Assembly (NCBI RefSeq): GCF_000272005.1
Contig: NZ_AKKU01000001.1
Location: 248,001-312,000, forward strand
DNA: 64,000 nucleotides
Direction: 5' to 3'
From: Alishewanella agri BL06
GTDB lineage: Bacteria; Pseudomonadota; Gammaproteobacteria; Enterobacterales; Alteromonadaceae
The translations under genes and the position numbers were made by a program. Numbering within the stretch: the first letter of the stretch is position 1; each line of letters begins with the position of its first letter. The notes beneath the pieces were generated by a model, which was not told where the DNA came from, did not search any database, and worked only from the letters and a program-made list of their open reading frames with translations. Positions 1-64,000 of the stretch are shown here, piece by piece.

Positions 1-1
1 G

Positions 2-805
2 CTGGAAACTGCGCTGCTGGATATTCAGGCACAGCGTTTGAGTGTGCCAATGAGCGAACTTTTAGGTGGCCGCCTGCGTGACAGCGTACCGGTGCTCTGG
101 ACTCTGGCCAGCGGCGATACCGTCAAGGATATCGATGAAGCGCAGATGATGCTCGACTTGCGCCGCCATAACAGCTTCAAACTGAAAATCGGTTTAAACA
201 GCATTCAGCACGACGTTAACCATGTACTGGCGATTAAAAAAGCGCTCGGTGCTGACGTCAGTATCCGCGTTGACGTCAACCAGGCCTGGTCTGAACTGCA
301 GGCCACCACCGCGATCCAGCAGTTACAGGATGGTGGTATCGACTTAATTGAGCAGCCACTAAAAGCGGAAAACCGCGCCGGCATGGCACGGCTGGCACAG
401 CGCTTTAGCGTGGCCATTATGGCCGACGAAACCCTAAACGGCCCGCAGGATGCGTGGGAAGTGGCCCGCCTGAATGCCGCTGATGTGTTTGCGGTAAAAA
501 TTGCTCAGTCCGGCGGCCTGACCCAGGCCAAAGAGCTTGGCACCATCGCCCGTTTAGCCGGCATTAGCCTGTACGGCGGCACCATGCTGGAAGGCGCTGT
601 TGGCACTATGGCCTCGGCCCAACTGTTCGCCACCTTCGATGAGCTGGAATTTGGTACCGAATTGTTCGGCCCGCTGCTGCTAAAGCAGGACATTCTGGCC
701 GAGCCACTGCAATACCGTGATTTTGCGCTGCAACTGCCGACCACTCCGGGTCTGGGGCTGGCGCTGGATCTTGACAAAATTGCTGCCTGGCGTCGCCCGG
801 CTTAA
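2..805 (+). CDS. catB: Muconate cycloisomerase, 3' part (5' end outside window)
   Basis: Converts cis,cis-muconate to muconolactone in the catechol ortho-cleavage branch; cytoplasmic, Mn2+-dependent enolase-superfamily enzyme. The reading frame is open from the first bases, so the N-terminal cap domain is missing only because the window starts inside the gene. Visible barrel signatures in order: KLKIG (second Lys is the general base of the KxK motif), RVDVN (metal Asp), EQPL (metal Glu), MADET (metal Asp), KIAQSGG (second catalytic Lys) and GTMLEG. The stop codon overlaps the Shine-Dalgarno AAGGAG (804-809) of catC, so the two are co-translated. Enolase-family relatives such as dipeptide epimerases are similar, but the catC-catA context settles the role. 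Confidence 0.93.
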   Translation: METALLDIQAQRLSVPMSELLGGRLRDSVPVLWTLASGDTVKDIDEAQMMLDLRRHNSFKLKIGLNSIQHDVNHVLAIKKALGADVSIRVDVNQAWSELQATTAIQQLQDGGIDLIEQPLKAENRAGMARLAQRFSVAIMADETLNGPQDAWEVARLNAADVFAVKIAQSGGLTQAKELGTIARLAGISLYGGTMLEGAVGTMASAQLFATFDELEFGTELFGPLLLKQDILAEPLQYRDFALQLPTTPGLGLALDLDKIAAWRRPA

Positions 806-816
806 GGAGCTTTAGC

Positions 817-1107
817 ATGTTATTTCAAGTACGGATGGATGTAAGCATCCCCGCCCATTTAAGCGAAACCGAGGTCAACGACCTCAAAAGCCGCGAAAAA
901 GCGCTGGCGCAGCAACTGCAGCAAAGTGGCAAATGGCGCCATCTATGGCGCATTGCCGGCCAGTATGCCAACACCAGTATTTTTGATGTAGCCAGTAACG
1001 AAGAGCTGCACAACCTGCTGCTGTCGTTGCCGCTGTATCCCTTTATGCAGATTGAGGTCACACCGCTATGCCGGCATCCGTCCTCGATCCATGACGACGA
1101 CCGTTAA
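817..1107 (+). CDS. catC: Muconolactone delta-isomerase
   Basis: Small cytoplasmic enzyme that isomerises muconolactone to 3-oxoadipate enol-lactone, the step between CatB and PcaD. The product is 96 residues, the usual family length, and starts MLFQVRMDVSIP as in other CatC proteins; the stretch LPLYPFMQIEVTPL near the C-terminus is typical of the family. The start is fixed by AAGGAG at 804-809, seven bases ahead of the ATG and overlapping the catB stop. It is followed after 44 bases by catA. Nothing is missing or unusual in the protein. Confidence 0.95.
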   Translation: MLFQVRMDVSIPAHLSETEVNDLKSREKALAQQLQQSGKWRHLWRIAGQYANTSIFDVASNEELHNLLLSLPLYPFMQIEVTPLCRHPSSIHDDDR

Positions 1108-1151
1108 ACCACGCTCTCACTAATAATTTGATACCGACAGGGGACAACACC

Positions 1152-2072
1152 ATGACACATAACGAAATTGACCAGTTAGTAAAAGGCTTTATTATCGACG
1201 CCGCCCAATCTGCAGCGAACCCGCGGGTACAGCAAATTGTACTGCGCTTGGTAAGTGACTTATTCAAAGCGATTGAAGATCTGGATCTTAGCGCCAGCGA
1301 AGTATGGAAGGGCTTAGAGTTTCTGCAGGAAGCCGGCGGCCGCATGGAGCTGGGCTTAATTGCCCCGGGCATCGGCTTAGATCGCTTCCTCGATATCCGT
1401 TTTGACGAAGCCGAAGCCAAGCTTGGTATCACCGGTGGCACGCCACGTACTATCGAAGGTCCGCTGTATGTGGCCGGTGCGCCTGTTGCCAAGGGCTTTG
1501 CGCGACTGGATGACGGTACTGAGTCTGAGCAAGGCAAGGTGTTGTTTATGCAGGGCACCGTCTATGGCGCCGATGGCAAGCCGCTGCCGAACAGCCAGGT
1601 TGAAGTTTGGCATGCCAACCTGCTCGGTAACTACTCATTCTTTGATAAATCGCAGTCTGATTTTAACCTGCGCCGCACCATCATTACTGACGACAACGGC
1701 CGTTATCAGTTCCAGAGCATCGTACCTAAAGGCTACGGCTGTCCGCCAAATGGCAGCACCGCCAAATTACTGGGGTTATTAGGTCGTCACGGTCAGCGCC
1801 CGGCCCATATCCACTTTTTTGTCAGCGCCGCCGGTCATCGCAAACTGACCACCCAAATCAATATCGACGGCGACGAATACCTGTGGGATGACTTTGCCTT
1901 TGCCAGTCGTGAAGGCCTGGTGCCGCCGGTGGTTGAAGTCAGCGATCCGGCTGAACTGGCCAAGCATGGTGTCAGCAAACCGTTCGCCTCAATTGATTTT
2001 GACTTCCACTTAAATGCAGAAGTGGCGGCCGCGCCAACGACAGAAGTTGAGCGGCGTCGCGCCCAGGCCTGA
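1152..2072 (+). CDS. catA: Catechol 1,2-dioxygenase
   Basis: Intradiol ring cleavage of catechol to cis,cis-muconate by a non-haem Fe(III) enzyme. The 306-residue product has the full intradiol architecture: an alpha-helical dimer-forming N-terminal part (about 1-100) and the catalytic beta-sandwich. Iron ligands appear as Tyr161 (GNYSFF), Tyr195 (PKGYGCPP), His219 and His221 (RPAHIHFF). An upstream in-frame TTG (1128) exists, but the ATG at 1152 gives the normal length and has an AGGGG-like element just ahead. A hairpin with a T-tract follows the stop (see 2125-2171), so catBCA may end here or be attenuated before benA. Confidence 0.96.
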   Translation: MTHNEIDQLVKGFIIDAAQSAANPRVQQIVLRLVSDLFKAIEDLDLSASEVWKGLEFLQEAGGRMELGLIAPGIGLDRFLDIRFDEAEAKLGITGGTPRTIEGPLYVAGAPVAKGFARLDDGTESEQGKVLFMQGTVYGADGKPLPNSQVEVWHANLLGNYSFFDKSQSDFNLRRTIITDDNGRYQFQSIVPKGYGCPPNGSTAKLLGLLGRHGQRPAHIHFFVSAAGHRKLTTQINIDGDEYLWDDFAFASREGLVPPVVEVSDPAELAKHGVSKPFASIDFDFHLNAEVAAAPTTEVERRRAQA

Positions 2073-2088
2073 GCTTAGGCTTAGTTCG

Positions 2089-2106
2089 CCAGGAGTTAAC
2101 TCCTGG
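2089..2106. other. Perfect 18-bp palindrome between catA and benA
   Basis: CCAGGAGTTAACTCCTGG is a perfect 9+9 dyad with no spacer, 17 bases after the catA stop and about 100 bases ahead of benA. It could be an operator for a dimeric regulator or a small 3' stem. It does not match the ATAC-N7-GTAT form of BenM/CatM sites. Function not known. Confidence 0.5.
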
Positions 2107-2124
2107 TTCTAACCGGGTTCCCTT

Positions 2125-2171
2125 GGCGCAGCAGTTGGGTAAGCCATAGTAGAGACTGCTGCGCCTTTTTT
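2125..2171 (+). terminator. Intrinsic-terminator-like hairpin between catA and benA
   Basis: GGCGCAGCAG (2125-2134) and CTGCTGCGCC (2156-2165) form a perfect 10-bp stem with a 21-base loop, followed by six T (2166-2171). The form is that of a rho-independent terminator with a long loop. It lies 35 bases ahead of benA, so it may separate or attenuate the cat and ben parts of the cluster. Confidence 0.7.
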
Positions 2172-2206
2172 CAGGCTATATGAAACTGATTTTGAGGTAA
2201 CACACC

Positions 2207-3573
2207 ATGTATATGATCGATCCGGACCGGCCGCTAAACGAGCGCACCCTGAACGACTTTTTAATTGAAGATCACGCCAAAGGCGACTACCGGCTGCATC
2301 GCAGCGCCTTTACCGACCAGCGTTTATTTGAGCTGGAAATGAAATATATCTTCGAAGGTAACTGGATTTACCTGGCCCATGAAAGCCAGATCCCAGATAC
2401 CAATGACTACTACAGTACCTATATTGGCCGGCAGCCAATCTTTATTGCCCGCAACCGCGCCGGCGAGCTGAACGCCTTTATTAACGCCTGCAGCCACCGT
2501 GGTGCCCAGCTGTGCCGGCATAAAAAAGGCAACAAAGCCACCTTTACCTGTCCGTTTCACGGCTGGACCTTTAATAACAGCGGTAAGCTGTTAAAGGTTA
2601 AAGATCCGCTTGATGCCGGTTACTCAGAGTGCTTTAACAAAGAAGGCTCGCACGATCTGAAAAAAGTGGCGCGCTTTGAAAGCTACCGGGGCTTTTTATT
2701 CGGCAGTCTGAACCCGGACATCGCCCCACTGGCGGAGTTTTTGGGTGAAGCGGCGAAAATCATCGATATGATTGTTGATCAATCAGCCGATGGCTTAGAA
2801 GTGCTGCGCGGCTCCTCTACCTATACCTTTGATGGTAACTGGAAACTGCAGGCTGAAAATGGCGCCGACGGTTACCACGTTTCCGCCGTGCACTGGAACT
2901 ATGCCGCGACCACCAACCGCCGTAAAGAAGAAGCCGCCAAGCGTGAAGACAATATCAAAGCGATGGACGCCGGCCGTTGGGGCCAGCAGGGCGGTGGCTT
3001 CTATGCCTTTGAACAGGGCCACATGTTGCTGTGGACCAACTGGGCCAACCCGGAAGATCGGCCGAATTTTCCGCGTTATCAGGAATTTGCCGACAAATTT
3101 GGTCAGCACACAGCCGATTGGATGATCCAGCGCTCGCGCAACCTGTGTCTGTATCCGAACGTCTACCTGATGGATCAGTTCGGCAGCCAAATCCGTCTGT
3201 TACGGCCACTAAGCGTGGATAAAACCGAAGTTACCATCTATTGCATTGCACCTAAAGGCGAAGCGCCAGAGGCCCGCGCCCGCCGCATCCGCCAGTACGA
3301 AGATTTCTTTAACGTCAGTGGCATGGCCACTCCGGACGATTTGGAAGAATTCCGCGCCTGTCAGCAGGGTTATGCCGGCAAGGTGATGGAGTGGAACGAT
3401 ATGTGTCGCGGTGCCACGCACTGGATCCAGGGCGCGGATCAGGCCGCACAGGAAATTGGTTTAAAGCCGGTGATGAGTGGCCTGAAAACCGAAGATGAAG
3501 GCTTATACACAGTACAGCACAGCTACTGGTTAAAAGTAATGCAAGACGCTCTGGCCAAAGAAGGAGGCAAAGT

Positions 3574-3577
<4 letters not shown>
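2207..3577 (+). CDS. benA: Benzoate 1,2-dioxygenase, alpha (large) subunit
   Basis: Oxygenase component that, with BenB and the reductase BenC, dihydroxylates benzoate to the cis-1,2-dihydroxy-cyclohexadiene carboxylate. The 456-residue product carries a Rieske [2Fe-2S] site C95-x-H97 ... C115-x2-H118 in the N-terminal half, and the mononuclear iron histidines H224 and H229 in [10 protein letters not shown] in the catalytic domain. The start ATG is preceded by GAGGTAA (2194-2200). The stop overlaps the benB start as ATGA. Relatives acting on toluate or anthranilate share this fold, so the exact substrate is inferred from the benD/cat context and the ben transport genes. Confidence 0.95.
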
Positions 3578-5117
<1,540 letters not shown>

Positions 5118-5118
5118 G

Positions 5119-5910
5119 ATGAACGCACGCTTTTTAAATAAAGTCGTCCTGGTTACCGGCGCAGCCCAGGGCATCGGCCGAGGTGTCGCCGAAGCGCTGG
5201 CACAGGAAGCCGCCAAGCTGGTATTGGTTGACCGCGCCAGCTTTTTGCCGGAGGTGGCCGCGGAAATTAAAGCCGCAACCGGCCTGGCTGACAGCGATGT
5301 TCTGACCGTGGAAGCTGATCTGGAAAGCTGGAGCGGTGCCGAGCAAATGGTGCAGGCGGCGCTGACACAGTTTGGCCGCATTGATGTATTGATCAATAAC
5401 GTTGGCGGCACCATCTGGGCCAAGCCATATCAGCACTATCAGCCGGATGAAATTGAAGCGGAAATCCGCCGCTCCTTAATGCCGACCTTATGGAGTTGTC
5501 GTGCAGTATTGCCAACGATGCTGGCGCAGCAAGGCGGGGCCATCGTTAACGTGTCATCAATTGCCACCCGCGGTATTAACCGCATTCCCTATTCGGCTGC
5601 CAAAGGCGGGGTTAATGCGTTAACCGCCAGTCTGGCATTTGAGCATGCGGCGGATGGCATCCGGGTCAATGCGGTCGCCACCGGCGGTACCGAAGCGCCA
5701 CCACGCAAAGTGCCGCGCAACCCCAAACCACTGAGTGCCGACGAGCAGATCTGGTATCAGCAAATTGTCGATCAGACCATCGAATCGAGCCTGATGAAGC
5801 GCTACGGCAGCATTAACGAGCAGGTGCAGGCGATTTTATTCCTGGCCTCGGAACAGGCCTCTTACATTACCGGCACCGTCTTGCCGGTCGGTGGCGGCGA
5901 TCAGGGCTAA
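5119..5910 (+). CDS. benD: Benzoate cis-diol dehydrogenase (1,6-dihydroxycyclohexa-2,4-diene-1-carboxylate dehydrogenase)
   Basis: Oxidatively decarboxylates the cis-diol made by BenABC to catechol with NAD+. It is a short-chain dehydrogenase: TGAAQGIG (13-20) binds the cofactor, NNVGG follows, and the active-site pair is Tyr158-x3-Lys162 with a Ser in the preceding NVSS. The chosen ATG, two bases after the benC stop, has GGAG at 5109-5112 inside the benC end; an upstream in-frame GTG at 5104 has no better signal. 263 residues is the expected length. Confidence 0.93.
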   Translation: MNARFLNKVVLVTGAAQGIGRGVAEALAQEAAKLVLVDRASFLPEVAAEIKAATGLADSDVLTVEADLESWSGAEQMVQAALTQFGRIDVLINNVGGTIWAKPYQHYQPDEIEAEIRRSLMPTLWSCRAVLPTMLAQQGGAIVNVSSIATRGINRIPYSAAKGGVNALTASLAFEHAADGIRVNAVATGGTEAPPRKVPRNPKPLSADEQIWYQQIVDQTIESSLMKRYGSINEQVQAILFLASEQASYITGTVLPVGGGDQG

Positions 5911-5991
5911 GCGGCAAACAGGGCGAACCAGCGCCGATAACTCTTTAACTTAAGCTTTGCCAGTTGCTGGCACAGCGAAGCAGGTGAACAG

Positions 5992-6651
5992 ATGATAGAT
6001 AAAACTGTGGCGACCGCCGCTGACGCGGTGGCGAAAATTTACGATGGCGCAACGGTGATGATTGGCGGCTTTGGTAGCGCCGGCCAGCCGGCTGAGCTGA
6101 TTGATGCCTTAATCGCTCAGGGCGCGCGCGAGCTTACCATTGTTAATAACAACGCCGGTAACGGCGACACCGGGCTGGCGGCACTGTTAAAAGCCCGCCG
6201 GGTGAAAAAGATTATCTGCTCTTTCCCGCGTCAGTCCGACTCCTATGAGTTCGATGCGCTGTACCGTGCCGGCGAGATAGAGCTGGAATTAGTGCCACAG
6301 GGCAACCTGGCTTGCCGGATTCAGGCCGCAGGTTCAGGCCTTGGCGCAGTGTTTACCCCTACCGGCTACGGCACCTTGCTGGCCGAAGGCAAAGAAACCC
6401 GCGAAATCAATGGTAAACACTATGTGCTGGAATACCCGATCAGTGCCGACTTTGCGCTGATTAAAGCACAGCAGGGCGATCGCTGGGGCAACCTGGTGTA
6501 CCGTAAAACCGCGCGTAATTTCGGCCCCATTATGGCCGCCGCGGCTAAGGTCACCATTGCTCAGGTTAGCGAAATTGTGCCGCTGGGCGCGCTGGATCCG
6601 GAGCAGGTGGTAACGCCCGGCATCTTTGTTCAACAACTGGTTGCAGTATAA
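5992..6651 (+). CDS. pcaI: 3-oxoadipate CoA-transferase subunit A
   Basis: Alpha subunit of succinyl-CoA:3-oxoadipate CoA-transferase, which activates beta-ketoadipate to its CoA ester. The 219-residue product shows the class I CoA-transferase subunit A start DGATVMIGGFGSAGQPAELI and the segment GYGTLLAEGKETREINGKHYVLE. It is preceded by an 81-base gap after benD that holds a short stem (TGCCAG-TTG-CTGGCA, 5958-5972) without a T-tract. pcaJ follows after eight bases. In Acinetobacter the equivalent copy is named catI. Acetoacetate CoA-transferase is the main alternative, but the pathway context favours this call. Confidence 0.92.
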   Translation: MIDKTVATAADAVAKIYDGATVMIGGFGSAGQPAELIDALIAQGARELTIVNNNAGNGDTGLAALLKARRVKKIICSFPRQSDSYEFDALYRAGEIELELVPQGNLACRIQAAGSGLGAVFTPTGYGTLLAEGKETREINGKHYVLEYPISADFALIKAQQGDRWGNLVYRKTARNFGPIMAAAAKVTIAQVSEIVPLGALDPEQVVTPGIFVQQLVAV

Positions 6652-6659
6652 GGAGCCGC

Positions 6660-7319
6660 ATGATGACCTATCAGCCATTAAGCCGTGATCAACTGGCGGC
6701 GCGGGTTGCCCGCGATATTCCGGAAGGTAGCTATGTCAACCTCGGCATCGGCTTACCAACGCGGATTGCCAACTTTCTCGATCCGGAAAAAGAAATCTTT
6801 TTACACAGCGAAAACGGCCTGCTGGGCATGGGTCCGGCACCAGCGCCGGGCGAAGAAGATCCGGAGCTGATTAACGCCGGCAAGGAGTTTGTTACCTTGC
6901 TAACCGGTGGTTGTTATTTCCATCATGGCGATTCCTTTACCATGATGCGCGGCGGCCATATCGATATTTGCGTACTCGGTGCCTTTCAAATCGCCGCCAA
7001 TGGCGATCTGGCCAACTGGCATACCGGTGCTGCTGATGCCATTCCGGCTGTAGGCGGTGCCATGGATTTAGCCGTGGGCGCGCGCAAAGTCTTTGTTACT
7101 ACCGATCATGTCACCAAAAAAGGCGAGCCGAAAATTGTTGAGCGCTGCAGCTATCCGCTGACCGGCGTCGGCTGTGTCGATCGCATTTACACTGATCTGG
7201 CGGTGATTGATGTGACACCACAGGGCCTGCTGGTACAGGAAATGGTACCGGGCATTACCCGTGAGCAGTTGCAGGCGATGACCGGTGCTGCACTGCAATT
7301 TTCCGCTAACTGTCAGTAA
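6660..7319 (+). CDS. pcaJ: 3-oxoadipate CoA-transferase subunit B
   Basis: Beta subunit of the beta-ketoadipate CoA-transferase; it carries the catalytic glutamate in SENGLLGMGP. Other family marks are GSYVNLGIGLPTRIANFL near the start and GGHIDICVLGAFQ. Two adjacent ATGs (6660 and 6663) are possible: AGGAG at 6651-6655 stands four bases from the first and seven from the second, so 6663 is the better-spaced start and the protein is 218 or 219 residues. pcaF starts 16 bases downstream. Confidence 0.93.
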   Translation: MMTYQPLSRDQLAARVARDIPEGSYVNLGIGLPTRIANFLDPEKEIFLHSENGLLGMGPAPAPGEEDPELINAGKEFVTLLTGGCYFHHGDSFTMMRGGHIDICVLGAFQIAANGDLANWHTGAADAIPAVGGAMDLAVGARKVFVTTDHVTKKGEPKIVERCSYPLTGVGCVDRIYTDLAVIDVTPQGLLVQEMVPGITREQLQAMTGAALQFSANCQ

Positions 7320-7335
7320 GCCCTAGGAGCTAACG

Positions 7336-8559
7336 ATGAGTGAAGTCTATATTTGTGATGCCATCCGTACGCCCTTTGGCCGTTTTGGTGGTGCCTTAGC
7401 TGCCGTACGCGCCGATGATTTGGCCGCGGTCCCGATTAAAGCCTTAATGGCCCGCCAGCCGCAGGTTAACTGGCAGGCAGTGGATGATGTGGTCTATGGC
7501 TGCGCCAATCAGGCCGGTGAAGATAACCGCAACGTAGCGCGAATGGCAGCCTTACTGGCCGGCTTGCCGGTCGAAGTGCCGGGTACTACCGTTAACCGGC
7601 TCTGTGGCTCCAGTCTGGATGCGATTGCTATTGCTGCCCGCGCTATTAAAAGTGGCGAGCAGCAATTATTGATTGCCGGTGGCGTGGAAAGTATGTCGCG
7701 GGCGCCCTTTGTGATGGGTAAAGCCGACAGCGCTTTTTCGCGCAATCAAAAAATTGAAGACACCACCATCGGCTGGCGCTTTATCAATCCGCTAATGGCA
7801 GAATTGCATGGCGTGGATGCGATGCCCGCCACCGCCGAAAATGTCGCCGAAGATTTTAATATCAACCGCGCCGATCAGGACGCTTTTGCACTGCGCAGCC
7901 AACAGCGCGCCGCCGCAGCACAACATGCCGGTATTCTGGCGGCAGAAATTACGCCGGTATTGATCCCACAGCGTAAAGGCGAGCCGTTAGTCATCAGCGA
8001 AGACGAACACCTGCGCCCGGATACCACCCTGGCAGCATTACAAAAGTTAAAGCCGGTAGTCAAAGCCAGCGGCACGGTCACGGCTGGTAATGCTTCCGGC
8101 GTCAACGATGGTGCCTGTGCACTGTTACTGGCCTCGGCAGCGGCTGTCAAAGCGCAGCAACTGACGCCGCGCGCCCGCATTTTAGGTACCGCCGTCGCCG
8201 GTGTTGCGCCACGGATTATGGGCTTTGGCCCGGCACCGGCAGTAAAAAAGGTGCTGGCGTTAACCGGGCTTGCTCTGCAGCAAATGGATGTCATTGAGCT
8301 AAACGAAGCCTTTGCCGCGCAGGCACTGGCAGTTACCCGCGATCTGGGCCTGGCCGATGATGACGCCAGAGTCAACCCTAATGGCGGCGCTATTGCGCTC
8401 GGTCATCCACTGGGCGCATCCGGCGCGCGGCTGGTCATCAGCGCTTTACAGCAGCTGGAACGTAGCGGTGGTCGTTATGGTTTATGCACCATGTGTATCG
8501 GCGTCGGTCAGGGCATCGCCATGATTATCGAACGGCTGGAGGCAGCAGATGTTCGTTAA
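7336..8559 (+). CDS. pcaF: 3-oxoadipyl-CoA thiolase
   Basis: Last step of the beta-ketoadipate pathway: thiolytic cleavage of 3-oxoadipyl-CoA to succinyl-CoA and acetyl-CoA. The 407-residue product has the thiolase catalytic set: nucleophile Cys90 (NRLCGSS), His357 (ALGHPLGASG) and Cys387 (TMCIGVGQG), plus NEAFAAQ. It overlaps pcaD by 11 bases, so translation is coupled. Sequence alone cannot fully separate it from PaaJ of phenylacetate degradation, but the cluster makes the ben/cat role clear. Confidence 0.93.
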   Translation: MSEVYICDAIRTPFGRFGGALAAVRADDLAAVPIKALMARQPQVNWQAVDDVVYGCANQAGEDNRNVARMAALLAGLPVEVPGTTVNRLCGSSLDAIAIAARAIKSGEQQLLIAGGVESMSRAPFVMGKADSAFSRNQKIEDTTIGWRFINPLMAELHGVDAMPATAENVAEDFNINRADQDAFALRSQQRAAAAQHAGILAAEITPVLIPQRKGEPLVISEDEHLRPDTTLAALQKLKPVVKASGTVTAGNASGVNDGACALLLASAAAVKAQQLTPRARILGTAVAGVAPRIMGFGPAPAVKKVLALTGLALQQMDVIELNEAFAAQALAVTRDLGLADDDARVNPNGGAIALGHPLGASGARLVISALQQLERSGGRYGLCTMCIGVGQGIAMIIERLEAADVR

Positions 8560-9328
8560 AACCGACGATAGGGTGCAACTTTACTATCAAACTGCCGGTG
8601 ATCCGGCCAATCCGGCGCTGCTGCTATCCAACTCGCTGGGTACCCGCTGGCAAATGTGGCAGCCGCAACTGGCGGCTCTGACGAAACACTTTTATCTGAT
8701 TAGCTACGACAGCCGCGGGCACGGCGAGTCGGATAAACCCGCCGGTCCTTACAGCCTGACCCGGCTGGGGCAGGACGCACTATGCGTTTTGGGCGCGCTT
8801 GGCATTAAAAAGGCGCATTTTTGCGGCATTTCGATGGGCGGCTTAACCGGGCTATGGTTGGCAGTCTATGCGCCGGAGCGGTTTTTAAAGATCGTCGTAG
8901 CTAATACCGCGGCGAAAATCGGCACAAAAGAAGGCTGGCAGAGCAGGGCAGCAGCGGTGCGTGAACAAGGCCTGGCAGAGCTTGCAACATCAGCGCCGCA
9001 GCGCTGGTTTACCCCGGGCTTTATTCGCAAGCATGCCGCTTTAGTTGAGCAGTTAACGGATACTTTAGCTGAGCAAGATAAAGAAGGTTATGCCGCCTGC
9101 TGCGATGCCCTGGCCGAGGCAGATTTACGCGCGGATCTGTCACGGATCCAGTTGCCGTTGTTGGTTATCGCCGGTAGTGCCGATCCGGTAACCACAGTGG
9201 CAGACGCCGAGGCGATTGTACAGGCTTGCCCTAGTGCCAGGCTGGTATCGTTAAAAGCCTCGCATATCTCCAATCTGGAACAACCTGCAGCCTTTAACCG
9301 GGCGCTAAGTCAGTTTTTGCGGAGCTAG
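8549..9328 (+). CDS. pcaD: 3-oxoadipate enol-lactonase
   Basis: Alpha/beta hydrolase that opens 3-oxoadipate enol-lactone to beta-ketoadipate, the step between CatC and PcaIJ. Catalytic triad read as Ser95 (CGISMGG), Asp212 (GSADPVT) and His239 (ASHISNLEQP) in 259 residues, the standard size for the stand-alone enzyme. The ATG lies inside pcaF (11-base overlap) behind GGAGG. It closes the enzyme part of the cluster and is followed by about 850 bases without a gene. Confidence 0.93.
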   Translation: MFVKTDDRVQLYYQTAGDPANPALLLSNSLGTRWQMWQPQLAALTKHFYLISYDSRGHGESDKPAGPYSLTRLGQDALCVLGALGIKKAHFCGISMGGLTGLWLAVYAPERFLKIVVANTAAKIGTKEGWQSRAAAVREQGLAELATSAPQRWFTPGFIRKHAALVEQLTDTLAEQDKEGYAACCDALAEADLRADLSRIQLPLLVIAGSADPVTTVADAEAIVQACPSARLVSLKASHISNLEQPAAFNRALSQFLRS

Positions 9329-9373
9329 TATCCAGCAGCGTCAGGATAAGTGCATCCGGCGGCTAAACGCGCC

Positions 9374-9460
9374 GTACAACTTTCCTGGGGCACGCCGTGA
9401 ACCCATCCCTGGGGGCTCCTCTTTTTCATCCCTGAAAAAGACGTCCCCAGAAAAGTGCAC
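9374..9460 (+). repeat. Double-hairpin intergenic repeat, copy A
   Basis: Outer arms GTACAACTTTCCTGGGG (9374-9390) and CCCCAGAAAAGTGCAC (9445-9460) are near-complementary. The core 9392-9443 starts ACGCCGTGAA and holds two hairpins: CCCA-tccc-TGGG, and an 8-bp perfect CTTTTTCA-tccc-TGAAAAAG. The same core occurs at 9557-9674 and 9775-9892 (opposite strand) and at 42612-42708, always with different hairpin stems but the same loop. It sits 45 bases after the pcaD stop and does not encode a credible protein. Confidence 0.75.
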
Positions 9461-9540
9461 TATGCATTTACCGCCTCGTTTGACCACTTTTGTAGTCCAT
9501 ATAGGATTCAACAGCGCTAAAAAACTTCTCCAGATGCTAT

Positions 9541-9680
9541 AAGTAAAACCTTTGCAGCCAGGCAGCGAGCCGATATTGCTAAGCAAAGCGTCTTTCGCAT
9601 GGATGCGAAAGAGGAGCCCCCATGGACGGGTTCACGGCGTCTTTGCGTGCAATATCGGCTGTAAGCAGCCTGGCGGTTCG
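9541..9680 (-). repeat. Double-hairpin intergenic repeat, copy B (first of a tandem pair)
   Basis: This 140-base unit matches 9759-9898 with about 19 differences, nearly all inside the hairpin stems. Outer arms 9557-9579 and 9649-9674 are inverted repeats (GCCAGGC... GCCGATATTGC against GCAATATCGGC ... GCCTGGC). Inside lies a perfect 9-bp hairpin TCTTTCGCA-tgga-TGCGAAAGA. Read on the minus strand the core is the same ACGCCGTGAACCC...GACG element as copy A. Confidence 0.8.
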
Positions 9681-9758
9681 CTGCAAATGCTCCTGCAGAA
9701 TGCGTTACAACGTTGGTCAGCTGTCTCGCAATCTCGAAAAATACCCGGTTTGTGTTGC

Positions 9759-9898
9759 AAGTAAAACCTTTGTAGCCAGGCAGCGAGCCGATATTGCTAA
9801 ACAAAGCGTGTACGGCATGGATGCCGGACAGGAGCCTACAGGGATGTATTTACGGCGTCTTTGTGTGCAATATCGGCTGCAAGCAGCCTGGCGGTTCG
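9759..9898 (-). repeat. Double-hairpin intergenic repeat, copy C (second of the tandem pair)
   Basis: Repeats 9541-9680 with a 218-base period. The outer arms (9775-9797 and 9867-9892) are almost unchanged, but the inner hairpin is TGTACGGCA-tgga-TGCCGGACA, with eight of nine pairs kept although several bases differ from copy B. The second small hairpin is TACA-ggga-TGTA. The 78 bases between the two copies are not obviously repeated. Small open frames across this region are by-products of the repeat. Confidence 0.8.
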
Positions 9899-10025
9899 AC
9901 TAAAACGAACTTATCGAAGCTGCAGATCTGCATTACCACTCAAGGATGGGTAACACCATTCTGCAATCAACAATAACCCTGCCTGTTTTTCATGCATATC
10001 CAAACCCGAATAGCAATAGTTTTCC

Positions 10026-10061
10026 ATACTTTCTCGGTATAGTGACATACTGATTCGGTGT
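10026..10061 (+). promoter_or_regulatory. Tandem LysR-type operator, BenM/CatM pattern
   Basis: ATAC-N7-GTAT at 10026-10040 and ATAC-N7-GTGT at 10047-10061, centres 21 bases (two helical turns) apart. ATAC-N7-GTAT is the consensus I recall for BenM and CatM of Acinetobacter, and paired imperfect sites of the form ATAC-N7-GTGT occur at the benA operator there. With the TATAAG at 10075-10080 the two boxes would be centred near -54 and -33, suitable for LysR-type activation of benK. No LysR gene lies in the window. Confidence 0.65.
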
Positions 10062-10074
10062 TGGATTATCACGC

Positions 10075-10080
10075 TATAAG
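10075..10080 (+). promoter_or_regulatory. Candidate -10 element for benKEF
   Basis: TATAAG lies 14 bases after the second LysR-type box and about 95 bases ahead of the benK ATG. There is no good -35 hexamer at the right distance, as expected for an activator-dependent promoter. A weaker third box ATAC-N7-GTTG lies at 10116-10130. Inferred by pattern only. Confidence 0.4.
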
Positions 10081-10175
10081 CAGCGTATCTTCTGGTTAAT
10101 GGTGAAAAATACACCATACCGATAGGGTTGCCTCGCCAGCCTATCCATCAACAGGAAGATAGAGAGAACACCGCA

Positions 10176-11561
10176 ATGCCAAACACAACAATACACCCTG
10201 CCGGCAGTAACCGGCCCGACAACAGGCTCGATGTCAACCAAACCATCGACAACGCCCGCTTTAACCGCTTTCACTGGCGGGTACTGCTACTCTGTGCACT
10301 GATTATTATCTTCGACGGCTACGATCTGGTGATATACGGTGTCGTGCTGCCGGTACTGATGCAGGAATGGCAACTTACCCCGATGCAAGCCGGTGCCCTT
10401 GGCAGCTATGCATTGTTTGGCATGATGTTCGGTGCACTGTTTTTTGGTCCGCTGGCCGACAAAATTGGCCGCAAAAAAGCCATCGCCATCTGTGTGGTGC
10501 TATTCAGCGGCTTTACCTTTTTAAACGGCTTTGCCCGTGATGTCACCGAATTTGCCATCTGCCGCTTTATCGCCGGTTTAGGTATTGGCGGCGTAATGCC
10601 CAATGTGGTGGCGTTAATGAACGAATATGCGCCGAAGAAAATCCGCAGCACCCTGGTTGCTATTATGTTTAGCGGCTATTCGGTAGGCGGCATGTTGTCG
10701 GCCGGCCTCGGCATTTGGCTTTTGCCCAACTTTGGCTGGGAAGTTATGTTCTATCTTGCCGGCATTCCGCTGTTATTACTGCCGTTGATTATGCTGTTAC
10801 TGCCTGAGTCGGTTGGCTTTTTAATTAAACGCGGCCGTCATAGCGAAGCGCGGCAAATGCTGAAAAAGGTAGAGCCGGCGTTGTCATTAACCACGCAATC
10901 CGAATTGCTTTTGGCCGACAATAAACCTGCTGGTAAACCGGTTAAAGAGCTATTTACCGACGGTCGTGCGCTGGGCACCCTGATGCTGTGGCTGGCGTTT
11001 TTCTGCTGCTTGCTGATGGTGTATGCGCTGGGTTCCTGGTTACCGAAGTTAATGGCCAATGCCGGCTATAGTCTGGGCTCCAGTTTAGCCTTCCTGCTGG
11101 TACTGAATTTTGGTGCCATCTTTGGTGCGGTCGGTGGCGGTGTACTGGGTGATAAACTAAATCTACCCAAGGTATTGGCGGTGTTTTTTGCTATTGCCGC
11201 GGTGTCTATTACCTTACTTGGCTTTAAACCACCGATGGTTGTGCTGTATTCACTGATTGCCATTGCCGGCGCCACCACCATTGGCAGTCAGATCCTGCTG
11301 TATGCCTGTGCCGCACAGTTCTATAACCTGAATATCCGTTCCACCGGTCTTGGCTGGGCGTCGGGAATTGGCCGTAACGGCGCCATAGTGGGTCCCTTGC
11401 TGGGCGGGTCTTTGCTGGCGATTAGCCTGCCATTGCAACTTAACTTTTTGGCCTTTGCCGTACCCGGCGTGATTGCATCTGTGGCGATGTCGGTGTTTGT
11501 ATTAAGCCAGCGCAGGGGCAAGGCAGCACCGGCTTTTGTCTTACAAAAACAACGGGTATAA
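10176..11561 (+). CDS. benK: Benzoate transporter, major facilitator family
   Basis: Inner-membrane proton symporter of the aromatic acid:H+ (AAHS) family, likely importing benzoate. About 12 hydrophobic segments are visible in 461 residues. Family marks are FDGYDLVIYG in the first helix (47-55) and GPLADKIGRKKA (91-102), the MFS loop signature. An in-frame TTG at 10128 would add 16 polar residues; the ATG at 10176 starts a normal AAHS N-terminus. benE begins three bases after the stop. PcaK (4-hydroxybenzoate/protocatechuate) is the closest alternative; the benE-benF company favours benzoate. Confidence 0.85.
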   Translation: MPNTTIHPAGSNRPDNRLDVNQTIDNARFNRFHWRVLLLCALIIIFDGYDLVIYGVVLPVLMQEWQLTPMQAGALGSYALFGMMFGALFFGPLADKIGRKKAIAICVVLFSGFTFLNGFARDVTEFAICRFIAGLGIGGVMPNVVALMNEYAPKKIRSTLVAIMFSGYSVGGMLSAGLGIWLLPNFGWEVMFYLAGIPLLLLPLIMLLLPESVGFLIKRGRHSEARQMLKKVEPALSLTTQSELLLADNKPAGKPVKELFTDGRALGTLMLWLAFFCCLLMVYALGSWLPKLMANAGYSLGSSLAFLLVLNFGAIFGAVGGGVLGDKLNLPKVLAVFFAIAAVSITLLGFKPPMVVLYSLIAIAGATTIGSQILLYACAAQFYNLNIRSTGLGWASGIGRNGAIVGPLLGGSLLAISLPLQLNFLAFAVPGVIASVAMSVFVLSQRRGKAAPAFVLQKQRV

Positions 11562-11564
11562 GCA

Positions 11565-12746
11565 ATGCGAACTCTACTGCGGGATAGCTCAGTATCAGCG
11601 TTGGTGGCCGGTTTAATCGCGACCTTGATTTCCTATGCCGGCCCTTTGTTGATTATTTTTCAGGTTGCCGCTGTGGCGGAGTTACCCGCAGCCCTGCTGA
11701 GCTCCTGGATCTGGGCCATCTCGATTGGCAGTGGTGTACTGGGCATTGCCCTCAGTTATTACTACAAGGTGCCGGTGATTATCGCCTGGTCGGCGCCCGG
11801 CTCAGCGCTGCTATTAACACTGTTACCGGGATTAAGTTATGCCGAAGCCGTTGGCGCTTATCTGATGACCGCGTTGTTGCTACTGCTGCTGGGGCTAACC
11901 GGTGCCTTTGACCGGCTGCTAAAGCTGTTACCGCCGGCCATTACGGCAGCTATGTTGTGTGGCATCTTACTGCAGTTTGGCATGGCGGTATTTGGGGTAT
12001 TGCCGCAAAACCCGCTACTGGTCTTGTTAATGTTACTGGCTTATCTGCTGGGGCGGCGCTTTTTACCGCGTTACGCCATCGTGCTGGTATTACTGACCGG
12101 GCTAACCATAGCATTGTGGCAGGGGCAGGTCGATACCAAGCTGATCAGCTGGCAGTTAGCCACAGTGGTGTGGACTACGCCGGTATTTAGCCTGCAGGCT
12201 TTGCTTAATGTGTCGGTGCCGCTATTGCTGGTGGCACTAAGCGGCCAGTTTATGCCGGGTATGGCAGTGCTACGACAAGCCGGTTACCCACTGGCCGCCA
12301 GCCCGCTGTTAACCCATAGTGCGCTGGGCAGTGCAGCGCTGGCGCCCTTTGGTTGTCATGGTTTAAACCTAGCCGCCATTACTGCGGCGATCTGCACTGG
12401 CAAAGATGCGCATCCGGATCCGGCCAGGCGCTATATCGCCGGTATCAGTGGTGGTGTGGCGTATCTGCTGCTGGGGATCTTTGGCGGCACTTTGGTGGCA
12501 CTGTTTAGTGCTTTTCCCAGGGCTTTTATTGCGGCCTTAGCCGGGCTGGCGTTGTTTGGTGCTATTGCCGGTGCCTTGCACTCTGCCATGGCAGAGCCCA
12601 AAACCCGCGAAGCCGCCCTGATTACCTTGCTACTTACCAGCTCGGGCGTCAGCTTATTCGGTCTGGCTGCCGCCTTTTGGGGCCTAACCGCCGGCTTACT
12701 GACCCATGTTGTACTTACTTATAAACAGAATGAACTAACACCCTAA
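11565..12746 (+). CDS. benE: Benzoate/H+ symporter BenE family
   Basis: A second inner-membrane benzoate carrier, family BenE. The 393-residue product is strongly hydrophobic throughout, with about 11-12 helices, and begins with SALVAGLIATLISYAGPLLI, typical of the family. The conserved polar stretch GCHGLNLAAITAAICTGKDAHPDP lies mid-protein. It starts three bases after benK, so the pair is co-translated. Having both BenK and BenE is known in Pseudomonas and Acinetobacter ben clusters. Confidence 0.9.
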   Translation: MRTLLRDSSVSALVAGLIATLISYAGPLLIIFQVAAVAELPAALLSSWIWAISIGSGVLGIALSYYYKVPVIIAWSAPGSALLLTLLPGLSYAEAVGAYLMTALLLLLLGLTGAFDRLLKLLPPAITAAMLCGILLQFGMAVFGVLPQNPLLVLLMLLAYLLGRRFLPRYAIVLVLLTGLTIALWQGQVDTKLISWQLATVVWTTPVFSLQALLNVSVPLLLVALSGQFMPGMAVLRQAGYPLAASPLLTHSALGSAALAPFGCHGLNLAAITAAICTGKDAHPDPARRYIAGISGGVAYLLLGIFGGTLVALFSAFPRAFIAALAGLALFGAIAGALHSAMAEPKTREAALITLLLTSSGVSLFGLAAAFWGLTAGLLTHVVLTYKQNELTP

Positions 12747-12768
12747 TACTTTTTCGACAGGATTTTTT

Positions 12769-14091
12769 ATGCGCAATGATATGTGTGGCGGCTTCGTGCG
12801 GCCTGAATTTAGCAAAACAAACCGCTCTAAAGCAGCTAAGTCTTTATCTTATATCGTTTTTAGTCTTGCAGCTGTTATTGCCAATGCCGCACAGGCTGAT
12901 GGGGAAATCACCCCACTGTGGCAGGATAGCAAGCTTGATTTACAGCTAAGAAACTACTATTTCTCGCGTGAGTTTAGCGATCTTAAAAGTCCGGGGCCAC
13001 GGCGCGCAACCGAATGGGCACAAGGCGCGGTGGCAAGCTTTAAATCCGGCTATAGTGCGACGCCGCTGCAGGTCGGTTTTGACGTGCATGCCTTCGCCGG
13101 CGTTAAGCTCGACAGCAGTCGCAGCAAAATTAACAGCGGTTTACTGGCATTGGACGACGATGGCACTGCCGCCGACAGCTACGGCCGGCTGGCCGGTACG
13201 CTAAAACTAAAGGCCGGCGGCACTGAGTTAAGAGTAGGGGAGTTGCTGCCGAATTTGCCGGTATTAACCTATAGCGATATCCGGTTATTACCGCCAACCT
13301 ATCAGGGTGCCAGTTTGCATTCTGTGCTGAGCAGCAAGCTAACATTACAGGCTGGCTATCTGGAAAGTACTAGTCTGCGAAACCGCGCCGGGCGCGATAA
13401 ATTACAGGCTATGCTGGGGCATGTGCCGCAGCGCCAGGTCAGCAGCGACAGCTTTCGCTATCTTGGCGCTGATTATCAGTTAACGGCGAACAGCCAGTGG
13501 CGGCTTTGGTATGCGCAGCTGGAAGATCTCTATCAGCAAGCCTATCTTAACTGGCAGCAGCAAATTGCACTGAATCAGCAGTTGCAGTTTAAAGCCAATC
13601 TTGGGGTGTTTTCGGCGCAGGAGCATGGCCGTGCGCTATTAAACCAGCTGGATAACCAGGCCTTTTACGCGCTGTTTTCGCTAAAGCAGGGCGCACATAC
13701 CGGCTATATGGGTTATCAGCAAATGCGCGGCGACAGCGCCTTCCCTCGGGTATTTGCCAATGTCAGTATTCTGGGTAACGAAGTACCAACTTTTGAATTT
13801 GCCTCGGCCGGCGAAAAATCCTGGCAACTGCGTTACGACACCGACTTTAGCCACTTTGGCATACCGGGTTTAAGCAGCACCCTGCGCTATATTAAAAGTC
13901 ATGGCGCCCGGGTGGGAACGGTAACTGATGGCGAGGCCTTTGAACGCGATCTCGATCTGGCTTACAGCGTGCAGCAAGGCGCATTAAAAGGCTTAAGCTT
14001 GCGGCTACGCAATGTCACGGCCCGCGCCAATTACCGCACCGATATCGACGAAAACCGCATTATTGTGCAGTACAACCTGACGTTTAACTAA
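12769..14091 (+). CDS. benF: OprD-family outer-membrane porin, benzoate-specific type
   Basis: Outer-membrane channel expected to admit benzoate. The 440-residue product has an N-terminal signal (hydrophobic YIVFSLAAVIANAAQA after a basic stretch, cleavage probably after AQA near 45) followed by an aromatic-rich beta-barrel with OprD features (LDLQLRNYYFSREF, LTYSDIRLLPPTYQGASL). It ends YNLTFN, so the last residue is Asn rather than the common Phe. The signal region is longer than usual; ATG 12769 has AGGA ahead, but an internal start cannot be excluded. The benF name rests on position after benK-benE. Confidence 0.82.
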   Translation: MRNDMCGGFVRPEFSKTNRSKAAKSLSYIVFSLAAVIANAAQADGEITPLWQDSKLDLQLRNYYFSREFSDLKSPGPRRATEWAQGAVASFKSGYSATPLQVGFDVHAFAGVKLDSSRSKINSGLLALDDDGTAADSYGRLAGTLKLKAGGTELRVGELLPNLPVLTYSDIRLLPPTYQGASLHSVLSSKLTLQAGYLESTSLRNRAGRDKLQAMLGHVPQRQVSSDSFRYLGADYQLTANSQWRLWYAQLEDLYQQAYLNWQQQIALNQQLQFKANLGVFSAQEHGRALLNQLDNQAFYALFSLKQGAHTGYMGYQQMRGDSAFPRVFANVSILGNEVPTFEFASAGEKSWQLRYDTDFSHFGIPGLSSTLRYIKSHGARVGTVTDGEAFERDLDLAYSVQQGALKGLSLRLRNVTARANYRTDIDENRIIVQYNLTFN

Positions 14092-14131
14092 GGCATAGTG
14101 ATACCCGCAAAGCGTGCGCCCGCCAACTAAC

Positions 14132-14205
14132 AAAGTTATCCACAGCACTCCGGTACCGGCCGGAGGTCTGAGCTCTTACCGGTACCGGAGACGTGTGGAT
14201 AAGTT
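14132..14205. repeat. Long imperfect inverted repeat between benF and the NRAMP-like gene
   Basis: Arms of about 27 bases, reading AAAGTTATCCACAG then CTCCGGTACCGG on the left, and CCGGTACCGGAG then ACGTGTGGATAAGTT on the right, pair with few mismatches. A smaller dyad CTCCGG-N6-CCGGAG is nested in the left arm. The genes on both sides converge here, so it may act as a two-way terminator, though no T-tract is present. The 11-mer TACCGGAGACG (14183-14193) recurs in the hairpin at 22727-22757. Confidence 0.6.
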
Positions 14206-15429
14206 AGCTTAGGGCGAGGTAGAGCGTGCGGCTGCTTAACAGCAGGGTGATAGCCAGCACGCTAAAGCCCAGCAGATTTTGCCGGCGGTTATTGCGATAG
14301 CGCCCCAGCGCTTTAGCATTGACCGCGACTAACAGACAGAGCGTAATAACCGGTAATAAAATGCCATTGGCAACCTGGGCAAACCAGATCACGCTTAAAG
14401 GTTTTAGGCCCAGACTGGATACCGTAATACCTATTAGCATTACCAGCAGCCAGGTCAGGCGAAACTGCTGCGGATTCAGTGCCAATAAACCCTGCAACGC
14501 ATAAGCCGCCGCCAGTGGCGCCGTGAGTGCCGATGATAAACCGGCCGCCAATAAGCCCAGCGCCATCAGATAGCGGGCACTGGCACCAAACAGCGGTTCC
14601 AGCGACAGTGCCAGCTCACCGGCGTTACTAAGCGTCAGCCCTTTGCCAAAAAATGCGGTAGCCGCCGTCGAGACTATTGCCAAAGTAATTAGGCCACCCA
14701 GCGGAATAGCAGTACGCAGATCGGCGGCAGACTCCGCCAGCGCCTGGGCTTTGTCGGTAGTTTGCCATTTACGGGCCGCACTGGCGGCATGTAAAAACAG
14801 CGAGTAGGGCACAACGGTAGTACCAACCAGCGCAATCACCGTTAACGTTGCGCCTTCCGGCAGTTGCGGTACGAAAAGTCCGCGCAGCATGGCCGACCAT
14901 GCCGGTTGGGTTAGCAGCATGCTGCTGATAAAGGCCAGGCTCATTAATAGCACCAGGCCAATTAACCAGCGCTCAATTAACTGATAGCGGCCTTGCCATA
15001 GGATCGCCGCAGCGATGGCGCCTAATAGCAAAGCCCAGGGGTTCAGCTTGCTGTGCTCTGTCAGCGCAAGTCGCCAGGCGGTATCCCCCCAAATGGCTTC
15101 AGCACCCAGGCTGGCACCAGTCAGATTACCGCCCTGATAGGCACTGTTACCCAGCACAATAGCGGCAATAACCAGCAGATAAAGTAAGGCTCGCAGCAGC
15201 GGATGCTGCAGTTGCTGGCGCAAATTCTCACCCAGCCCCGACCGGTTACGATGCCTAATCGTGCCGCCATCTCCTGCAAAATCAGCGTTGCTAACACCGA
15301 AAACAGCAAGGCCCACAGCAAAGCATAACCAAAGTTAGCACCGGCCAGTGATGCAGTAACTACGGTACCAGGCCCAATAAAAGCAGCGGTAACCAGGGTG
15401 GCAGGGCCAAAGCGAAAGACGGATGACAT
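14204..15429 (-). pseudogene. NRAMP-family-like metal transporter, interrupted by a single-base frameshift
   Basis: Two frames on the minus strand join into one NRAMP-like protein of about 408 residues. The first (15429 to about 15240) gives MSSVFRFGPATLVTAAFIGP through ARLGIVTGRG; after the C-run at 15236-15239 the family sequence continues one frame away as LGENLRQQL and on to the stop. One extra base in that run would restore the frame, so this is either a real mutation or a sequencing error. The first helix reads GPGT where classical MntH/NRAMP has the metal-binding DPGN, and helix 6 reads VVPYS instead of MPHN, so even the intact protein may not be a Mn/Fe carrier. Substrate unknown. Confidence 0.8.
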
Positions 15430-15682
15430 AGTTGTTGCTAAGCAGATAGTAGTTAACTCAAGACTTTACTGAAGCACTGGCAGCAGATCCAGTTAATTCG
15501 CTTTTCGTTGCCTGATAGCAGGTTTCCTGTTGGTTATTAAAATTATTTTTCACCTTAACTTTATGATTAATATCGATAATAAAAAAATATTCGATTTTTC
15601 TAAATTTTTTTTGGCCGAATTTATAAATCGTCACGTAACAACGGAAGCGTAAAGAAACGCAGACAAAACGGAGAGTGTTGTC

Positions 15683-17650
15683 ATGACTAATGTAAGTCAG
15701 CTGTTGTTAAACCTAAGTGTAAAGAAAAAATTGTTAAGTGGCTTTGCCGTGGTACTGGCCATCTTATTAACCATCAGTGCCCTGAGTTTTCAGGCTTTGG
15801 GCGCTTTAAGTGAACGCTTTACGCTACTGAACAACGTGAAAAGCATTAGTTTGCTGATCTCCGATGCCCGGCAGCAGGAAAAAAACTTTATCCTGCGCGG
15901 TGAGGTGCAGTATATCGACACGGCCATTGCCAATGTTGAGCAAAGTCTGCGTTTGTCTGACGCCGCTATCGCCGGCTTTAGCACGCCAGAAAGCATTACT
16001 CTGATGCAAACCCTGCAGCAACAGGCCCGCAGTTATCAGCAGGAACTGAAAAATTATCAACGACTTGAGCTGGAAAACCGGGCTCGTCAGCAACAGATGG
16101 AAGCCCAGGCGTACGCTGCCATCAGAAGCTTTAGCCAGTTGGAGCAAGACTTCCGGGCCAAGGCTACTGCTGCGATCGCGCGTCAGGGTAATGCCGAAAC
16201 TATCGCTGCGCTAAGTTATTCGCAGCTGGCTGCTGATGCCAACCGTGCCTTGCTGGAGGCGCGACGCTTAGAGCGTAACTTTATTATCAGCAAGGATAAT
16301 GCGGTTTATCAGGCACTGTTGGCACAGTTGGCAACGCTGGAGCAAATTATTCCGCAGTTACAGCAAAGTAGTAATGAGGCAATGGTGCAGCAACTGTTGG
16401 CCGAGGTGAATCAGCAGCTGGCGGCCTACCGCTCTGAATTTAGCAGTTTTCGCCAAATCAGTGCCCAGCTGGATAACTCTGAGCAGCAATTAACCGAGCA
16501 GGCTCGTGCTGTGGTATCTGATGCTGATTTATCGTTAGCGCGACAATTAGAGCGCCTGGCCGTGGAAGAGCAACAGTTAAAAACGGTATTACTGGTGTCC
16601 AGTGCGCTGGCGCTGCTCTTCGGCATCGCTGCCGCCCTGATCATCACCCGTCTGATTGTAAAACCGCTACAGCAAGTGGTGGCCGTGGCAGATAAAATTG
16701 CTGACGGCGATTTAACTGCCGATTTGGTCCCCGATCGTAGCGATGAACTGGGACAGTTGATGCAGTCTATGCAGCGCATGACGTTAAGTTTACGGCAGCT
16801 GATTTTGCGCCTCTCGGCAGGGATAACGCAATTGGCCAGTTCAACTGAAGAAATGGCGGTGATTTCGCAGCAAACCAGCACCGGTGTGGCACAACAAAAA
16901 ATGGAAACCATGCAGGTTGCCACCGCAATGAATGAAATGACCGCCACCGTGCAGGATGTGGCCCGCAGTGCCGAGGAAGCGTCAACTGCAGCTACTCACT
17001 CAGCCGAGCAGGCTGAATTTAGCAACCGCATTTTAGATCGCACTATGAGCGGCATTAAAAATCTGGCGCAGGAGGTCAGTGATACGGCGGTATCCATTGC
17101 CGAATTGCAGCAAGAAGCCGCCAGTATCGGCGAAATTGTTAGCGTGATTTCTGGTATTACCGAGCAAACCAACTTATTGGCACTGAATGCGGCCATTGAG
17201 GCGGCGCGGGCAGGTGAAGCCGGGCGCGGGTTTTCTGTTGTGGCCGATGAAGTACGGCAACTGGCCAACCGGGCACAGCAGTCTACTACCAAAATCAGTG
17301 AAGTGATTAAGCGTTTACAGCAAAAAACCGAACAGGCAGTACAGGCGATGCAGGCCAATGCCGGCATGGCGAATGAGGTATTTAAATCGACGGATGATGC
17401 CACTGAGGCTATCGAACTGATTATTAGTAATATCAAGAATATTCAAGCGATGAATCAGCAAATTGCTGCTGCAGCCCTGCAGCAAAGTACGGTAGCAGAA
17501 GAGATTAACCGCAGTTTGACCAATATTCAGGTAGTAACAGAGCAGTCTTCGGTCGCGATTGAAGAAACCGCCAAAACCAGCAGTGCGCTCAGTCAGCTTG
17601 GACTGGAACAACAGCAACTGGCCAATCAGTTCCGGTTATCTGCTGCCTGA
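15683..17650 (+). CDS. Methyl-accepting chemotaxis protein with large periplasmic helical sensor
   Basis: Transmembrane chemoreceptor. Layout of the 655 residues: TM1 about 18-40, an all-helical periplasmic domain of about 255 residues (41-297), TM2 about 300-325, a HAMP domain (IVKPLQQVVAVADKIADGDL), then the cytoplasmic hairpin with tip [32 protein letters not shown]. The sensor size and helical, Gln-rich make-up fit the HBM (helical bimodular) class, whose studied members bind organic acids; that is inference. A GGAG precedes the ATG. The 253-base gap upstream is very AT-rich and probably holds its promoter. No C-terminal CheR pentapeptide is seen. Confidence 0.92.
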   Translation: MTNVSQLLLNLSVKKKLLSGFAVVLAILLTISALSFQALGALSERFTLLNNVKSISLLISDARQQEKNFILRGEVQYIDTAIANVEQSLRLSDAAIAGFSTPESITLMQTLQQQARSYQQELKNYQRLELENRARQQQMEAQAYAAIRSFSQLEQDFRAKATAAIARQGNAETIAALSYSQLAADANRALLEARRLERNFIISKDNAVYQALLAQLATLEQIIPQLQQSSNEAMVQQLLAEVNQQLAAYRSEFSSFRQISAQLDNSEQQLTEQARAVVSDADLSLARQLERLAVEEQQLKTVLLVSSALALLFGIAAALIITRLIVKPLQQVVAVADKIADGDLTADLVPDRSDELGQLMQSMQRMTLSLRQLILRLSAGITQLASSTEEMAVISQQTSTGVAQQKMETMQVATAMNEMTATVQDVARSAEEASTAATHSAEQAEFSNRILDRTMSGIKNLAQEVSDTAVSIAELQQEAASIGEIVSVISGITEQTNLLALNAAIEAARAGEAGRGFSVVADEVRQLANRAQQSTTKISEVIKRLQQKTEQAVQAMQANAGMANEVFKSTDDATEAIELIISNIKNIQAMNQQIAAAALQQSTVAEEINRSLTNIQVVTEQSSVAIEETAKTSSALSQLGLEQQQLANQFRLSAA

Positions 17651-17693
17651 GAGAGCTGGCAGCAGGAGCTGCCGGCTGCACCTGGAGGGTGCC

Positions 17694-18053
17694 ATGCTAG
17701 AAAAATATTCACAGTTAACTCCTGGCGCTTTCTTTATTCTGGAACGGGATAAAGTAGGAGATTACCGGCTGCCCTCGGCCAGTGAGAGTATCTACCGGAT
17801 CACGGGTTACAGCGCTAAGACGTTAAAACGTAAGCCACACCTGTTTTTTGTTAATGTACACCCGGATGATATTTTGCAGTTACAGCAACAAATTCAGTTA
17901 TCGGGCAGAGAATTACAGCAGTTGTATGTCAAGTGCCGGTTTTTGCACGCGGCCGGACATTGGGTTTGGTTAAGTATTAAAGCCGCACCGCAATATTTAA
18001 ACTCAGGGGTGCGCTGGTGTGGTTTTACCTATGTGGTGAACCCTCAAGCTTAA
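17694..18053 (+). CDS. Stand-alone PAS-domain protein
   Basis: A 119-residue cytoplasmic protein that is essentially one PAS domain. PAS marks are YRLPSASESIYRITGYSAK, FVNVHPDDI and the terminal strands WVWLSIKAAPQYLNSGVRWCGFTY. There is no output domain, so it may modulate a partner. The ATG at 17694 follows GGAGGG (17684-17689); the frame is open further upstream but without a better start. It lies 43 bases after the chemoreceptor on the same strand, so the two may be cotranscribed and functionally linked, which is inference. Confidence 0.72.
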   Translation: MLEKYSQLTPGAFFILERDKVGDYRLPSASESIYRITGYSAKTLKRKPHLFFVNVHPDDILQLQQQIQLSGRELQQLYVKCRFLHAAGHWVWLSIKAAPQYLNSGVRWCGFTYVVNPQA

Positions 18054-18153
18054 TTTTATCCCGCCAAATCGCCAGTTGGCAGGATTTTGCTGCTGGCGCA
18101 ATTCTCCCTGTGCTAGGGTAAGCACTGCAAAATAACCAGAATAAGTGCTTGCT

Positions 18154-21063
18154 ATGAAAAGACTTCAATACTCTGTTAGCCGTGTCGCCCTGGCACTGGC
18201 AGTCTCGTTTTCCCTTGTTTCCTGTAGTCAGCTTGGAACGACAACTAACACGGCGCAGCTGCAGCCAAGCGCCGTGACTATTGCGGCCAGTAGCGCCGAT
18301 GTGACTCATCTTAAACCGTTAAGCCTGAGCGACATTATGCAGTTTCGCGAGATCAAAGAGCGTGCGGTTAGCGGTAATCAGCAGTGGCTGCTTTATACGG
18401 CTGAGCCGGATTTTGGCGACAGTACCGGCTATGTGCGGCATTTACTCAGCGAGCGCGAATTTAGTATTGAGCGCGCAGATCGTGGCCAGCTCAATCAAAG
18501 CGGTAGTTTTGCGCTGTTTCGCCAGCAGGCGCCGCTGTTAGCGCGTGAACAAGCTAAAAACGATAAGGCTAAACGTGATGCCCTAGCGCAGAACGCGGTA
18601 TTAGTTAATACCACGACTGGCGAGCAGCGGGTATTTACCAATATCGAACGCTTTAGCTTTACCGGTGCCGGTAACTATGCCCTGTTACTGGCGCGCAAAG
18701 CCGATAGCAAAGACAGCAGCCAATTGCTCCAACTGCTGGATTTACAAAGCGATACGGTGAGCGATTTAGGGCAGGTGACAGAGTTTGCTACCGCCAAAGA
18801 CTCGGACTTAATCGCCCTGGTCGTTGAGCAAGCAGGCATTGAGCAAGCCGCCACTAAGCAAACCACAACAGACAAAGCGGCAAAAAACACCAAACCAAGC
18901 CAGCAGGTGTTAGTTTATTTCCCTGCCGAGCAGCGCAGCCTGACACTTACTGAAGCTAACGCCGACATCAAACAGCAATTGCGTTTTAGCCCGGATGGCC
19001 AGCAACTGGTATTTTTTAGCGCCGCTAAAGCCGAAAAAGGCCAGGAGAGTGCGCAGCAACTTTGGCATTGGTCGGCTAAAAATTTAACAAGCAGCAATCA
19101 AAACCCGGCCCGGCCATTAGCTGTAGCACAAGATGGCTGGCTGTTAAGTGATAAGCAGGCACCGGAGTGGCGTGAGGATAGCCGGGCGGTACTGTTAGGT
19201 TTTCGGCCGCTCGTCGCGCCGGCAGAAGCTGCGGCGGCACTGGAAACGGACGAGCAACTGTTTGATTTAGCCCGCCTGGCCGCTGGGCGCAAGCTGCAGG
19301 TGTGGCATGGTCAGGATCCGCGGATTATCCCGCAGCAAAAAGCGGAGTATCAGCAAGCACAGCGCCGCACCGCTCCGGCTTTGCTCTGGTTGGATAATAG
19401 CAGTGTGGATAACAGTAGCCTGGCAAGCAGCGCCACACCACGACTGGTAGCGCTAAGTGCCGATATCGAAGATCGGCTGTACCCGTCGCAAAACCCGCAG
19501 GCGGCGCTGCTCAGCAATGGCCGTCCTTATCTGCAGCAACTGACCTGGCAGGGCCGGTTACATGATATCTGGCATGTTAATTTGCATACCGGACAGCGGC
19601 AGCAGGTCTTTGCCGGCAACCCACCTTACGAGCGTGCGCACCTCTCACCCTCTGGCCGTTATGCGCTGTATCAGCAGCAGGGCAAACTCTGGTTATTCGA
19701 TAGCAGCGATGGCAGCAAACGTCAGTTGGCAGCGGATATCAAGGTATCCTGGGTTGATGAAATGCACGATCGGCCCGAGCCTGCCGCAGCTTACGGCGTA
19801 GCCGGCTGGCTAGCCGATGAGTCGGCGGTACTGGTTTATGATCGCTTTGATATCTGGCAACTGGGCCTGAATGGCGACAACCGTAATCTGACGGTTAATG
19901 GCCGCGACACGCACTGGCGTTACCGCTTTGAACAAACCGATGCCAAAGCGCAGGCTATTGCCGTGAATAGCAAGCTGCTATTACGCGGTTTTAACGAGCA
20001 GAGCAAACAAAGCGGCTTTTATCAGCTGAATTTGGCAACGGGTGAACGACAAACCCTGATCAGCGGCAATAAGCGCTACGATTTTGTTGAAGCGCTGGAG
20101 CAGCAGAATGCCTACTTGTTTACCGAGCAGAGCTTTCGTCAGTTTCCGGATCTTAAACTGTCGAAGCCTGATTTTAGTGAGCAGACTCGGCTAACTGACG
20201 TTAATCCGCAGCAGCGAAATTTCGTCTGGGGCGACAGTCATCTGATTGACTGGTTTACCGCCGATGGCGAGCGGCTGCAAGGCGTGGTATTAACACCGGA
20301 TGGGTATGACCCAGCTAAGCGCTATCCGGTGCTGGTGTATTACTACGAGCAATTCTCTGACCGTTTGTTTAACTATAACCAGATGCGGGTGAATCACCGG
20401 CCGAACTTCCCGTTTTATTTAGGTCAGGATTATGTGGTGTTTTTACCGGATATCCGTTTCCGCGAAGGGGCGCCCGGGCCAAGCGCCACCGAGTCCTTAC
20501 TGCCGGCGATTGACCGTTTAATTGAACTGGGGATTGCCGATCCTAAGGCTATTGGTTTGCATGGCCATAGCTGGTCTGGTTATCAAACGGCTTTTGTGAT
20601 CACCGAAACCGATCGTTTTGCCGCTGCTGTCGCTGGCGCGCCGGTAGCGAATATGACCAGTGCCTATAGCGGTATTCGCTGGCAAACCGGCCTGGCGCGA
20701 CAGTTCCAGTATGAAACCGGCCAAAGCCGAATTGGCGAGTCGATGTTCGACAATCTCAAACCTTATATCGATAATTCCCCGGTGTTTTTTGCCGATAGAA
20801 TTAACACGCCGCTATTGATCCAATTTGGTGATAAAGACGGTGCTGTGCCTTGGGAGCAGGGGATTGAGCTGTATTTAGCATTGCGCCGCTTGGATAAAGA
20901 TGTGGTAATGCTGCAATACGAGGGCGAAGATCACCATCTGGCGGACTTTGCCAACAAGGTGGATTACAGCATGAAAATGCTGGAGTTTTTTAATCACTAC
21001 CTAAAAGGCGAACCGGCACCACTGTGGTGGCAGCAAGGGCAGCCGTATCAGCGCAATGACTAA
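18154..21063 (+). CDS. Lipoprotein prolyl-oligopeptidase-family (S9) peptidase
   Basis: Serine peptidase anchored by lipid, probably periplasmic. The N-terminus (basic MKRLQYS, hydrophobic stretch, then SLVSC) is a lipobox. A long middle part (about 50-690) looks like a beta-propeller, with a low-complexity insert rich in Ala, Lys and Thr (about 228-250). The C-terminal alpha/beta hydrolase has Ser806 (GHSWSG), Asp895 (GDKDGAVPW) and His927 (GEDHHLAD). 969 residues is long but normal for propeller S9 enzymes. ATG 18154 was chosen over GTG 18145 because it places the lipobox at the usual distance. Substrate unknown. Confidence 0.87.
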   Translation: MKRLQYSVSRVALALAVSFSLVSCSQLGTTTNTAQLQPSAVTIAASSADVTHLKPLSLSDIMQFREIKERAVSGNQQWLLYTAEPDFGDSTGYVRHLLSEREFSIERADRGQLNQSGSFALFRQQAPLLAREQAKNDKAKRDALAQNAVLVNTTTGEQRVFTNIERFSFTGAGNYALLLARKADSKDSSQLLQLLDLQSDTVSDLGQVTEFATAKDSDLIALVVEQAGIEQAATKQTTTDKAAKNTKPSQQVLVYFPAEQRSLTLTEANADIKQQLRFSPDGQQLVFFSAAKAEKGQESAQQLWHWSAKNLTSSNQNPARPLAVAQDGWLLSDKQAPEWREDSRAVLLGFRPLVAPAEAAAALETDEQLFDLARLAAGRKLQVWHGQDPRIIPQQKAEYQQAQRRTAPALLWLDNSSVDNSSLASSATPRLVALSADIEDRLYPSQNPQAALLSNGRPYLQQLTWQGRLHDIWHVNLHTGQRQQVFAGNPPYERAHLSPSGRYALYQQQGKLWLFDSSDGSKRQLAADIKVSWVDEMHDRPEPAAAYGVAGWLADESAVLVYDRFDIWQLGLNGDNRNLTVNGRDTHWRYRFEQTDAKAQAIAVNSKLLLRGFNEQSKQSGFYQLNLATGERQTLISGNKRYDFVEALEQQNAYLFTEQSFRQFPDLKLSKPDFSEQTRLTDVNPQQRNFVWGDSHLIDWFTADGERLQGVVLTPDGYDPAKRYPVLVYYYEQFSDRLFNYNQMRVNHRPNFPFYLGQDYVVFLPDIRFREGAPGPSATESLLPAIDRLIELGIADPKAIGLHGHSWSGYQTAFVITETDRFAAAVAGAPVANMTSAYSGIRWQTGLARQFQYETGQSRIGESMFDNLKPYIDNSPVFFADRINTPLLIQFGDKDGAVPWEQGIELYLALRRLDKDVVMLQYEGEDHHLADFANKVDYSMKMLEFFNHYLKGEPAPLWWQQGQPYQRND

Positions 21064-21085
21064 GCACTAGTTAACATTATCAACA

Positions 21086-21116
21086 CCAGGCGCCAACCCT
21101 TGTTGGCGCCTGGTTT
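21086..21116 (+). terminator. Terminator-like hairpin after the S9 peptidase
   Basis: CCAGGCGCCAAC (21086-21097) and GTTGGCGCCTGG (21102-21113) form a perfect 12-bp stem with loop CCTT, followed only by TTT. The T-tract is short, so termination may be partial. It lies 23 bases after the stop codon. Confidence 0.7.
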
Positions 21117-21225
21117 AAACCGTAACAGGCATACAGCTTTTCTTAAGTAGTTTATTGGCGTTGGAGACGGCTGCGGTAAATAGCAGTTCGTTTAATTTTT
21201 ATTTTCAATATTTATACAATAAGCT

Positions 21226-21253
21226 TTGACATCCCGGTTTAAACCTATACACT
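21226..21253 (+). promoter_or_regulatory. Candidate sigma-70 promoter of the cold-shock gene
   Basis: TTGACA (21226-21231), 16 bases, then TACACT (21248-21253). It would give a leader of roughly 145 bases before the ATG at 21405, in keeping with the long 5' leaders of cspA-type genes that govern mRNA stability in the cold. The 341-base gap 21064-21404 otherwise holds the hairpin above and AT-rich sequence with no gene. Confidence 0.55.
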
Positions 21254-21404
21254 GGGCTGGCTTAATTAGCTTGTTCATTATTTATGCAAACCTTGAATGT
21301 TACTGCCGTTTAGTACCCTTTCCTGTATTCATAAGTTTAAACATCTCTTGCAGCACTATCGCCTCATCGCAGGCAACTTTAATTAATTAATACAGGTAAC
21401 TCTT

Positions 21405-21614
21405 ATGTCTACTCCAACTACCGGCACCGTAAAATGGTTTAACGAAGCTAAAGGCTTTGGTTTTATTGAACAAGCGTCAGGTCCTGACGTTTTTGCTCAT
21501 TTCAGCGAAATTTTAAGCAGCGGTTTTAAATCACTGCAAGAGGGCCAACGGGTGCAATTTACCGTAACGGCCGGCCAAAAAGGCCCACAAGCATCAAAAA
21601 TTTCTGTGATGTAA
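21405..21614 (+). CDS. cspA: Cold-shock protein, CspA family
   Basis: Small cytoplasmic RNA/ssDNA-binding protein of 69 residues with a single cold-shock domain. RNP1 is KGFGFI and RNP2 is DVFAHFSEI. It starts [20 protein letters not shown], like cold-inducible CspA-type proteins. A TTGACA/TACACT promoter and long leader lie upstream and a strong terminator downstream, so it is a single-gene transcript. Which csp paralogue it is cannot be told from sequence alone. Compare the second cold-shock gene at 49666-49881. Confidence 0.9.
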
Positions 21615-21668
21615 GGCTTAACCGCCTGCTCTGAGCCAGTAAGTTTTTTTGGCAAGGAACTACACGAC

Positions 21669-21695
21669 AAAACCACTGCATCGCAGTGGTTTTTT
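21669..21695 (+). terminator. Intrinsic terminator of the cold-shock gene
   Basis: AAAACCACTGC (21669-21679) pairs with GCAGTGGTTTT (21683-21693) across a three-base loop and runs into T to 21695. It lies 55 bases after the stop. Confidence 0.88.
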
Positions 21696-21790
21696 GCTTT
21701 CAATCTAAAGTCATTATTAATTGCGGAGCGGACGTTATTCCGGCAGGAATAAGCTAAACTGGTACAACTTTACCACAGGAGCTGTTACTG

Positions 21791-22615
21791 ATGTCTGAAG
21801 CAATGCCTGATTCGCCGCTAACGCAGCCGACTTATTTTATCCCACATGGTGCCGGCCCCTGTTTCTTTATGGACTGGAACCCCGCCAATACCTGGCAGCA
21901 GATGGCGGTGTTTTTACGCGGTATCGAGTCTGATTTACCGGCGCCACCAACAGCCATTTTGCTGATTTCGGCACACTGGCAGGATGACGCCTTTGCGCTG
22001 ACCGCTGCGGCCAAACCCGATTTAATTTACGACTATTTTGGTTTTCCGGAGTCGACTTATCAGCTGACTTATCCGGCACCCGGCGCACCTGAGCTGGCGG
22101 CGGCGATTGCCGAACGGATTAGCGCAGCGGCTTTACCCAGCCGGCTGGAGCAGAGCCGCGGTTTTGACCATGGCGTTTTTATCCCGTTAAAACTGATGTT
22201 TGTCAAGGCAGAGATCCCGGTAGTGCAGCTGTCACTGCAACGCGGCCTGGATGCCTCAGCACATCTTCAGCTGGGCGCGGCATTGGCGCCGCTGCGAGAG
22301 CAGGGCGTACTAATCGTTGGCAGTGGCATGAGTTTTCATAATATGCGTGGCTATGGCGATCCCCGCTATACCGCGCCTTCAGAGATCTTTGATCGCTGGT
22401 TAACCGATGCCGTGCAGGCCGAACCGGCAACACGCTATGCCTTGTTGCAGCAGTGGCAAACGGCGCCCCATGCCATAGATTGCCATCCACGCGGGGCCGA
22501 AGAGCATTTGCTGCCGCTAATGGTTGTTGCCGGAGCCGCCGGCGCGGCAAACGGCCGTAAAGTGTATTCAGAAAATGTGCTGCGTACCCAGTTGTCAGCA
22601 TTTCGGTTTGGTTAG
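21791..22615 (+). CDS. ygiD: 4,5-DOPA dioxygenase extradiol-like protein (LigB superfamily)
   Basis: Class III extradiol dioxygenase-like protein of 274 residues, similar to E. coli YgiD. Candidate metal and catalytic histidines are His19 (IPHGAGP), His62 (ISAHWQ), His127 (FDHGVFIPL), His183 (SFHNM) and His239 (EEHLLPL). E. coli YgiD cleaves DOPA in vitro; its physiological substrate is uncertain. A short gene start MSEAMPDS follows an AGGAG-like site. Although it is an aromatic-ring dioxygenase it stands alone, away from the ben/cat genes and on its own promoter, so I do not place it in that pathway. Confidence 0.85.
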   Translation: MSEAMPDSPLTQPTYFIPHGAGPCFFMDWNPANTWQQMAVFLRGIESDLPAPPTAILLISAHWQDDAFALTAAAKPDLIYDYFGFPESTYQLTYPAPGAPELAAAIAERISAAALPSRLEQSRGFDHGVFIPLKLMFVKAEIPVVQLSLQRGLDASAHLQLGAALAPLREQGVLIVGSGMSFHNMRGYGDPRYTAPSEIFDRWLTDAVQAEPATRYALLQQWQTAPHAIDCHPRGAEEHLLPLMVVAGAAGAANGRKVYSENVLRTQLSAFRFG

Positions 22616-22726
22616 AATGACGAGCACAGTTGGCTAGCTCGCAGGCTGTGTCGTCCGTTCAGCCAAGTAGCAAGGTCTGACAAATGAGGAATGATTTGCG
22701 ATTTTGGGGTTTAACATCGCAGGTCG

Positions 22727-22757
22727 CGTCTCCGGTACGGCAAGCATACCGGAGACG
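22727..22757. repeat. 11-bp perfect hairpin CGTCTCCGGTA / TACCGGAGACG
   Basis: A perfect 11-bp inverted repeat with a nine-base loop, in the gap after the ygiD-like gene. Its right arm is identical to 14183-14193 in the long inverted repeat after benF, so the two may belong to one family of intergenic palindromes. No T-tract follows on either strand. Confidence 0.5.
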
Positions 22758-22837
22758 GGCGCTTCGTAGTGAGCAGCTTATGTTTGCAAAATGTTTGCGG
22801 GCGTTAGAATGTACCAGTGTGTACCAGCAGTAAAAAC

Positions 22838-22865
22838 AAAAACAGCACCATAAGGTGCTGTTTTT
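22838..22865 (-). terminator. Intrinsic terminator of tRNA-Val
   Basis: AAAAACAGCACC (22838-22849) and GGTGCTGTTTTT (22854-22865) form a perfect 12-bp stem with loop ATAA. On the minus strand it lies directly after the tRNA 3' end and is followed by a T-rich run. Confidence 0.85.
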
Positions 22866-22875
22866 GTTAGGAATT

Positions 22876-22952
22876 TGGTGCGTCCTAGTGGACTCGAACC
22901 ACCGACCCCCACCATGTCAAGGTGGTGCTCTAACCAGCTGAGCTAAGGACGC
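22876..22952 (-). tRNA. tRNA-Val(GAC)
   Basis: A 77-base cloverleaf on the minus strand. The acceptor stem is GCGTCCT/AGGACGC, the D-loop is AGCTCAGCTGGTTAGAGC, and the anticodon arm is CCACC-TTGACAT-GGTGG, giving anticodon GAC (Val). The T-arm contains GGTTCGAGTCC and CCA is encoded. It stands between ygiD and the DUF3080-like gene with its own terminator. No integrated element is seen beside it. Confidence 0.96.
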
Positions 22953-23043
22953 AAATGTTGTCGCTGACAACGGGCGCTATGTTATTGCGCGCCTTGCACT
23001 TTGGCAAGTGTTTTTAAGTTCCGGCGTTGTGTTTGCCTGAAAA

Positions 23044-24054
23044 TTAGCCGGTCAGTCCCACCGGACACAGTTGGTTTAGTTGTTGGTACCAGCCAACGTG
23101 CTGCAGCAGCTGTTGTTGTAGTTCAGTAGCCGGTTGCTGATAGCGTTGCTGCAATACCGGTAGCAGGGCGCTATCCTGATAGAGTTCGGCCAGTAACGGC
23201 CAGCTTTGTTGCTGATAGCGCGTTAACTCAGCCAGGTAAGCCTGTACCTCGCCAATAAAGTATTTACGAAATACGGTACTTAGAATGGTTAGCTGCTCGG
23301 TTTGGCCGCGCGGGCAGAGGCTGGCCGGTTCAATCGCCAGCAACGCCGGGTTGATGCTGCCAAGCCAGCTTGCGGCGTAGCGCAGGCTATATTGCAAATC
23401 AGATAAAAAGCTAAAACGGTAGAGGGTTTCCAGTGCCTGTTCCGGATCGATCCGGCTGGCGCTGTACCAATCTTGTCGAGCCACGGCTTGTTTTAGCTCA
23501 ACTAATTGCTGCAGCGCGCCCAGGCTCTCGGTAAAGCCGCTATTATCGCCGGGGGTAAGGGTGCTATTACTGCCCAGCCAGCGTTTGCGCAGCGTGTCAT
23601 CGGTTTGCAGCATATTGTTCAGCGCGATAGCGATGCTGTGTTGTTTCTGCTGATACACTTGCTGTAATTGGCTGTTTAACGGTTCTTCCCACGGCTCAGT
23701 TAAGCATTGTTGCAAGGTGGCGAGAAAGCGCAGTTCGTAGTTTAAGCGTTTGCTGGCGGTAAACACCTTGCCCAGGCTGCTGTTGCGCTCTGCTATTAAT
23801 TGATCCAGGCCGCAGCGGCGGGTGGCGAACGCATCAAGCAGGTCGATGCGTAAATCGGGTAAGGGTTGTTGCAGCGCCGATTTCGCGATAAAAGCCGGCG
23901 CGGCAGTCAGCTGTGGTGCCGGGCTATCCAGTGCCAATACCCGGTTTACCCGCTGCTGATAATCGCGCAAGGTGGCAACGCCCTGGCTGTCGCCACAGCC
24001 GCTTAACAGCAAACAGCAAAGCAGACTAAGCAGTAGCCCCCGTTTTAAATTCAT
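23044..24054 (-). CDS. DUF3080-like lipoprotein
   Basis: Predicted lipoprotein of 336 residues: MNLKRGLLLSLLCCLLLSGC gives a lipobox with Cys20. The remainder is helical, Leu/Gln-rich, with a Cys pair late in the chain (SLCPRGQTEQ and QLCPVGLTG). I recall DUF3080 proteins as lipoproteins next to norM in related bacteria; the assignment is from memory of family and position. The ATG at 24054 lies inside the end of norM (29-base overlap) behind GGATGGAG, so it is translated after norM. Function unknown. Confidence 0.7.
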   Translation of the reverse strand: MNLKRGLLLSLLCCLLLSGCGDSQGVATLRDYQQRVNRVLALDSPAPQLTAAPAFIAKSALQQPLPDLRIDLLDAFATRRCGLDQLIAERNSSLGKVFTASKRLNYELRFLATLQQCLTEPWEEPLNSQLQQVYQQKQHSIAIALNNMLQTDDTLRKRWLGSNSTLTPGDNSGFTESLGALQQLVELKQAVARQDWYSASRIDPEQALETLYRFSFLSDLQYSLRYAASWLGSINPALLAIEPASLCPRGQTEQLTILSTVFRKYFIGEVQAYLAELTRYQQQSWPLLAELYQDSALLPVLQQRYQQPATELQQQLLQHVGWYQQLNQLCPVGLTG

Positions 24055-25399
24055 GCTCCATCCTGTTGATTTGTTTACGTAATACCATTGCCAGTGCGAT
24101 AGCGGCACAGGTTAAGCCGACAATAATACCCGTCCAGAAGCCATGAGGCCCCATCGGTTCGACCAGCCAGTTAGTTAAACCTAGTACGGCACCCAAACCA
24201 AAACCGATTGGCCAGTATGAGATTAGTGTAATAAAAAAGACCGGAGTGGTGATTTTCATGCCACGCAGGGCACAGGCGGCGACGACCTGTACGGCATCAG
24301 AGAATTGATAAATGGCTGCCAGTATTAACAGCGAGCTGGCCAGGGCGATTACCGCCGGATCCGGTGAGTACAAGGCGGCGACGTACTTTCTGAACAGCAG
24401 GGTAAAAATCACGGTAAGCAGCGACATCGCAACCGATAATACTATGGCCGTGCTGATCGCTTTTTTCAGCTCCATTAAGTTTTGCTCGCCGACCAAATGG
24501 CCAACCCGGATAGTGGTAGCTAAACCTAAGCTTAGCGGTAGCATAAAGACAATAGCACTGTAATTATGCGCCACCTGATGGCCAGCGACGGCGATTGGGC
24601 CTAAATGTACGATCACCAATGGAATACAGGCAAACAGCGTTACTTCAAAGAAAATCGAAAACGCAATGGGTGTGCCGATGCGGATTATTTGCCATTGATC
24701 TTTTAAGCTCAGCCACAGCTTTTCCGGCCAGTGGCGGTAGGGGCGGGTGCTGCGGCTGGTGTAGCCGTAAACCAGCATCGCAATAAACATCGCCACAAAC
24801 ACCAGACTGGTGGCGACACCACAGCCAGCACCGCCCATCGCAGGCATTCCCAGTTTGCCGTAGATAAAAATATAGTTGGCTGGCACATTAACCAGAATAC
24901 CGACAAAGGCTATCCACATACTGGCTTTGGTATTGCCCAGGCCTTCAAACAGGTTGCGCATCACCATATAGCCCGCGGCGGGGAATAAGCCAAAGCTGAC
25001 ATAAAATAAGTAGTCGAGGGTTTTTTCCCGCAGCAGCGGGTCCATATTCAGCCTTGATAGCGGAATATCGGCAAATAACATCAACACGAATAACAGCGCT
25101 GCCATGATAAAGGCCAAATACAGTGCCTGTAACGTATAGTGGCTAATCGGTTTGGTTTGTTTACTGCCGTAGTACTGCGCCACAATCGGCGTTAAGGCCA
25201 GCAATAAGCCCTGCATCGTCAGCACGACCGGCAACCAAAGACCTGATGCCACAGCAATGGCGGCCATATCCGTGGCGCTGACGCGGCCGGCCATGACGGT
25301 ATCGACAAAATACATCAGAGTTTGCGTTAGCTGGGCTAACACTATCGGGCCAGACAGTTTTAAAATGGTTCTGGCTTCAAAGCGGGAAAAAGGTAACAT
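24026..25399 (-). CDS. norM: MATE-family multidrug/Na+ antiporter
   Basis: Inner-membrane efflux protein. 457 residues with about 12 helices in two similar halves. The N-terminal LSGPIVLAQLTQTLMYFVDTVMAGRVS and the later IGTPIAFSIFFEVTLFACIPL are typical NorM segments. The start at ATG 25399 (MLPFSRFEARTILK) fits the family; a GTG at 25447 would add 16 residues and neither has a clear Shine-Dalgarno. It is divergent from ribE with only about 60 bases between, an arrangement seen in several gammaproteobacteria. Substrate cannot be told. Confidence 0.88.
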   Translation of the reverse strand: MLPFSRFEARTILKLSGPIVLAQLTQTLMYFVDTVMAGRVSATDMAAIAVASGLWLPVVLTMQGLLLALTPIVAQYYGSKQTKPISHYTLQALYLAFIMAALLFVLMLFADIPLSRLNMDPLLREKTLDYLFYVSFGLFPAAGYMVMRNLFEGLGNTKASMWIAFVGILVNVPANYIFIYGKLGMPAMGGAGCGVATSLVFVAMFIAMLVYGYTSRSTRPYRHWPEKLWLSLKDQWQIIRIGTPIAFSIFFEVTLFACIPLVIVHLGPIAVAGHQVAHNYSAIVFMLPLSLGLATTIRVGHLVGEQNLMELKKAISTAIVLSVAMSLLTVIFTLLFRKYVAALYSPDPAVIALASSLLILAAIYQFSDAVQVVAACALRGMKITTPVFFITLISYWPIGFGLGAVLGLTNWLVEPMGPHGFWTGIIVGLTCAAIALAMVLRKQINRMEHEFKTGATA

Positions 25400-25461
25400 G
25401 AGCGCCAATGTCGTATCGAGCGTAAAAATAGGCGCGTAATGTACCACAAACAGAGGTGTGA

Positions 25462-26085
25462 ATGTTTACCGGAATAGTACAAACCCAGGCTGAGATTACC
25501 CAAATTCACGATCTAAACGGCATTCGCCGTTTAACAGTGCAGGCGGGGGCTGATTATTTACAGCAGCTAACACGCGGCGCCAGCATTGCGATTAACGGTG
25601 TTTGTTTAACTGCCACCGAATTTGATAGCGCGGCCGGCTGGGTCTGTTTTGATGTGATAGCGGAAAGTCTGCAAAAAACTAACCTTGGCACTTTGGTCGT
25701 TGGCAGCCGCGTCAATCTGGAGCGCTCACTGCGTTTTGGTGATGAACTGGGTGGCCATATTGTCTCTGGTCATGTCCAGGCTACCGCGACACTGAGCGCG
25801 ATTAAACGGGATGCTGATAATGTGGGCTTTGAGCTTAGTGTACCCGCCGAGCTGCTGCCTTATATCCAGCCGAAAGGCTTTATTGCGGTGGAGGGCTGCA
25901 GTTTAACCGTTGGTGAAGTGACGGCGCAGGGCTTTAGCCTTTATTTAATTCCTGAGACACTGCAGATCACCAATTTAGGCGGTAAGCAGGTTGGCGATAA
26001 GCTGAATATCGAATTAGATCAGCAAACGGTCACCCTTATCCGCACCGTAGAGCGGCTGTTAGCTGAACGCTTTAACAAGCCCTAA
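25462..26085 (+). CDS. ribE: Riboflavin synthase, alpha subunit
   Basis: Converts two 6,7-dimethyl-8-ribityllumazine molecules to riboflavin. The 207-residue product has two tandem lumazine-binding barrels: MFTGIVQTQAEI...GDELGGHIVSGHV in the first, and IQPKGFIAVEGCSLTV in the second. No FMN riboswitch is visible in the 60-base gap to norM. Its stop codon overlaps that of the convergent CPXCG gene (shared CTAA), leaving no room for a terminator between them. Some nomenclatures use ribC for this enzyme. Confidence 0.93.
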   Translation: MFTGIVQTQAEITQIHDLNGIRRLTVQAGADYLQQLTRGASIAINGVCLTATEFDSAAGWVCFDVIAESLQKTNLGTLVVGSRVNLERSLRFGDELGGHIVSGHVQATATLSAIKRDADNVGFELSVPAELLPYIQPKGFIAVEGCSLTVGEVTAQGFSLYLIPETLQITNLGGKQVGDKLNIELDQQTVTLIRTVERLLAERFNKP

Positions 26086-26282
26086 TAGTACTGCTCGTCG
26101 TCGGCATCAACAAAAATCTGCACCTTATGCCGCATCTCATCGACATGCACCCGGATATGCATTGGATTGCAGCAATTGCTGCAATCCTCGGTGTAATCCT
26201 GATCTTCATCGGTGGCTTCGACACAGATATCCGTCGGGTGCCCGCAAAATGGGCATTGAATACTATGGAAAATGGGCTGCAT
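26082..26282 (-). CDS. CPXCG-motif cysteine-rich small protein
   Basis: A 66-residue acidic protein with two paired-cysteine motifs, QCPFCGHP near the N-terminus and CSNCCNP in the middle. This is the pattern of the CPXCG family, probably binding zinc; function unknown. The gene is convergent with ribE and overlaps it by four bases. It lies 20 bases downstream of the fructosamine-kinase-family gene on the same strand, so it may share that transcript. Confidence 0.82.
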   Translation of the reverse strand: MQPIFHSIQCPFCGHPTDICVEATDEDQDYTEDCSNCCNPMHIRVHVDEMRHKVQIFVDADDEQYY

Positions 26283-26302
26283 CCCAACCTCCGTTTAATC
26301 TG

Positions 26303-27163
26303 TTAATGAAACAGCTGTTTAATCAGTTCCTGTGCCTGCAGCAGATAACTGCCCCGGAATTGATTGGCATGGTTTAGTACATGATACAAATTATAAAGGC
26401 TTTTGCGCTGTTGGTAGCCTTCATGCAGCGGATATACCGCCTGATAGCTTTGATAAAAGGCTTCCGGAAAACGGGCAAATAAACCGGTAAAGGCCACATC
26501 GGCTTCGCGATCACCAAAATAACAAGCCGGATCAAACACCACCGGGCCTTCGGCGGTAAAGCCAACATTGCCACGCCATAAATCACCATGTAGCAGGCTT
26601 GGCAGCGGTTTATGATGTGCCAGCAGCTGGCGGCTTTGCTCAACCATTTTATCGATATTACCTACGCCAAAACCTTGCTCGGCCAGTAACTGCAATTGCC
26701 AGCCTAAGCGCTGCTCTGAGAAAAAACTGCTCCAGTTGCTCTGCCACTGATTTGGTTGCACGGTCAGGCCAATAAAATTATCCCAATCAAAACCGAACAT
26801 TGCCTGTTCATGCCGCGCATGCAGCGCAGCCAGCTGTTCACCGAGTTGTTGCCAGCCCTGTTCGGTTTCCATTTGTAGTGGCAAAAATTCCAGTACTAAA
26901 AAGGCTTTATCCAGCGTCTGACCAACACAGATCACTTCTGGTACCCGGATGGCGCCTTGCTGGGCCAGTTTTTGCAGCGACCACTGTTCATTTTCAAATT
27001 GCTCCAGCCGTTCGCGTTGGTTCAGTTTGACAAAAAATTGCCGGCCCTGGCCCTGAATATGCCAGGCCAGATTAACCGAGCCACCGTTTAGTGACGCCTT
27101 GTCGGTGATCTGAAAATCAATATCCAGCTCAGTGCTGATTTGTTCTGCAATACTTTGCCACAT
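26303..27163 (-). CDS. Fructosamine kinase family protein
   Basis: Cytoplasmic small-molecule kinase of the fructosamine-3-kinase/ketosamine-3-kinase family, related to E. coli YniA. 286 residues. Marks are SLNGGSVNLAWHI (nucleotide loop), LHGDLWRGNVGF (catalytic Asp with the following Asn) and VVFDPACYFGDREADVAF (metal Asp). The start at 27163 is set by AGGATGG six bases ahead; the ATG at 27172 has none. The family repairs glycated amines in eukaryotes; the bacterial substrate is less certain. Confidence 0.88.
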   Translation of the reverse strand: MWQSIAEQISTELDIDFQITDKASLNGGSVNLAWHIQGQGRQFFVKLNQRERLEQFENEQWSLQKLAQQGAIRVPEVICVGQTLDKAFLVLEFLPLQMETEQGWQQLGEQLAALHARHEQAMFGFDWDNFIGLTVQPNQWQSNWSSFFSEQRLGWQLQLLAEQGFGVGNIDKMVEQSRQLLAHHKPLPSLLHGDLWRGNVGFTAEGPVVFDPACYFGDREADVAFTGLFARFPEAFYQSYQAVYPLHEGYQQRKSLYNLYHVLNHANQFRGSYLLQAQELIKQLFH

Positions 27164-27302
27164 AGGTACCATCCTGTTGTTTGCCTAAACTGAGTATGGC
27201 TGATTTAGCGCAAATTTCCTTGATCCCGAATAAGGCAGGATACGTAAAACACACCTAATATTAGTTGTATCCAGCAGCGCTCGCTGTGCCATGGAGTTAC
27301 CT

Positions 27303-28796
27303 ATGACCACCCCACAACTGCGTTTCCGGCAACAGGCTTTTCAGATTGTTGCCGCCGTTAACCTATTACTGTTTTTGTTGTCGCTGGTGTTTGCCATGGT
27401 GTATGGCAGTTGGCTAAGTGCCTTGGTAATCGGGTTACCGGCGTTGGTGGTGCCGTACTTTTTATATCAATTACTCGGCGATCAGTTGCTGGCGCGGCTT
27501 AGCTACGGCGTTAGCTTTATGCTGTTTGCTGCCTTGCATATTCATCAGTCCGTTGGCTTAACCGAAATACACTTTGGCATCTTTGTGCTGCTGGCGATTT
27601 TATTCGCGTTTCGCGATCAGTGGGTGATTATCGTCGCGGCTTTGGTTATCGCCGTGCATCACTTACTGTTTATGTGGTTACAGCAGCAGAATATGGGCGT
27701 GTATTTACTGCCCGAGCAATATAATAGGCTATCGATTGTTATGATTCATGCCGCCTATGTGGTGGTGGAGGCTGCGGTGCTGGTGGTGATGTGCCGGCAG
27801 GCACTGCGTGAGGCACAGGTAGGGCAGGCATTATTTGATGCGACCGATGCCCTGCTAAATAACGAGGGGCAAATCGTACTGAATCAGCGCGCGCAGGCGT
27901 TGGACTCTCGCGTTATCGCTGGTTTTAACAAGGTGCTGAATTCATTGCAGCAGACGCTACAAACGCTGAACCAGTCAGTCACTGAATTGGATCAACAGTC
28001 TGATCAACTGGAGTTGGATGGACAGCAGTTAGCCGCCGGTATGCAGCAAAAGCTGCGAGAGGTGGAGCGGATTGCCGCAGCAACCGAACAAATGTCGTAC
28101 AGCATTGCTGACTTACATCAAATTGCACAGCAAGTTGCTGCCGCCGCCGGCTCGGCGGAACAGGCCGCATTATCAGGTCAGCAGGCCGTCAGCGCGACCA
28201 TTGGCTCGGTACAACAGTTAGCCCGGCAACTGAGCCAAACCGGTGAAAAAGTTAACGAGATGGCGCTGGCCACGACCGATATCCGCAAAGTATTGGATGT
28301 AATTCAAGCCATCGCCGAACAAACCAACCTGCTGGCACTCAATGCCGCTATTGAAGCCGCCCGTGCCGGCGAGCAAGGGCGTGGTTTTGCGGTGGTGGCA
28401 GATGAAGTTCGCACCCTGGCATCCCGTACTCAGGCATCGACCGGTGAAATTAAGCAGATTATCGAGCGTTTAGTCAGTAACAGCCGGCAATCGGTTGAAG
28501 TGGTGCAGCAAAGCGTTGCTCAGTTAGAAGATACCAGCCAGCATGCCAGTCAAAGTAATCAGCTGCTGGGTAGCATTTTGACAGAGGCACGGCAAGTCGC
28601 CTCCTCGGCTGCGACTATGTCTTCGGCACTGCAACAACAAAATAGCGCCAGTAATGAGGTAGCTTTTAGTAGTCAGCAGCTAAAAACCATGGCGCAGCAA
28701 CAATCGCTGCAAAGTGAAGCTGTGGCCACCTCGGCTGGCCAGCTAGCGAAACTGGCCACACTGTTAAAACGGGAGACCCTGAAATTTATCGTCTAA
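27303..28796 (+). CDS. Chemoreceptor with a six-helix, histidine-rich membrane sensor
   Basis: Methyl-accepting protein whose N-terminal 180 residues are about six membrane helices with no periplasmic domain. Conserved-looking histidines lie in or beside them: [20 protein letters not shown] and MIHAAY. The C-terminal part (about 240-497) is a standard signalling hairpin with [32 protein letters not shown]. No clear HAMP domain is seen. The ATG at 27303 has GGAG six bases ahead, better than the ATG at 27291. The His pattern suggests a metal or haem ligand site (inference). Confidence 0.88.
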
Positions 28797-28855
28797 GCGC
28801 GTTAGCGGGGCGCTTTTCTGAGCGACAAAAGCACGGTTTTGCTTGGGCATTATTT

Positions 28856-29338
28856 GTGAGTTGGCTGTTGTTAAGTAGTGTGGCACTTTTTCGCTTTGGT
28901 TTTAGCCATTACGGCGAGTTTGATCCGCAGCAGCAATGGTCAGCAGCCGCGCCGCAGGTAACGCTGGCAGCATTACAGATCCAGGATGCTACTGGCTGGC
29001 AGCTGGTGCATGTGCTGGATAGTCAGTGCGGTTGCTCGCGTCTGGCACAGCAACATGTTGCGACCTTAAGCCAGCAGTTGCAACTTAGTAGCAGTCAACA
29101 ACATTATCGCTCGGCCACCGAGCTGGCGGCAGCCGGCTTCCGGTTGCCGGCGATACCCGCTGTGCTGGTGTTTGAACACGGGATCTTACGCTACGCTGGT
29201 CCTTATGCCAGTGGGCCGCTGTGTAGCGCCAGTAACAGTTTTTTACCGGCATTACTGTCAGGGCAAAGCCGTTTGCCTGGCAGTTGGTTAAATGGCGAAG
29301 CTATGGCTTGCCGTTGTCTGGTCAGTCCCGCCAGTTAA
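28856..29338 (+). CDS. Membrane-anchored thioredoxin-like protein (DUF6436-like)
   Basis: A 160-residue protein with an N-terminal hydrophobic segment and a region resembling a small thioredoxin fold: VHVLDSQCGCSRLAQQHV with paired cysteines where CxxC would stand, then LPAIPAVLVFEHG (cis-Pro-like) and RYAGPYASG. I relate it to DUF6436 from memory. The start is unsure: GTG 28856 cuts into the hydrophobic segment, and the frame is open upstream (RFSERQKHGFAWALFVSW) into the end of the chemoreceptor gene but has no ATG. Function unknown. Confidence 0.6.
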   Translation: MSWLLLSSVALFRFGFSHYGEFDPQQQWSAAAPQVTLAALQIQDATGWQLVHVLDSQCGCSRLAQQHVATLSQQLQLSSSQQHYRSATELAAAGFRLPAIPAVLVFEHGILRYAGPYASGPLCSASNSFLPALLSGQSRLPGSWLNGEAMACRCLVSPAS

Positions 29339-29387
29339 TGATACTATGCGGCGGCTTTTTATTACTTCAGCGCGCGACGTCGTGCAG

Positions 29388-29469
29388 ATGGCTTTTCGTT
29401 TAAGCCATTAACTGCCCGGCAAGTGCCTGAATTTTCACAACCCCACAAGTGACCCTTGGTATGGGCCAC
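29388..29469 (+). promoter_or_regulatory. thrS leader with two tRNA-Thr anticodon-arm mimics
   Basis: Hairpin 1 (29388-29408): stem ATGGCTT/AAGCCAT, loop TTCGTTT, which puts CGU at anticodon positions 34-36 behind U33. Hairpin 2 (29449-29469): stem GTGACCC/GGGCCAC with one mismatch, loop TTGGTAT, which puts GGU at 34-36 with A37. Both are threonine anticodons. Hairpin 2 ends seven bases before the Shine-Dalgarno AAGGA (29477-29481). E. coli ThrRS represses thrS by binding such tRNA-like arms; the same autoregulation is inferred here. Confidence 0.72.
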
Positions 29470-29487
29470 CACTGTTAAGGACTTATC

Positions 29488-31404
29488 ATGCCAGTTATTA
29501 CTCTGCCAGATGGCAGCCAGCGCGCCTTTGAACAAGCTGTTTCCGTATTAGATGTCGCCAAAAATATCGGCCCGGGTTTAGCTAAAGCGACCATCGCCGG
29601 TAAGGTCAATGGTGAGCTGGTCGATGCTTGCGAGCTGATCACCCAGGACGCCAACCTAAGCATCGTCACCATCAAAGATCAGGAAGGCCTGGAAATTATG
29701 CGCCACTCCTGTGCTCACTTATTAGGTCATGCCATCAAGCAGCTGTGGCCCAATGTGAAGATGGCGATCGGCCCGGTAATTGAAAACGGCTTTTATTATG
29801 ATGTCGATCTGGAGCAGCCGATCAGCAGCGACGATTTAGCGGCGCTGGAAGCGCGGATGCTGGAACTGGCAAAAACCGAATACGATGTGGTAAAGCGCAA
29901 AGTCAGCTGGCAGGAGGCCTGGGATACCTTTAATGCCCGCGGCGAAAGCTACAAAATGGAAATTCTGGAGCAGAATATCCCGCGTGACAGCCAGCCGGCG
30001 CTGTATCACCACGAAGAATATACCGATATGTGTCGCGGCCCGCATGTGCCAAATATGCGCTTTTGCCAACACTTTAAAATTATGAAAGTAGCCGGCGCCT
30101 ACTGGCGTGGCGACTCGAAAAACAAAATGCTGCAGCGCATTTACGGTACCGCCTGGGCCGATAAGAAGCAGCTTGCCGCCTATTTAACCCAACTGGAAGA
30201 AGCAGAAAAGCGCGATCACCGTAAAATCGGTAAGGCTCTGGGGTTATTCCACTGGCAGGAAGAAGCGCCGGGCATGGTGTTCTGGCACAACGACGGCTGG
30301 ACCATCTTCCGTGAGCTGGAAACCTTCGTGCGTGAAAAGCTGGGGCAGTACGACTACGACGAAGTAAAAGGTCCCTTTATGATGGACCGGGTGCTGTGGG
30401 AGAAATCGGGGCACTGGGAAAAGTATGCCGAAAATATGTTTACTACCCAGTCTGAGCACCGTGAGTACGCCATCAAACCGATGAACTGCCCGGGCCATGT
30501 GCAGATCTTTAACCAGGGCTTAAAATCTTACCGTGATTTACCACTGCGGATGGCGGAGTTTGGTTGCTGTCACCGTAATGAGCCATCAGGTGGCTTACAT
30601 GGTCTGATGCGGGTGCGCGGCTTTACGCAGGACGATGCGCATATCTTCTGTACCGAAGAGCAGGTGCAGACTGAAGTGACCAAGTGTATCAAGATGGTAT
30701 TTGATACTTATAGCACCTTTGGCTTTAAAAACATTAAGGTCAAGCTGTCGACCCGGCCAGCCCAGCGTATCGGCTCAGATGAAATCTGGGATCGCGCTGA
30801 GCAGGGTCTGATCGATGCGTTAAAAGTCAATGAGATTGCCTACGACCTGCAGCCAGGCGAAGGCGCTTTCTATGGCCCGAAAATCGAATTTACACTGCAT
30901 GACTGTTTAAACCGTGCCTGGCAGTGCGGCACTATCCAGCTCGATTTTGCCTTACCTGGCCGTTTGGGTGCCAGCTATGTGGCGGAAAGTGGTGAACGGC
31001 AGGTGCCGGTCATGATCCACCGCGCGATTTTGGGTTCACTGGAGCGTTTTATCGGTATTCTGATTGAAGAATATGCCGGTTTCTTCCCAACCTGGTTAGC
31101 GCCAACCCAGGTGGTGGTGATGAATATTACCGATAATCAGTCCGAATATGTGCAACAATTAGTAAAAACTTTCAAATCTCAGGGCATAAGAGCAATAAGT
31201 GACTTGAGAAATGAGAAGATAGGCTTTAAAATCCGCGAGCACACGCTTAAGCGCGTCCCGTACCTGGTGGTAGTTGGTGACAAAGAAGTTGAAGCTGGCG
31301 ATATCGCAGTCAGAACCCGCAAAGCAGAGGATCTGGGCAAGATGTCGGTGGCTGCTTTTGTTGAAAAACTCACTGCAGAAATTAAAAACCGGACCGCGAG
31401 CTAA
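29488..31404 (+). CDS. thrS: Threonine--tRNA ligase
   Basis: Charges tRNA-Thr. 638 residues, near the usual 642. Domain order: N-terminal TGS-like domain (about 1-60), editing domain with HSCAHLLGH, class II catalytic core with NCPGHVQIF (zinc Cys), the motif 2 loop [19 protein letters not shown] and motif 3 ([10 protein letters not shown]), then the C-terminal anticodon-binding domain. It has a clear Shine-Dalgarno (AAGGA) and an apparent tRNA-mimicking operator just upstream. infC follows after 32 bases. Confidence 0.97.
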
Positions 31405-31436
31405 GCAAACAGGAAACTTTTTCGGAGGAACATACT

Positions 31437-31979
31437 ATTAAAGTAGGAAAGAAAACATTACCTTCAAACCGTCCTAACCGGATTAATGAAGAAATTAACG
31501 TACCAGAGGTACGCTTAATTGGTGTAGAAGGTGAACAGCTGGGTGTAGTCAGTATTGCTGAAGCCAATCGTCTGGCAGAAGAAAGCGGCGCCGATTTAGT
31601 AGAAATTAGCCCGACAGCTGAACCGCCAGTATGTAAGTTGATGGACTACGGTAAGTTCCTGTTCGAAAAAGGTAAAGCTCTGAAAGAGCAAAAGAAGAAG
31701 CAAAAACAGATCCAGATTAAGGAAATTAAATTCCGGCCTGGAACTGATGAAGGCGATTACCAGGTAAAACTACGCAACCTGCGTCGCTTCATTGAAGAGG
31801 GTGACAAAGCTAAAGTAACGCTGCGCTATCGTGGTCGTGAAATGGCGCATCAGGAAATCGGTATTGAGATGTTGACTCGAATTAAAGAGGATCTGTCTGA
31901 TATCGCCATCTGCGAATCTTTCCCGAATCGGGTAGAGGGTCGTCAGATGATTATGATGCTGGCCCCAAATAAGAAGTAA
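31437..31979 (+). CDS. infC: Translation initiation factor IF-3, AUU start
   Basis: Binds the 30S subunit and checks start codons. The 180-residue protein is in frame from an ATT codon at 31437, placed eight bases after GGAGG (31424-31428); no ATG/GTG/TTG start gives a full-length N-terminus. The deduced start [19 protein letters not shown] matches IF-3 (RPNRINGEI in E. coli), followed by [13 protein letters not shown] and [20 protein letters not shown] lets IF-3 repress its own translation, as known in E. coli. A gene caller limited to standard starts would truncate it to about 113 residues. Confidence 0.96.
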
Positions 31980-32002
31980 TAAGCGCCCACAAGTTTAATA
32001 AG

Positions 32003-32024
32003 CTGCGGCACGCCGCAGTTTTTT
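32003..32024 (+). terminator. Hairpin with T-tract between infC and rpmI
   Basis: CTGCGG (32003-32008) and CCGCAG (32013-32018) with loop CACG, followed by six T. It looks like a weak intrinsic terminator or attenuator inside the operon, 23 bases after infC and about 45 bases ahead of rpmI. Confidence 0.6.
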
Positions 32025-32070
32025 AACGCCTTATTATTCGTTGTAACTTAACAATGCGAGTTTAAAAACT

Positions 32071-32268
32071 ATGCCTAAGATGAAAACCAATAAAGGTGCC
32101 GCGAAGCGTTTCAAAAAGACTGCTTCTGGTAGCTTTAAACGTAAGCAATCACACCTTCGCCACATCCTGACGAAGAAGTCTTCTAAGCGTAAGCGTCAGT
32201 TAGGTCCAAAAACCTTAGTCGCTAAAGTCGATATCGCCGGCTTAGTCCGTTGCATGCCGTACGCATAA
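32071..32268 (+). CDS. rpmI: 50S ribosomal protein L35
   Basis: Small basic ribosomal protein of 65 residues, [20 protein letters not shown]..., with the usual [14 protein letters not shown] and final LVRCMPYA. It is the third gene of the thrS-infC-rpmI-rplT operon; rplT starts 17 bases after the stop. In E. coli its translation is repressed by L20; the structures needed are not obvious here beyond the hairpin upstream. Confidence 0.97.
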
Positions 32269-32285
32269 GTCATTAGGAGACAGAA

Positions 32286-32642
32286 ATGCCAAGAGTTAAA
32301 CGTGGTGTCACGGCGCACGCGCGCCATAAGAAGGTATTAAAGCAGGCTAAAGGTTACTACGGTGCCCGTAGCCGTGTTTACCGGGTTGCTTTCCAGGCCG
32401 TTATCAAAGCCGGCCAATATGCTTACCGTGACCGTCGTCAGCGTAAGCGTCAGTTCCGTCAACTGTGGATCGCGCGTATCAACGCTGCGTCACGGATGAA
32501 CGGTTTATCTTACAGCCGTTTAATTGCAGGTCTGAAAAAGGCTTCAATTGAAATCGACCGTAAGATCCTGGCCGATATCGCTGTATATGACAAAGCGGCT
32601 TTCACTGCTATCGTAGCTAAAGCAAAAGACGCTTTAGTTTAA
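32286..32642 (+). CDS. rplT: 50S ribosomal protein L20
   Basis: Early-assembly 23S rRNA-binding protein of 118 residues, [20 protein letters not shown], with [21 protein letters not shown]. It is preceded by TTAGGAGA and is last in the operon, which is closed by a strong terminator. In E. coli L20 also acts as the operon's translational repressor. Confidence 0.97.
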
Positions 32643-32654
32643 GATTAGTGTGAA

Positions 32655-32690
32655 GCATAAAAAAACCACCGCAAGGTGGTTTTTTTATGC
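32655..32690. terminator. Strong bidirectional terminator after rplT
   Basis: A perfect 16-bp stem: GCATAAAAAAACCACC (32655-32670), loop GCAA, GGTGGTTTTTTTATGC (32675-32690). A-run and T-run on either side make it work for rplT and for the convergent lipoprotein gene. Confidence 0.92.
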
Positions 32691-32705
32691 TTGTTTGTTT
32701 GTATT

Positions 32706-32730
32706 TGACCCCGAACAAGGTTCGGGATCA
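32706..32730. repeat. Small palindrome TGACCCCGAAC-AAG-GTTCGGGATCA
   Basis: Arms 32706-32716 and 32720-32730 pair at ten of eleven positions with a three-base loop. It sits between two convergent genes, next to the rplT terminator. It resembles short REP-like intergenic palindromes but is the only copy seen in the window. Confidence 0.45.
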
Positions 32731-32741
32731 GAAACCTAAGG

Positions 32742-33866
32742 TTAGTTAACGGCTGGGATTAATTCCATAATCACCTGGTTGTTATAAAACAACTGCAATT
32801 TATCAGCATTTACTTCGGCGCGGTCAGCTTGCTGCAGCTTCTCGGTAAACTGCTGTTCGATGTTGCTGGCATCGGCGCAAAACTTACGGGTACTGGCCAG
32901 TTGCTGCACGGCAAAGGTGTTGGCGCGCTGTTGATAGCTGGCATTAAAGTTATTACAGCCACTAAAGCCGTATAACTTATCTTTTTCAAAAATAAGCCGT
33001 ACATTCAGTGAGTGCGGGATATAGCGATCGGCAATTTTTTCCGCGCGCCAGACAATGCCTTGTAAGTCTTTCATCGCAAATTGGTCCGGGCAGGTGGCAT
33101 TGGGCCAGAACTGCTCGAACTTATCAATAAACAAGGTATCTGCACCATTCTGATCGGCGCCTTTACGGCCTACCAGGCTGGCAATTACCGCCTTGTTATT
33201 AAAACGACTATCTTGCTGGTACAGCCGCATCATCGGCAGATGGTTTTGTGTATTGGCGACAGGCAGACTCTCACCGGTTTTACATGTTACAAAGGTTGCC
33301 TGATTATTTTGCAGCCGGTACAAGCCTAACATTGGCTGACGGCTATCCAGTTTCTTAACAGCAGTTAAGCGATTCAGCTGATAGGCATCCGAGTTTAAGA
33401 TCGGACGGCCTGATAAATCGGTCATCACTAATTGCTGATTAGAGCGGAAATGGAAGGAGGGCAGTGTAACCTGCTGGTTAACTAAATGCAGAGTACGACG
33501 CTCTAATAACCATGAACCGCTGATAAGTTCAACTTGACCCCGTTCCAGGTATTCCTGACGGGCTTCAAAGCGGCCATCACGGTACAGATTAATGTGGTAG
33601 CTAATACCCGGGCAATCGGCACAGGGCAACACGCCTTCAAAGGTCATATCACTATCAATAAAGATATGCTCAAAATCGGTCGCCAGGGCCTCAGTTGTTT
33701 CACTATTAGCAACCTCATTCGCATCGACCACCTCTGCTGGCACCGGAATAGCCGGTTTTTCAACGGGCGCCGGTCTGGATAATTTCGCCGGTGGCTCCGA
33801 GCCAAAGTAAGGTAGCTGACTACAGGCTGTTAAACAGAGTGAACTAGCAAGCAACAGTTTCTTCAT
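32742..33866 (-). CDS. Lipoprotein with NlpE-like and META/HslJ-like domains
   Basis: 374-residue envelope lipoprotein: MKKLLLASSLCLTACS gives a lipobox (LTAC). After a Pro/Glu-rich linker comes an NlpE-like domain with the cysteine pair LPCADCPG and GRFEARQEYLERG. The C-terminal part (about 240-374) has the META signature GFSGCNNFNASYQQR followed by ASTRKFCA. NlpE in E. coli senses surface and lipoprotein stress; the META domain is of unknown function, linked to HslJ. ATG 33866 was preferred over an upstream in-frame start at 33920 because it gives a proper signal peptide. Confidence 0.8.
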   Translation of the reverse strand: MKKLLLASSLCLTACSQLPYFGSEPPAKLSRPAPVEKPAIPVPAEVVDANEVANSETTEALATDFEHIFIDSDMTFEGVLPCADCPGISYHINLYRDGRFEARQEYLERGQVELISGSWLLERRTLHLVNQQVTLPSFHFRSNQQLVMTDLSGRPILNSDAYQLNRLTAVKKLDSRQPMLGLYRLQNNQATFVTCKTGESLPVANTQNHLPMMRLYQQDSRFNNKAVIASLVGRKGADQNGADTLFIDKFEQFWPNATCPDQFAMKDLQGIVWRAEKIADRYIPHSLNVRLIFEKDKLYGFSGCNNFNASYQQRANTFAVQQLASTRKFCADASNIEQQFTEKLQQADRAEVNADKLQLFYNNQVIMELIPAVN

Positions 33867-33929
33867 AGCAGATCTCAGCAAAAAATTTGGCGCATTATAA
33901 CGCAGCCGACCATTCGGCACAGGGCTATT

Positions 33930-34808
33930 TTAGCGATAACCCAGTAAAGTCCCTTTCACCTGCGCGGCAGTGTCCCGCGGGTGTTCTTGCATAAAGCAGT
34001 GACCACCGGCAACCTGCGTTGCCCGTACTGCTGGATTCAGCTGTTGCCACTTTGCCACCGCTTTGACCACAAAAGGAAAAGTCTGTTCACCGTAAAATAC
34101 ACTAATCGGTGCTGCCGCTTTGCGTAGTGCCGGCCATAATCCTTTTGGGTAGGAGCTGAAGATCTCGGCTTCCCGCTCGGGCCGGCATTTTAGCTGCAGC
34201 TCGCCGGCATCCGATTTTAAGGCATGGTCGACATAGGCGCCCAGTGCTTCCGGATGCCAGCTTCGAAATAAACTGCGGCTTTGCAGATACTCGACGGCAC
34301 TATGCCGATCTGGCCAACGCTGCCGGCGGCGCAGTGCAGCTTTGGCTAATGGATTCTTTTTAAACAGCCGCACGCCTTCTAAGGTGCGGGCCAGGAGAAT
34401 CATTGATGGCGGAAACAGTACCGGATCGAGCAATACAAGCCCTTGAAACAGCCCCGGATATCCGGCATGCATTAACGCCGTTAACACACCGCCAAAGCTA
34501 TGGCCCATGCCATACACCGGGACATTACCGTACTGAGCGTGATGAGTTTTAAAAGCCTGGACGGCCAGCTCAGCGGCGACATTCCAGCCTAAAAAGGGGC
34601 CGCCATGATCGCTGTCGCCATGGCCCTGGGCATCAGATAAAAACAAATCGTAGTCGGCGGCTAACTCTGCCAGTAGTGGTTGATAACTGCGGGCACAAAA
34701 ACCGTTGCCGTGCAAAAAGTGGATAACCGGTTTACCGGACACTGGGGTTTGCCAGCCGCGCAGGGTAAAGCCATAGCGGGTATGGAAGGACCAGGGAATT
34801 AACTGCAT
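33930..34808 (-). CDS. Alpha/beta hydrolase
   Basis: Cytoplasmic hydrolase of 292 residues. Nucleophile Ser lies in GHSFGG, the oxyanion segment is HGNGFCARSY, and the C-terminal His is in GGHCFMQEHP. It has a long cap region with RRRQRWPDRHSAVEYL. The substrate is unknown; similar proteins are annotated only as alpha/beta hydrolases. It starts 26 bases after upp on the same strand, so it is probably cotranscribed with it. Confidence 0.82.
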   Translation of the reverse strand: MQLIPWSFHTRYGFTLRGWQTPVSGKPVIHFLHGNGFCARSYQPLLAELAADYDLFLSDAQGHGDSDHGGPFLGWNVAAELAVQAFKTHHAQYGNVPVYGMGHSFGGVLTALMHAGYPGLFQGLVLLDPVLFPPSMILLARTLEGVRLFKKNPLAKAALRRRQRWPDRHSAVEYLQSRSLFRSWHPEALGAYVDHALKSDAGELQLKCRPEREAEIFSSYPKGLWPALRKAAAPISVFYGEQTFPFVVKAVAKWQQLNPAVRATQVAGGHCFMQEHPRDTAAQVKGTLLGYR

Positions 34809-34834
34809 GCTCAGCCTTTATTTGTAATCAGTCT

Positions 34835-35461
34835 TTATTTGGTGCCAAACAACTTATCACCGGCATCACCTAAGCCCGGCAGAATATAGCCATGCTCGTT
34901 CAAGCCCTGATCGATAGCGGCGGTATAGAGTTCAATATCGGGATGAGCGTTTTGCAAAGCAGCAATGCCCTCAGGCGCTGCGACTAATACCAGCGCTTTG
35001 ATTTGGCTACAACCCTGTTGTTTTAATAAGTCGATAGTCGCAATCATCGAGCCGCCGGTGGCCAGCATCGGATCAATAATAATCGCCAGCCGCTGGTCTA
35101 TTTCCGGTGCCAGTTTTTGAAAGTAGGGCACAGGTTGCAGTGTCGTTTCGTCGCGGTAAATGCCGACCACACTAATACGGGCACTGGGGATCAGATCCAG
35201 CACGCCGTCAAGCATCCCCAAGCCGGCACGTAAAATCGGCACTACGGTCACTTTTTTACCCTGAATTTGTTTGATCTGACAGGGGCCGCTCCAGGCTTCA
35301 ATCGTCACCGTTTCGGTTGGCAAATCTTTAGTGGCCTCATAAGTCAGCAGGCTACCCAGCTCTACGGCTAGTTGCCGGAATTGCCGGGTGTTGATGTCGG
35401 CAGCTCTGAGCAAACCAATTTTGTGTTGTACCAGCGGATGAGAAACTTCGACGACGCGCAT
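34835..35461 (-). CDS. upp: Uracil phosphoribosyltransferase
   Basis: Salvages uracil to UMP with PRPP. 208 residues, the family length, starting [20 protein letters not shown]. The PRPP loop is [10 protein letters not shown], and [12 protein letters not shown] and the C-terminal [16 protein letters not shown] (uracil site) are all present. It is divergent from the psrA-type regulator, with 211 bases between. It lacks a neighbouring uraA permease, which often follows upp. Confidence 0.96.
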
Positions 35462-35566
35462 GGTTAGCTCCCTTATTGCATAAAGTCATGATGTAGGCGG
35501 CGATGATACGGCAGGCAGGCAGCCATGAGCAAGTTTTACCCTGCCAGTCAGTTGTACCGAATTTTA

Positions 35567-35613
35567 TTTGTCACTTGTCAGACCAGAAATGCGTTTGTGA
35601 CTTGACAGACCAG
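35567..35613 (+). repeat. Two 20-base direct repeats ahead of the TetR-family gene
   Basis: TTTGTCACTTGTCAGACCAG (35567-35586) and TTTGTGACTTGACAGACCAG (35594-35613) match at 18 of 20 positions, with start points 27 bases apart. The second contains the TTGACA -35 hexamer. The repeat may mark a duplicated promoter or two operator sites for a factor reading CTTGWCAGACCAG. Confidence 0.55.
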
Positions 35614-35656
35614 TTATTCAAACGTACATTTCAAACAGGTGTTTAAAAGTATGTTT
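35602..35656 (+). promoter_or_regulatory. Promoter and PsrA-type operator of psrA-fadE
   Basis: TTGACA (35602-35607), 17 bases, TACATT (35625-35630) forms a sigma-70 promoter. Over its -10 lies the dyad TTTCAAAC-AGGT-GTTTAAAA (35629-35648), extended outward to 35620-35656. It contains CAAAC-N4-GTTT, close to the G/CAAAC-N2-4-GTTTG/C site known for PsrA. Autorepression of psrA and control of fadE from one operator is inferred. Confidence 0.62.
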
Positions 35657-35672
35657 AACGGCGTAGTGAAGA

Positions 35673-36332
35673 ATGAGCAGTAAAGTGCAGACTCAACAAC
35701 GTATTCTGGATGCAGCCCAGAGCTTATTTGCGGAAAGTGGCTTTAATGACACCTCTTTACGGCAAATTACCACTAAAGCCGAAGTCAATTTGGCGTCGGT
35801 GAACTATCACTTTGGCTCGAAGAAAGAGCTGATCCAAGCAGTGTTACAGCGTTACCTGCAAGTACTGATGCCGCGACTGGATCAGGAGTTTGACCGCTTG
35901 CTGGCCAGTCAAAAACCGAATGATTTAACCCAGATCTTATCTGTCTTCGTGAAACCCTTGCTGGATCTAAACCAATTACAACGCCGCGGTACCCGTACCT
36001 TTTTACAATTATTGGGCCGCGGTTATACCGATGTACAGGGGCATTTACGTTGGTTTATCAATCATCATTATGGCCGCACGCTAGATAAGTTCGTGTTACT
36101 GGTGCAGCAAAGCTGCCCACATTTGCCGCAAAGCGAAGTGTTCTGGCGGCTGCATTTCTCGCTGGGTTCTATTGTGTTTACGATGGCTTCCAGTGATGCG
36201 CTGGCTGAGATTGCCCAGGCTGATTTTAATGAAGCGGTGGATATTGAAGGGGTGATCCGCCGTTTAATCCCTTATCTCGGTGCGGCTATTGCCGCGCCGG
36301 TTTATTCCCAAGACCTTAAAACCGTTGCCTGA
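35673..36332 (+). CDS. psrA: TetR-family regulator, PsrA-like
   Basis: DNA-binding repressor of 219 residues. The N-terminal helix-turn-helix reads QRILDAAQSLFAESGFNDTSLRQIT then LASVNYHFGSKKELIQAVLQRYL, very like Pseudomonas PsrA, which senses long-chain fatty acids and controls beta-oxidation genes. The C-terminal ligand domain (about 75-219) is helical. It lies 18 bases upstream of fadE on the same strand, and a PsrA-type dyad covers the promoter, so its role in fatty-acid degradation control is well supported by context. Confidence 0.8.
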   Translation: MSSKVQTQQRILDAAQSLFAESGFNDTSLRQITTKAEVNLASVNYHFGSKKELIQAVLQRYLQVLMPRLDQEFDRLLASQKPNDLTQILSVFVKPLLDLNQLQRRGTRTFLQLLGRGYTDVQGHLRWFINHHYGRTLDKFVLLVQQSCPHLPQSEVFWRLHFSLGSIVFTMASSDALAEIAQADFNEAVDIEGVIRRLIPYLGAAIAAPVYSQDLKTVA

Positions 36333-36350
36333 TGCTGGAAGGAAGCTGAT

Positions 36351-38666
36351 ATGGTGTATTTGTTAATAATAGTGGCAATACTGGTGGTGCTGTTTGGTGT
36401 AACCTCCATTCGTCGTAGTCTGATTACCAAGCCGGTGTTTGGTATTTTCAAGAAAATTTTACCGCCCTTGTCAGATACTGAGCGTGAAGCGATGGAAGCC
36501 GGTGATGTCTGGTGGGATGGCGAGCTATTTAAAGGCAAGCCAGATTGGCAAAAACTGCATGCCATTCCGAAGGCCGAGTTGTCAGCCGACGAGCAAGCCT
36601 TTATGGATAATCAGGTGGAAACCCTGTTGACTATGCTGGACGATTATAAAATCGTGCAGGAAGACCGCGATCTGCCAAAGGCGGTATGGGATTACATTAA
36701 GCGCGAAGGTTTCTTTGCGATGATTATTCCTAAAGCCTATGGTGGCCGCGAGTTTTCGGCCATTGCCAACTCAACCATCGTTTCTCGCATTGCTACCCGC
36801 AGTTTAACTGCCGCAGTCACCATTATGGTGCCGAACTCTTTAGGCCCGGGCGAGCTACTGATGCACTATGGTACTCAGGAGCAAAAAGACCGCTGGTTAC
36901 CAACGCTGGCAAATGGTACCGATGTGCCGTGCTTTGCCTTAACCGGCCCGGAAGCAGGCTCTGATGCCGGCGGTATTCCGGATACTGGTGTAGTGTGTAA
37001 AGGCCAGTTTGAAGGTAAAGAAGTACTGGGTATTCGTCTGAACTGGGATAAGCGTTATATCACGCTGGCACCGGTTGCGACGGTACTGGGGTTAGCCTTT
37101 AAGCTGTATGACCCGGAAAAACTATTAGGTGATAAGGAAGAGCTGGGCATTACCTGTGCTCTGATCCCAACCAGCCACCCTGGTGTGCAGATTGGGGATC
37201 GCCATTTCCCAATGAATATGGCCTTTATGAACGGTACTACTTACGGCAAAGATGTGTTTATTCCGTTGGATTGGATTATCGGTGGTCCCTCTTACGCTGG
37301 CCGCGGCTGGCGGATGCTGGTGGAATGTTTATCAGCCGGCCGGGGGATTTCACTCCCAGCGCTGGCGACCGCAACCGGCCACTTAGCGGCGCGGATGACT
37401 GGCGCTTATGGTTATGTACGCCAGCAATTCGGCATGTCGATTGGCAAGTTTGAAGGTGTACAGGAAGGCTTAGCGCGCATTGGTGGTTTAACTTACACCT
37501 TAGAAGCGATGCGGGTGATGACCGCCGGTGCTATCGATTTAAAACTGAGCCCGTCAGTGGTTACGGCTATTGCCAAATACCATATGACAGAGATGTCGCG
37601 TACCTTATTAAACGATGCCTTTGATATTCATGCCGGTAAGGCCATTCAATGTGGTCCGATGAACTATCTGGCTCACGGCTATATGGGCGTCCCGATCTCG
37701 ATTACGGTAGAAGGGGCTAATATCCTGACCCGTAACCTGATGATTTTCGGCCAGGGTGCGACCCGTTGCCATCCTTATGTATTGGCAGAGCTGGAAGCTG
37801 CAGCCAATCCAAATGCCGAAGAAGGTCTGGCGCAGTTCGATAAGCTGTTAATGGCGCATATCGGCTTTGCGGTAGGGAATACCTTCTCTGCCCTGTGGCA
37901 GGGTTTAACAGCCGGTGCCTTCAACAGCGCCCCGGTATCGGGCGAAACGGCCCGCTACTACAAGCAATTAAGCCGCATGAGCCGTGCGTTGGCATTAAGT
38001 GCTGATATTTCGATGTTGATGCTGGGCGGTGATTTAAAACGCAAAGAGATGCTGTCAGCCCGCTTAGGTGACGTGTTAAGTCAGTTGTATATTGCTTCCT
38101 GTGTGCTGAAGTTCTTTGAAGACAATGGTCGTCAGCAGGCCGATCTGCCGTTCGTGCATTACAGTGTGCAGCGCTCGCTGTTTGAAATTGGTAAAGCCTT
38201 TGATGGTTTCTTTGCTAACTTCCCGAACCGGGTTGTGGCACGGACTATCCGTACACTGGTATTCCCGTTTGGTATTGGCTACAAGATGCCGTCAGACGCG
38301 GTGGCCCAGCAAATTTGTGAAGCCTTATCTAAGCCAAATACGCTGCGCGATCGTCTGACCCATCTGTGCTATATGGGTAAAGATGAAGACGATGCTACGG
38401 GCTTAATGGAAAATGCTTTTGTCGCGATGTATAACGCTCAGCCATTGCTGAAGAAAATTGCCCAGGCGCAAAAAGCCGGTCAATTACCACGCAAACAGCC
38501 GCTGCTGGATAGTATTAACCAGGCGTTAGCGGCCAGTATTCTGACGGAACAGGAAGCGGACAGCCTGCGCAAGATGAACCAGCTGCGCTTTAAAGCCATC
38601 AGTGTCGATAGCTTTAAACCCGGCGTGCTGGAAGGCATGAGTGTCGGTAAACGTGATGCGGCGTAA
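36351..38666 (+). CDS. fadE: Acyl-CoA dehydrogenase FadE
   Basis: First step of fatty-acid beta-oxidation: FAD-dependent oxidation of acyl-CoA. 771 residues, in the long FadE class rather than the 380-residue class. It has an N-terminal membrane helix (YLLIIVAILVVLFGVTSI), the acyl-CoA dehydrogenase core with CFALTGPEAGSDAGG (flavin/substrate loop), and the middle segment EGVQEGLARIGGLTYTLEAMR. The C-terminal extension is typical of the family. It is transcribed with psrA and followed by a terminator. Confidence 0.95.
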   Translation: MVYLLIIVAILVVLFGVTSIRRSLITKPVFGIFKKILPPLSDTEREAMEAGDVWWDGELFKGKPDWQKLHAIPKAELSADEQAFMDNQVETLLTMLDDYKIVQEDRDLPKAVWDYIKREGFFAMIIPKAYGGREFSAIANSTIVSRIATRSLTAAVTIMVPNSLGPGELLMHYGTQEQKDRWLPTLANGTDVPCFALTGPEAGSDAGGIPDTGVVCKGQFEGKEVLGIRLNWDKRYITLAPVATVLGLAFKLYDPEKLLGDKEELGITCALIPTSHPGVQIGDRHFPMNMAFMNGTTYGKDVFIPLDWIIGGPSYAGRGWRMLVECLSAGRGISLPALATATGHLAARMTGAYGYVRQQFGMSIGKFEGVQEGLARIGGLTYTLEAMRVMTAGAIDLKLSPSVVTAIAKYHMTEMSRTLLNDAFDIHAGKAIQCGPMNYLAHGYMGVPISITVEGANILTRNLMIFGQGATRCHPYVLAELEAAANPNAEEGLAQFDKLLMAHIGFAVGNTFSALWQGLTAGAFNSAPVSGETARYYKQLSRMSRALALSADISMLMLGGDLKRKEMLSARLGDVLSQLYIASCVLKFFEDNGRQQADLPFVHYSVQRSLFEIGKAFDGFFANFPNRVVARTIRTLVFPFGIGYKMPSDAVAQQICEALSKPNTLRDRLTHLCYMGKDEDDATGLMENAFVAMYNAQPLLKKIAQAQKAGQLPRKQPLLDSINQALAASILTEQEADSLRKMNQLRFKAISVDSFKPGVLEGMSVGKRDAA

Positions 38667-38682
38667 TTAATGCAGCAACAGG

Positions 38683-38712
38683 AAAACCGGAGCCAGGCGC
38701 TCCGGTTTTTTT
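38683..38712 (+). terminator. Intrinsic terminator of fadE
   Basis: AAAACCGGAGC (38683-38693) pairs with GCTCCGGTTTT (38699-38709) over a five-base loop and ends in T to 38712. It lies 16 bases after the stop. Confidence 0.88.
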
Positions 38713-38793
38713 ATCGGTTCTCGATTGGTAAAGTCCGGAATAGCGTTAGAATAGGCCCGACCACGCATAACAGCAATAATAAGAGGTAACAAT

Positions 38794-39300
38794 ATGGCGC
38801 ACAATATGGCACAAAGTACAATTCGTCTGGCCACGGTAGCCGATGTGCCACTGATATTGAAATTTATTCAGGGATTGGCGGAATATGAAAAGCTGGCGCA
38901 TGAGGTAGTAGCAACCGAACAAAAGTTAACCGAAACCTTATTTTCAGCACAACCTGCCGCTGAGGTGGTGATTGCTGAATATCAGGGACAGCCTGCAGGT
39001 TTTGCGTTGTTTTTCCACAATTACTCGACCTTTCTGGCCAAGCCGGGTTTGTATCTGGAAGATCTGTTTGTGTTACCCGAATACCGTGGCAAAGGTTTAG
39101 GTAAATTACTGCTGACCTATTTGGCGAAACTCGCCGTAGACAGAGGTTGTGGCCGTTTCGAATGGTCGGTACTGGATTGGAACCAACCCGCCATCGATTT
39201 CTATCAGGCTCAGGGCGCGGTCTTAATGCATGATTGGCGGATCAATCGGGTAACGGGTGATAAGTTAACGGCACTGGCCAGCCAATATCAGCCTGTCTAA
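38794..39300 (+). CDS. GNAT-family N-acetyltransferase, SSAT-like
   Basis: Acetyl-CoA-dependent acetyltransferase of 168 residues. The acetyl-CoA loop is YRGKGLGKLL, preceded by YLEDLFVLPEYR. FEWSVLDWNQPAIDFYQAQGAV is the typical second half of the spermidine/spermine or thialysine acetyltransferase-like group. AAGAGGTAAC precedes the first ATG (38794); a second ATG at 38806 is also possible. The natural substrate is unknown, with polyamine or amino-acid amines likely by family. Confidence 0.88.
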   Translation: MAHNMAQSTIRLATVADVPLILKFIQGLAEYEKLAHEVVATEQKLTETLFSAQPAAEVVIAEYQGQPAGFALFFHNYSTFLAKPGLYLEDLFVLPEYRGKGLGKLLLTYLAKLAVDRGCGRFEWSVLDWNQPAIDFYQAQGAVLMHDWRINRVTGDKLTALASQYQPV

Positions 39301-39328
39301 AGGCTGCAGTAGTATATTGGAGCAGTAG

Positions 39329-39520
39329 ATGACGAAGGATCAGAAAAAGCAAAATACCAAGCCGGTAGTACCGGTAGAGCCGCAGCCAGCAAAAGTCGCG
39401 CCCAAAATGGTAAAGCGGCGGCAAAAAGGTGACTTTTGGATTAACCTCAGCATCGCCTTGTTTATCAGCGTTTGTCTGCTGATTCTTGGTTTTGAATTGT
39501 TAATTAAGATTGCCGGCTAG
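39329..39520 (+). CDS. Small single-helix membrane protein, unrecognised
   Basis: A 63-residue protein: a basic, Pro-rich head (TKDQKKQNTKPVVPVEPQP ... KMVKRRQKGDF) and one C-terminal membrane helix (WINLSIALFISVCLLILGFELLI). It has GGAG six bases ahead of the ATG, starts 28 bases after the acetyltransferase gene and is followed by a terminator, so it looks like a real gene. I do not recognise a family. The charge pattern predicts the head stays in the cytoplasm. Confidence 0.65.
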   Translation: MTKDQKKQNTKPVVPVEPQPAKVAPKMVKRRQKGDFWINLSIALFISVCLLILGFELLIKIAG

Positions 39521-39574
39521 AAAGCATTATCAGTGACTGTTTGACCGCAAGCAGGGCTGTATCAGCACTAAAAC

Positions 39575-39602
39575 AATAAGGGAGGCAATCGCCTCCCTTA
39601 TT
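39575..39602. terminator. Bidirectional terminator between convergent genes
   Basis: AATAAGGGAGGC (39575-39586), loop AATC, GCCTCCCTTATT (39591-39602): a perfect 12-bp stem between the small membrane protein gene and the convergent leucine dehydrogenase gene. T-rich ends are short. Confidence 0.82.
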
Positions 39603-39638
39603 TGCTCCGCACATCGATAGCGCAGTGTCGCTAGAACC

Positions 39639-40682
39639 TTAGAGCGGGCCGCGGGCAATAATTTCCTGTGCCATCTGGTCGGCGACCGTGCTGGTGGGTT
39701 TATCTTCGGCATCGGCACGTTCAAAAATCCGCAGCAGCGTATCGTAAATTTGCATTACTTTAGCGGTAGACTCCGCAGCATTATAACCCTGTGGACGCAT
39801 TTCAAAGGCCACGTTGATAATACCGCCGCCGTTAATAACGTAGTCCGGTGCATACAGAATGCCTGAATCACGTAGCTTCTGTCCATGCTCTGGCCGTTTT
39901 AACTGGTTGTTGGCACAGCCGGCAACCACTTTCGCTTTTAACTGCGGAATGGTGTCATCATTTATAGTGGCGCCCAGCGCACAAGGGGCGTAGATATCAG
40001 CTGCTACACCGTAGATATCATTCAGGCCGACGGCAGTGGCGCCAAATTGCGCTACGGCACGGTTTACCGCATCCTGGTTAATATCAGTAACAATCAGTTT
40101 CGCGCCTTCTTTGTGCAGGTGCTCACACAGATAGAAACCAACGCTGCCTAAGCCCTGCACGGCAACCGTTTTACCGGCTAAATCGGCAGAACCAAATTGA
40201 TGTTTGGCCGCGGCTTTAATGCCCTGATAGGTACCCAGCGCTGTAAACGGACCCGGATTACCGCTTTTACCTTCTAAACCGGCAACAAAAGGCGTTTCCT
40301 GATGCACCTGCATAATGTCATGGGTAGTGATATTGACGTCTTCCGCACTGTAGTAGCTGCCACCTAAGCGATGTACCATACGGCCAAAGGCTTTAAACAG
40401 TGCTTCCGATTTGATGGTCTTGGCATTACCGATAATCACTGACTTGCCGCCACCCAGGGGTAAACCGGCCATGGCGTTTTTATACGTCATACCGCGTGAT
40501 AAACGCAGTACGTCCACCAGTGCATCTTCGTCTGATGCATAATCCCACAACCGGCAGCCACCGACAGCTGGCCCTAAACGGGTGCTATGAACGGCGATAA
40601 TGGCTTTTAAACCGGTTTCCTGATCACTGCAGAACACGACTTGCTCGTGCTGATCAAACTCTGGGTGATTAAATACGGCCAC
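39639..40682 (-). CDS. ldh: Leucine (branched-chain amino acid) dehydrogenase
   Basis: NAD-dependent oxidative deamination of leucine, isoleucine or valine. The 347-residue product belongs to the Glu/Leu/Phe/Val dehydrogenase family: substrate loop GPAVGGCRLWDY, catalytic Lys in GLPLGGGKSVI, YYSAEDVNITTHDI, Rossmann motif VQGLGSVG, and NGGGIINVA. The start is a GTG at 40682 with GGGAG six bases ahead; upstream codons are open but non-conserved. A dyad at 40721-40740 fits a LiuR operator, matching a role in branched-chain amino-acid breakdown. Valine dehydrogenase cannot be excluded. Confidence 0.9.
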   Translation of the reverse strand: MAVFNHPEFDQHEQVVFCSDQETGLKAIIAVHSTRLGPAVGGCRLWDYASDEDALVDVLRLSRGMTYKNAMAGLPLGGGKSVIIGNAKTIKSEALFKAFGRMVHRLGGSYYSAEDVNITTHDIMQVHQETPFVAGLEGKSGNPGPFTALGTYQGIKAAAKHQFGSADLAGKTVAVQGLGSVGFYLCEHLHKEGAKLIVTDINQDAVNRAVAQFGATAVGLNDIYGVAADIYAPCALGATINDDTIPQLKAKVVAGCANNQLKRPEHGQKLRDSGILYAPDYVINGGGIINVAFEMRPQGYNAAESTAKVMQIYDTLLRIFERADAEDKPTSTVADQMAQEIIARGPL

Positions 40683-40720
40683 AACGGACTCCCTTGCAAG
40701 AATAGCTATTACAGCTGGAT

Positions 40721-40740
40721 AGTTTACGTTTACGTTAACT
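40721..40740 (-). promoter_or_regulatory. LiuR-type operator ahead of leucine dehydrogenase
   Basis: The dyad AGTTTACGT-TT-ACGTTAACT has halves that pair at eight of nine positions. It lies 38 bases upstream of the GTG start. I recall LiuR, the MerR-family regulator of branched-chain amino-acid degradation, having sites built on TTTACGT/ACGTAAA. No liuR gene is in the window, so the assignment is inference. Confidence 0.55.
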
Positions 40741-40912
40741 GCGACTTTCGTCGTAATGGCGCGGAATGTACCATTTTGGCTAACTGAAAGCCAGCCCTGC
40801 ATACAACTTGAACCTGGTCTGGCCAGTGGCGGCGTTTTGCTAGTCAGTAAAGCTTGATTGTCGGGAACAGCTCACATAAAGTAGCGGCATTGATAACACA
40901 GGAAGTCATTTT

Positions 40913-41341
40913 ATGAGTGAGCAGTTAACTCAGCAAACAAACGAATTAACCGACGAGCAGCGTGCTGCCTGGGTAAGAACACAGTTTCAAAAAGCCAACG
41001 AATATCTGGCGACCAAAGGCATTATTCCAGACAATGTCGCCGTAAGTGAGAGCCGTTACCTCCCGCCACTCGTAGCGATTTGGAAATTAAATACCCGTGA
41101 TGCTAAGTCATTCTGGGTGATTAGCGGTGATTTGCCCACTGATCATATGCCGCTCAGTGCCGCTCCGAATGCCCGTGAAGCGATGCGATCTTTTGCCTTA
41201 CACTGGCAATTAAAAGCCGAGCAAATTGCCCAGGCCGGCTTTAGTGACCAAACGCAGGTCGACTTTGCTAACTTATTGGTTAAGCGTGCGGAAGGCTTGT
41301 ATGACTTGTTCGATAACGAACAGTTATGGCAGGGGCAGTAA
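40913..41341 (+). CDS. DUF4826-like protein
   Basis: Soluble protein of 142 residues with the segment VAVSESRYLPPLVAIWKLNT and FWVISGDLPTDHMPLSAAPNAREAMRSFALHW, which I associate with DUF4826 from memory. AGGAAG precedes the ATG. It is divergent from leucine dehydrogenase (230 bases between) and followed by a strong terminator, hence a single-gene unit. Function unknown. Confidence 0.75.
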   Translation: MSEQLTQQTNELTDEQRAAWVRTQFQKANEYLATKGIIPDNVAVSESRYLPPLVAIWKLNTRDAKSFWVISGDLPTDHMPLSAAPNAREAMRSFALHWQLKAEQIAQAGFSDQTQVDFANLLVKRAEGLYDLFDNEQLWQGQ

Positions 41342-41362
41342 CTTAACTGTCAAGTTTTGTTG

Positions 41363-41398
41363 CCATAAAAAAAGCCGCTACTGCGGCTTTTTTTATGG
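41363..41398. terminator. Strong bidirectional terminator
   Basis: A perfect 16-bp stem: CCATAAAAAAAGCCGC (41363-41378), loop TACT, GCGGCTTTTTTTATGG (41383-41398). It serves the DUF4826-like gene and the convergent roxA. Its shape is nearly the same as the rplT terminator. Confidence 0.92.
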
Positions 41399-41411
41399 CT
41401 GGCGTCAGGCC

Positions 41412-42566
41412 TTATTCTTCAAAATACCACAGACCCTGATTAATCAGATCGGTGATTAACAGCAGTCGCTCTTCGCGCGCGGTAAAATGTAAACATTGTT
41501 GCTGGTCAATACGTTTACTGTCGCACAATAACTGCGTGGTCGTCAGCTCTTCTGCCGGCAGTACAATGTTATTGCCGTTAATAAACAGTTGGATATCGCT
41601 GTTGTCCGTGGCCTGATAATAACAGCAGCGCAGGCCGCCAAGGCGCGCCAGTACAGAGCCTTCTTCCAGATATTCCGCAATTTCTTCTGCCTGATAATGC
41701 GGGTCTGGCTCTTGCTGATCCAGCTCATGTTTGGCCTGGGTAATATACTGGCCAAACCATAGCGGTAGTGTGTCGCGGTCACTGACCAGTTGCACCAAAA
41801 GCTGCTGCACCTGATCCAGATCCTGCTCACTAATCGCACCGATATTAGCAGTCAGGTTGCGATCAGGATCGCTAAAGCGTTTCCCGCTGATATCATTATC
41901 CAATAGATAATCGGCTAAACCGGTCAGTAAGTCTTTTTGTGCCGGCGCCCGGAAACCGACTGAGTAGTTCAGACTGTTCTCCAGTGAAATCCCTTCGTGC
42001 GGGCAGCCAGGCGGAATATATAGAATATCACCCGGCTCCATAATCACATCAATACAGGCGGTAAAGGGCGTGACTTGAAGCAGGCGCGGGTGCGGGCAGA
42101 ATTGCTTTAGCGACGCATCTGGCATGCCAACCCGCCAGTGTCTTTTACCTTCGCCCTGGATAATAAACACATCATATTGATCCAGATGCGGACCAACACC
42201 GCCACCCGGCGTGGAAAAGCTGACCATCAGATCATCAATCCGCCAGTTTGGAATAAAGCGAAATGGCTCAATCAACTCCGCCGCAGGTGGATGCCAGTGG
42301 TCAACCGCCTGCACCAGGATAGTCCAGTCCTTGTCGCCATAGCGGTTAAAGTCTTCAAAGGGGCCGGTTTCCAGCTGCCAGTTACCGTCGCGACATTCGA
42401 CCAACCGTGATTCGACGTCGTCTTCCAACGCCAGACCTGCCAGCTCATCCGCTGACAGCGGATCCTGAAAGTTCTTAAAGCCTTGTTTAATCAACAGCGG
42501 CTGCTTTTGCCAGTACTGCTGCATAAAATCGGCCAGGCTTAATTCACCCAGATTTAACTGATACAT
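41412..42566 (-). CDS. roxA: 50S ribosomal protein L16 arginine hydroxylase (JmjC)
   Basis: Fe(II)/2-oxoglutarate oxygenase that hydroxylates an arginine of ribosomal protein L16 (E. coli YcfD/RoxA). The 384-residue product has the JmjC core GPHLDQYDVFIIQGEGKRHW (His and Asp ligands), a second ligand region GCPHEGISLENSLNYSVGF, and the C-terminal winged-helix region. Start ATG 42566 (MYQLNLGELSLADF) matches the family; the longer frame to 42611 does not. It is downstream of purB on the same strand, with a repeat element between. Confidence 0.9.
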   Translation of the reverse strand: MYQLNLGELSLADFMQQYWQKQPLLIKQGFKNFQDPLSADELAGLALEDDVESRLVECRDGNWQLETGPFEDFNRYGDKDWTILVQAVDHWHPPAAELIEPFRFIPNWRIDDLMVSFSTPGGGVGPHLDQYDVFIIQGEGKRHWRVGMPDASLKQFCPHPRLLQVTPFTACIDVIMEPGDILYIPPGCPHEGISLENSLNYSVGFRAPAQKDLLTGLADYLLDNDISGKRFSDPDRNLTANIGAISEQDLDQVQQLLVQLVSDRDTLPLWFGQYITQAKHELDQQEPDPHYQAEEIAEYLEEGSVLARLGGLRCCYYQATDNSDIQLFINGNNIVLPAEELTTTQLLCDSKRIDQQQCLHFTAREERLLLITDLINQGLWYFEE

Positions 42567-42611
42567 TTTAGGATCCCAAGTAAAGCAGCTGAATTTACGA
42601 TTACAGAGCAA

Positions 42612-42708
42612 GAACCAGATTGCTTACGCCAAGACGCCGTAAATACATCCCTGTAGGCTTCATTCAGGCATCCATGCCTTCAAGACTTGGCTTAAAGCAA
42701 TCCGGTTC
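42612..42708 (+). repeat. Double-hairpin intergenic repeat, copy D
   Basis: Outer arms 42612-42633 and 42686-42708 pair at most positions (GAACC-GATTGCTT... GCCAAG against CTTGGC...AAGCAATC-GGTTC). The core starts ACGCCGTAAA and contains TACA-tccc-TGTA and AGGCA-tcca-TGCCT. Same architecture as the copies at 9.4-9.9 kb, but the outer arms are unrelated in sequence. It lies between purB (3' end) and roxA (5' end). Confidence 0.75.
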
Positions 42709-42729
42709 CCTGCTAATAAAGTTACTGGA

Positions 42730-44747
<2,018 letters not shown>

Positions 44748-44748
44748 A

Positions 44749-45852
44749 TTAGTTTAGTGCCTCATCAATAATGCCACCGCCGAGGCAAACCTCATCCAGA
44801 TAGAATACTGCCGACTGACCCGGGGTCACGGCTTTTTGTCGGCTATCAAAAGTCACTTGCAGCCGGCCATCAGAGCGCGGTGTGACTGTGCAGGGGATAT
44901 CGTGTTGCCGGTAGCGGGTTTTAACTGTTAAGCGGCAAATTTGCTGTGGCCCATGGCGATCCACCCAGTGCAATTGGCTGGCGATAAGGCCGCTGGATAG
45001 CAGCGCCGGGTGATCATGGCCCTGCGCCACCAGTAACCGGTTAAGCGTGAGATCTTTGCCGACCACATACCAGGGATCGTCGCCGCCATCACGTAAACCG
45101 CCAATGCCTAAGCCTTTGCGCTGGCCCAGGGTATGATACATCAGACCCTCGTGACGGCCGATAACTTTGCCATCATCAATACTGACAATCTCGCCCGGCT
45201 GCGCCGGTAAATACTGCTGCAGAAAATCTTTAAATTTGCGCTCGCCGATAAAGCAGATGCCGGTGGAATCTTTTTTATCATGGGTGACCAGGCCTTGCTG
45301 CTCAGCAATGGCGCGTACGGCCGGCTTTTCCAAATCACCGACCGGAAACAGGGTTTGTGCAATATGTTGCTCAGCCAGGGTATAGAGGAAGTAGCTTTGG
45401 TCTTTATTATGATCCAGACCACGCAACATTTGCCAGTGACCATCCTGATAACGGCGGCGTACATAGTGGCCGGTAGCAATATAGTCGGCGCCCAGCGCTT
45501 CGGCAGCAAATTCCAGAAAGGCTTTAAACTTGATTTCTTTATTGCACATAATGTCCGGGTTAGGGGTGCGCCCGGCTTTATATTCGGCTAAGAAATACTC
45601 AAACACATTGTCCCAGTACTCAGCAGCAAAATTGACTCTGTGCAGTTTAATACCCAGTTTATCGCAGACTGCCTGGGCATCGGCCATATCTTCTGCGGCA
45701 GCACAGTATTCGTCGTTGTCGTCTTCTTCCCAGTTTTTCATAAACAAGCCTTCCACCTGATAACCCTGTTGTAATAACAGGTAAGCGGAAACGGATGAAT
45801 CGACGCCGCCGGACATCCCGACGATTACTTTTTTACTGCTGTTCTCTGACAT
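44749..45852 (-). CDS. mnmA: tRNA-specific 2-thiouridylase MnmA
   Basis: Thiolates U34 of tRNA-Lys, -Glu and -Gln. 367 residues. The PP-loop is SGGVDSS (14-20), the two catalytic cysteines are Cys103 ([11 protein letters not shown]) and Cys200 ([12 protein letters not shown]), and [18 protein letters not shown] lies near the C-terminus. ATG 45852 gives the family N-terminus [16 protein letters not shown]; an in-frame start at 45882 is less likely. It is followed almost directly by hflD. Confidence 0.96.
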
Positions 45853-45961
45853 GACACCGCGCTTTAAGAGAGCCCAAAACAAAGGCGCGGATTATAACAC
45901 CAAAATAGCCGGGCAAAAATGTTCGCCGAGGGAAAAATGCAGAGCAACCTGCGAGTTGCTA

Positions 45962-46417
45962 CTAGCAAAGCGGTTGGATCAACGAAAGTGGCAGTCGGGT
46001 GCCAGCTAAACAGAGATCAATGGCATCCAACACCAACTGACTGCGGGGTGGCAGCTTTTGCGCCAGTAACTCGTTTCTACTTAGCCAATGCAGTGCCAGG
46101 ATATCCGGATCCTGGGGGCGAAACGCTGGCGGCAGGCTGTCGGGTTCAAACAGAAAGTTTACCCGGACATAGGTATGACCATTGCTGGCTTTGAGTTGTG
46201 ACAAGCCCAGCCAGGCGGTCGGCAGTAAGGTCAGACCGGTCTCCTCGTAAACTTCGCGGCAGACGGCGCTAAGCAAATCCTCATCTTCTTCCATATGGCC
46301 GGCCGGTTGGTTGAGGACTTCCCGACCACTGAGTTTGTCGCGCTCCTGTACCAGCAAAAACCGGCCCTGATAATAAACCACCGCTGCTACTGTCAGATGG
46401 AGTCTGTTCCTGCTCAT
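45962..46417 (-). CDS. nudJ: Nudix phosphatase NudJ
   Basis: Nucleoside di-/triphosphate (including HMP-PP) phosphatase. 151 residues with the Nudix box GHMEEDEDLLSAVCREVYEETG, and an N-terminal LTVAAVVYYQGRFLLVQERD typical of NudJ. It lies between rluE (38 bases) and mnmA (109 bases), as in E. coli, which supports the specific name. Confidence 0.9.
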   Translation of the reverse strand: MSRNRLHLTVAAVVYYQGRFLLVQERDKLSGREVLNQPAGHMEEDEDLLSAVCREVYEETGLTLLPTAWLGLSQLKASNGHTYVRVNFLFEPDSLPPAFRPQDPDILALHWLSRNELLAQKLPPRSQLVLDAIDLCLAGTRLPLSLIQPLC

Positions 46418-46455
46418 GCTATTCCTTGTTGTCGTCGCTGCCGCGTCAGTGCGGA

Positions 46456-47091
46456 TTACAAATTGATACTACGATACTGCCCCGGCGCCAGAACGTCCAG
46501 TTGCCAGTCGCCAATCCTAACCCGCACTAAACGCAGGGTAGGGAAGCCAACTGCGGCTGTCATTCGCCGCACCTGACGGTTACGACCTTCGTGAATAGTC
46601 AGGGCCAGCCAACTGGTCGGAATATTGGCCCGATAGCGAACCGGCGGCTGCCGCGGCCAGAGTTCGGGTTCCGCCAAAAGCTCAGCCTGGGCCGGTAGCG
46701 TCATGCCGTCGTTAAGTTGTACACCCTGACGCAGCTGTGCCAGAGCCTGTTCGGTAATTTGCCCCTCGACCTGCACCCAGTAGGTTTTCGGTGCTTTAAA
46801 TGCCGGGTCAGCAATGCTTTGCTGGGTTTTACCGCAGTTGGTTAACAGCAGCAGGCCTTCACTGTCCCGATCCAGCCGGCCGGCAGCATAGATATCCGGA
46901 ATGGCTAAAAAATCAGCCAGTGTCTGGCGCGGCGGTGTGCTGTTGTCGGTAAACTGACTTAACACATCATAGGGCTTATTAAAGAGTACCAATAGTGGAT
47001 TTTCTACCTTAGTCCTATTGTTTTTTGCCGAAAAAGCCTTATGTTTTGGCCGGGACGGCCGTTTTTGATTATTCACGCCTGGTCTCTGCAT
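46456..47091 (-). CDS. rluE: 23S rRNA pseudouridine(2457) synthase
   Basis: Isomerises a uridine in 23S rRNA. 211 residues, in the RsuA/RluB/E/F group but without an S4 domain. It has a basic N-terminal tail, [13 protein letters not shown], the catalytic Asp74 in [13 protein letters not shown], and [12 protein letters not shown]. It heads the rluE-nudJ-mnmA-hflD-purB run and is divergent from icd (205 bases between). Confidence 0.92.
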
Positions 47092-47194
47092 CTGCTAGTA
47101 ATAGTAGTATTGACACAGCGCCGCCCGCTGGTGCTGTTTAACCGGTAGTGTGCCGCTGGATGCGCGCTGCCTGTTTTATTCGCCTTGATGCTGA

Positions 47195-49525
<2,331 letters not shown>

Positions 49526-49617
49526 TAGCGGTGAGCGGCCCGCTATCCGGTCATAACCGGGTCTCGGGCCGGGATAATGTCTTGTTTGTTGTGTTACTAG
49601 CGCAGTAATCTTAAGAC

Positions 49618-49650
49618 AACAAAAAAGCAGGCGCCGCCTGCTTTTTTGTT
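49618..49650. terminator. Bidirectional terminator between icd and cspD
   Basis: AACAAAAAAGCAGGC (49618-49632), loop GCC, GCCTGCTTTTTTGTT (49636-49650): a perfect 15-bp stem between convergent genes, with A- and T-runs on the two sides. Confidence 0.92.
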
Positions 49651-49665
49651 TTCAGGTCCGCTGTG

Positions 49666-49881
49666 CTATTCATCGACACCGGGCAGTTTGATATTGACAG
49701 CGTGTAAGCCTTTGGGGCCCTCAGACAAGTCGAATACCACGTCCTGGCCCGCTTTCAGCGTGCGGTAGCCATCCATGTTAATGGTTGAATAATGTGCGAA
49801 GATGTCCTCGTCACGTCCGTCTTCCCGGATAAATCCAAATCCTTTGGCATTATTGAACCATTTCACTTTACCGGTAGCCAT
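49666..49881 (-). CDS. cspD: Cold-shock-domain protein CspD
   Basis: A 71-residue cold-shock-domain protein: MATGKVKWFNNAKGFGFIRE with RNP2 DIFAHYSTINMDG. The acidic C-terminus and its position divergent from clpS-clpA identify it as CspD, which in E. coli inhibits DNA replication in stationary phase and is a Lon substrate. ATG 49881 follows GGAAG; an upstream in-frame extension to 49935 is not conserved-looking. Confidence 0.9.
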   Translation of the reverse strand: MATGKVKWFNNAKGFGFIREDGRDEDIFAHYSTINMDGYRTLKAGQDVVFDLSEGPKGLHAVNIKLPGVDE

Positions 49882-50080
49882 ACTACTTACTTCCTTCTCT
49901 AAGTTAGCTATATTCTGTATGCTAGTGAGGCACATAGCAGGAGCCGCAACAGGCCCCGTTATTTAATGTAGATAATTTGAGCAAACAGTCAAGGTATTTG
50001 CAAAAATAAGCTAAAACCTTTACGCAATTTTAATAACACGCGCCTTTGCTGGATGGCGCTCGCATGGCTATAGTTAATTT

Positions 50081-50401
50081 ATGAGCGGTAAGCAGAATCC
50101 CAACGTACATTTTGATGATATTGCAGAACTCACCCGGCAGCGGCTGGCACCGCCACCGATGTATAAGGTGATTTTGCATAACGATGACTATACCCCGATG
50201 GACTTTGTCATCGATGTACTGAGCCGGTTCTTCAATATGCAGTATGAAAGAGCCACCGAAATTATGCTGAAAGTACATTACGAAGGCAGTGCGGTTTGTG
50301 GGGTCTTTACTGCCGAAATTGCCGAAACCAAGGTGCAGCAAGTGATGACCTATGCCAAGGAGCATCAGCATCCGTTGCTTTGTACCATGGAACGCGCTTA
50401 A
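50081..50401 (+). CDS. clpS: ATP-dependent Clp protease adaptor ClpS
   Basis: N-recognin that delivers proteins with N-terminal Leu, Phe, Tyr or Trp to ClpAP. 106 residues. It has a flexible head, then [24 protein letters not shown], the type 2 N-degron pocket region, then [21 protein letters not shown]. It starts 64 bases ahead of clpA and is divergent from cspD. Bpt and Aat, which make its substrates, lie 3 kb away. Confidence 0.96.
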
Positions 50402-50465
50402 AACCGTTGGCATCCCGGGGCTGTGGCCAAGGATGTCTCTAACTCAGGTGGATTAGGAGTGATGT

Positions 50466-52742
50466 ATGTTAAATAAAGATCTTGAGTTAACGCTGAATAT
50501 GGCATTCAGGTTTGCGCGCGAACGCCGGCATGAGTTTATGACGGTTGAGCATTTGTTATTAGCTTTGTTGGATAACCCTTCGGCCGGTGCGGCCTTAAAG
50601 TCTTGCGGCGCCAATCTGGATAAATTACGTCAGGAGCTGGCCAGCTTTATCGATTCTACCACCCCGGTGCTGCCGGAGGGGGAGCTGGAGCGGGATACGC
50701 AGCCGACACTCGGCTTTCAACGCGTATTACAGCGCGCGGTCTTTCATGTGCAATCTTCGGGTAAATCAGAGGTTAACGGCGCTAACGTACTGGTCGCAAT
50801 CTTCTCTGAGCAGGAATCGCAGGCGGTTTACTTACTGAAGAAAATTGATATCACCCGGCTGGATGTGGTGAATTATATTTCGCACGGCATTACCAAAACT
50901 GAAAAGCTGGAACAACATGAAGACAGCCCTCAGGACGAGATTGGCGAGCAGGGCGCCGAAGAGCATCGCTATCTGGAAAACTTTACTGCTAACCTGAATG
51001 TGCAGGCAAAAAATGGCCTGATTGATCCGCTGATTGGCCGTGATGCAGAGGTAGAGCGGGCAGTACAAATCCTTTGTCGACGCAAGAAAAATAACCCCTT
51101 GCTGGTCGGTGAAGCGGGTGTCGGTAAAACCGCCATTGCCGAAGGTCTGGCCTGGCGTATCATCAAGCAGCAAGTGCCGGATGTGATTGCTGATGCCACC
51201 ATCTACTCGCTGGATATGGGCGCTTTGCTGGCTGGTACCAAATACCGCGGTGATTTTGAAAAACGCTTAAAATCGCTATTAAAAGAAATTGAGCGCGAGA
51301 AAAATGCCATCTTGTTTATTGATGAAATTCATACCGTGATTGGTGCCGGTGCGGCCTCAGGCGGTGTGATGGACGCCTCGAATCTGATTAAGCCCTTGCT
51401 GTCGAGCGGCCGCTTACGCTGTATGGGGTCGACCACCTATCAGGAATTTAAAAATATCTTCGAGAAAGATACCGCACTGGTACGGCGCTTTCAAAAAATC
51501 GATGTGGTAGAGCCCAGTGTCGAAGATACCACCCGCATACTGCTGGGCTTAAAAGAACGTTACGAGCAACACCATAATGTCAAATACACCCAGAAAGCAC
51601 TGCGCGCTGCTGCTGAATTGTCGGCAAAATATATCAGCGAGCGGCATTTACCGGATAAAGCTATTGATGTGATTGATGAGGCCGGTGCCTCACAACGGCT
51701 GTTACCGGCATCGAAGCGCAAAAAAGTGATTAACGTCGCGGAAATTGAGCAGGTGATTGCTAAGATTGCCCGTATTCCGGAGAAGTCCGTATCGGCCTCG
51801 GATAAAGAAGTGTTGGCCAATCTGGATCGCAATCTGAAATTGGTGGTGTTTGGCCAAAACGAACCGATTGAAGCCTTAACCGCAGCAATCCGCTTATCAC
51901 GTTCCGGCTTGGGTAATGAGGAAAAACCTATTGGTAGCTTCCTGTTCGCCGGGCCTACCGGGGTCGGGAAAACCGAAGTCACCAAACAGTTGGCTAAGGT
52001 GATGGGCGTAGAGCTGTTGCGCTTTGATATGTCGGAATATATGGAGCGCCATGCGGTGAGCCGTTTAATTGGTGCGCCACCGGGCTATGTTGGTTTTGAG
52101 CAGGGCGGCTTGCTGACTGATGCAGTATCGAAACACCCGTACTCGGTGGTATTGCTGGATGAAATCGAAAAGGCACATTCGGATATCTACAATATTCTGC
52201 TGCAGGTTATGGATCACGGCACCCTGACCGATAATAACGGTCGCAAGATTGATTTTCGCAATGTGATCCTGGTGATGACGACCAATGCCGGGGTACAGGA
52301 AACGGTGCGTAAGTCGATTGGTTTTAAACAGCAGGATCATAGTCATGATGCGCTCAGTGAAATCAATAAAACCTTTAGTCCGGAGTTCCGTAACCGGCTC
52401 GATGGCATTATCTGGTTTCAACATTTGGATCAGGAGATTATTCTGCAAATTGTTGATAAGTTTATTTGTGACTTGCAGGTACAACTGGATAAGAAACAGG
52501 TGTCACTGGAGCTCAGTAGCGAAGCGCGGCAGTGGCTGGCGGCTAAGGGCTATGATCATGCGATGGGTGCCCGGCCGATGGCGCGGGTGATCCAGGAGCA
52601 ACTGAAAAAGCCGTTGGCTAATGAGATCCTGTTTGGGGTGCTAACGGAAGGCGGTGATGTGCGGGTTGAACTGGTGGCGGATAAACTGGAATTTCACTAC
52701 CAGACGGCTAAAGCCATTGCCACCGAAGCACAGCCGGGCTGA
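50466..52742 (+). CDS. clpA: ATP-dependent Clp protease ATP-binding subunit ClpA
   Basis: AAA+ unfoldase that partners ClpP and ClpS. 758 residues: Clp N-domain (about 1-140), AAA1 with Walker A GEAGVGKT (215-222), AAA2 with GPTGVGKT (496-503), and a C-terminal D2-small domain. The ClpP-docking loop is IGF (about 618-620), where E. coli ClpA has IGL. GGATTAGGAG lies ahead of the ATG. A short terminator hairpin follows. Confidence 0.97.
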   Translation: MLNKDLELTLNMAFRFARERRHEFMTVEHLLLALLDNPSAGAALKSCGANLDKLRQELASFIDSTTPVLPEGELERDTQPTLGFQRVLQRAVFHVQSSGKSEVNGANVLVAIFSEQESQAVYLLKKIDITRLDVVNYISHGITKTEKLEQHEDSPQDEIGEQGAEEHRYLENFTANLNVQAKNGLIDPLIGRDAEVERAVQILCRRKKNNPLLVGEAGVGKTAIAEGLAWRIIKQQVPDVIADATIYSLDMGALLAGTKYRGDFEKRLKSLLKEIEREKNAILFIDEIHTVIGAGAASGGVMDASNLIKPLLSSGRLRCMGSTTYQEFKNIFEKDTALVRRFQKIDVVEPSVEDTTRILLGLKERYEQHHNVKYTQKALRAAAELSAKYISERHLPDKAIDVIDEAGASQRLLPASKRKKVINVAEIEQVIAKIARIPEKSVSASDKEVLANLDRNLKLVVFGQNEPIEALTAAIRLSRSGLGNEEKPIGSFLFAGPTGVGKTEVTKQLAKVMGVELLRFDMSEYMERHAVSRLIGAPPGYVGFEQGGLLTDAVSKHPYSVVLLDEIEKAHSDIYNILLQVMDHGTLTDNNGRKIDFRNVILVMTTNAGVQETVRKSIGFKQQDHSHDALSEINKTFSPEFRNRLDGIIWFQHLDQEIILQIVDKFICDLQVQLDKKQVSLELSSEARQWLAAKGYDHAMGARPMARVIQEQLKKPLANEILFGVLTEGGDVRVELVADKLEFHYQTAKAIATEAQPG

Positions 52743-52808
52743 TCACCCGGCGACTGCAACAAAAGCCATAATGCGATTACAGTGACAGTATTGGCAGCTA
52801 AAACGCAA

Positions 52809-52829
52809 AAACCCGGCTAAGCCGGGTTT
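52809..52829 (+). terminator. Short terminator-like hairpin after clpA
   Basis: AAACCCGGC (52809-52817), loop TAA, GCCGGGTTT (52821-52829): a perfect 9-bp stem between convergent clpA and infA, with only three T. Confidence 0.7.
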
Positions 52830-52877
52830 GCCTGGTGCGCTGCCAACATCCTGATATTTGGCGGCGGCTAAGGCTGC

Positions 52878-53096
<219 letters not shown>

Positions 53097-53191
53097 TCAG
53101 CGTACTCGCCTCTAATAAAATTTGGTGCCTTTGGAAAAACAGCGCAGATTGTGCCGAAAAGCAGCCGATAAGTAAAGCAGCAAGCGCTTTT

Positions 53192-53914
53192 TTAAGCAAA
53201 TGAGTGCCAGCTACCGTTAAAATAACGCTGATGCGGTAAGAATTGCTGTTTATACGCCATTTTACGACAACCATCGACCTGATAGCCAAGGTAAACATAG
53301 TCGGCATCCTGGCTTGTTGCCAGTTGTAGCAGATATAAGATCGCCAGTTTACCGGGCGAGAAGGGCTCACTTTGCTGGCTAAAAAAGGTATACACTGCTG
53401 AAAAAGCGCCGGCGAGTTCATCCACCACCATTACAGCCTGTAACACCCCGGCCTGATACAGCTGCAGTAATCTGATCGGCTGCCATGTACTGTCCAGCAG
53501 GGAGTCCAGTTGCTCCTGAGTTGCTGGGTGCATTACGCCATCCGAATGTTTAAAGGCAATATAATCGGCAAATAAATGAAATAACGGTTGCCGCTCCGCG
53601 GGCGAGGCGGGAACTTTAGTCAGTTGATAATGCCAGCCGCTGCGCGCCGCTTTATTTAACAGGCGGCGCTGACTGGCACTGGCTTTAAAATCGGTTACCG
53701 GGATCCGCAATGACTGGCAGGCGTGACAATTGGGACAATGTGGCCGGTACAGTTGATTGCCGCTGCGCCGGAAATTATGTTTGATCAGTAATTGGTATAA
53801 ACTGGCATCCAGCGGTTCTGGTGTTAACAGCACGGCTAGTTGTTCCTGTTCCGTTGCCAGGTAACTGCACGCTGCGGGCGGTGTTAAACCAAATTGCAGG
53901 CTTTGCTCAGTCAC
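53192..53914 (-). CDS. bpt: Aspartate/glutamate leucyltransferase
   Basis: Attaches Leu from Leu-tRNA to proteins with N-terminal Asp or Glu, making them ClpS substrates. 240 residues of the arginyltransferase-like (ATE) fold. N-terminal ACSYLATEQEQL and the cysteine cluster HCPNCHACQSLRIPV are as in the family, with YLGYQVDGCRKMAYKQQF near the C-terminus. It starts four bases after aat. The enzyme is called Bpt or Ate; leucine rather than arginine specificity is inferred from the bacterial subfamily. Confidence 0.92.
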   Translation of the reverse strand: MTEQSLQFGLTPPAACSYLATEQEQLAVLLTPEPLDASLYQLLIKHNFRRSGNQLYRPHCPNCHACQSLRIPVTDFKASASQRRLLNKAARSGWHYQLTKVPASPAERQPLFHLFADYIAFKHSDGVMHPATQEQLDSLLDSTWQPIRLLQLYQAGVLQAVMVVDELAGAFSAVYTFFSQQSEPFSPGKLAILYLLQLATSQDADYVYLGYQVDGCRKMAYKQQFLPHQRYFNGSWHSFA

Positions 53915-53918
53915 TGCG

Positions 53919-54629
53919 TTACTCCAACACCAAAGGTTGCGGTCGCCAGTGCCCCGGAGGGGCCGCTTGTGAACTTAAGCTAGTCAATAACGGCAGATAA
54001 TCGTGGCGCGGCAACACGGTCGCCCCCAAGCGCATTAAGAACGAGTTGGGTAACTGGCAGTCAATCCAGCCGGGGGCATAGCGCTGCAAATGCTGTTGCA
54101 GCGCTATCAACGCAAATTTGGCACCATTATCGATGCGATTAAACATCGATTCGCCACAAAAAATTTGCCCCAGCTGCACGCCATATAAGCCACCGACCAG
54201 TTGCTTGTCGTGCCAGACTTCGACACTGTGCGCCAGTCCCTGTTGGTGCAGCGCCAGATAGGCTTGCTGCATCGGTGGCAGGATCCAGGTTTGTGCCTGA
54301 CTGGGCCGGGGTTCGGCACACTTGCTGATCACTTCGGCAAACGCCTGATTTAGCGTGACGGTTAACTGCTCACGGCGTAATTGCTTGCGCAAGGTACGGT
54401 TTAAGCTGAGCGTATCGGGTGCAAAGACAGCGCGGGTAGCAGGGCTCCACCAGAGTAGAGGGTCGCCTTCAGAAAACCATGGAAAGATGCCGCTTTGATA
54501 GGCCAGCTGCAGGCGTGCGACCGAGAGATCACCGCCCATCGCCAGCAAGCCATCGGGCTCCCGCAGCGCCTGTTGCACGGGCGGGAACCAGAGTTCATCT
54601 GCTAATAGCTCCGGCAGATAGATAGGCAT
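53919..54629 (-). CDS. aat: Leucyl/phenylalanyl-tRNA--protein transferase
   Basis: Adds Leu or Phe to N-terminal Lys or Arg, the primary step of the bacterial N-degron pathway. 236 residues from ATG 54629 (MPIYLPELL). Marks are GLLAMGGDLSVARLQLAYQSGIFPWFSEGDPLLWWSP, GGLYGVQLGQIFCGESMF and PNSFLMRLGA. No good Shine-Dalgarno is seen at this ATG; a TTG at 54647 could add six residues. A 10-bp stem-loop lies directly upstream and may affect translation. Confidence 0.93.
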   Translation of the reverse strand: MPIYLPELLADELWFPPVQQALREPDGLLAMGGDLSVARLQLAYQSGIFPWFSEGDPLLWWSPATRAVFAPDTLSLNRTLRKQLRREQLTVTLNQAFAEVISKCAEPRPSQAQTWILPPMQQAYLALHQQGLAHSVEVWHDKQLVGGLYGVQLGQIFCGESMFNRIDNGAKFALIALQQHLQRYAPGWIDCQLPNSFLMRLGATVLPRHDYLPLLTSLSSQAAPPGHWRPQPLVLE

Positions 54630-54649
54630 CAGGCAGGGCGCGGGCAAGC

Positions 54650-54672
54650 TGAAGCCGCATGTTGCGGCTTCA
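54650..54672 (-). other. Stem-loop between trxB and aat
   Basis: TGAAGCCGCA-TGT-TGCGGCTTCA is a perfect 10-bp stem with a three-base loop, without a T-tract. It lies between the trxB stop and the aat start, so it may stabilise the trxB 3' end or modulate aat. Confidence 0.55.
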
Positions 54673-54679
54673 TACGCGG

Positions 54680-56003
<1,324 letters not shown>

Positions 56004-56157
56004 AGTCGTGTCATCCCAGGCTCGTTCAGTTCAGCAAGGTATAGCCAAACTCAAGCGGAACTGCAACCTATCAGTCTGTTGTATCTAGCCGCCTGGTCTG
56101 CTTGCTATACCCTGCGGCTTTGAACCGCTACAATACGCTCTTTTGTAAGGAGGCCTT

Positions 56158-57408
56158 ATGCCATTACTGGTGGTTATCGGCTATGTCTGGCCTGAGCCGG
56201 CGTCTTCCGCGGCGGGCAGCCGGATGCTGAGTTTAGTTCAGCTCTTTCAGGCGCAAGGCTGGCGAGTGTGCTTTGCCAGCGCGGCTGAGCCCGGACCGCA
56301 TCGGGTGGATTTACCGGCCATTGGTGTCAGCGAGCAGCGCATTGCCCTAAATTGCGATAGCTTTGACCAGTGGCTGAAAGACGTGAACCCGCAGGCGGTG
56401 TTATTTGACCGTTTTATGCTGGAAGAACAGTTTGGCTGGCGGGTCGCGGCAAGTTGTCCGGATGCCCTGCGCCTACTGGATATGGAAGATTTACATGCGC
56501 TGCGTCAGGCAAGGCACGACGCCGTTAAAGCTGGGGACGCGCTGGTGGCGAAAGAGGTGGCGGTGGAGCGGTTAAATAACGAGCTGGCGCTGCGGGAAAT
56601 TGCCGCCATCTATCGCTGTGACCTGACACTGGTGATTTCCGATTATGAGATGCAGTTGCTACAGCAGCATTACCGGGTGCCATCTGAGCTGCTCTGTTAC
56701 TGTCCGTTCTGGCATGCTGCCGTGGTGCCAGCAGTGCCGGCTTTTGCTGAGCGCACACACTTTATCAGTATCGGTAATTTTCGCCATGCCCCGAACTGGC
56801 AGGCAGTACTCTGGCTGAAACAACAACTCTGGCCCCAGATCCGTAAGGCCTTACCGCAGGCCGAGTTACATATTTACGGCGCCTATCCGCCGCCTAAAGC
56901 CACGGCATTGCATAATGCCCGCGACGGATTTTTGGTGAAAGGCTGGGCTGCGGACGCGGTAGCGGTGATGCAACAGGCGCGGCTTTGCCTGGCGCCGCTG
57001 CAGTTTGGCGCCGGGTTAAAAGGTAAATTGCTGGAAGCGATGCAATGCGGCACACCCAGTGTTACCACCTCAATTGGCGCCGAGGGTATGCAGGCTGGCA
57101 CAGGCTGGGGCGGCGCTATTGCCGATACTGCAGAGGCGTTTTGTCAGGCCGCCGTGGCTTTATATCAGGATGAAACACCCTGGCTGGCAGCACAGCAGCA
57201 GGGCTATCAGATCCTGCAGCAGCGCTTTGGCGCTGAGCAGGCAAGCCGGGTTTGGCAACAATTGGCGCCTTTGCTCAATGCCAGTGCCGAGCAAACCAGC
57301 GCGCGGCGGCAACGCAATTTTACCGGCCTGATGTTACAATCACACGCTTATCGCAGCAGCCATTATATGGGACTGTGGATCACCGCAAAAAACAAGGTTC
57401 TAACATGA
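56158..57408 (+). CDS. Glycosyltransferase, GT4-like
   Basis: 416-residue GT-B-fold protein. The N-terminal half opens LLVVIGYVWPEPASSAAGSRM. The C-terminal half has SIGNFRHAPNWQAVLWLKQ, AELHIYGAY and the nucleotide-sugar site PLQFGAGLKGKLLEAMQCGTP. A tail of about 35 residues (RQRNFTGLMLQSHAYRSSHYMGLW) is not part of the GT fold. TAAGGAGG lies ahead of the ATG. Its stop overlaps the Nif3-family start (ATGA). No other polysaccharide genes are near; acceptor and sugar unknown. Confidence 0.82.
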   Translation: MPLLVVIGYVWPEPASSAAGSRMLSLVQLFQAQGWRVCFASAAEPGPHRVDLPAIGVSEQRIALNCDSFDQWLKDVNPQAVLFDRFMLEEQFGWRVAASCPDALRLLDMEDLHALRQARHDAVKAGDALVAKEVAVERLNNELALREIAAIYRCDLTLVISDYEMQLLQQHYRVPSELLCYCPFWHAAVVPAVPAFAERTHFISIGNFRHAPNWQAVLWLKQQLWPQIRKALPQAELHIYGAYPPPKATALHNARDGFLVKGWAADAVAVMQQARLCLAPLQFGAGLKGKLLEAMQCGTPSVTTSIGAEGMQAGTGWGGAIADTAEAFCQAAVALYQDETPWLAAQQQGYQILQQRFGAEQASRVWQQLAPLLNASAEQTSARRQRNFTGLMLQSHAYRSSHYMGLWITAKNKVLT

Positions 57409-58163
57409 TTACACGGCAGCAATTCGTCGCTTTTATTGATGAAAAACTCGGCAGTGCCCGCATTAAAGATTATTGCCCGAATGGCTTACAGGTAGAAGGG
57501 CGCGACACGATCCGTACCGTAGTAACCGGCGTGACCGCCAGTCAGGCCCTGCTGGAGCAAGCGGTGGCGCTCAACGCCGATGCAGTGCTGGTACACCATG
57601 GCTATTTCTGGAAAAACGAAGCAATGCAGGTGGTGGGGATGAAGAAGCAGCGTCTGGCCACCTTACTGAGACACGATATCAATTTACTGGCCTATCATTT
57701 GCCACTGGATGTGCATCCACAGCTGGGTAATAACGCTCAGCTTGGTGCACTGCTGGGGATCTCGGCGCCGCAGCCTGTGTTAACCGCTGAACCTGCCGGC
57801 GTGCTGCAAATGGGGCAGTTGGCTGCGCCAGCAAAGCTCACACAGCTTGCGGCAACGCTTAGCCAGCAGCTAGAGCGTGAGGTTTTACTCGAAGATGCCG
57901 GTATTGGTGAGATCCGCACTGTCGCCTGGTGTACCGGTGGCGGCCAGGGCTATATTGAACAAGCGGCGGCGGCCGGGGCGCAATTATTTGTTACCGGCGA
58001 AGTGTCGGAGCAAACCATTCATGTGGCGCGCGAGCTGGGGATCCATTTTATTGCCGCCGGCCATCATGCCACCGAGCGCTATGGTATTAAAGCGCTGGGC
58101 GAATACCTGGCGGCTGAACTTGGCCTCAGCGTCCACTTTATCGATATTCCTAATCCGGCCTAG
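57405..58163 (+). CDS. ybgI: Nif3-like dinuclear metal-centre protein (YbgI family)
   Basis: 252-residue member of the Nif3 family, hexameric metal-binding proteins of unclear role, often mislabelled GTP cyclohydrolase type 2. Metal ligands are in VLVHHGYFW (two His), YHLPLDVHP (Asp) and GHHATERYG (His and Glu). ATG 57405 is coupled to the glycosyltransferase stop (ATGA), and the protein from there has the family N-terminus ITRQQFVAFIDEKL. cmoM follows after 35 bases. Confidence 0.9.
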   Translation: MITRQQFVAFIDEKLGSARIKDYCPNGLQVEGRDTIRTVVTGVTASQALLEQAVALNADAVLVHHGYFWKNEAMQVVGMKKQRLATLLRHDINLLAYHLPLDVHPQLGNNAQLGALLGISAPQPVLTAEPAGVLQMGQLAAPAKLTQLAATLSQQLEREVLLEDAGIGEIRTVAWCTGGGQGYIEQAAAAGAQLFVTGEVSEQTIHVARELGIHFIAAGHHATERYGIKALGEYLAAELGLSVHFIDIPNPA

Positions 58164-58198
58164 AGCCGGCCTAACCAGATGCTTTAGCAAACGCCACT

Positions 58199-58978
58199 AT
58201 GAGCCAATCTAAGCCATTAAAAGATCGTAATTTTGATAACCTGGCCAGCCGCTTTGCCAGCAATATTTACCAGACTACCAAGGGTAAAATTCGCCAGGCG
58301 GTATTGCTGCGTGATTTGCTGGAATTACCCGAGCTCGCTACGCCAACCGCCATTCTCGATGTTGGCGGCGGCCAGGGCCAGCTGGCGCTAAAGCTGGCTG
58401 CGCTGGGGCATCACGTCCATTTGACTGATATTTCGGCTGAGATGCTGCAACTGGCGGCAGAGGAGGCAAAGCTTCAGGGGCTGAGCGCGCAGTTACAGAT
58501 CAGTCAGAGTTCACTGCAAGACTTACCGCAGCGGCTTGGCGGGCAAGCTTACCCGCTGGTGCTCTGTCATGCAGTGCTGGAATGGTTAGCCGAGCCAGAA
58601 GCCGCAATTGGCCAGCTACGGCAGTTGGTAAAGCCAGGCGGCATAGTATCGCTGATGTTTTATAACCAGGATGCGCATCGTTTAAGTAATATCATTTACG
58701 GTAACTTTGCCTATGTGCAGGCCGGGTTAAAAGCGAAAAAACCGGTTCGGTTAAATCCGCAGCAGCCGTTATCGCCCCAGCAGGTATTGCAGTGGTGTCA
58801 GCAGTCGGGCTTCGCGCTGCTGGGGAAAACCGGGGTGCGTTGTTTTCATGATTATTTACGCGATCGGAGTCAGCAGCAAAGTCATTATGCTGAGTTAGAA
58901 GCGCTGGAGCTGCAGTATAACCGGCAGGAGCCTTATGCGTCGCTTGGCCGTTATATCCATTTGCTGTTACGGGCCTAA
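58199..58978 (+). CDS. cmoM: tRNA 5-carboxymethoxyuridine methyltransferase CmoM-like
   Basis: S-adenosylmethionine-dependent methyltransferase of 259 residues that in E. coli (formerly SmtA) methylates cmo5U34 of tRNA. N-terminal DRNFDNLASRFASNIYQTTKGKIR is the specific mark, then the SAM motif ILDVGGGQGQLAL and SLMFYNQDAHRLSNIIYGNF. The stop overlaps the convergent tamB stop by four bases (CTAA). The call is by resemblance to the E. coli sequence from memory. Confidence 0.88.
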   Translation: MSQSKPLKDRNFDNLASRFASNIYQTTKGKIRQAVLLRDLLELPELATPTAILDVGGGQGQLALKLAALGHHVHLTDISAEMLQLAAEEAKLQGLSAQLQISQSSLQDLPQRLGGQAYPLVLCHAVLEWLAEPEAAIGQLRQLVKPGGIVSLMFYNQDAHRLSNIIYGNFAYVQAGLKAKKPVRLNPQQPLSPQQVLQWCQQSGFALLGKTGVRCFHDYLRDRSQQQSHYAELEALELQYNRQEPYASLGRYIHLLLRA

Positions 58979-61900
58979 TCAAACTCAAACTTGTACAACA
59001 AGTCGACCGCATTATCCAGACCCGATACCGCTTCCAGATACAAATTACGCAGCAGCCGGTATCGCAGCGTAAATTGACCAATTGGCTGAAAGATGCCAAT
59101 GCCGTATTTTAGCTGCAGATCCCGGGTTAAATAGCCACTTACCGTTACCTGCGAATTATCACCGGCACCTTCGGTATCCAACATTAAATCACTAACGCCA
59201 AAGGCTTCACCGATTTCGCCAACCAGCTTGCCGCTGGAGGAGATACTCATACCAATCAGGCTGGTGGTAACACTGTTAGCATTAAAGCCCGATTCGCTGT
59301 CCAGATCCTTGCCCATAATCAGATAGGACAGGGCATTGGCCTGGGGTTTGGCTGGTTCAGAGAAGATGGCGACCACTGGCTCATCGGCCGGGCCTGTGAC
59401 CCGGATACCGGCAATAACGTCGTCTTCCATATTGGCCGGATTGCGGATTGCTTCGACGTTTAAAAAGGGTTGATCGGCCGGGCCGTTAAAGGTTAGTTTG
59501 CCTTGACGAATTAATAAGTCCTGACCATAAGCGCGGAAAGTGCCGTCGACTAATGACACTTCGCCGCGCACTGTTGGATTAAATTGTTGTTGCTGTACCC
59601 TGAGTTCACCGGCTAAGCGGCTTTTTAAACCGAAGGCTTCCAGGCGCACCCGCGGTCCCAATTGCACCCGGATATCGGTTTCAATGGCAAACTGTGCGGC
59701 CTGAGGATCGCTAACCGGTTGCAGCCGGCGATCCAGCAGAATATGGTCATCGGATAATCCCACCGCATTCTGCGGCAGGCTGTCGACACTGATTGCCGCC
59801 CGTGGAATTTGTACTACACCACTCAAACGAGCGCGACCGGGACCCGCATCTAAACGTAAATCGGGCTTGAGATAGAGTTCAGCTTGCGGGATTTGTAGCT
59901 TTAACTGATCACCGCTGACTGCCAGGCTGGCATCCCAGGCCGCCAAATCCTGCCAGTTTGCCAGACCCACTAATTCGATCTGACCCTCTGGCGTCTTTAC
60001 CAAACCCTCCAGCTCGGCACGTTCACCACGGAAACTCAACACCAGATCGGCTTGTTCAATATCGGTAGGAGCCAGTTTACCTTTAACCCGCAAATCAGCC
60101 AGCCGGAACTCGCCCTGTACCTGAGGTTCGGCGAGGGAGCCATCGACGCTTAGCCGGCTGGAGACTTGGCCACTGAGTTCACTATACTCGTCTAATAGCG
60201 GCTTTAAAAACTCTAAGGTCAGATCTGACAGTGTCAGTTCTGCGCGCAGTGGTCTAGTGCTTTGATCCAAATCGCTGACTAACGCCTGCGCCTGTAATTG
60301 ACCACTATTACTGAGCTGTACGCTGAGGTGACTGCGCAGCTGATGCGCTGCCAACTCTGCGTTAAATTCCAGTTGTTGCCAGGGCAGGGTAACAGGGACA
60401 TCCAGTTGTTGCACAAACCGGCCCTGCGGTGCCTGCACCGACAGCACGGCAGTAGGTGCCTGATTGACTTGCCAGCTCAGATCCAGCTTAGCTTGCAGCA
60501 CGCCGTCAATAGTGCTTTGTAACGGCAATAAGCTGTTGAGTTTCTGGAGGGGATAATCACTCAGTTGCAATGCTGCGTTAACCTGCCCGGCCGAGATATT
60601 GGCGGCGTCGATTAAACAGAGACTGGCCGATTCCTGCTGCCAGCAATGCCGGTCCAGGGTCAGCCTTTGTTCGGGTAGCATGGCTACTATCGCCAGTGGT
60701 GCAGTCAGGCGCCATTCACCGAGTAAGCTGGTGATGCTGGCCTGATCGAGGCTACCTTGCCATTGCTGTCCGGGTTCCAGGCTACCCGTTGCCGTCAGGG
60801 CAGTGTTTAGCTCATCGGCTTGCAATGCCAGCTTTAGCTGATGCTGTTGCTGGTTACCGCTAAGGTTCAGATCCAGCTGCTGTAACCGTTGCTGCTGCCA
60901 ACGGCCTTGACGCAGCATTAGCGATAACTCAGTTTGCCACTGCCGGGCCAAATCTACACTGGCAGTTAGCTCTGCCGCCCGCAGCCTGGCATCAGCAAAA
61001 ACCAAACGCTCGGCACTAAGTTGCAGCTCCAGCTTGGGTGTTGCTGCGGCGCCACGCAGACTGGCAGTGCCGTGTAGCTTACCGGCAAGGCCGGGATGAC
61101 TTTGCGCCAGATCCGGAAAGTTTAAGTTTGAGTCAAGCTGCCAGTCTTCAGCCAACTGACCGCGCAGTGACAGTTGGTTGCTACCATGTTGTAACTGCAA
61201 CCCCGGAGAGCTGAACTGCCAGCGTGTCAGCGCCTGTTCGCCACTTAATTCAAGTGCCCCCTGTAAACGTAACGGCAGCTGCCGGAGTTCGCCCTGCAGC
61301 GCCAACTGCGGCACACTAAGTTGTAGGCCTTGTTCCGGCTGATATTGACCTGCCAGCTCCAGTTCGCCATTTAAGCGCCCGGGAAACTCTGGCCAGTACT
61401 GTTCGGGCGCAATCTCACTGAGCGCGAGTTTTAACTGCCAGCTCAGCATAGGGCTCAGCGCCAGCTCACCCTGAGCTTGCACCTCACCTTGCAGGGTTTG
61501 CAGGCTGAGGTTTGTAATCAAGGCTTGTTGTTGCCAGTGCCGCCAGTTCGCGGTAAGTGACAGCTTAGCTTCGGGTAGCGCAGTCGCGTTGACGGTAGAG
61601 TCAAGTTGCAGCTGCAGATCGCTCAATGAACCGGTGAGCTGTAATGAGGTGTCGCTGAGTTGGTATTGCGGCTCGGTCAGGGGCCAGGACAGTGTCGTGG
61701 CACCAACGTTCAGCTGCAGGGGCAGATCCGCGCTTAACAACGCGGCTTCCGCCTGGGCCGTTAGTGTAACCGGGCCACTGCTGTTTAGCGTCAAAAGTAG
61801 CCTGGCAAGATCGCCGGACAGCTCGCCTTGTACGCGCTGACCGCTCAGCAGGTTATCGGCCAGCTGCAAATCAAAGCGGGCGTTCAGCGGGAAATGCTGG

Positions 61901-62718
61901 CTCAACTGCACATTGGCTGCGGCTTGGGCTTGAAATGCACTATGCTCCAGCTGTAAGTCGAGGATACGGATCTGTTGCGGCGTTAGCTGGGCGCTGATAT
62001 TGGCCCTTTGCAGTTGTTGCTGCACCTCGCCCTGCATAAACTGCAGCTCAGTAAGTTGAAAATCATCCAGATATATTGAAAAAGGCAGTCGGATCTCAGG
62101 TAATACTGGCGGGATATAAGCATTAGCCGGTTCACTGGCGCTGGCTTCCGGCAGGATTAGCTTCAGGCCGTGCCAGCGGCCCTGGCTGAGCTGCAAGCGG
62201 TTACCCCAGGCATTAACGCCAATACTAAAATGTTGCCAGGCAAGGTGCTGCTCAGCTAAGGCAATCTCAATCTGGTCCAGTATCAGGCGGTCAATCCGCA
62301 CCGGAACCGGAAAGGCAATACCCAAGCCTGCAGCAGATGCCGGCTCACTGACCAGTTCAGTGCTGTCATTTGGCGCTGCTGGCGGCACGTCATGACGCTG
62401 ATTTAGCTGTAACCCGACCACTTTTATCTCGGGTATACAAACCCGAAACTGCACCAGACAGCGCTTTTGTAAGCGCAAACTCAGTTCTTGCGCACTCAGC
62501 TGAAACTGCGGGTCCTGATAGGTGAGCTGGCGGAAGCTCGCACCGCTTAGCCAGGCACCTTCAACCTCCGCCACTTGTAATGCCGGCAAGGCTTTTTCGG
62601 CCACATAGATACTTAGCCGCAAACCCGGTTGGGTAAACAGCAACCCTAGCAGCAACAAAATCAGCGCCAGCAGTGGCAGCAGCAAACCGCGATTAAGCCA
62701 GGTTAGCACACGCCTCAT
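58975..62718 (-). CDS. tamB: Translocation and assembly module subunit TamB
   Basis: Large AsmA-like periplasm-spanning protein, anchored in the inner membrane, that works with TamA in autotransporter assembly and lipid transport to the outer membrane. 1247 residues: an N-terminal membrane anchor (LLLPLLALILLLLGLLF, about 12-28), a long Leu/Gln-rich repetitive beta-groove, and the C-terminal TamB domain with LTFNGPADQPFLNVEAIRNP and GKDLDSESGFNANS, ending LLYKFEFD. Its ATG overlaps the tamA stop (ATGA), so the pair is coupled. Confidence 0.95.
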   Translation of the reverse strand: MRRVLTWLNRGLLLPLLALILLLLGLLFTQPGLRLSIYVAEKALPALQVAEVEGAWLSGASFRQLTYQDPQFQLSAQELSLRLQKRCLVQFRVCIPEIKVVGLQLNQRHDVPPAAPNDSTELVSEPASAAGLGIAFPVPVRIDRLILDQIEIALAEQHLAWQHFSIGVNAWGNRLQLSQGRWHGLKLILPEASASEPANAYIPPVLPEIRLPFSIYLDDFQLTELQFMQGEVQQQLQRANISAQLTPQQIRILDLQLEHSAFQAQAAANVQLSQHFPLNARFDLQLADNLLSGQRVQGELSGDLARLLLTLNSSGPVTLTAQAEAALLSADLPLQLNVGATTLSWPLTEPQYQLSDTSLQLTGSLSDLQLQLDSTVNATALPEAKLSLTANWRHWQQQALITNLSLQTLQGEVQAQGELALSPMLSWQLKLALSEIAPEQYWPEFPGRLNGELELAGQYQPEQGLQLSVPQLALQGELRQLPLRLQGALELSGEQALTRWQFSSPGLQLQHGSNQLSLRGQLAEDWQLDSNLNFPDLAQSHPGLAGKLHGTASLRGAAATPKLELQLSAERLVFADARLRAAELTASVDLARQWQTELSLMLRQGRWQQQRLQQLDLNLSGNQQQHQLKLALQADELNTALTATGSLEPGQQWQGSLDQASITSLLGEWRLTAPLAIVAMLPEQRLTLDRHCWQQESASLCLIDAANISAGQVNAALQLSDYPLQKLNSLLPLQSTIDGVLQAKLDLSWQVNQAPTAVLSVQAPQGRFVQQLDVPVTLPWQQLEFNAELAAHQLRSHLSVQLSNSGQLQAQALVSDLDQSTRPLRAELTLSDLTLEFLKPLLDEYSELSGQVSSRLSVDGSLAEPQVQGEFRLADLRVKGKLAPTDIEQADLVLSFRGERAELEGLVKTPEGQIELVGLANWQDLAAWDASLAVSGDQLKLQIPQAELYLKPDLRLDAGPGRARLSGVVQIPRAAISVDSLPQNAVGLSDDHILLDRRLQPVSDPQAAQFAIETDIRVQLGPRVRLEAFGLKSRLAGELRVQQQQFNPTVRGEVSLVDGTFRAYGQDLLIRQGKLTFNGPADQPFLNVEAIRNPANMEDDVIAGIRVTGPADEPVVAIFSEPAKPQANALSYLIMGKDLDSESGFNANSVTTSLIGMSISSSGKLVGEIGEAFGVSDLMLDTEGAGDNSQVTVSGYLTRDLQLKYGIGIFQPIGQFTLRYRLLRNLYLEAVSGLDNAVDLLYKFEFD

Positions 62719-64000
62719 AGTTCAGGCCCCAATGAAAAGTGCAGTTGAAACGGCGAGCCTTCAGCATCAAGACCCCAGGCAAAATCGATTCGTACCGCGC
62801 CAATCGGCGAGCCCCAGCGTACACCAAAGCCGACACCACGTTTCCAGTCCGGGCTGTCGGTCCAGGCGCTACCGTAGTCGGCAAAGGTTGCCAGCCACCA
62901 ATTACCCGTTACCCGGTATTGATACTCCAAAGACGCGGTTGCCATATAGCGGCCACCGATTAACTCACCCTGTTGATTCAGCGGGGATACCGACTCATAG
63001 GCATAACCACGCAGGTTATTATCACCGCCGGCAAAAAACCGCAGTGAAGGGGGCAGATTCTCGACCGTTTCCATAAGGATGGCGCCGGCGTCCAGCCGGC
63101 TGACCATGCGATGGCGATCACCGAAGCTGTCAATATAGCCGGCACGGCCACGCAGTCTTACAAAGCTGGCATCCGAACCCCAGGACGGATCTGACACCTC
63201 AATACCGAGTAACAGTCGATCGGCCTGACGCGGCATACCACTGCCACTTTGTCTGGATCGTGAAAAGCTGATGCCGGGCATCAGCAGGCTGCTGCTATCC
63301 TCCTGGTCGGCCTGAGTATAGTCTTCATACAACCAGCGGATACTGGCAGTACGATACCAGTCGTTAGCCAGTAGCCAATGGCGCTCCAGTGCCAGGTTTG
63401 ATTCGATAGCGCGGGTATCCTGATAGTCACGGTTGCGTAAACCGTATTGCAACTGCCAAAAATCGGTGGCGACTGATTGCAACGGCAGCTTATAGGCGGC
63501 TTCAACACTCTGCTCTGCGCCGGAAATTGCCAGTTTGGTGTTCAGGCTATGGCCACGCTCGTTGAGCCAGGGCTTTAACCAATTCAGCTTTAAGCGGGCG
63601 CCAACATCGTCCGAGTAACCGATACCGGTCTCAATGCTATTACGCTTGCGTGGCGCCAATTCAATATTGATCGGCAACGTATGCTCAGTAATCTCTTCGG
63701 TATCAGCGGTAACCAGAATAGAAGAGAACCAATTGGTGTTGGCCAGCGCCTGATTCAATTCACCTAATTGACTGGCCAGATAAGGTGCGCCGGCTTGAAA
63801 GGGCACCAGTGATTGTAAGCGGTCGCTGGCAATTTGCTGGCCGCTAAAGCTCACCTGGCCAAAACGGTAGCGGATGCCACTGTCAAAATGTAAGCGGACA
63901 AAGGCTTCGCGGCGCGACGGTGCGACCTCCAGCCGCTGTATGCTAAAGCGGGCATCAAAGTAGCCTTTACGCTGTGCCAGACTATTTAGCGAGGCTTTAA
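62715..64000 (-). CDS. tamA: Translocation and assembly module subunit TamA, 3' part
   Basis: Outer-membrane Omp85-family partner of TamB. The frame is open to the window edge, so the signal peptide and first POTRA domain(s) are missing. What remains starts in a POTRA domain (QRKGYFDARFSIQRLEV and HFDSGIRYRFGQVSFSG), followed by the 16-strand barrel with ETGIGYSDDVGARLKL, FAGGDNNLRGYAYES and VGFGVRWGSPIGAVRIDFAW. An internal GTG at 63852-63854 is not the real start. The last four bases overlap tamB. Confidence 0.93.
   Translation of the reverse strand, partial: KASLNSLAQRKGYFDARFSIQRLEVAPSRREAFVRLHFDSGIRYRFGQVSFSGQQIASDRLQSLVPFQAGAPYLASQLGELNQALANTNWFSSILVTADTEEITEHTLPINIELAPRKRNSIETGIGYSDDVGARLKLNWLKPWLNERGHSLNTKLAISGAEQSVEAAYKLPLQSVATDFWQLQYGLRNRDYQDTRAIESNLALERHWLLANDWYRTASIRWLYEDYTQADQEDSSSLLMPGISFSRSRQSGSGMPRQADRLLLGIEVSDPSWGSDASFVRLRGRAGYIDSFGDRHRMVSRLDAGAILMETVENLPPSLRFFAGGDNNLRGYAYESVSPLNQQGELIGGRYMATASLEYQYRVTGNWWLATFADYGSAWTDSPDWKRGVGFGVRWGSPIGAVRIDFAWGLDAEGSPFQLHFSLGPEL

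Follow-up and report, generated by a model that had tools for sequence, protein, structure and literature searches.

Palindromic repeats of the YPAL/RU-2 type are known from Yersinia and Erwinia carotovora. The passages on YPAL in PMC2229807 describe it as intergenic and mobile, with insertion targets at dyads and target duplications of variable length, and report that it is carried in upstream transcripts; passages on YPAL/RU-2 make no mention of a Csr site, a strand bias or a wider spread. The Rfam family RF02770, Ysr224, is a Yersinia sRNA and an element of this same kind. Its model, 107 nt long, takes in the left arm and both hairpins and stops within the right arm. Passages of PMC9029176 list Ysr224 as temperature-responsive, and a passage of PMC12112432 describes several copies in Y. 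ruckeri whose expression differs, so relatives of the element are transcribed. A separate literature concerns the regulator CsrA, for which SELEX yielded RUACARGGAUGU, with the GGA in a hairpin loop and ACA present in every ligand (passages of PMC7652899). The consulted passages of PMC2229807, PMC2759123, PMC2267715, PMC5193452, PMC2847712, PMC7652899, PMC12889724, PMC11882849, PMC9029176, PMC12112432 and PMC3733652 contain no link between such repeats and CsrA.

The window copies and their family

We examined a dispersed intergenic element within the window, by which we mean the whole 64,000-nucleotide stretch of the Alishewanella agri BL06 genome that was analysed. All four copies reported in the initial annotation were recovered, with the common core and the surrounding inverted repeats that it described; the pattern GACGCCGTRAANNCNTCCNTGNNGGCT, allowing up to three mismatches, matched exactly four places in the window (0.00 expected). 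The boundaries held for copy 4 (42612-42708), whereas copy 1 proved slightly longer than the 9374-9460 first given, since matches from other genomes span 9350-9480. The hairpins with TCC[CA] loops were likewise as described, except that the hairpin 1 apex of the 9.56 kb copy reads GTCCA and not ATCCM. In the direction used for the core in that annotation, the core lies on the plus strand in copy 1 and on the minus strand in copies 2 and 3. The features are listed here on the opposite strand, which carries GGA in the loops:

9350..9480, minus (GGA strand, taken as the RNA strand): copy 1, comprising outer arms, hairpin 2 and hairpin 1; from the extent of other-genome matches (among the matches listed) and folds
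9404..9411, minus: CANGGANG site in hairpin 1 of copy 1 (CAGGGATG), 23 nt from the hairpin 2 site
9427..9434, minus: CANGGANG site in hairpin 2 of copy 1 (CAGGGATG)
9557..9674, plus (GGA strand): copy 2; from sequence and folds, with a Ysr224 match on the minus strand
9598..9605, plus: CANGGANG site in hairpin 2 of copy 2 (CATGGATG)
9621..9628, plus: CANGGANG site in hairpin 1 of copy 2 (CATGGACG)
9775..9892, plus (GGA strand): copy 3; from sequence and folds, with a Ysr224 match on the minus strand
9816..9823, plus: CANGGANG site in hairpin 2 of copy 3 (CATGGATG)
9839..9846, plus: CANGGANG site in hairpin 1 of copy 3 (CAGGGATG)
42612..42708, minus (GGA strand): copy 4, between two minus-strand ORFs; from the extent of other-genome matches (among the matches listed) and folds
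42646..42653, minus: CANGGANG site in hairpin 1 of copy 4 (CAGGGATG)
42669..42676, minus: CANGGANG site in hairpin 2 of copy 4 (CATGGATG)

The copies are 97-131 bp long. In DNA folding, every copy outdid all 200 dinucleotide shuffles made from it (z of -3.5 to -6.6).

Further copies lie outside the window. A search of the same genome with up to three mismatches gave 25 matches, of which we judged 19 to be real and 6 to be chance by reading (the reversed-pattern control gave 8), and the copies are spread over several contigs. A scan of genome contigs returned at least 119 stretches, 80 of them listed. Among the matches listed, the family occurs in 34 of 369 sampled gammaproteobacterial genomes, with up to 129 copies in one, and the reversed pattern gave no match over the same 369 genomes. 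The four window copies are thus confirmed as members of one real family. Among 5426 E. coli genomes, 5 matched a query copy of the Yersinia type, and the two matches inspected lay behind the same alcohol dehydrogenase gene; the same query found no match in phage records.

The initial annotation knew of no named family for these sequences, a view that must be revised because YPAL/RU-2 and Ysr224 both belong here. The printed 168-nt RU-2 sequence, when reverse-complemented, has the same core, both hairpins and the flanking stem, so that core sequence and two-hairpin fold are common to YPAL/RU-2, Ysr224 and the window copies; as far as the published passages go, its arms and length differ from ours. 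Copies from a viral contig (133.9 bits), Yersinia similis (126.5) and Sodalis (82.9) all exceed the Ysr224 gathering score of 70. Window copy 3 matches that model on the minus strand at 29.4 bits (E 1.2e-4) and copy 2 weakly, also on the minus strand, at 20.8 bits (E 0.036); being under the gathering score, the window copies are relatives in a wider family and not Ysr224 members.

Pairing and the folded strand

The proposal that structure is under selection is strongly supported by the pairing, covariation and wobble counts. Among 45 diverse copies, 92.4% of 1845 cells pair, as against 34-42% with slid partners, and 624 cells are doubly changed. Covariation in these copies was 0.842, whereas slid partners gave 0.12-0.17 and shuffles 0.20; the tally of pairs altered on either side alike, 35 of 41, does not itself exceed shuffles, since 37 of 500 attain it. 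In the larger set of 122 copies, the two arms of one copy correspond at no fewer than 9 of 12 positions in 100 cases, and in only 6 when the right arm is taken from another copy. The median stem is 28 bp (197 of 237 used), and the loops are invariant in the consensus. Related copies therefore keep pairing while their sequence changes, the reverse of one refuting outcome named in the initial annotation; the other, an absence of copies beyond the window, did not occur either. In genome G339 the outer arms differ even among copies of the one genome, yet stay paired (14 rows, including L384, which was wrongly cut but kept in the averages, and one row from G399).

Mismatches within the arms indicate which strand folds. 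In 100 copies (22 of the 122, with arms below 9 of 12, were left out) we counted 99 G-U mismatches on the GGA strand, 18 of the mirror class and 106 others; by copy, the excess runs 59 to 8 (p = 1e-10), and a swap control gave 213 to 188. The excess is 15 to 1 in G339 and weak in G181 (6:4) and G399/G407 (8:6). The GGA strand also gives the more stable fold in 50 of 58. The folded strand is therefore the one opposite to the core direction of the initial annotation, which had left open RNA or extruded ssDNA: the selected part is a single strand, most simply RNA. Extruded ssDNA of the GGA strand is compatible as well, since the asymmetry is common to both and wobble counts do not distinguish them. 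Counting G-U against A-C mismatches is in any case a cheap test for the folded strand of palindromic repeats.

The position of copies relative to genes does not single out this strand. Where both neighbouring genes lie on one strand, transcription would yield the TCC strand in 20 copies and the GGA strand in 14; 16 copies lie in convergent and 9 in divergent gaps, so that the neighbour-gene count has no orientation bias; G279 copies, counted apart, gave 1 and 4. (This count used a simple ORF caller; 19 copies were dropped as intragenic, and others for want of near neighbours.) The Ysr224 model is written on the TCC strand, and the core is inverted at one site common to two related genomes (L315, L411). 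These three observations count against a reading in terms of GGA-strand RNA.

Candidate Csr/Rsm-type sites and mobility

On the GGA strand both loops read CANGGANG, which we take to be the RsmE consensus, that is, a Csr/Rsm-type site, and in each of the four window copies the spacing between them is 23 nt. The window holds 13 such sites, eight of which make up the four pairs 23 nt apart inside the elements; elsewhere in the window there is no further pair at a spacing of 18-35 nt. In both hairpins of every window copy the GGA falls in a hairpin loop within CANGGANG, with some GGA lying outside a clean tetraloop in RNA folds. The pattern extends to the 122 copies: in 85 the GGA strand bears another CANGGANG, the spacing being exactly 23 nt in 66, compared with 10 on the opposite strand and 5 in shuffled interiors. 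The hairpin 2 loop, which the search pattern left free, reads TCC, corresponding to GGA on the opposite strand, in 88 of 92 copies readable among the 122 (30 with weak arms or a long interior were left out), and one of the four exceptions, L129, is a mis-chosen fold.

Other observations bear on docking of CsrA in both directions. The TA form of hairpin 1 reads UACAGGGAUGUA or UACAUGGAUGUA, which, set beside the SELEX sequence, speaks for docking; in 63 of 122 copies its variable pairs are instead CC/GG, a form that lacks the ACA of the SELEX ligands and so counts against this reading. In the long-interior copies (n = 31, mostly from G279) the hairpin loops, read on the core strand, count 26 with GGA, 8 with TCC, 1 with both and 11 with neither, so that their GGA is more often on the core strand, again to the disadvantage of docking on the GGA strand. 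Of the 34 element genomes 33 have a csrA match, as do 280 of the 335 others (among the matches listed), a weak association in favour of docking (p = 0.04, uncorrected for kinship or completeness); on the other side, no csrA was found in one element genome, G099, which is 88% complete. The Rfam Csr families gave no match, either over the whole window at gathering score or within 9300-9950.

In G279 the core is clearly the passenger of a MITE. There, 23 of 25 loci with both ends have target duplications of 8-10 bp (control 0/600; 5 of 30 loci without a recognisable end were left out), and the units carry the terminal inverted repeat CAGCAATTCCC with 9-bp duplications, the listed copies being 88-100% identical. 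By eye, G181 has a similar arrangement, and MITE-like units around the same core in G279, G181 and G399/G407 (the last two by eye) have unrelated ends. No transposase moving the MITEs was found, and the window's own copy types have no clear target duplication by eye. Part of the same-genus genomes have a terminator-like hairpin instead between the genes flanking copy 4 (this gap was readable in 17 of 30 loci); the relatives compared offered no clean empty site.

Unlike the MITEs, the G339 copies have the core within palindromes and no common end visible. An origin of their unique arms by inverted duplication of target flanks was considered, and three G399 sites without the element were too turned over to decide it; a second comparison with more common flanks again gave no clean empty site, anchors being missing for several loci. 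At one common site, homology extends over the arm that can be read, with 8 differences in 30, and what can be read of the core is identical; the other G399 arm is masked, so compensation is not visible there. Insertion into ready-made long palindromes we doubt, because a scan over 400 kb of G339 returned 23 inverted repeats, and by eye few were both unique and core-free. We lean towards drift with compensation.

A REP-type (Y1/RAYT) element with a linked recombinase, as suggested initially, found no support. Y1_Tnp genes are present in G000 and in all four copy-rich genomes, yet no core lies beside them: it is absent from all 13 Y1 loci (2 of the window's own genome and 11 of the four copy-rich ones), and by eye the genome's own RAYT-like gene has a different inverted repeat beside it. 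Y1 enzymes are not known to make target duplications, so the terminal inverted repeats and 9-bp duplications of G279 also argue against such mobilisation. The Y-shaped fold, together with an IntI-like gene at C12:91096 (275.9 bits, below the family cut-off), led us to consider attC sites of an integron. This idea found no support: the stretch read around that gene has other palindromes, and the copies are dispersed over several contigs.

Competing readings and known systems

Our preferred reading, to which we assign a probability of about 0.5 on sequence grounds, is that the window copies are relatives of the YPAL/Ysr224 family whose folded GGA strand is a mobile, paired candidate docking RNA for CsrA/RsmA. 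From the observed family, pairing, strand, site pattern and spacing we infer binding as follows. A long stem would bear two hairpins at its end, each with the Csr/Rsm-type CANGGANG at its apex and mostly 23 nt apart. One CsrA/RsmA dimer may bind both loops, the CsrA dimer having a site-spacing preference, whereby transcripts running through a copy would acquire a docking site. This could change transcript stability, or the copies together could titrate CsrA. The element would have spread at least partly as a MITE passenger, as is shown for one genome, G279, with the transposases of other elements presumably moving the MITEs.

The same folded strand might instead act as ssDNA, its two hairpins being recognised by a mobilising enzyme (HUH, integrase-like or unknown) and its structure selected at each mobilisation, much as IntI recognises attC hairpins on one strand. 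Strand-specific pairing without orientation bias to genes would suit this idea, as would the differing but paired outer arms of G339 and the variable target duplications that passages of PMC2229807 give for YPAL. We nevertheless think it unlikely: no enzyme was found beside the element, neither the 13 Y1 loci nor the surroundings of the IntI-like gene supply one with the core, the G279 copies sit within a MITE with 9-bp duplications, and the CANGGANG pattern and spacing are left unexplained. A hairpin that acts on transcript stability or termination at gene ends, as proposed for YPAL, with CsrA uninvolved, seems to us slightly less probable again. It draws on the terminator-like hairpins of relatives between the same genes and on the reported location of YPAL at dyads and its presence in upstream transcripts (passages of PMC2229807); a plain hairpin, however, needs neither two GGA loops at near-fixed spacing nor a folded strand independent of neighbouring genes. 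Most improbable is a functionless selfish palindrome whose pairing is kept by template-switch correction of quasi-palindromes without selection. Long near-perfect arms, copy bursts and a patchy distribution would be expected of it, yet a strand-neutral correction fails to predict G-U excesses of 99 to 18, or 15 to 1 in G339, and the invariant loops are unpredicted too.

If docking on CsrA/RsmA is right, transposition would be a source of CsrA/RsmA sites, the load of mobile repeats would be tied to a global post-transcriptional regulator, and regulon rewiring could be tested in strains with and without copies. We advance more tentatively, as a conjecture we would not yet favour, that such repeats form a class-wide family of mobile sponge modules. 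These selfish repeats would come with a predicted CsrA/RsmA dimer site already formed, would lodge in unrelated MITEs, and may titrate the regulator by copy number or add genes to its regulon, each copy evolving a private compensating stem.

Compared with known systems, the window repeat resembles the GTAG/CGTC REP repeats, which published passages describe as short intergenic palindromes, often in inverted pairs; it differs in that its consensus lacks the GTAG tag and its core is not beside the Y1 genes. The GACG after hairpin 2 recalls CGTC-REPs but is partly paired in the consensus, and we regard this as resemblance only. CsrB/RsmZ-type sponge RNAs and mRNA Csr sites have GGA in hairpin loops, a CANGGANG-like code and more than one site per RNA, as here. 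According to the passages available (Pf2/Pf3), each of the former is an sRNA gene that has a promoter and a terminator of its own, whereas here there are two sites per dispersed copy and no conserved promoter was seen in the repeat copies. YPAL is marked by 3-26 bp target duplications at dyad/terminator sites, and the relatives compared here have terminator-like hairpins between the same genes but gave no clean empty site. The comparison joins three threads that the consulted passages treat apart: the YPAL repeats, the sRNA Ysr224, and the anonymous palindromes of marine and soil gammaproteobacteria.

Window copies and spread of the family

The initial annotation described four copies of an intergenic element, and both a core-pattern search and a reading of the DNA confirmed all four where it had placed them. 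Strand here is that on which the hairpin loops read GGA (the GGA strand), opposite to the core direction (ACGCCGTRAA) used in that annotation.

9350-9480, minus strand, copy 1
9557-9674, plus strand, copy 2
9775-9892, plus strand, copy 3
42612-42708, minus strand, copy 4

Each copy comprises an outer inverted repeat, whose arms form a long stem, enclosing the conserved ACGCCGTRAA, hairpin 1, a short GGCT-bearing linker and hairpin 2, and each folds as DNA better than 200 of 200 shuffles. With up to three mismatches allowed, the core pattern had no further match in the 64-kb window; at gathering score no Rfam family matched the window copies, the sole window match being a tRNA. Intergenic contents at these sites differ among relatives. 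A terminator-like hairpin (GGCGCT...AGCGCC) is present in 13 of 30 loci corresponding to copy 4, lying between the two flanking genes where the gap is readable, and two genomes (G007 and G022) have a terminator-like hairpin 3' of the gene preceding copy 1. Adjoining copy 4, positions 42720-42743 (AGTTACTGGATTAGTCCAGTAACT) repeat the end of the neighbouring ORF in inverted form; the inverted half is absent from genome G029 (L172).

Further copies do exist outside the window. The Alishewanella agri BL06 genome (3.49 Mb, 30 contigs) contains nine exact cores and, with up to three mismatches, 25 core matches, 19 of which we judged real (reversed-pattern control, 8); four pairs of copies are in facing orientation, 242-311 bp apart. 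Among the matches listed for 31 genomes of the genus, many further ones cover nothing but the element within the queries. Of 369 gammaproteobacterial genomes drawn evenly, 34 carried at least one exact core; the highest count in a single genome was 129, and none of the 369 contained the reversed pattern. A 26-base pattern matched at least 119 stretches of named genome contigs; among 80 listed, 79 are gammaproteobacterial by name and one is labelled only Proteobacteria, the genera including Stenotrophomonas, Xanthomonas, Microbulbifer, Marinobacter, Shewanella, Alcanivorax, Yersinia and Sodalis. In wastewater E. coli, one plasmid and one chromosome (L165 4001-4170, L166 2501-2670) carry a copy with approximately 75% identity to the Yersinia type, 3' of an alcohol dehydrogenase gene; the Yersinia-type query matches 17 plasmid records (H6-H22) from Enterobacteriaceae and Pantoea.

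Variant copies and other repeats were also seen. Additional hairpins lie between hairpins 1 and 2 in L014, L020, L031 (A. agri) and L045, with TCC in the loop of two of the three in L020 (AAACTTCATCCTGAAGTTT, AAATTCGTTCCCGACGAATTT), and by eye two copies in genome G339 (L391 10919, L403 12031) have a hairpin of about 40 nt inserted in the hairpin 1 loop, their arms intact. A second repeat type of different sequence, with ends GGTGCAACGCCC...AAGGGCTTAACG, occurs on A. agri contig C10 (L021 1275-1402, L022 1614-1741), in L020 and L024, and partially in L025 and L026, often near the first type; it likewise has two hairpins, CACATCCCTGTG and GCAGCATCCATGCTGC, with GGA loops on the opposite strand. 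The A. agri gene for a RAYT-like Y1 transposase (L042 1219-1866) is flanked by the inverted repeat CCGGTACCGGAGACATGTGGATAA. In L035 (1474-2760) an IntI-like gene is followed by tandem GTCTCCGGTA...TACCGGAGAC palindromes, which are similar to the RAYT repeat rather than to the element. Stretches L387-L406 of G339 contain long palindromes of other families, such as CACCGCAAAGACGCAAAGG, CGTCATTGCGAGCGCAGCG and TGTAGGAGCGGCC.

Selection on pairing and the strand that folds

The pairing of the element is under selection, as the annotation had argued. We assembled 122 non-redundant copies drawn from other species and including viral contigs. In 100 of these, left arm and right arm match at no fewer than 9 of the 12 positions, whereas only 6 of 122 do so when the right arm is swapped in from another copy, and both variable base pairs of hairpin 1 are paired in 117. 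When 45 copies are aligned without gaps, 92.4% of the 1845 alignment cells pair; the figure is 34-42% with partners shifted by 1-3 columns and 58.3% in shuffles. Covariation scores 0.842 (0.12-0.17 shifted, 0.20 shuffled), and 624 cells are doubly changed (137-178 shifted, 186 shuffled). The number of pairs altered on both sides, 35 of 41, was not above chance, as 37 of 500 shuffles reached it. In the 122 copies from other species (L043-L164), core position 5 (C/T) is tightly coupled with the base after hairpin 1 (G/C): C-G 93, T-C 27, C-C 2, T-G 0. This coupling is non-Watson-Crick and beyond pairing alone, and perhaps reflects a contact.

A G-T mismatch in one strand corresponds to A-C in the other, so the two mismatch classes reveal the folded strand if it is selected. 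By this measure the strand that folds is the GGA strand, opposite to the core direction of the annotation. Arm mismatches in 100 usable copies comprised 99 that are G-U on the GGA strand against 18 mirror-class ones, with 106 of other kinds; counted by copy, the excess favoured the GGA strand in 59 versus 8 (p = 1e-10), and arms given wrong partners yielded 213 versus 188. Pooling 197 copies gave 224 G-U, 47 mirror and 220 other mismatches. By set, within which copies are not independent, the ratios of G-U to mirror class were 37:3 (G279), 15:1 (G339), 21:5 (G113), 6:0 (G119), 4:1 (G109), 17:6 (own genus), 8:6 (G399/G407) and 6:4 (G181). Hairpin-stem mismatches were too few to tell the strand (3:3 and 5:2). 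The RNA fold is more stable on the GGA strand in 50 of 58 copies. Compared with the family consensus, G279 copies have 14 mismatches that are G-U on the GGA strand and 5 of the mirror class; because 11 of the 14 are of the A-T to A-C type, cytosine deamination does not account for most of them, though these recent events are few.

Paired GGA loops and their interpretation

On the GGA strand both loops read CA-N-GGA-N-G. The hairpin 2 loop, which our search patterns left unconstrained, has GGA on that strand (TCC in the core direction) in 88 of the 92 readable copies of the 122, with variation mostly confined to the two N positions. A second CANGGANG is present on the GGA strand in 85 of 122 copies, in 66 of them exactly 23 nt away (controls: opposite strand, 10 of 122; shuffled interiors, 5). 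Of 13 CANGGANG sites in the window, 8 belong to the elements, where they form four pairs with 23-nt spacing, and no CANGGANG pair at 18-35 nt occurs elsewhere. Paired CANGGANG loops at near-fixed spacing are a feature of the family.

CsrA is a dimer able to hold two hairpins, and we propose that CsrA/RsmA would bind the paired GGA loops, which would alter the transcripts carrying them or titrate the protein. According to PMC7652899, the CsrA SELEX consensus is RUACARGGAUGU, ACA and GGA occur in all ligands, and 51 of 55 place GGA in a hairpin loop. The TA form of hairpin 1 reads UACAGGGAUGUA or UACAUGGAUGUA; the CC/GG form, present in 63 of 122 copies, is without the ACA of the SELEX ligands. 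We found csrA in 33 of 34 element genomes versus 280 of 335 others (p = 0.04), an association that is weak because most sampled genomes of the class have csrA (313 of 369) and the comparison is uncontrolled for kinship and completeness.

The chief difficulty for this proposal is orientation. The GGA strand is not preferred relative to neighbouring genes: with same-strand neighbours it would be the transcribed strand in 14 copies versus 20 for the other strand (4 versus 1 in G279). Rfam, moreover, places its Ysr224 model on the strand opposite to the GGA strand. One way out would be an effect independent of the neighbour's transcript, through pervasive or antisense transcription or titration. 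The main rival explanation is that the GGA strand acts at a different stage, for instance as a single-stranded DNA intermediate, and these orientation counts speak for it.

Mobility and named relatives

The core has moved as a passenger in one genome, G279. Among 40 matches listed there, identity is 88-100% over approximately 196 bp; they open with CAGCAATTCCC and close with the same sequence inverted. Target duplications of 8-10 bp flank 23 of the 25 loci scored (mixed-flank control, 0 of 600). By eye, G181 has a different TIR with duplications of about 9 bp, and G399 and G407 have a third kind of end, TTACTAAGG; the same core is therefore carried in units with unrelated ends. No shared end was seen among the G339 copies. 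In 14 copies (13 from G339 and 1 from G399, one row wrongly cut), the 52-nt core is 97% identical, whereas arm positions 13-29 mostly differ at chance level (left arm 21-44%, position 18 at 73%) and yet pair at 71-93% within each copy. At a site common to both genomes (L315, L411) the right arm is homologous (8 differences in 30 positions), and the core is inverted and identical in its readable part. We read these copies as old, drifting with compensation and occasionally flipped by arm-arm recombination, a reading limited by the other arm being masked in G399.

The initial annotation knew of no named family, and here it requires correction. The core is present, on the reverse strand, in the 168-nt RU-2 (YPAL) sequence given in Table 1b of PMC2759123, and Rfam's Ysr224 (RF02770) matches copies from a viral contig (133.9 bits), Yersinia similis (126.5) and Sodalis (82.9); window copy 3 scores 29.4 bits (E 1.2e-4), below the gathering score of 70. 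PMC2229807 describes YPAL as mobile, with dyads as targets and target duplications of 3-26 bp, PMC9029176 lists Ysr224 as temperature-responsive and among the 20 most prevalent bacterial sRNAs, and PMC12112432 reports several Ysr224 copies in Y. ruckeri that differ in expression. This kind of element is already known, from YPAL/Ysr224 and from MITE-like palindromes; as far as our literature searches show, the class-wide spread, the folded strand and the paired Csr-type sites are new.
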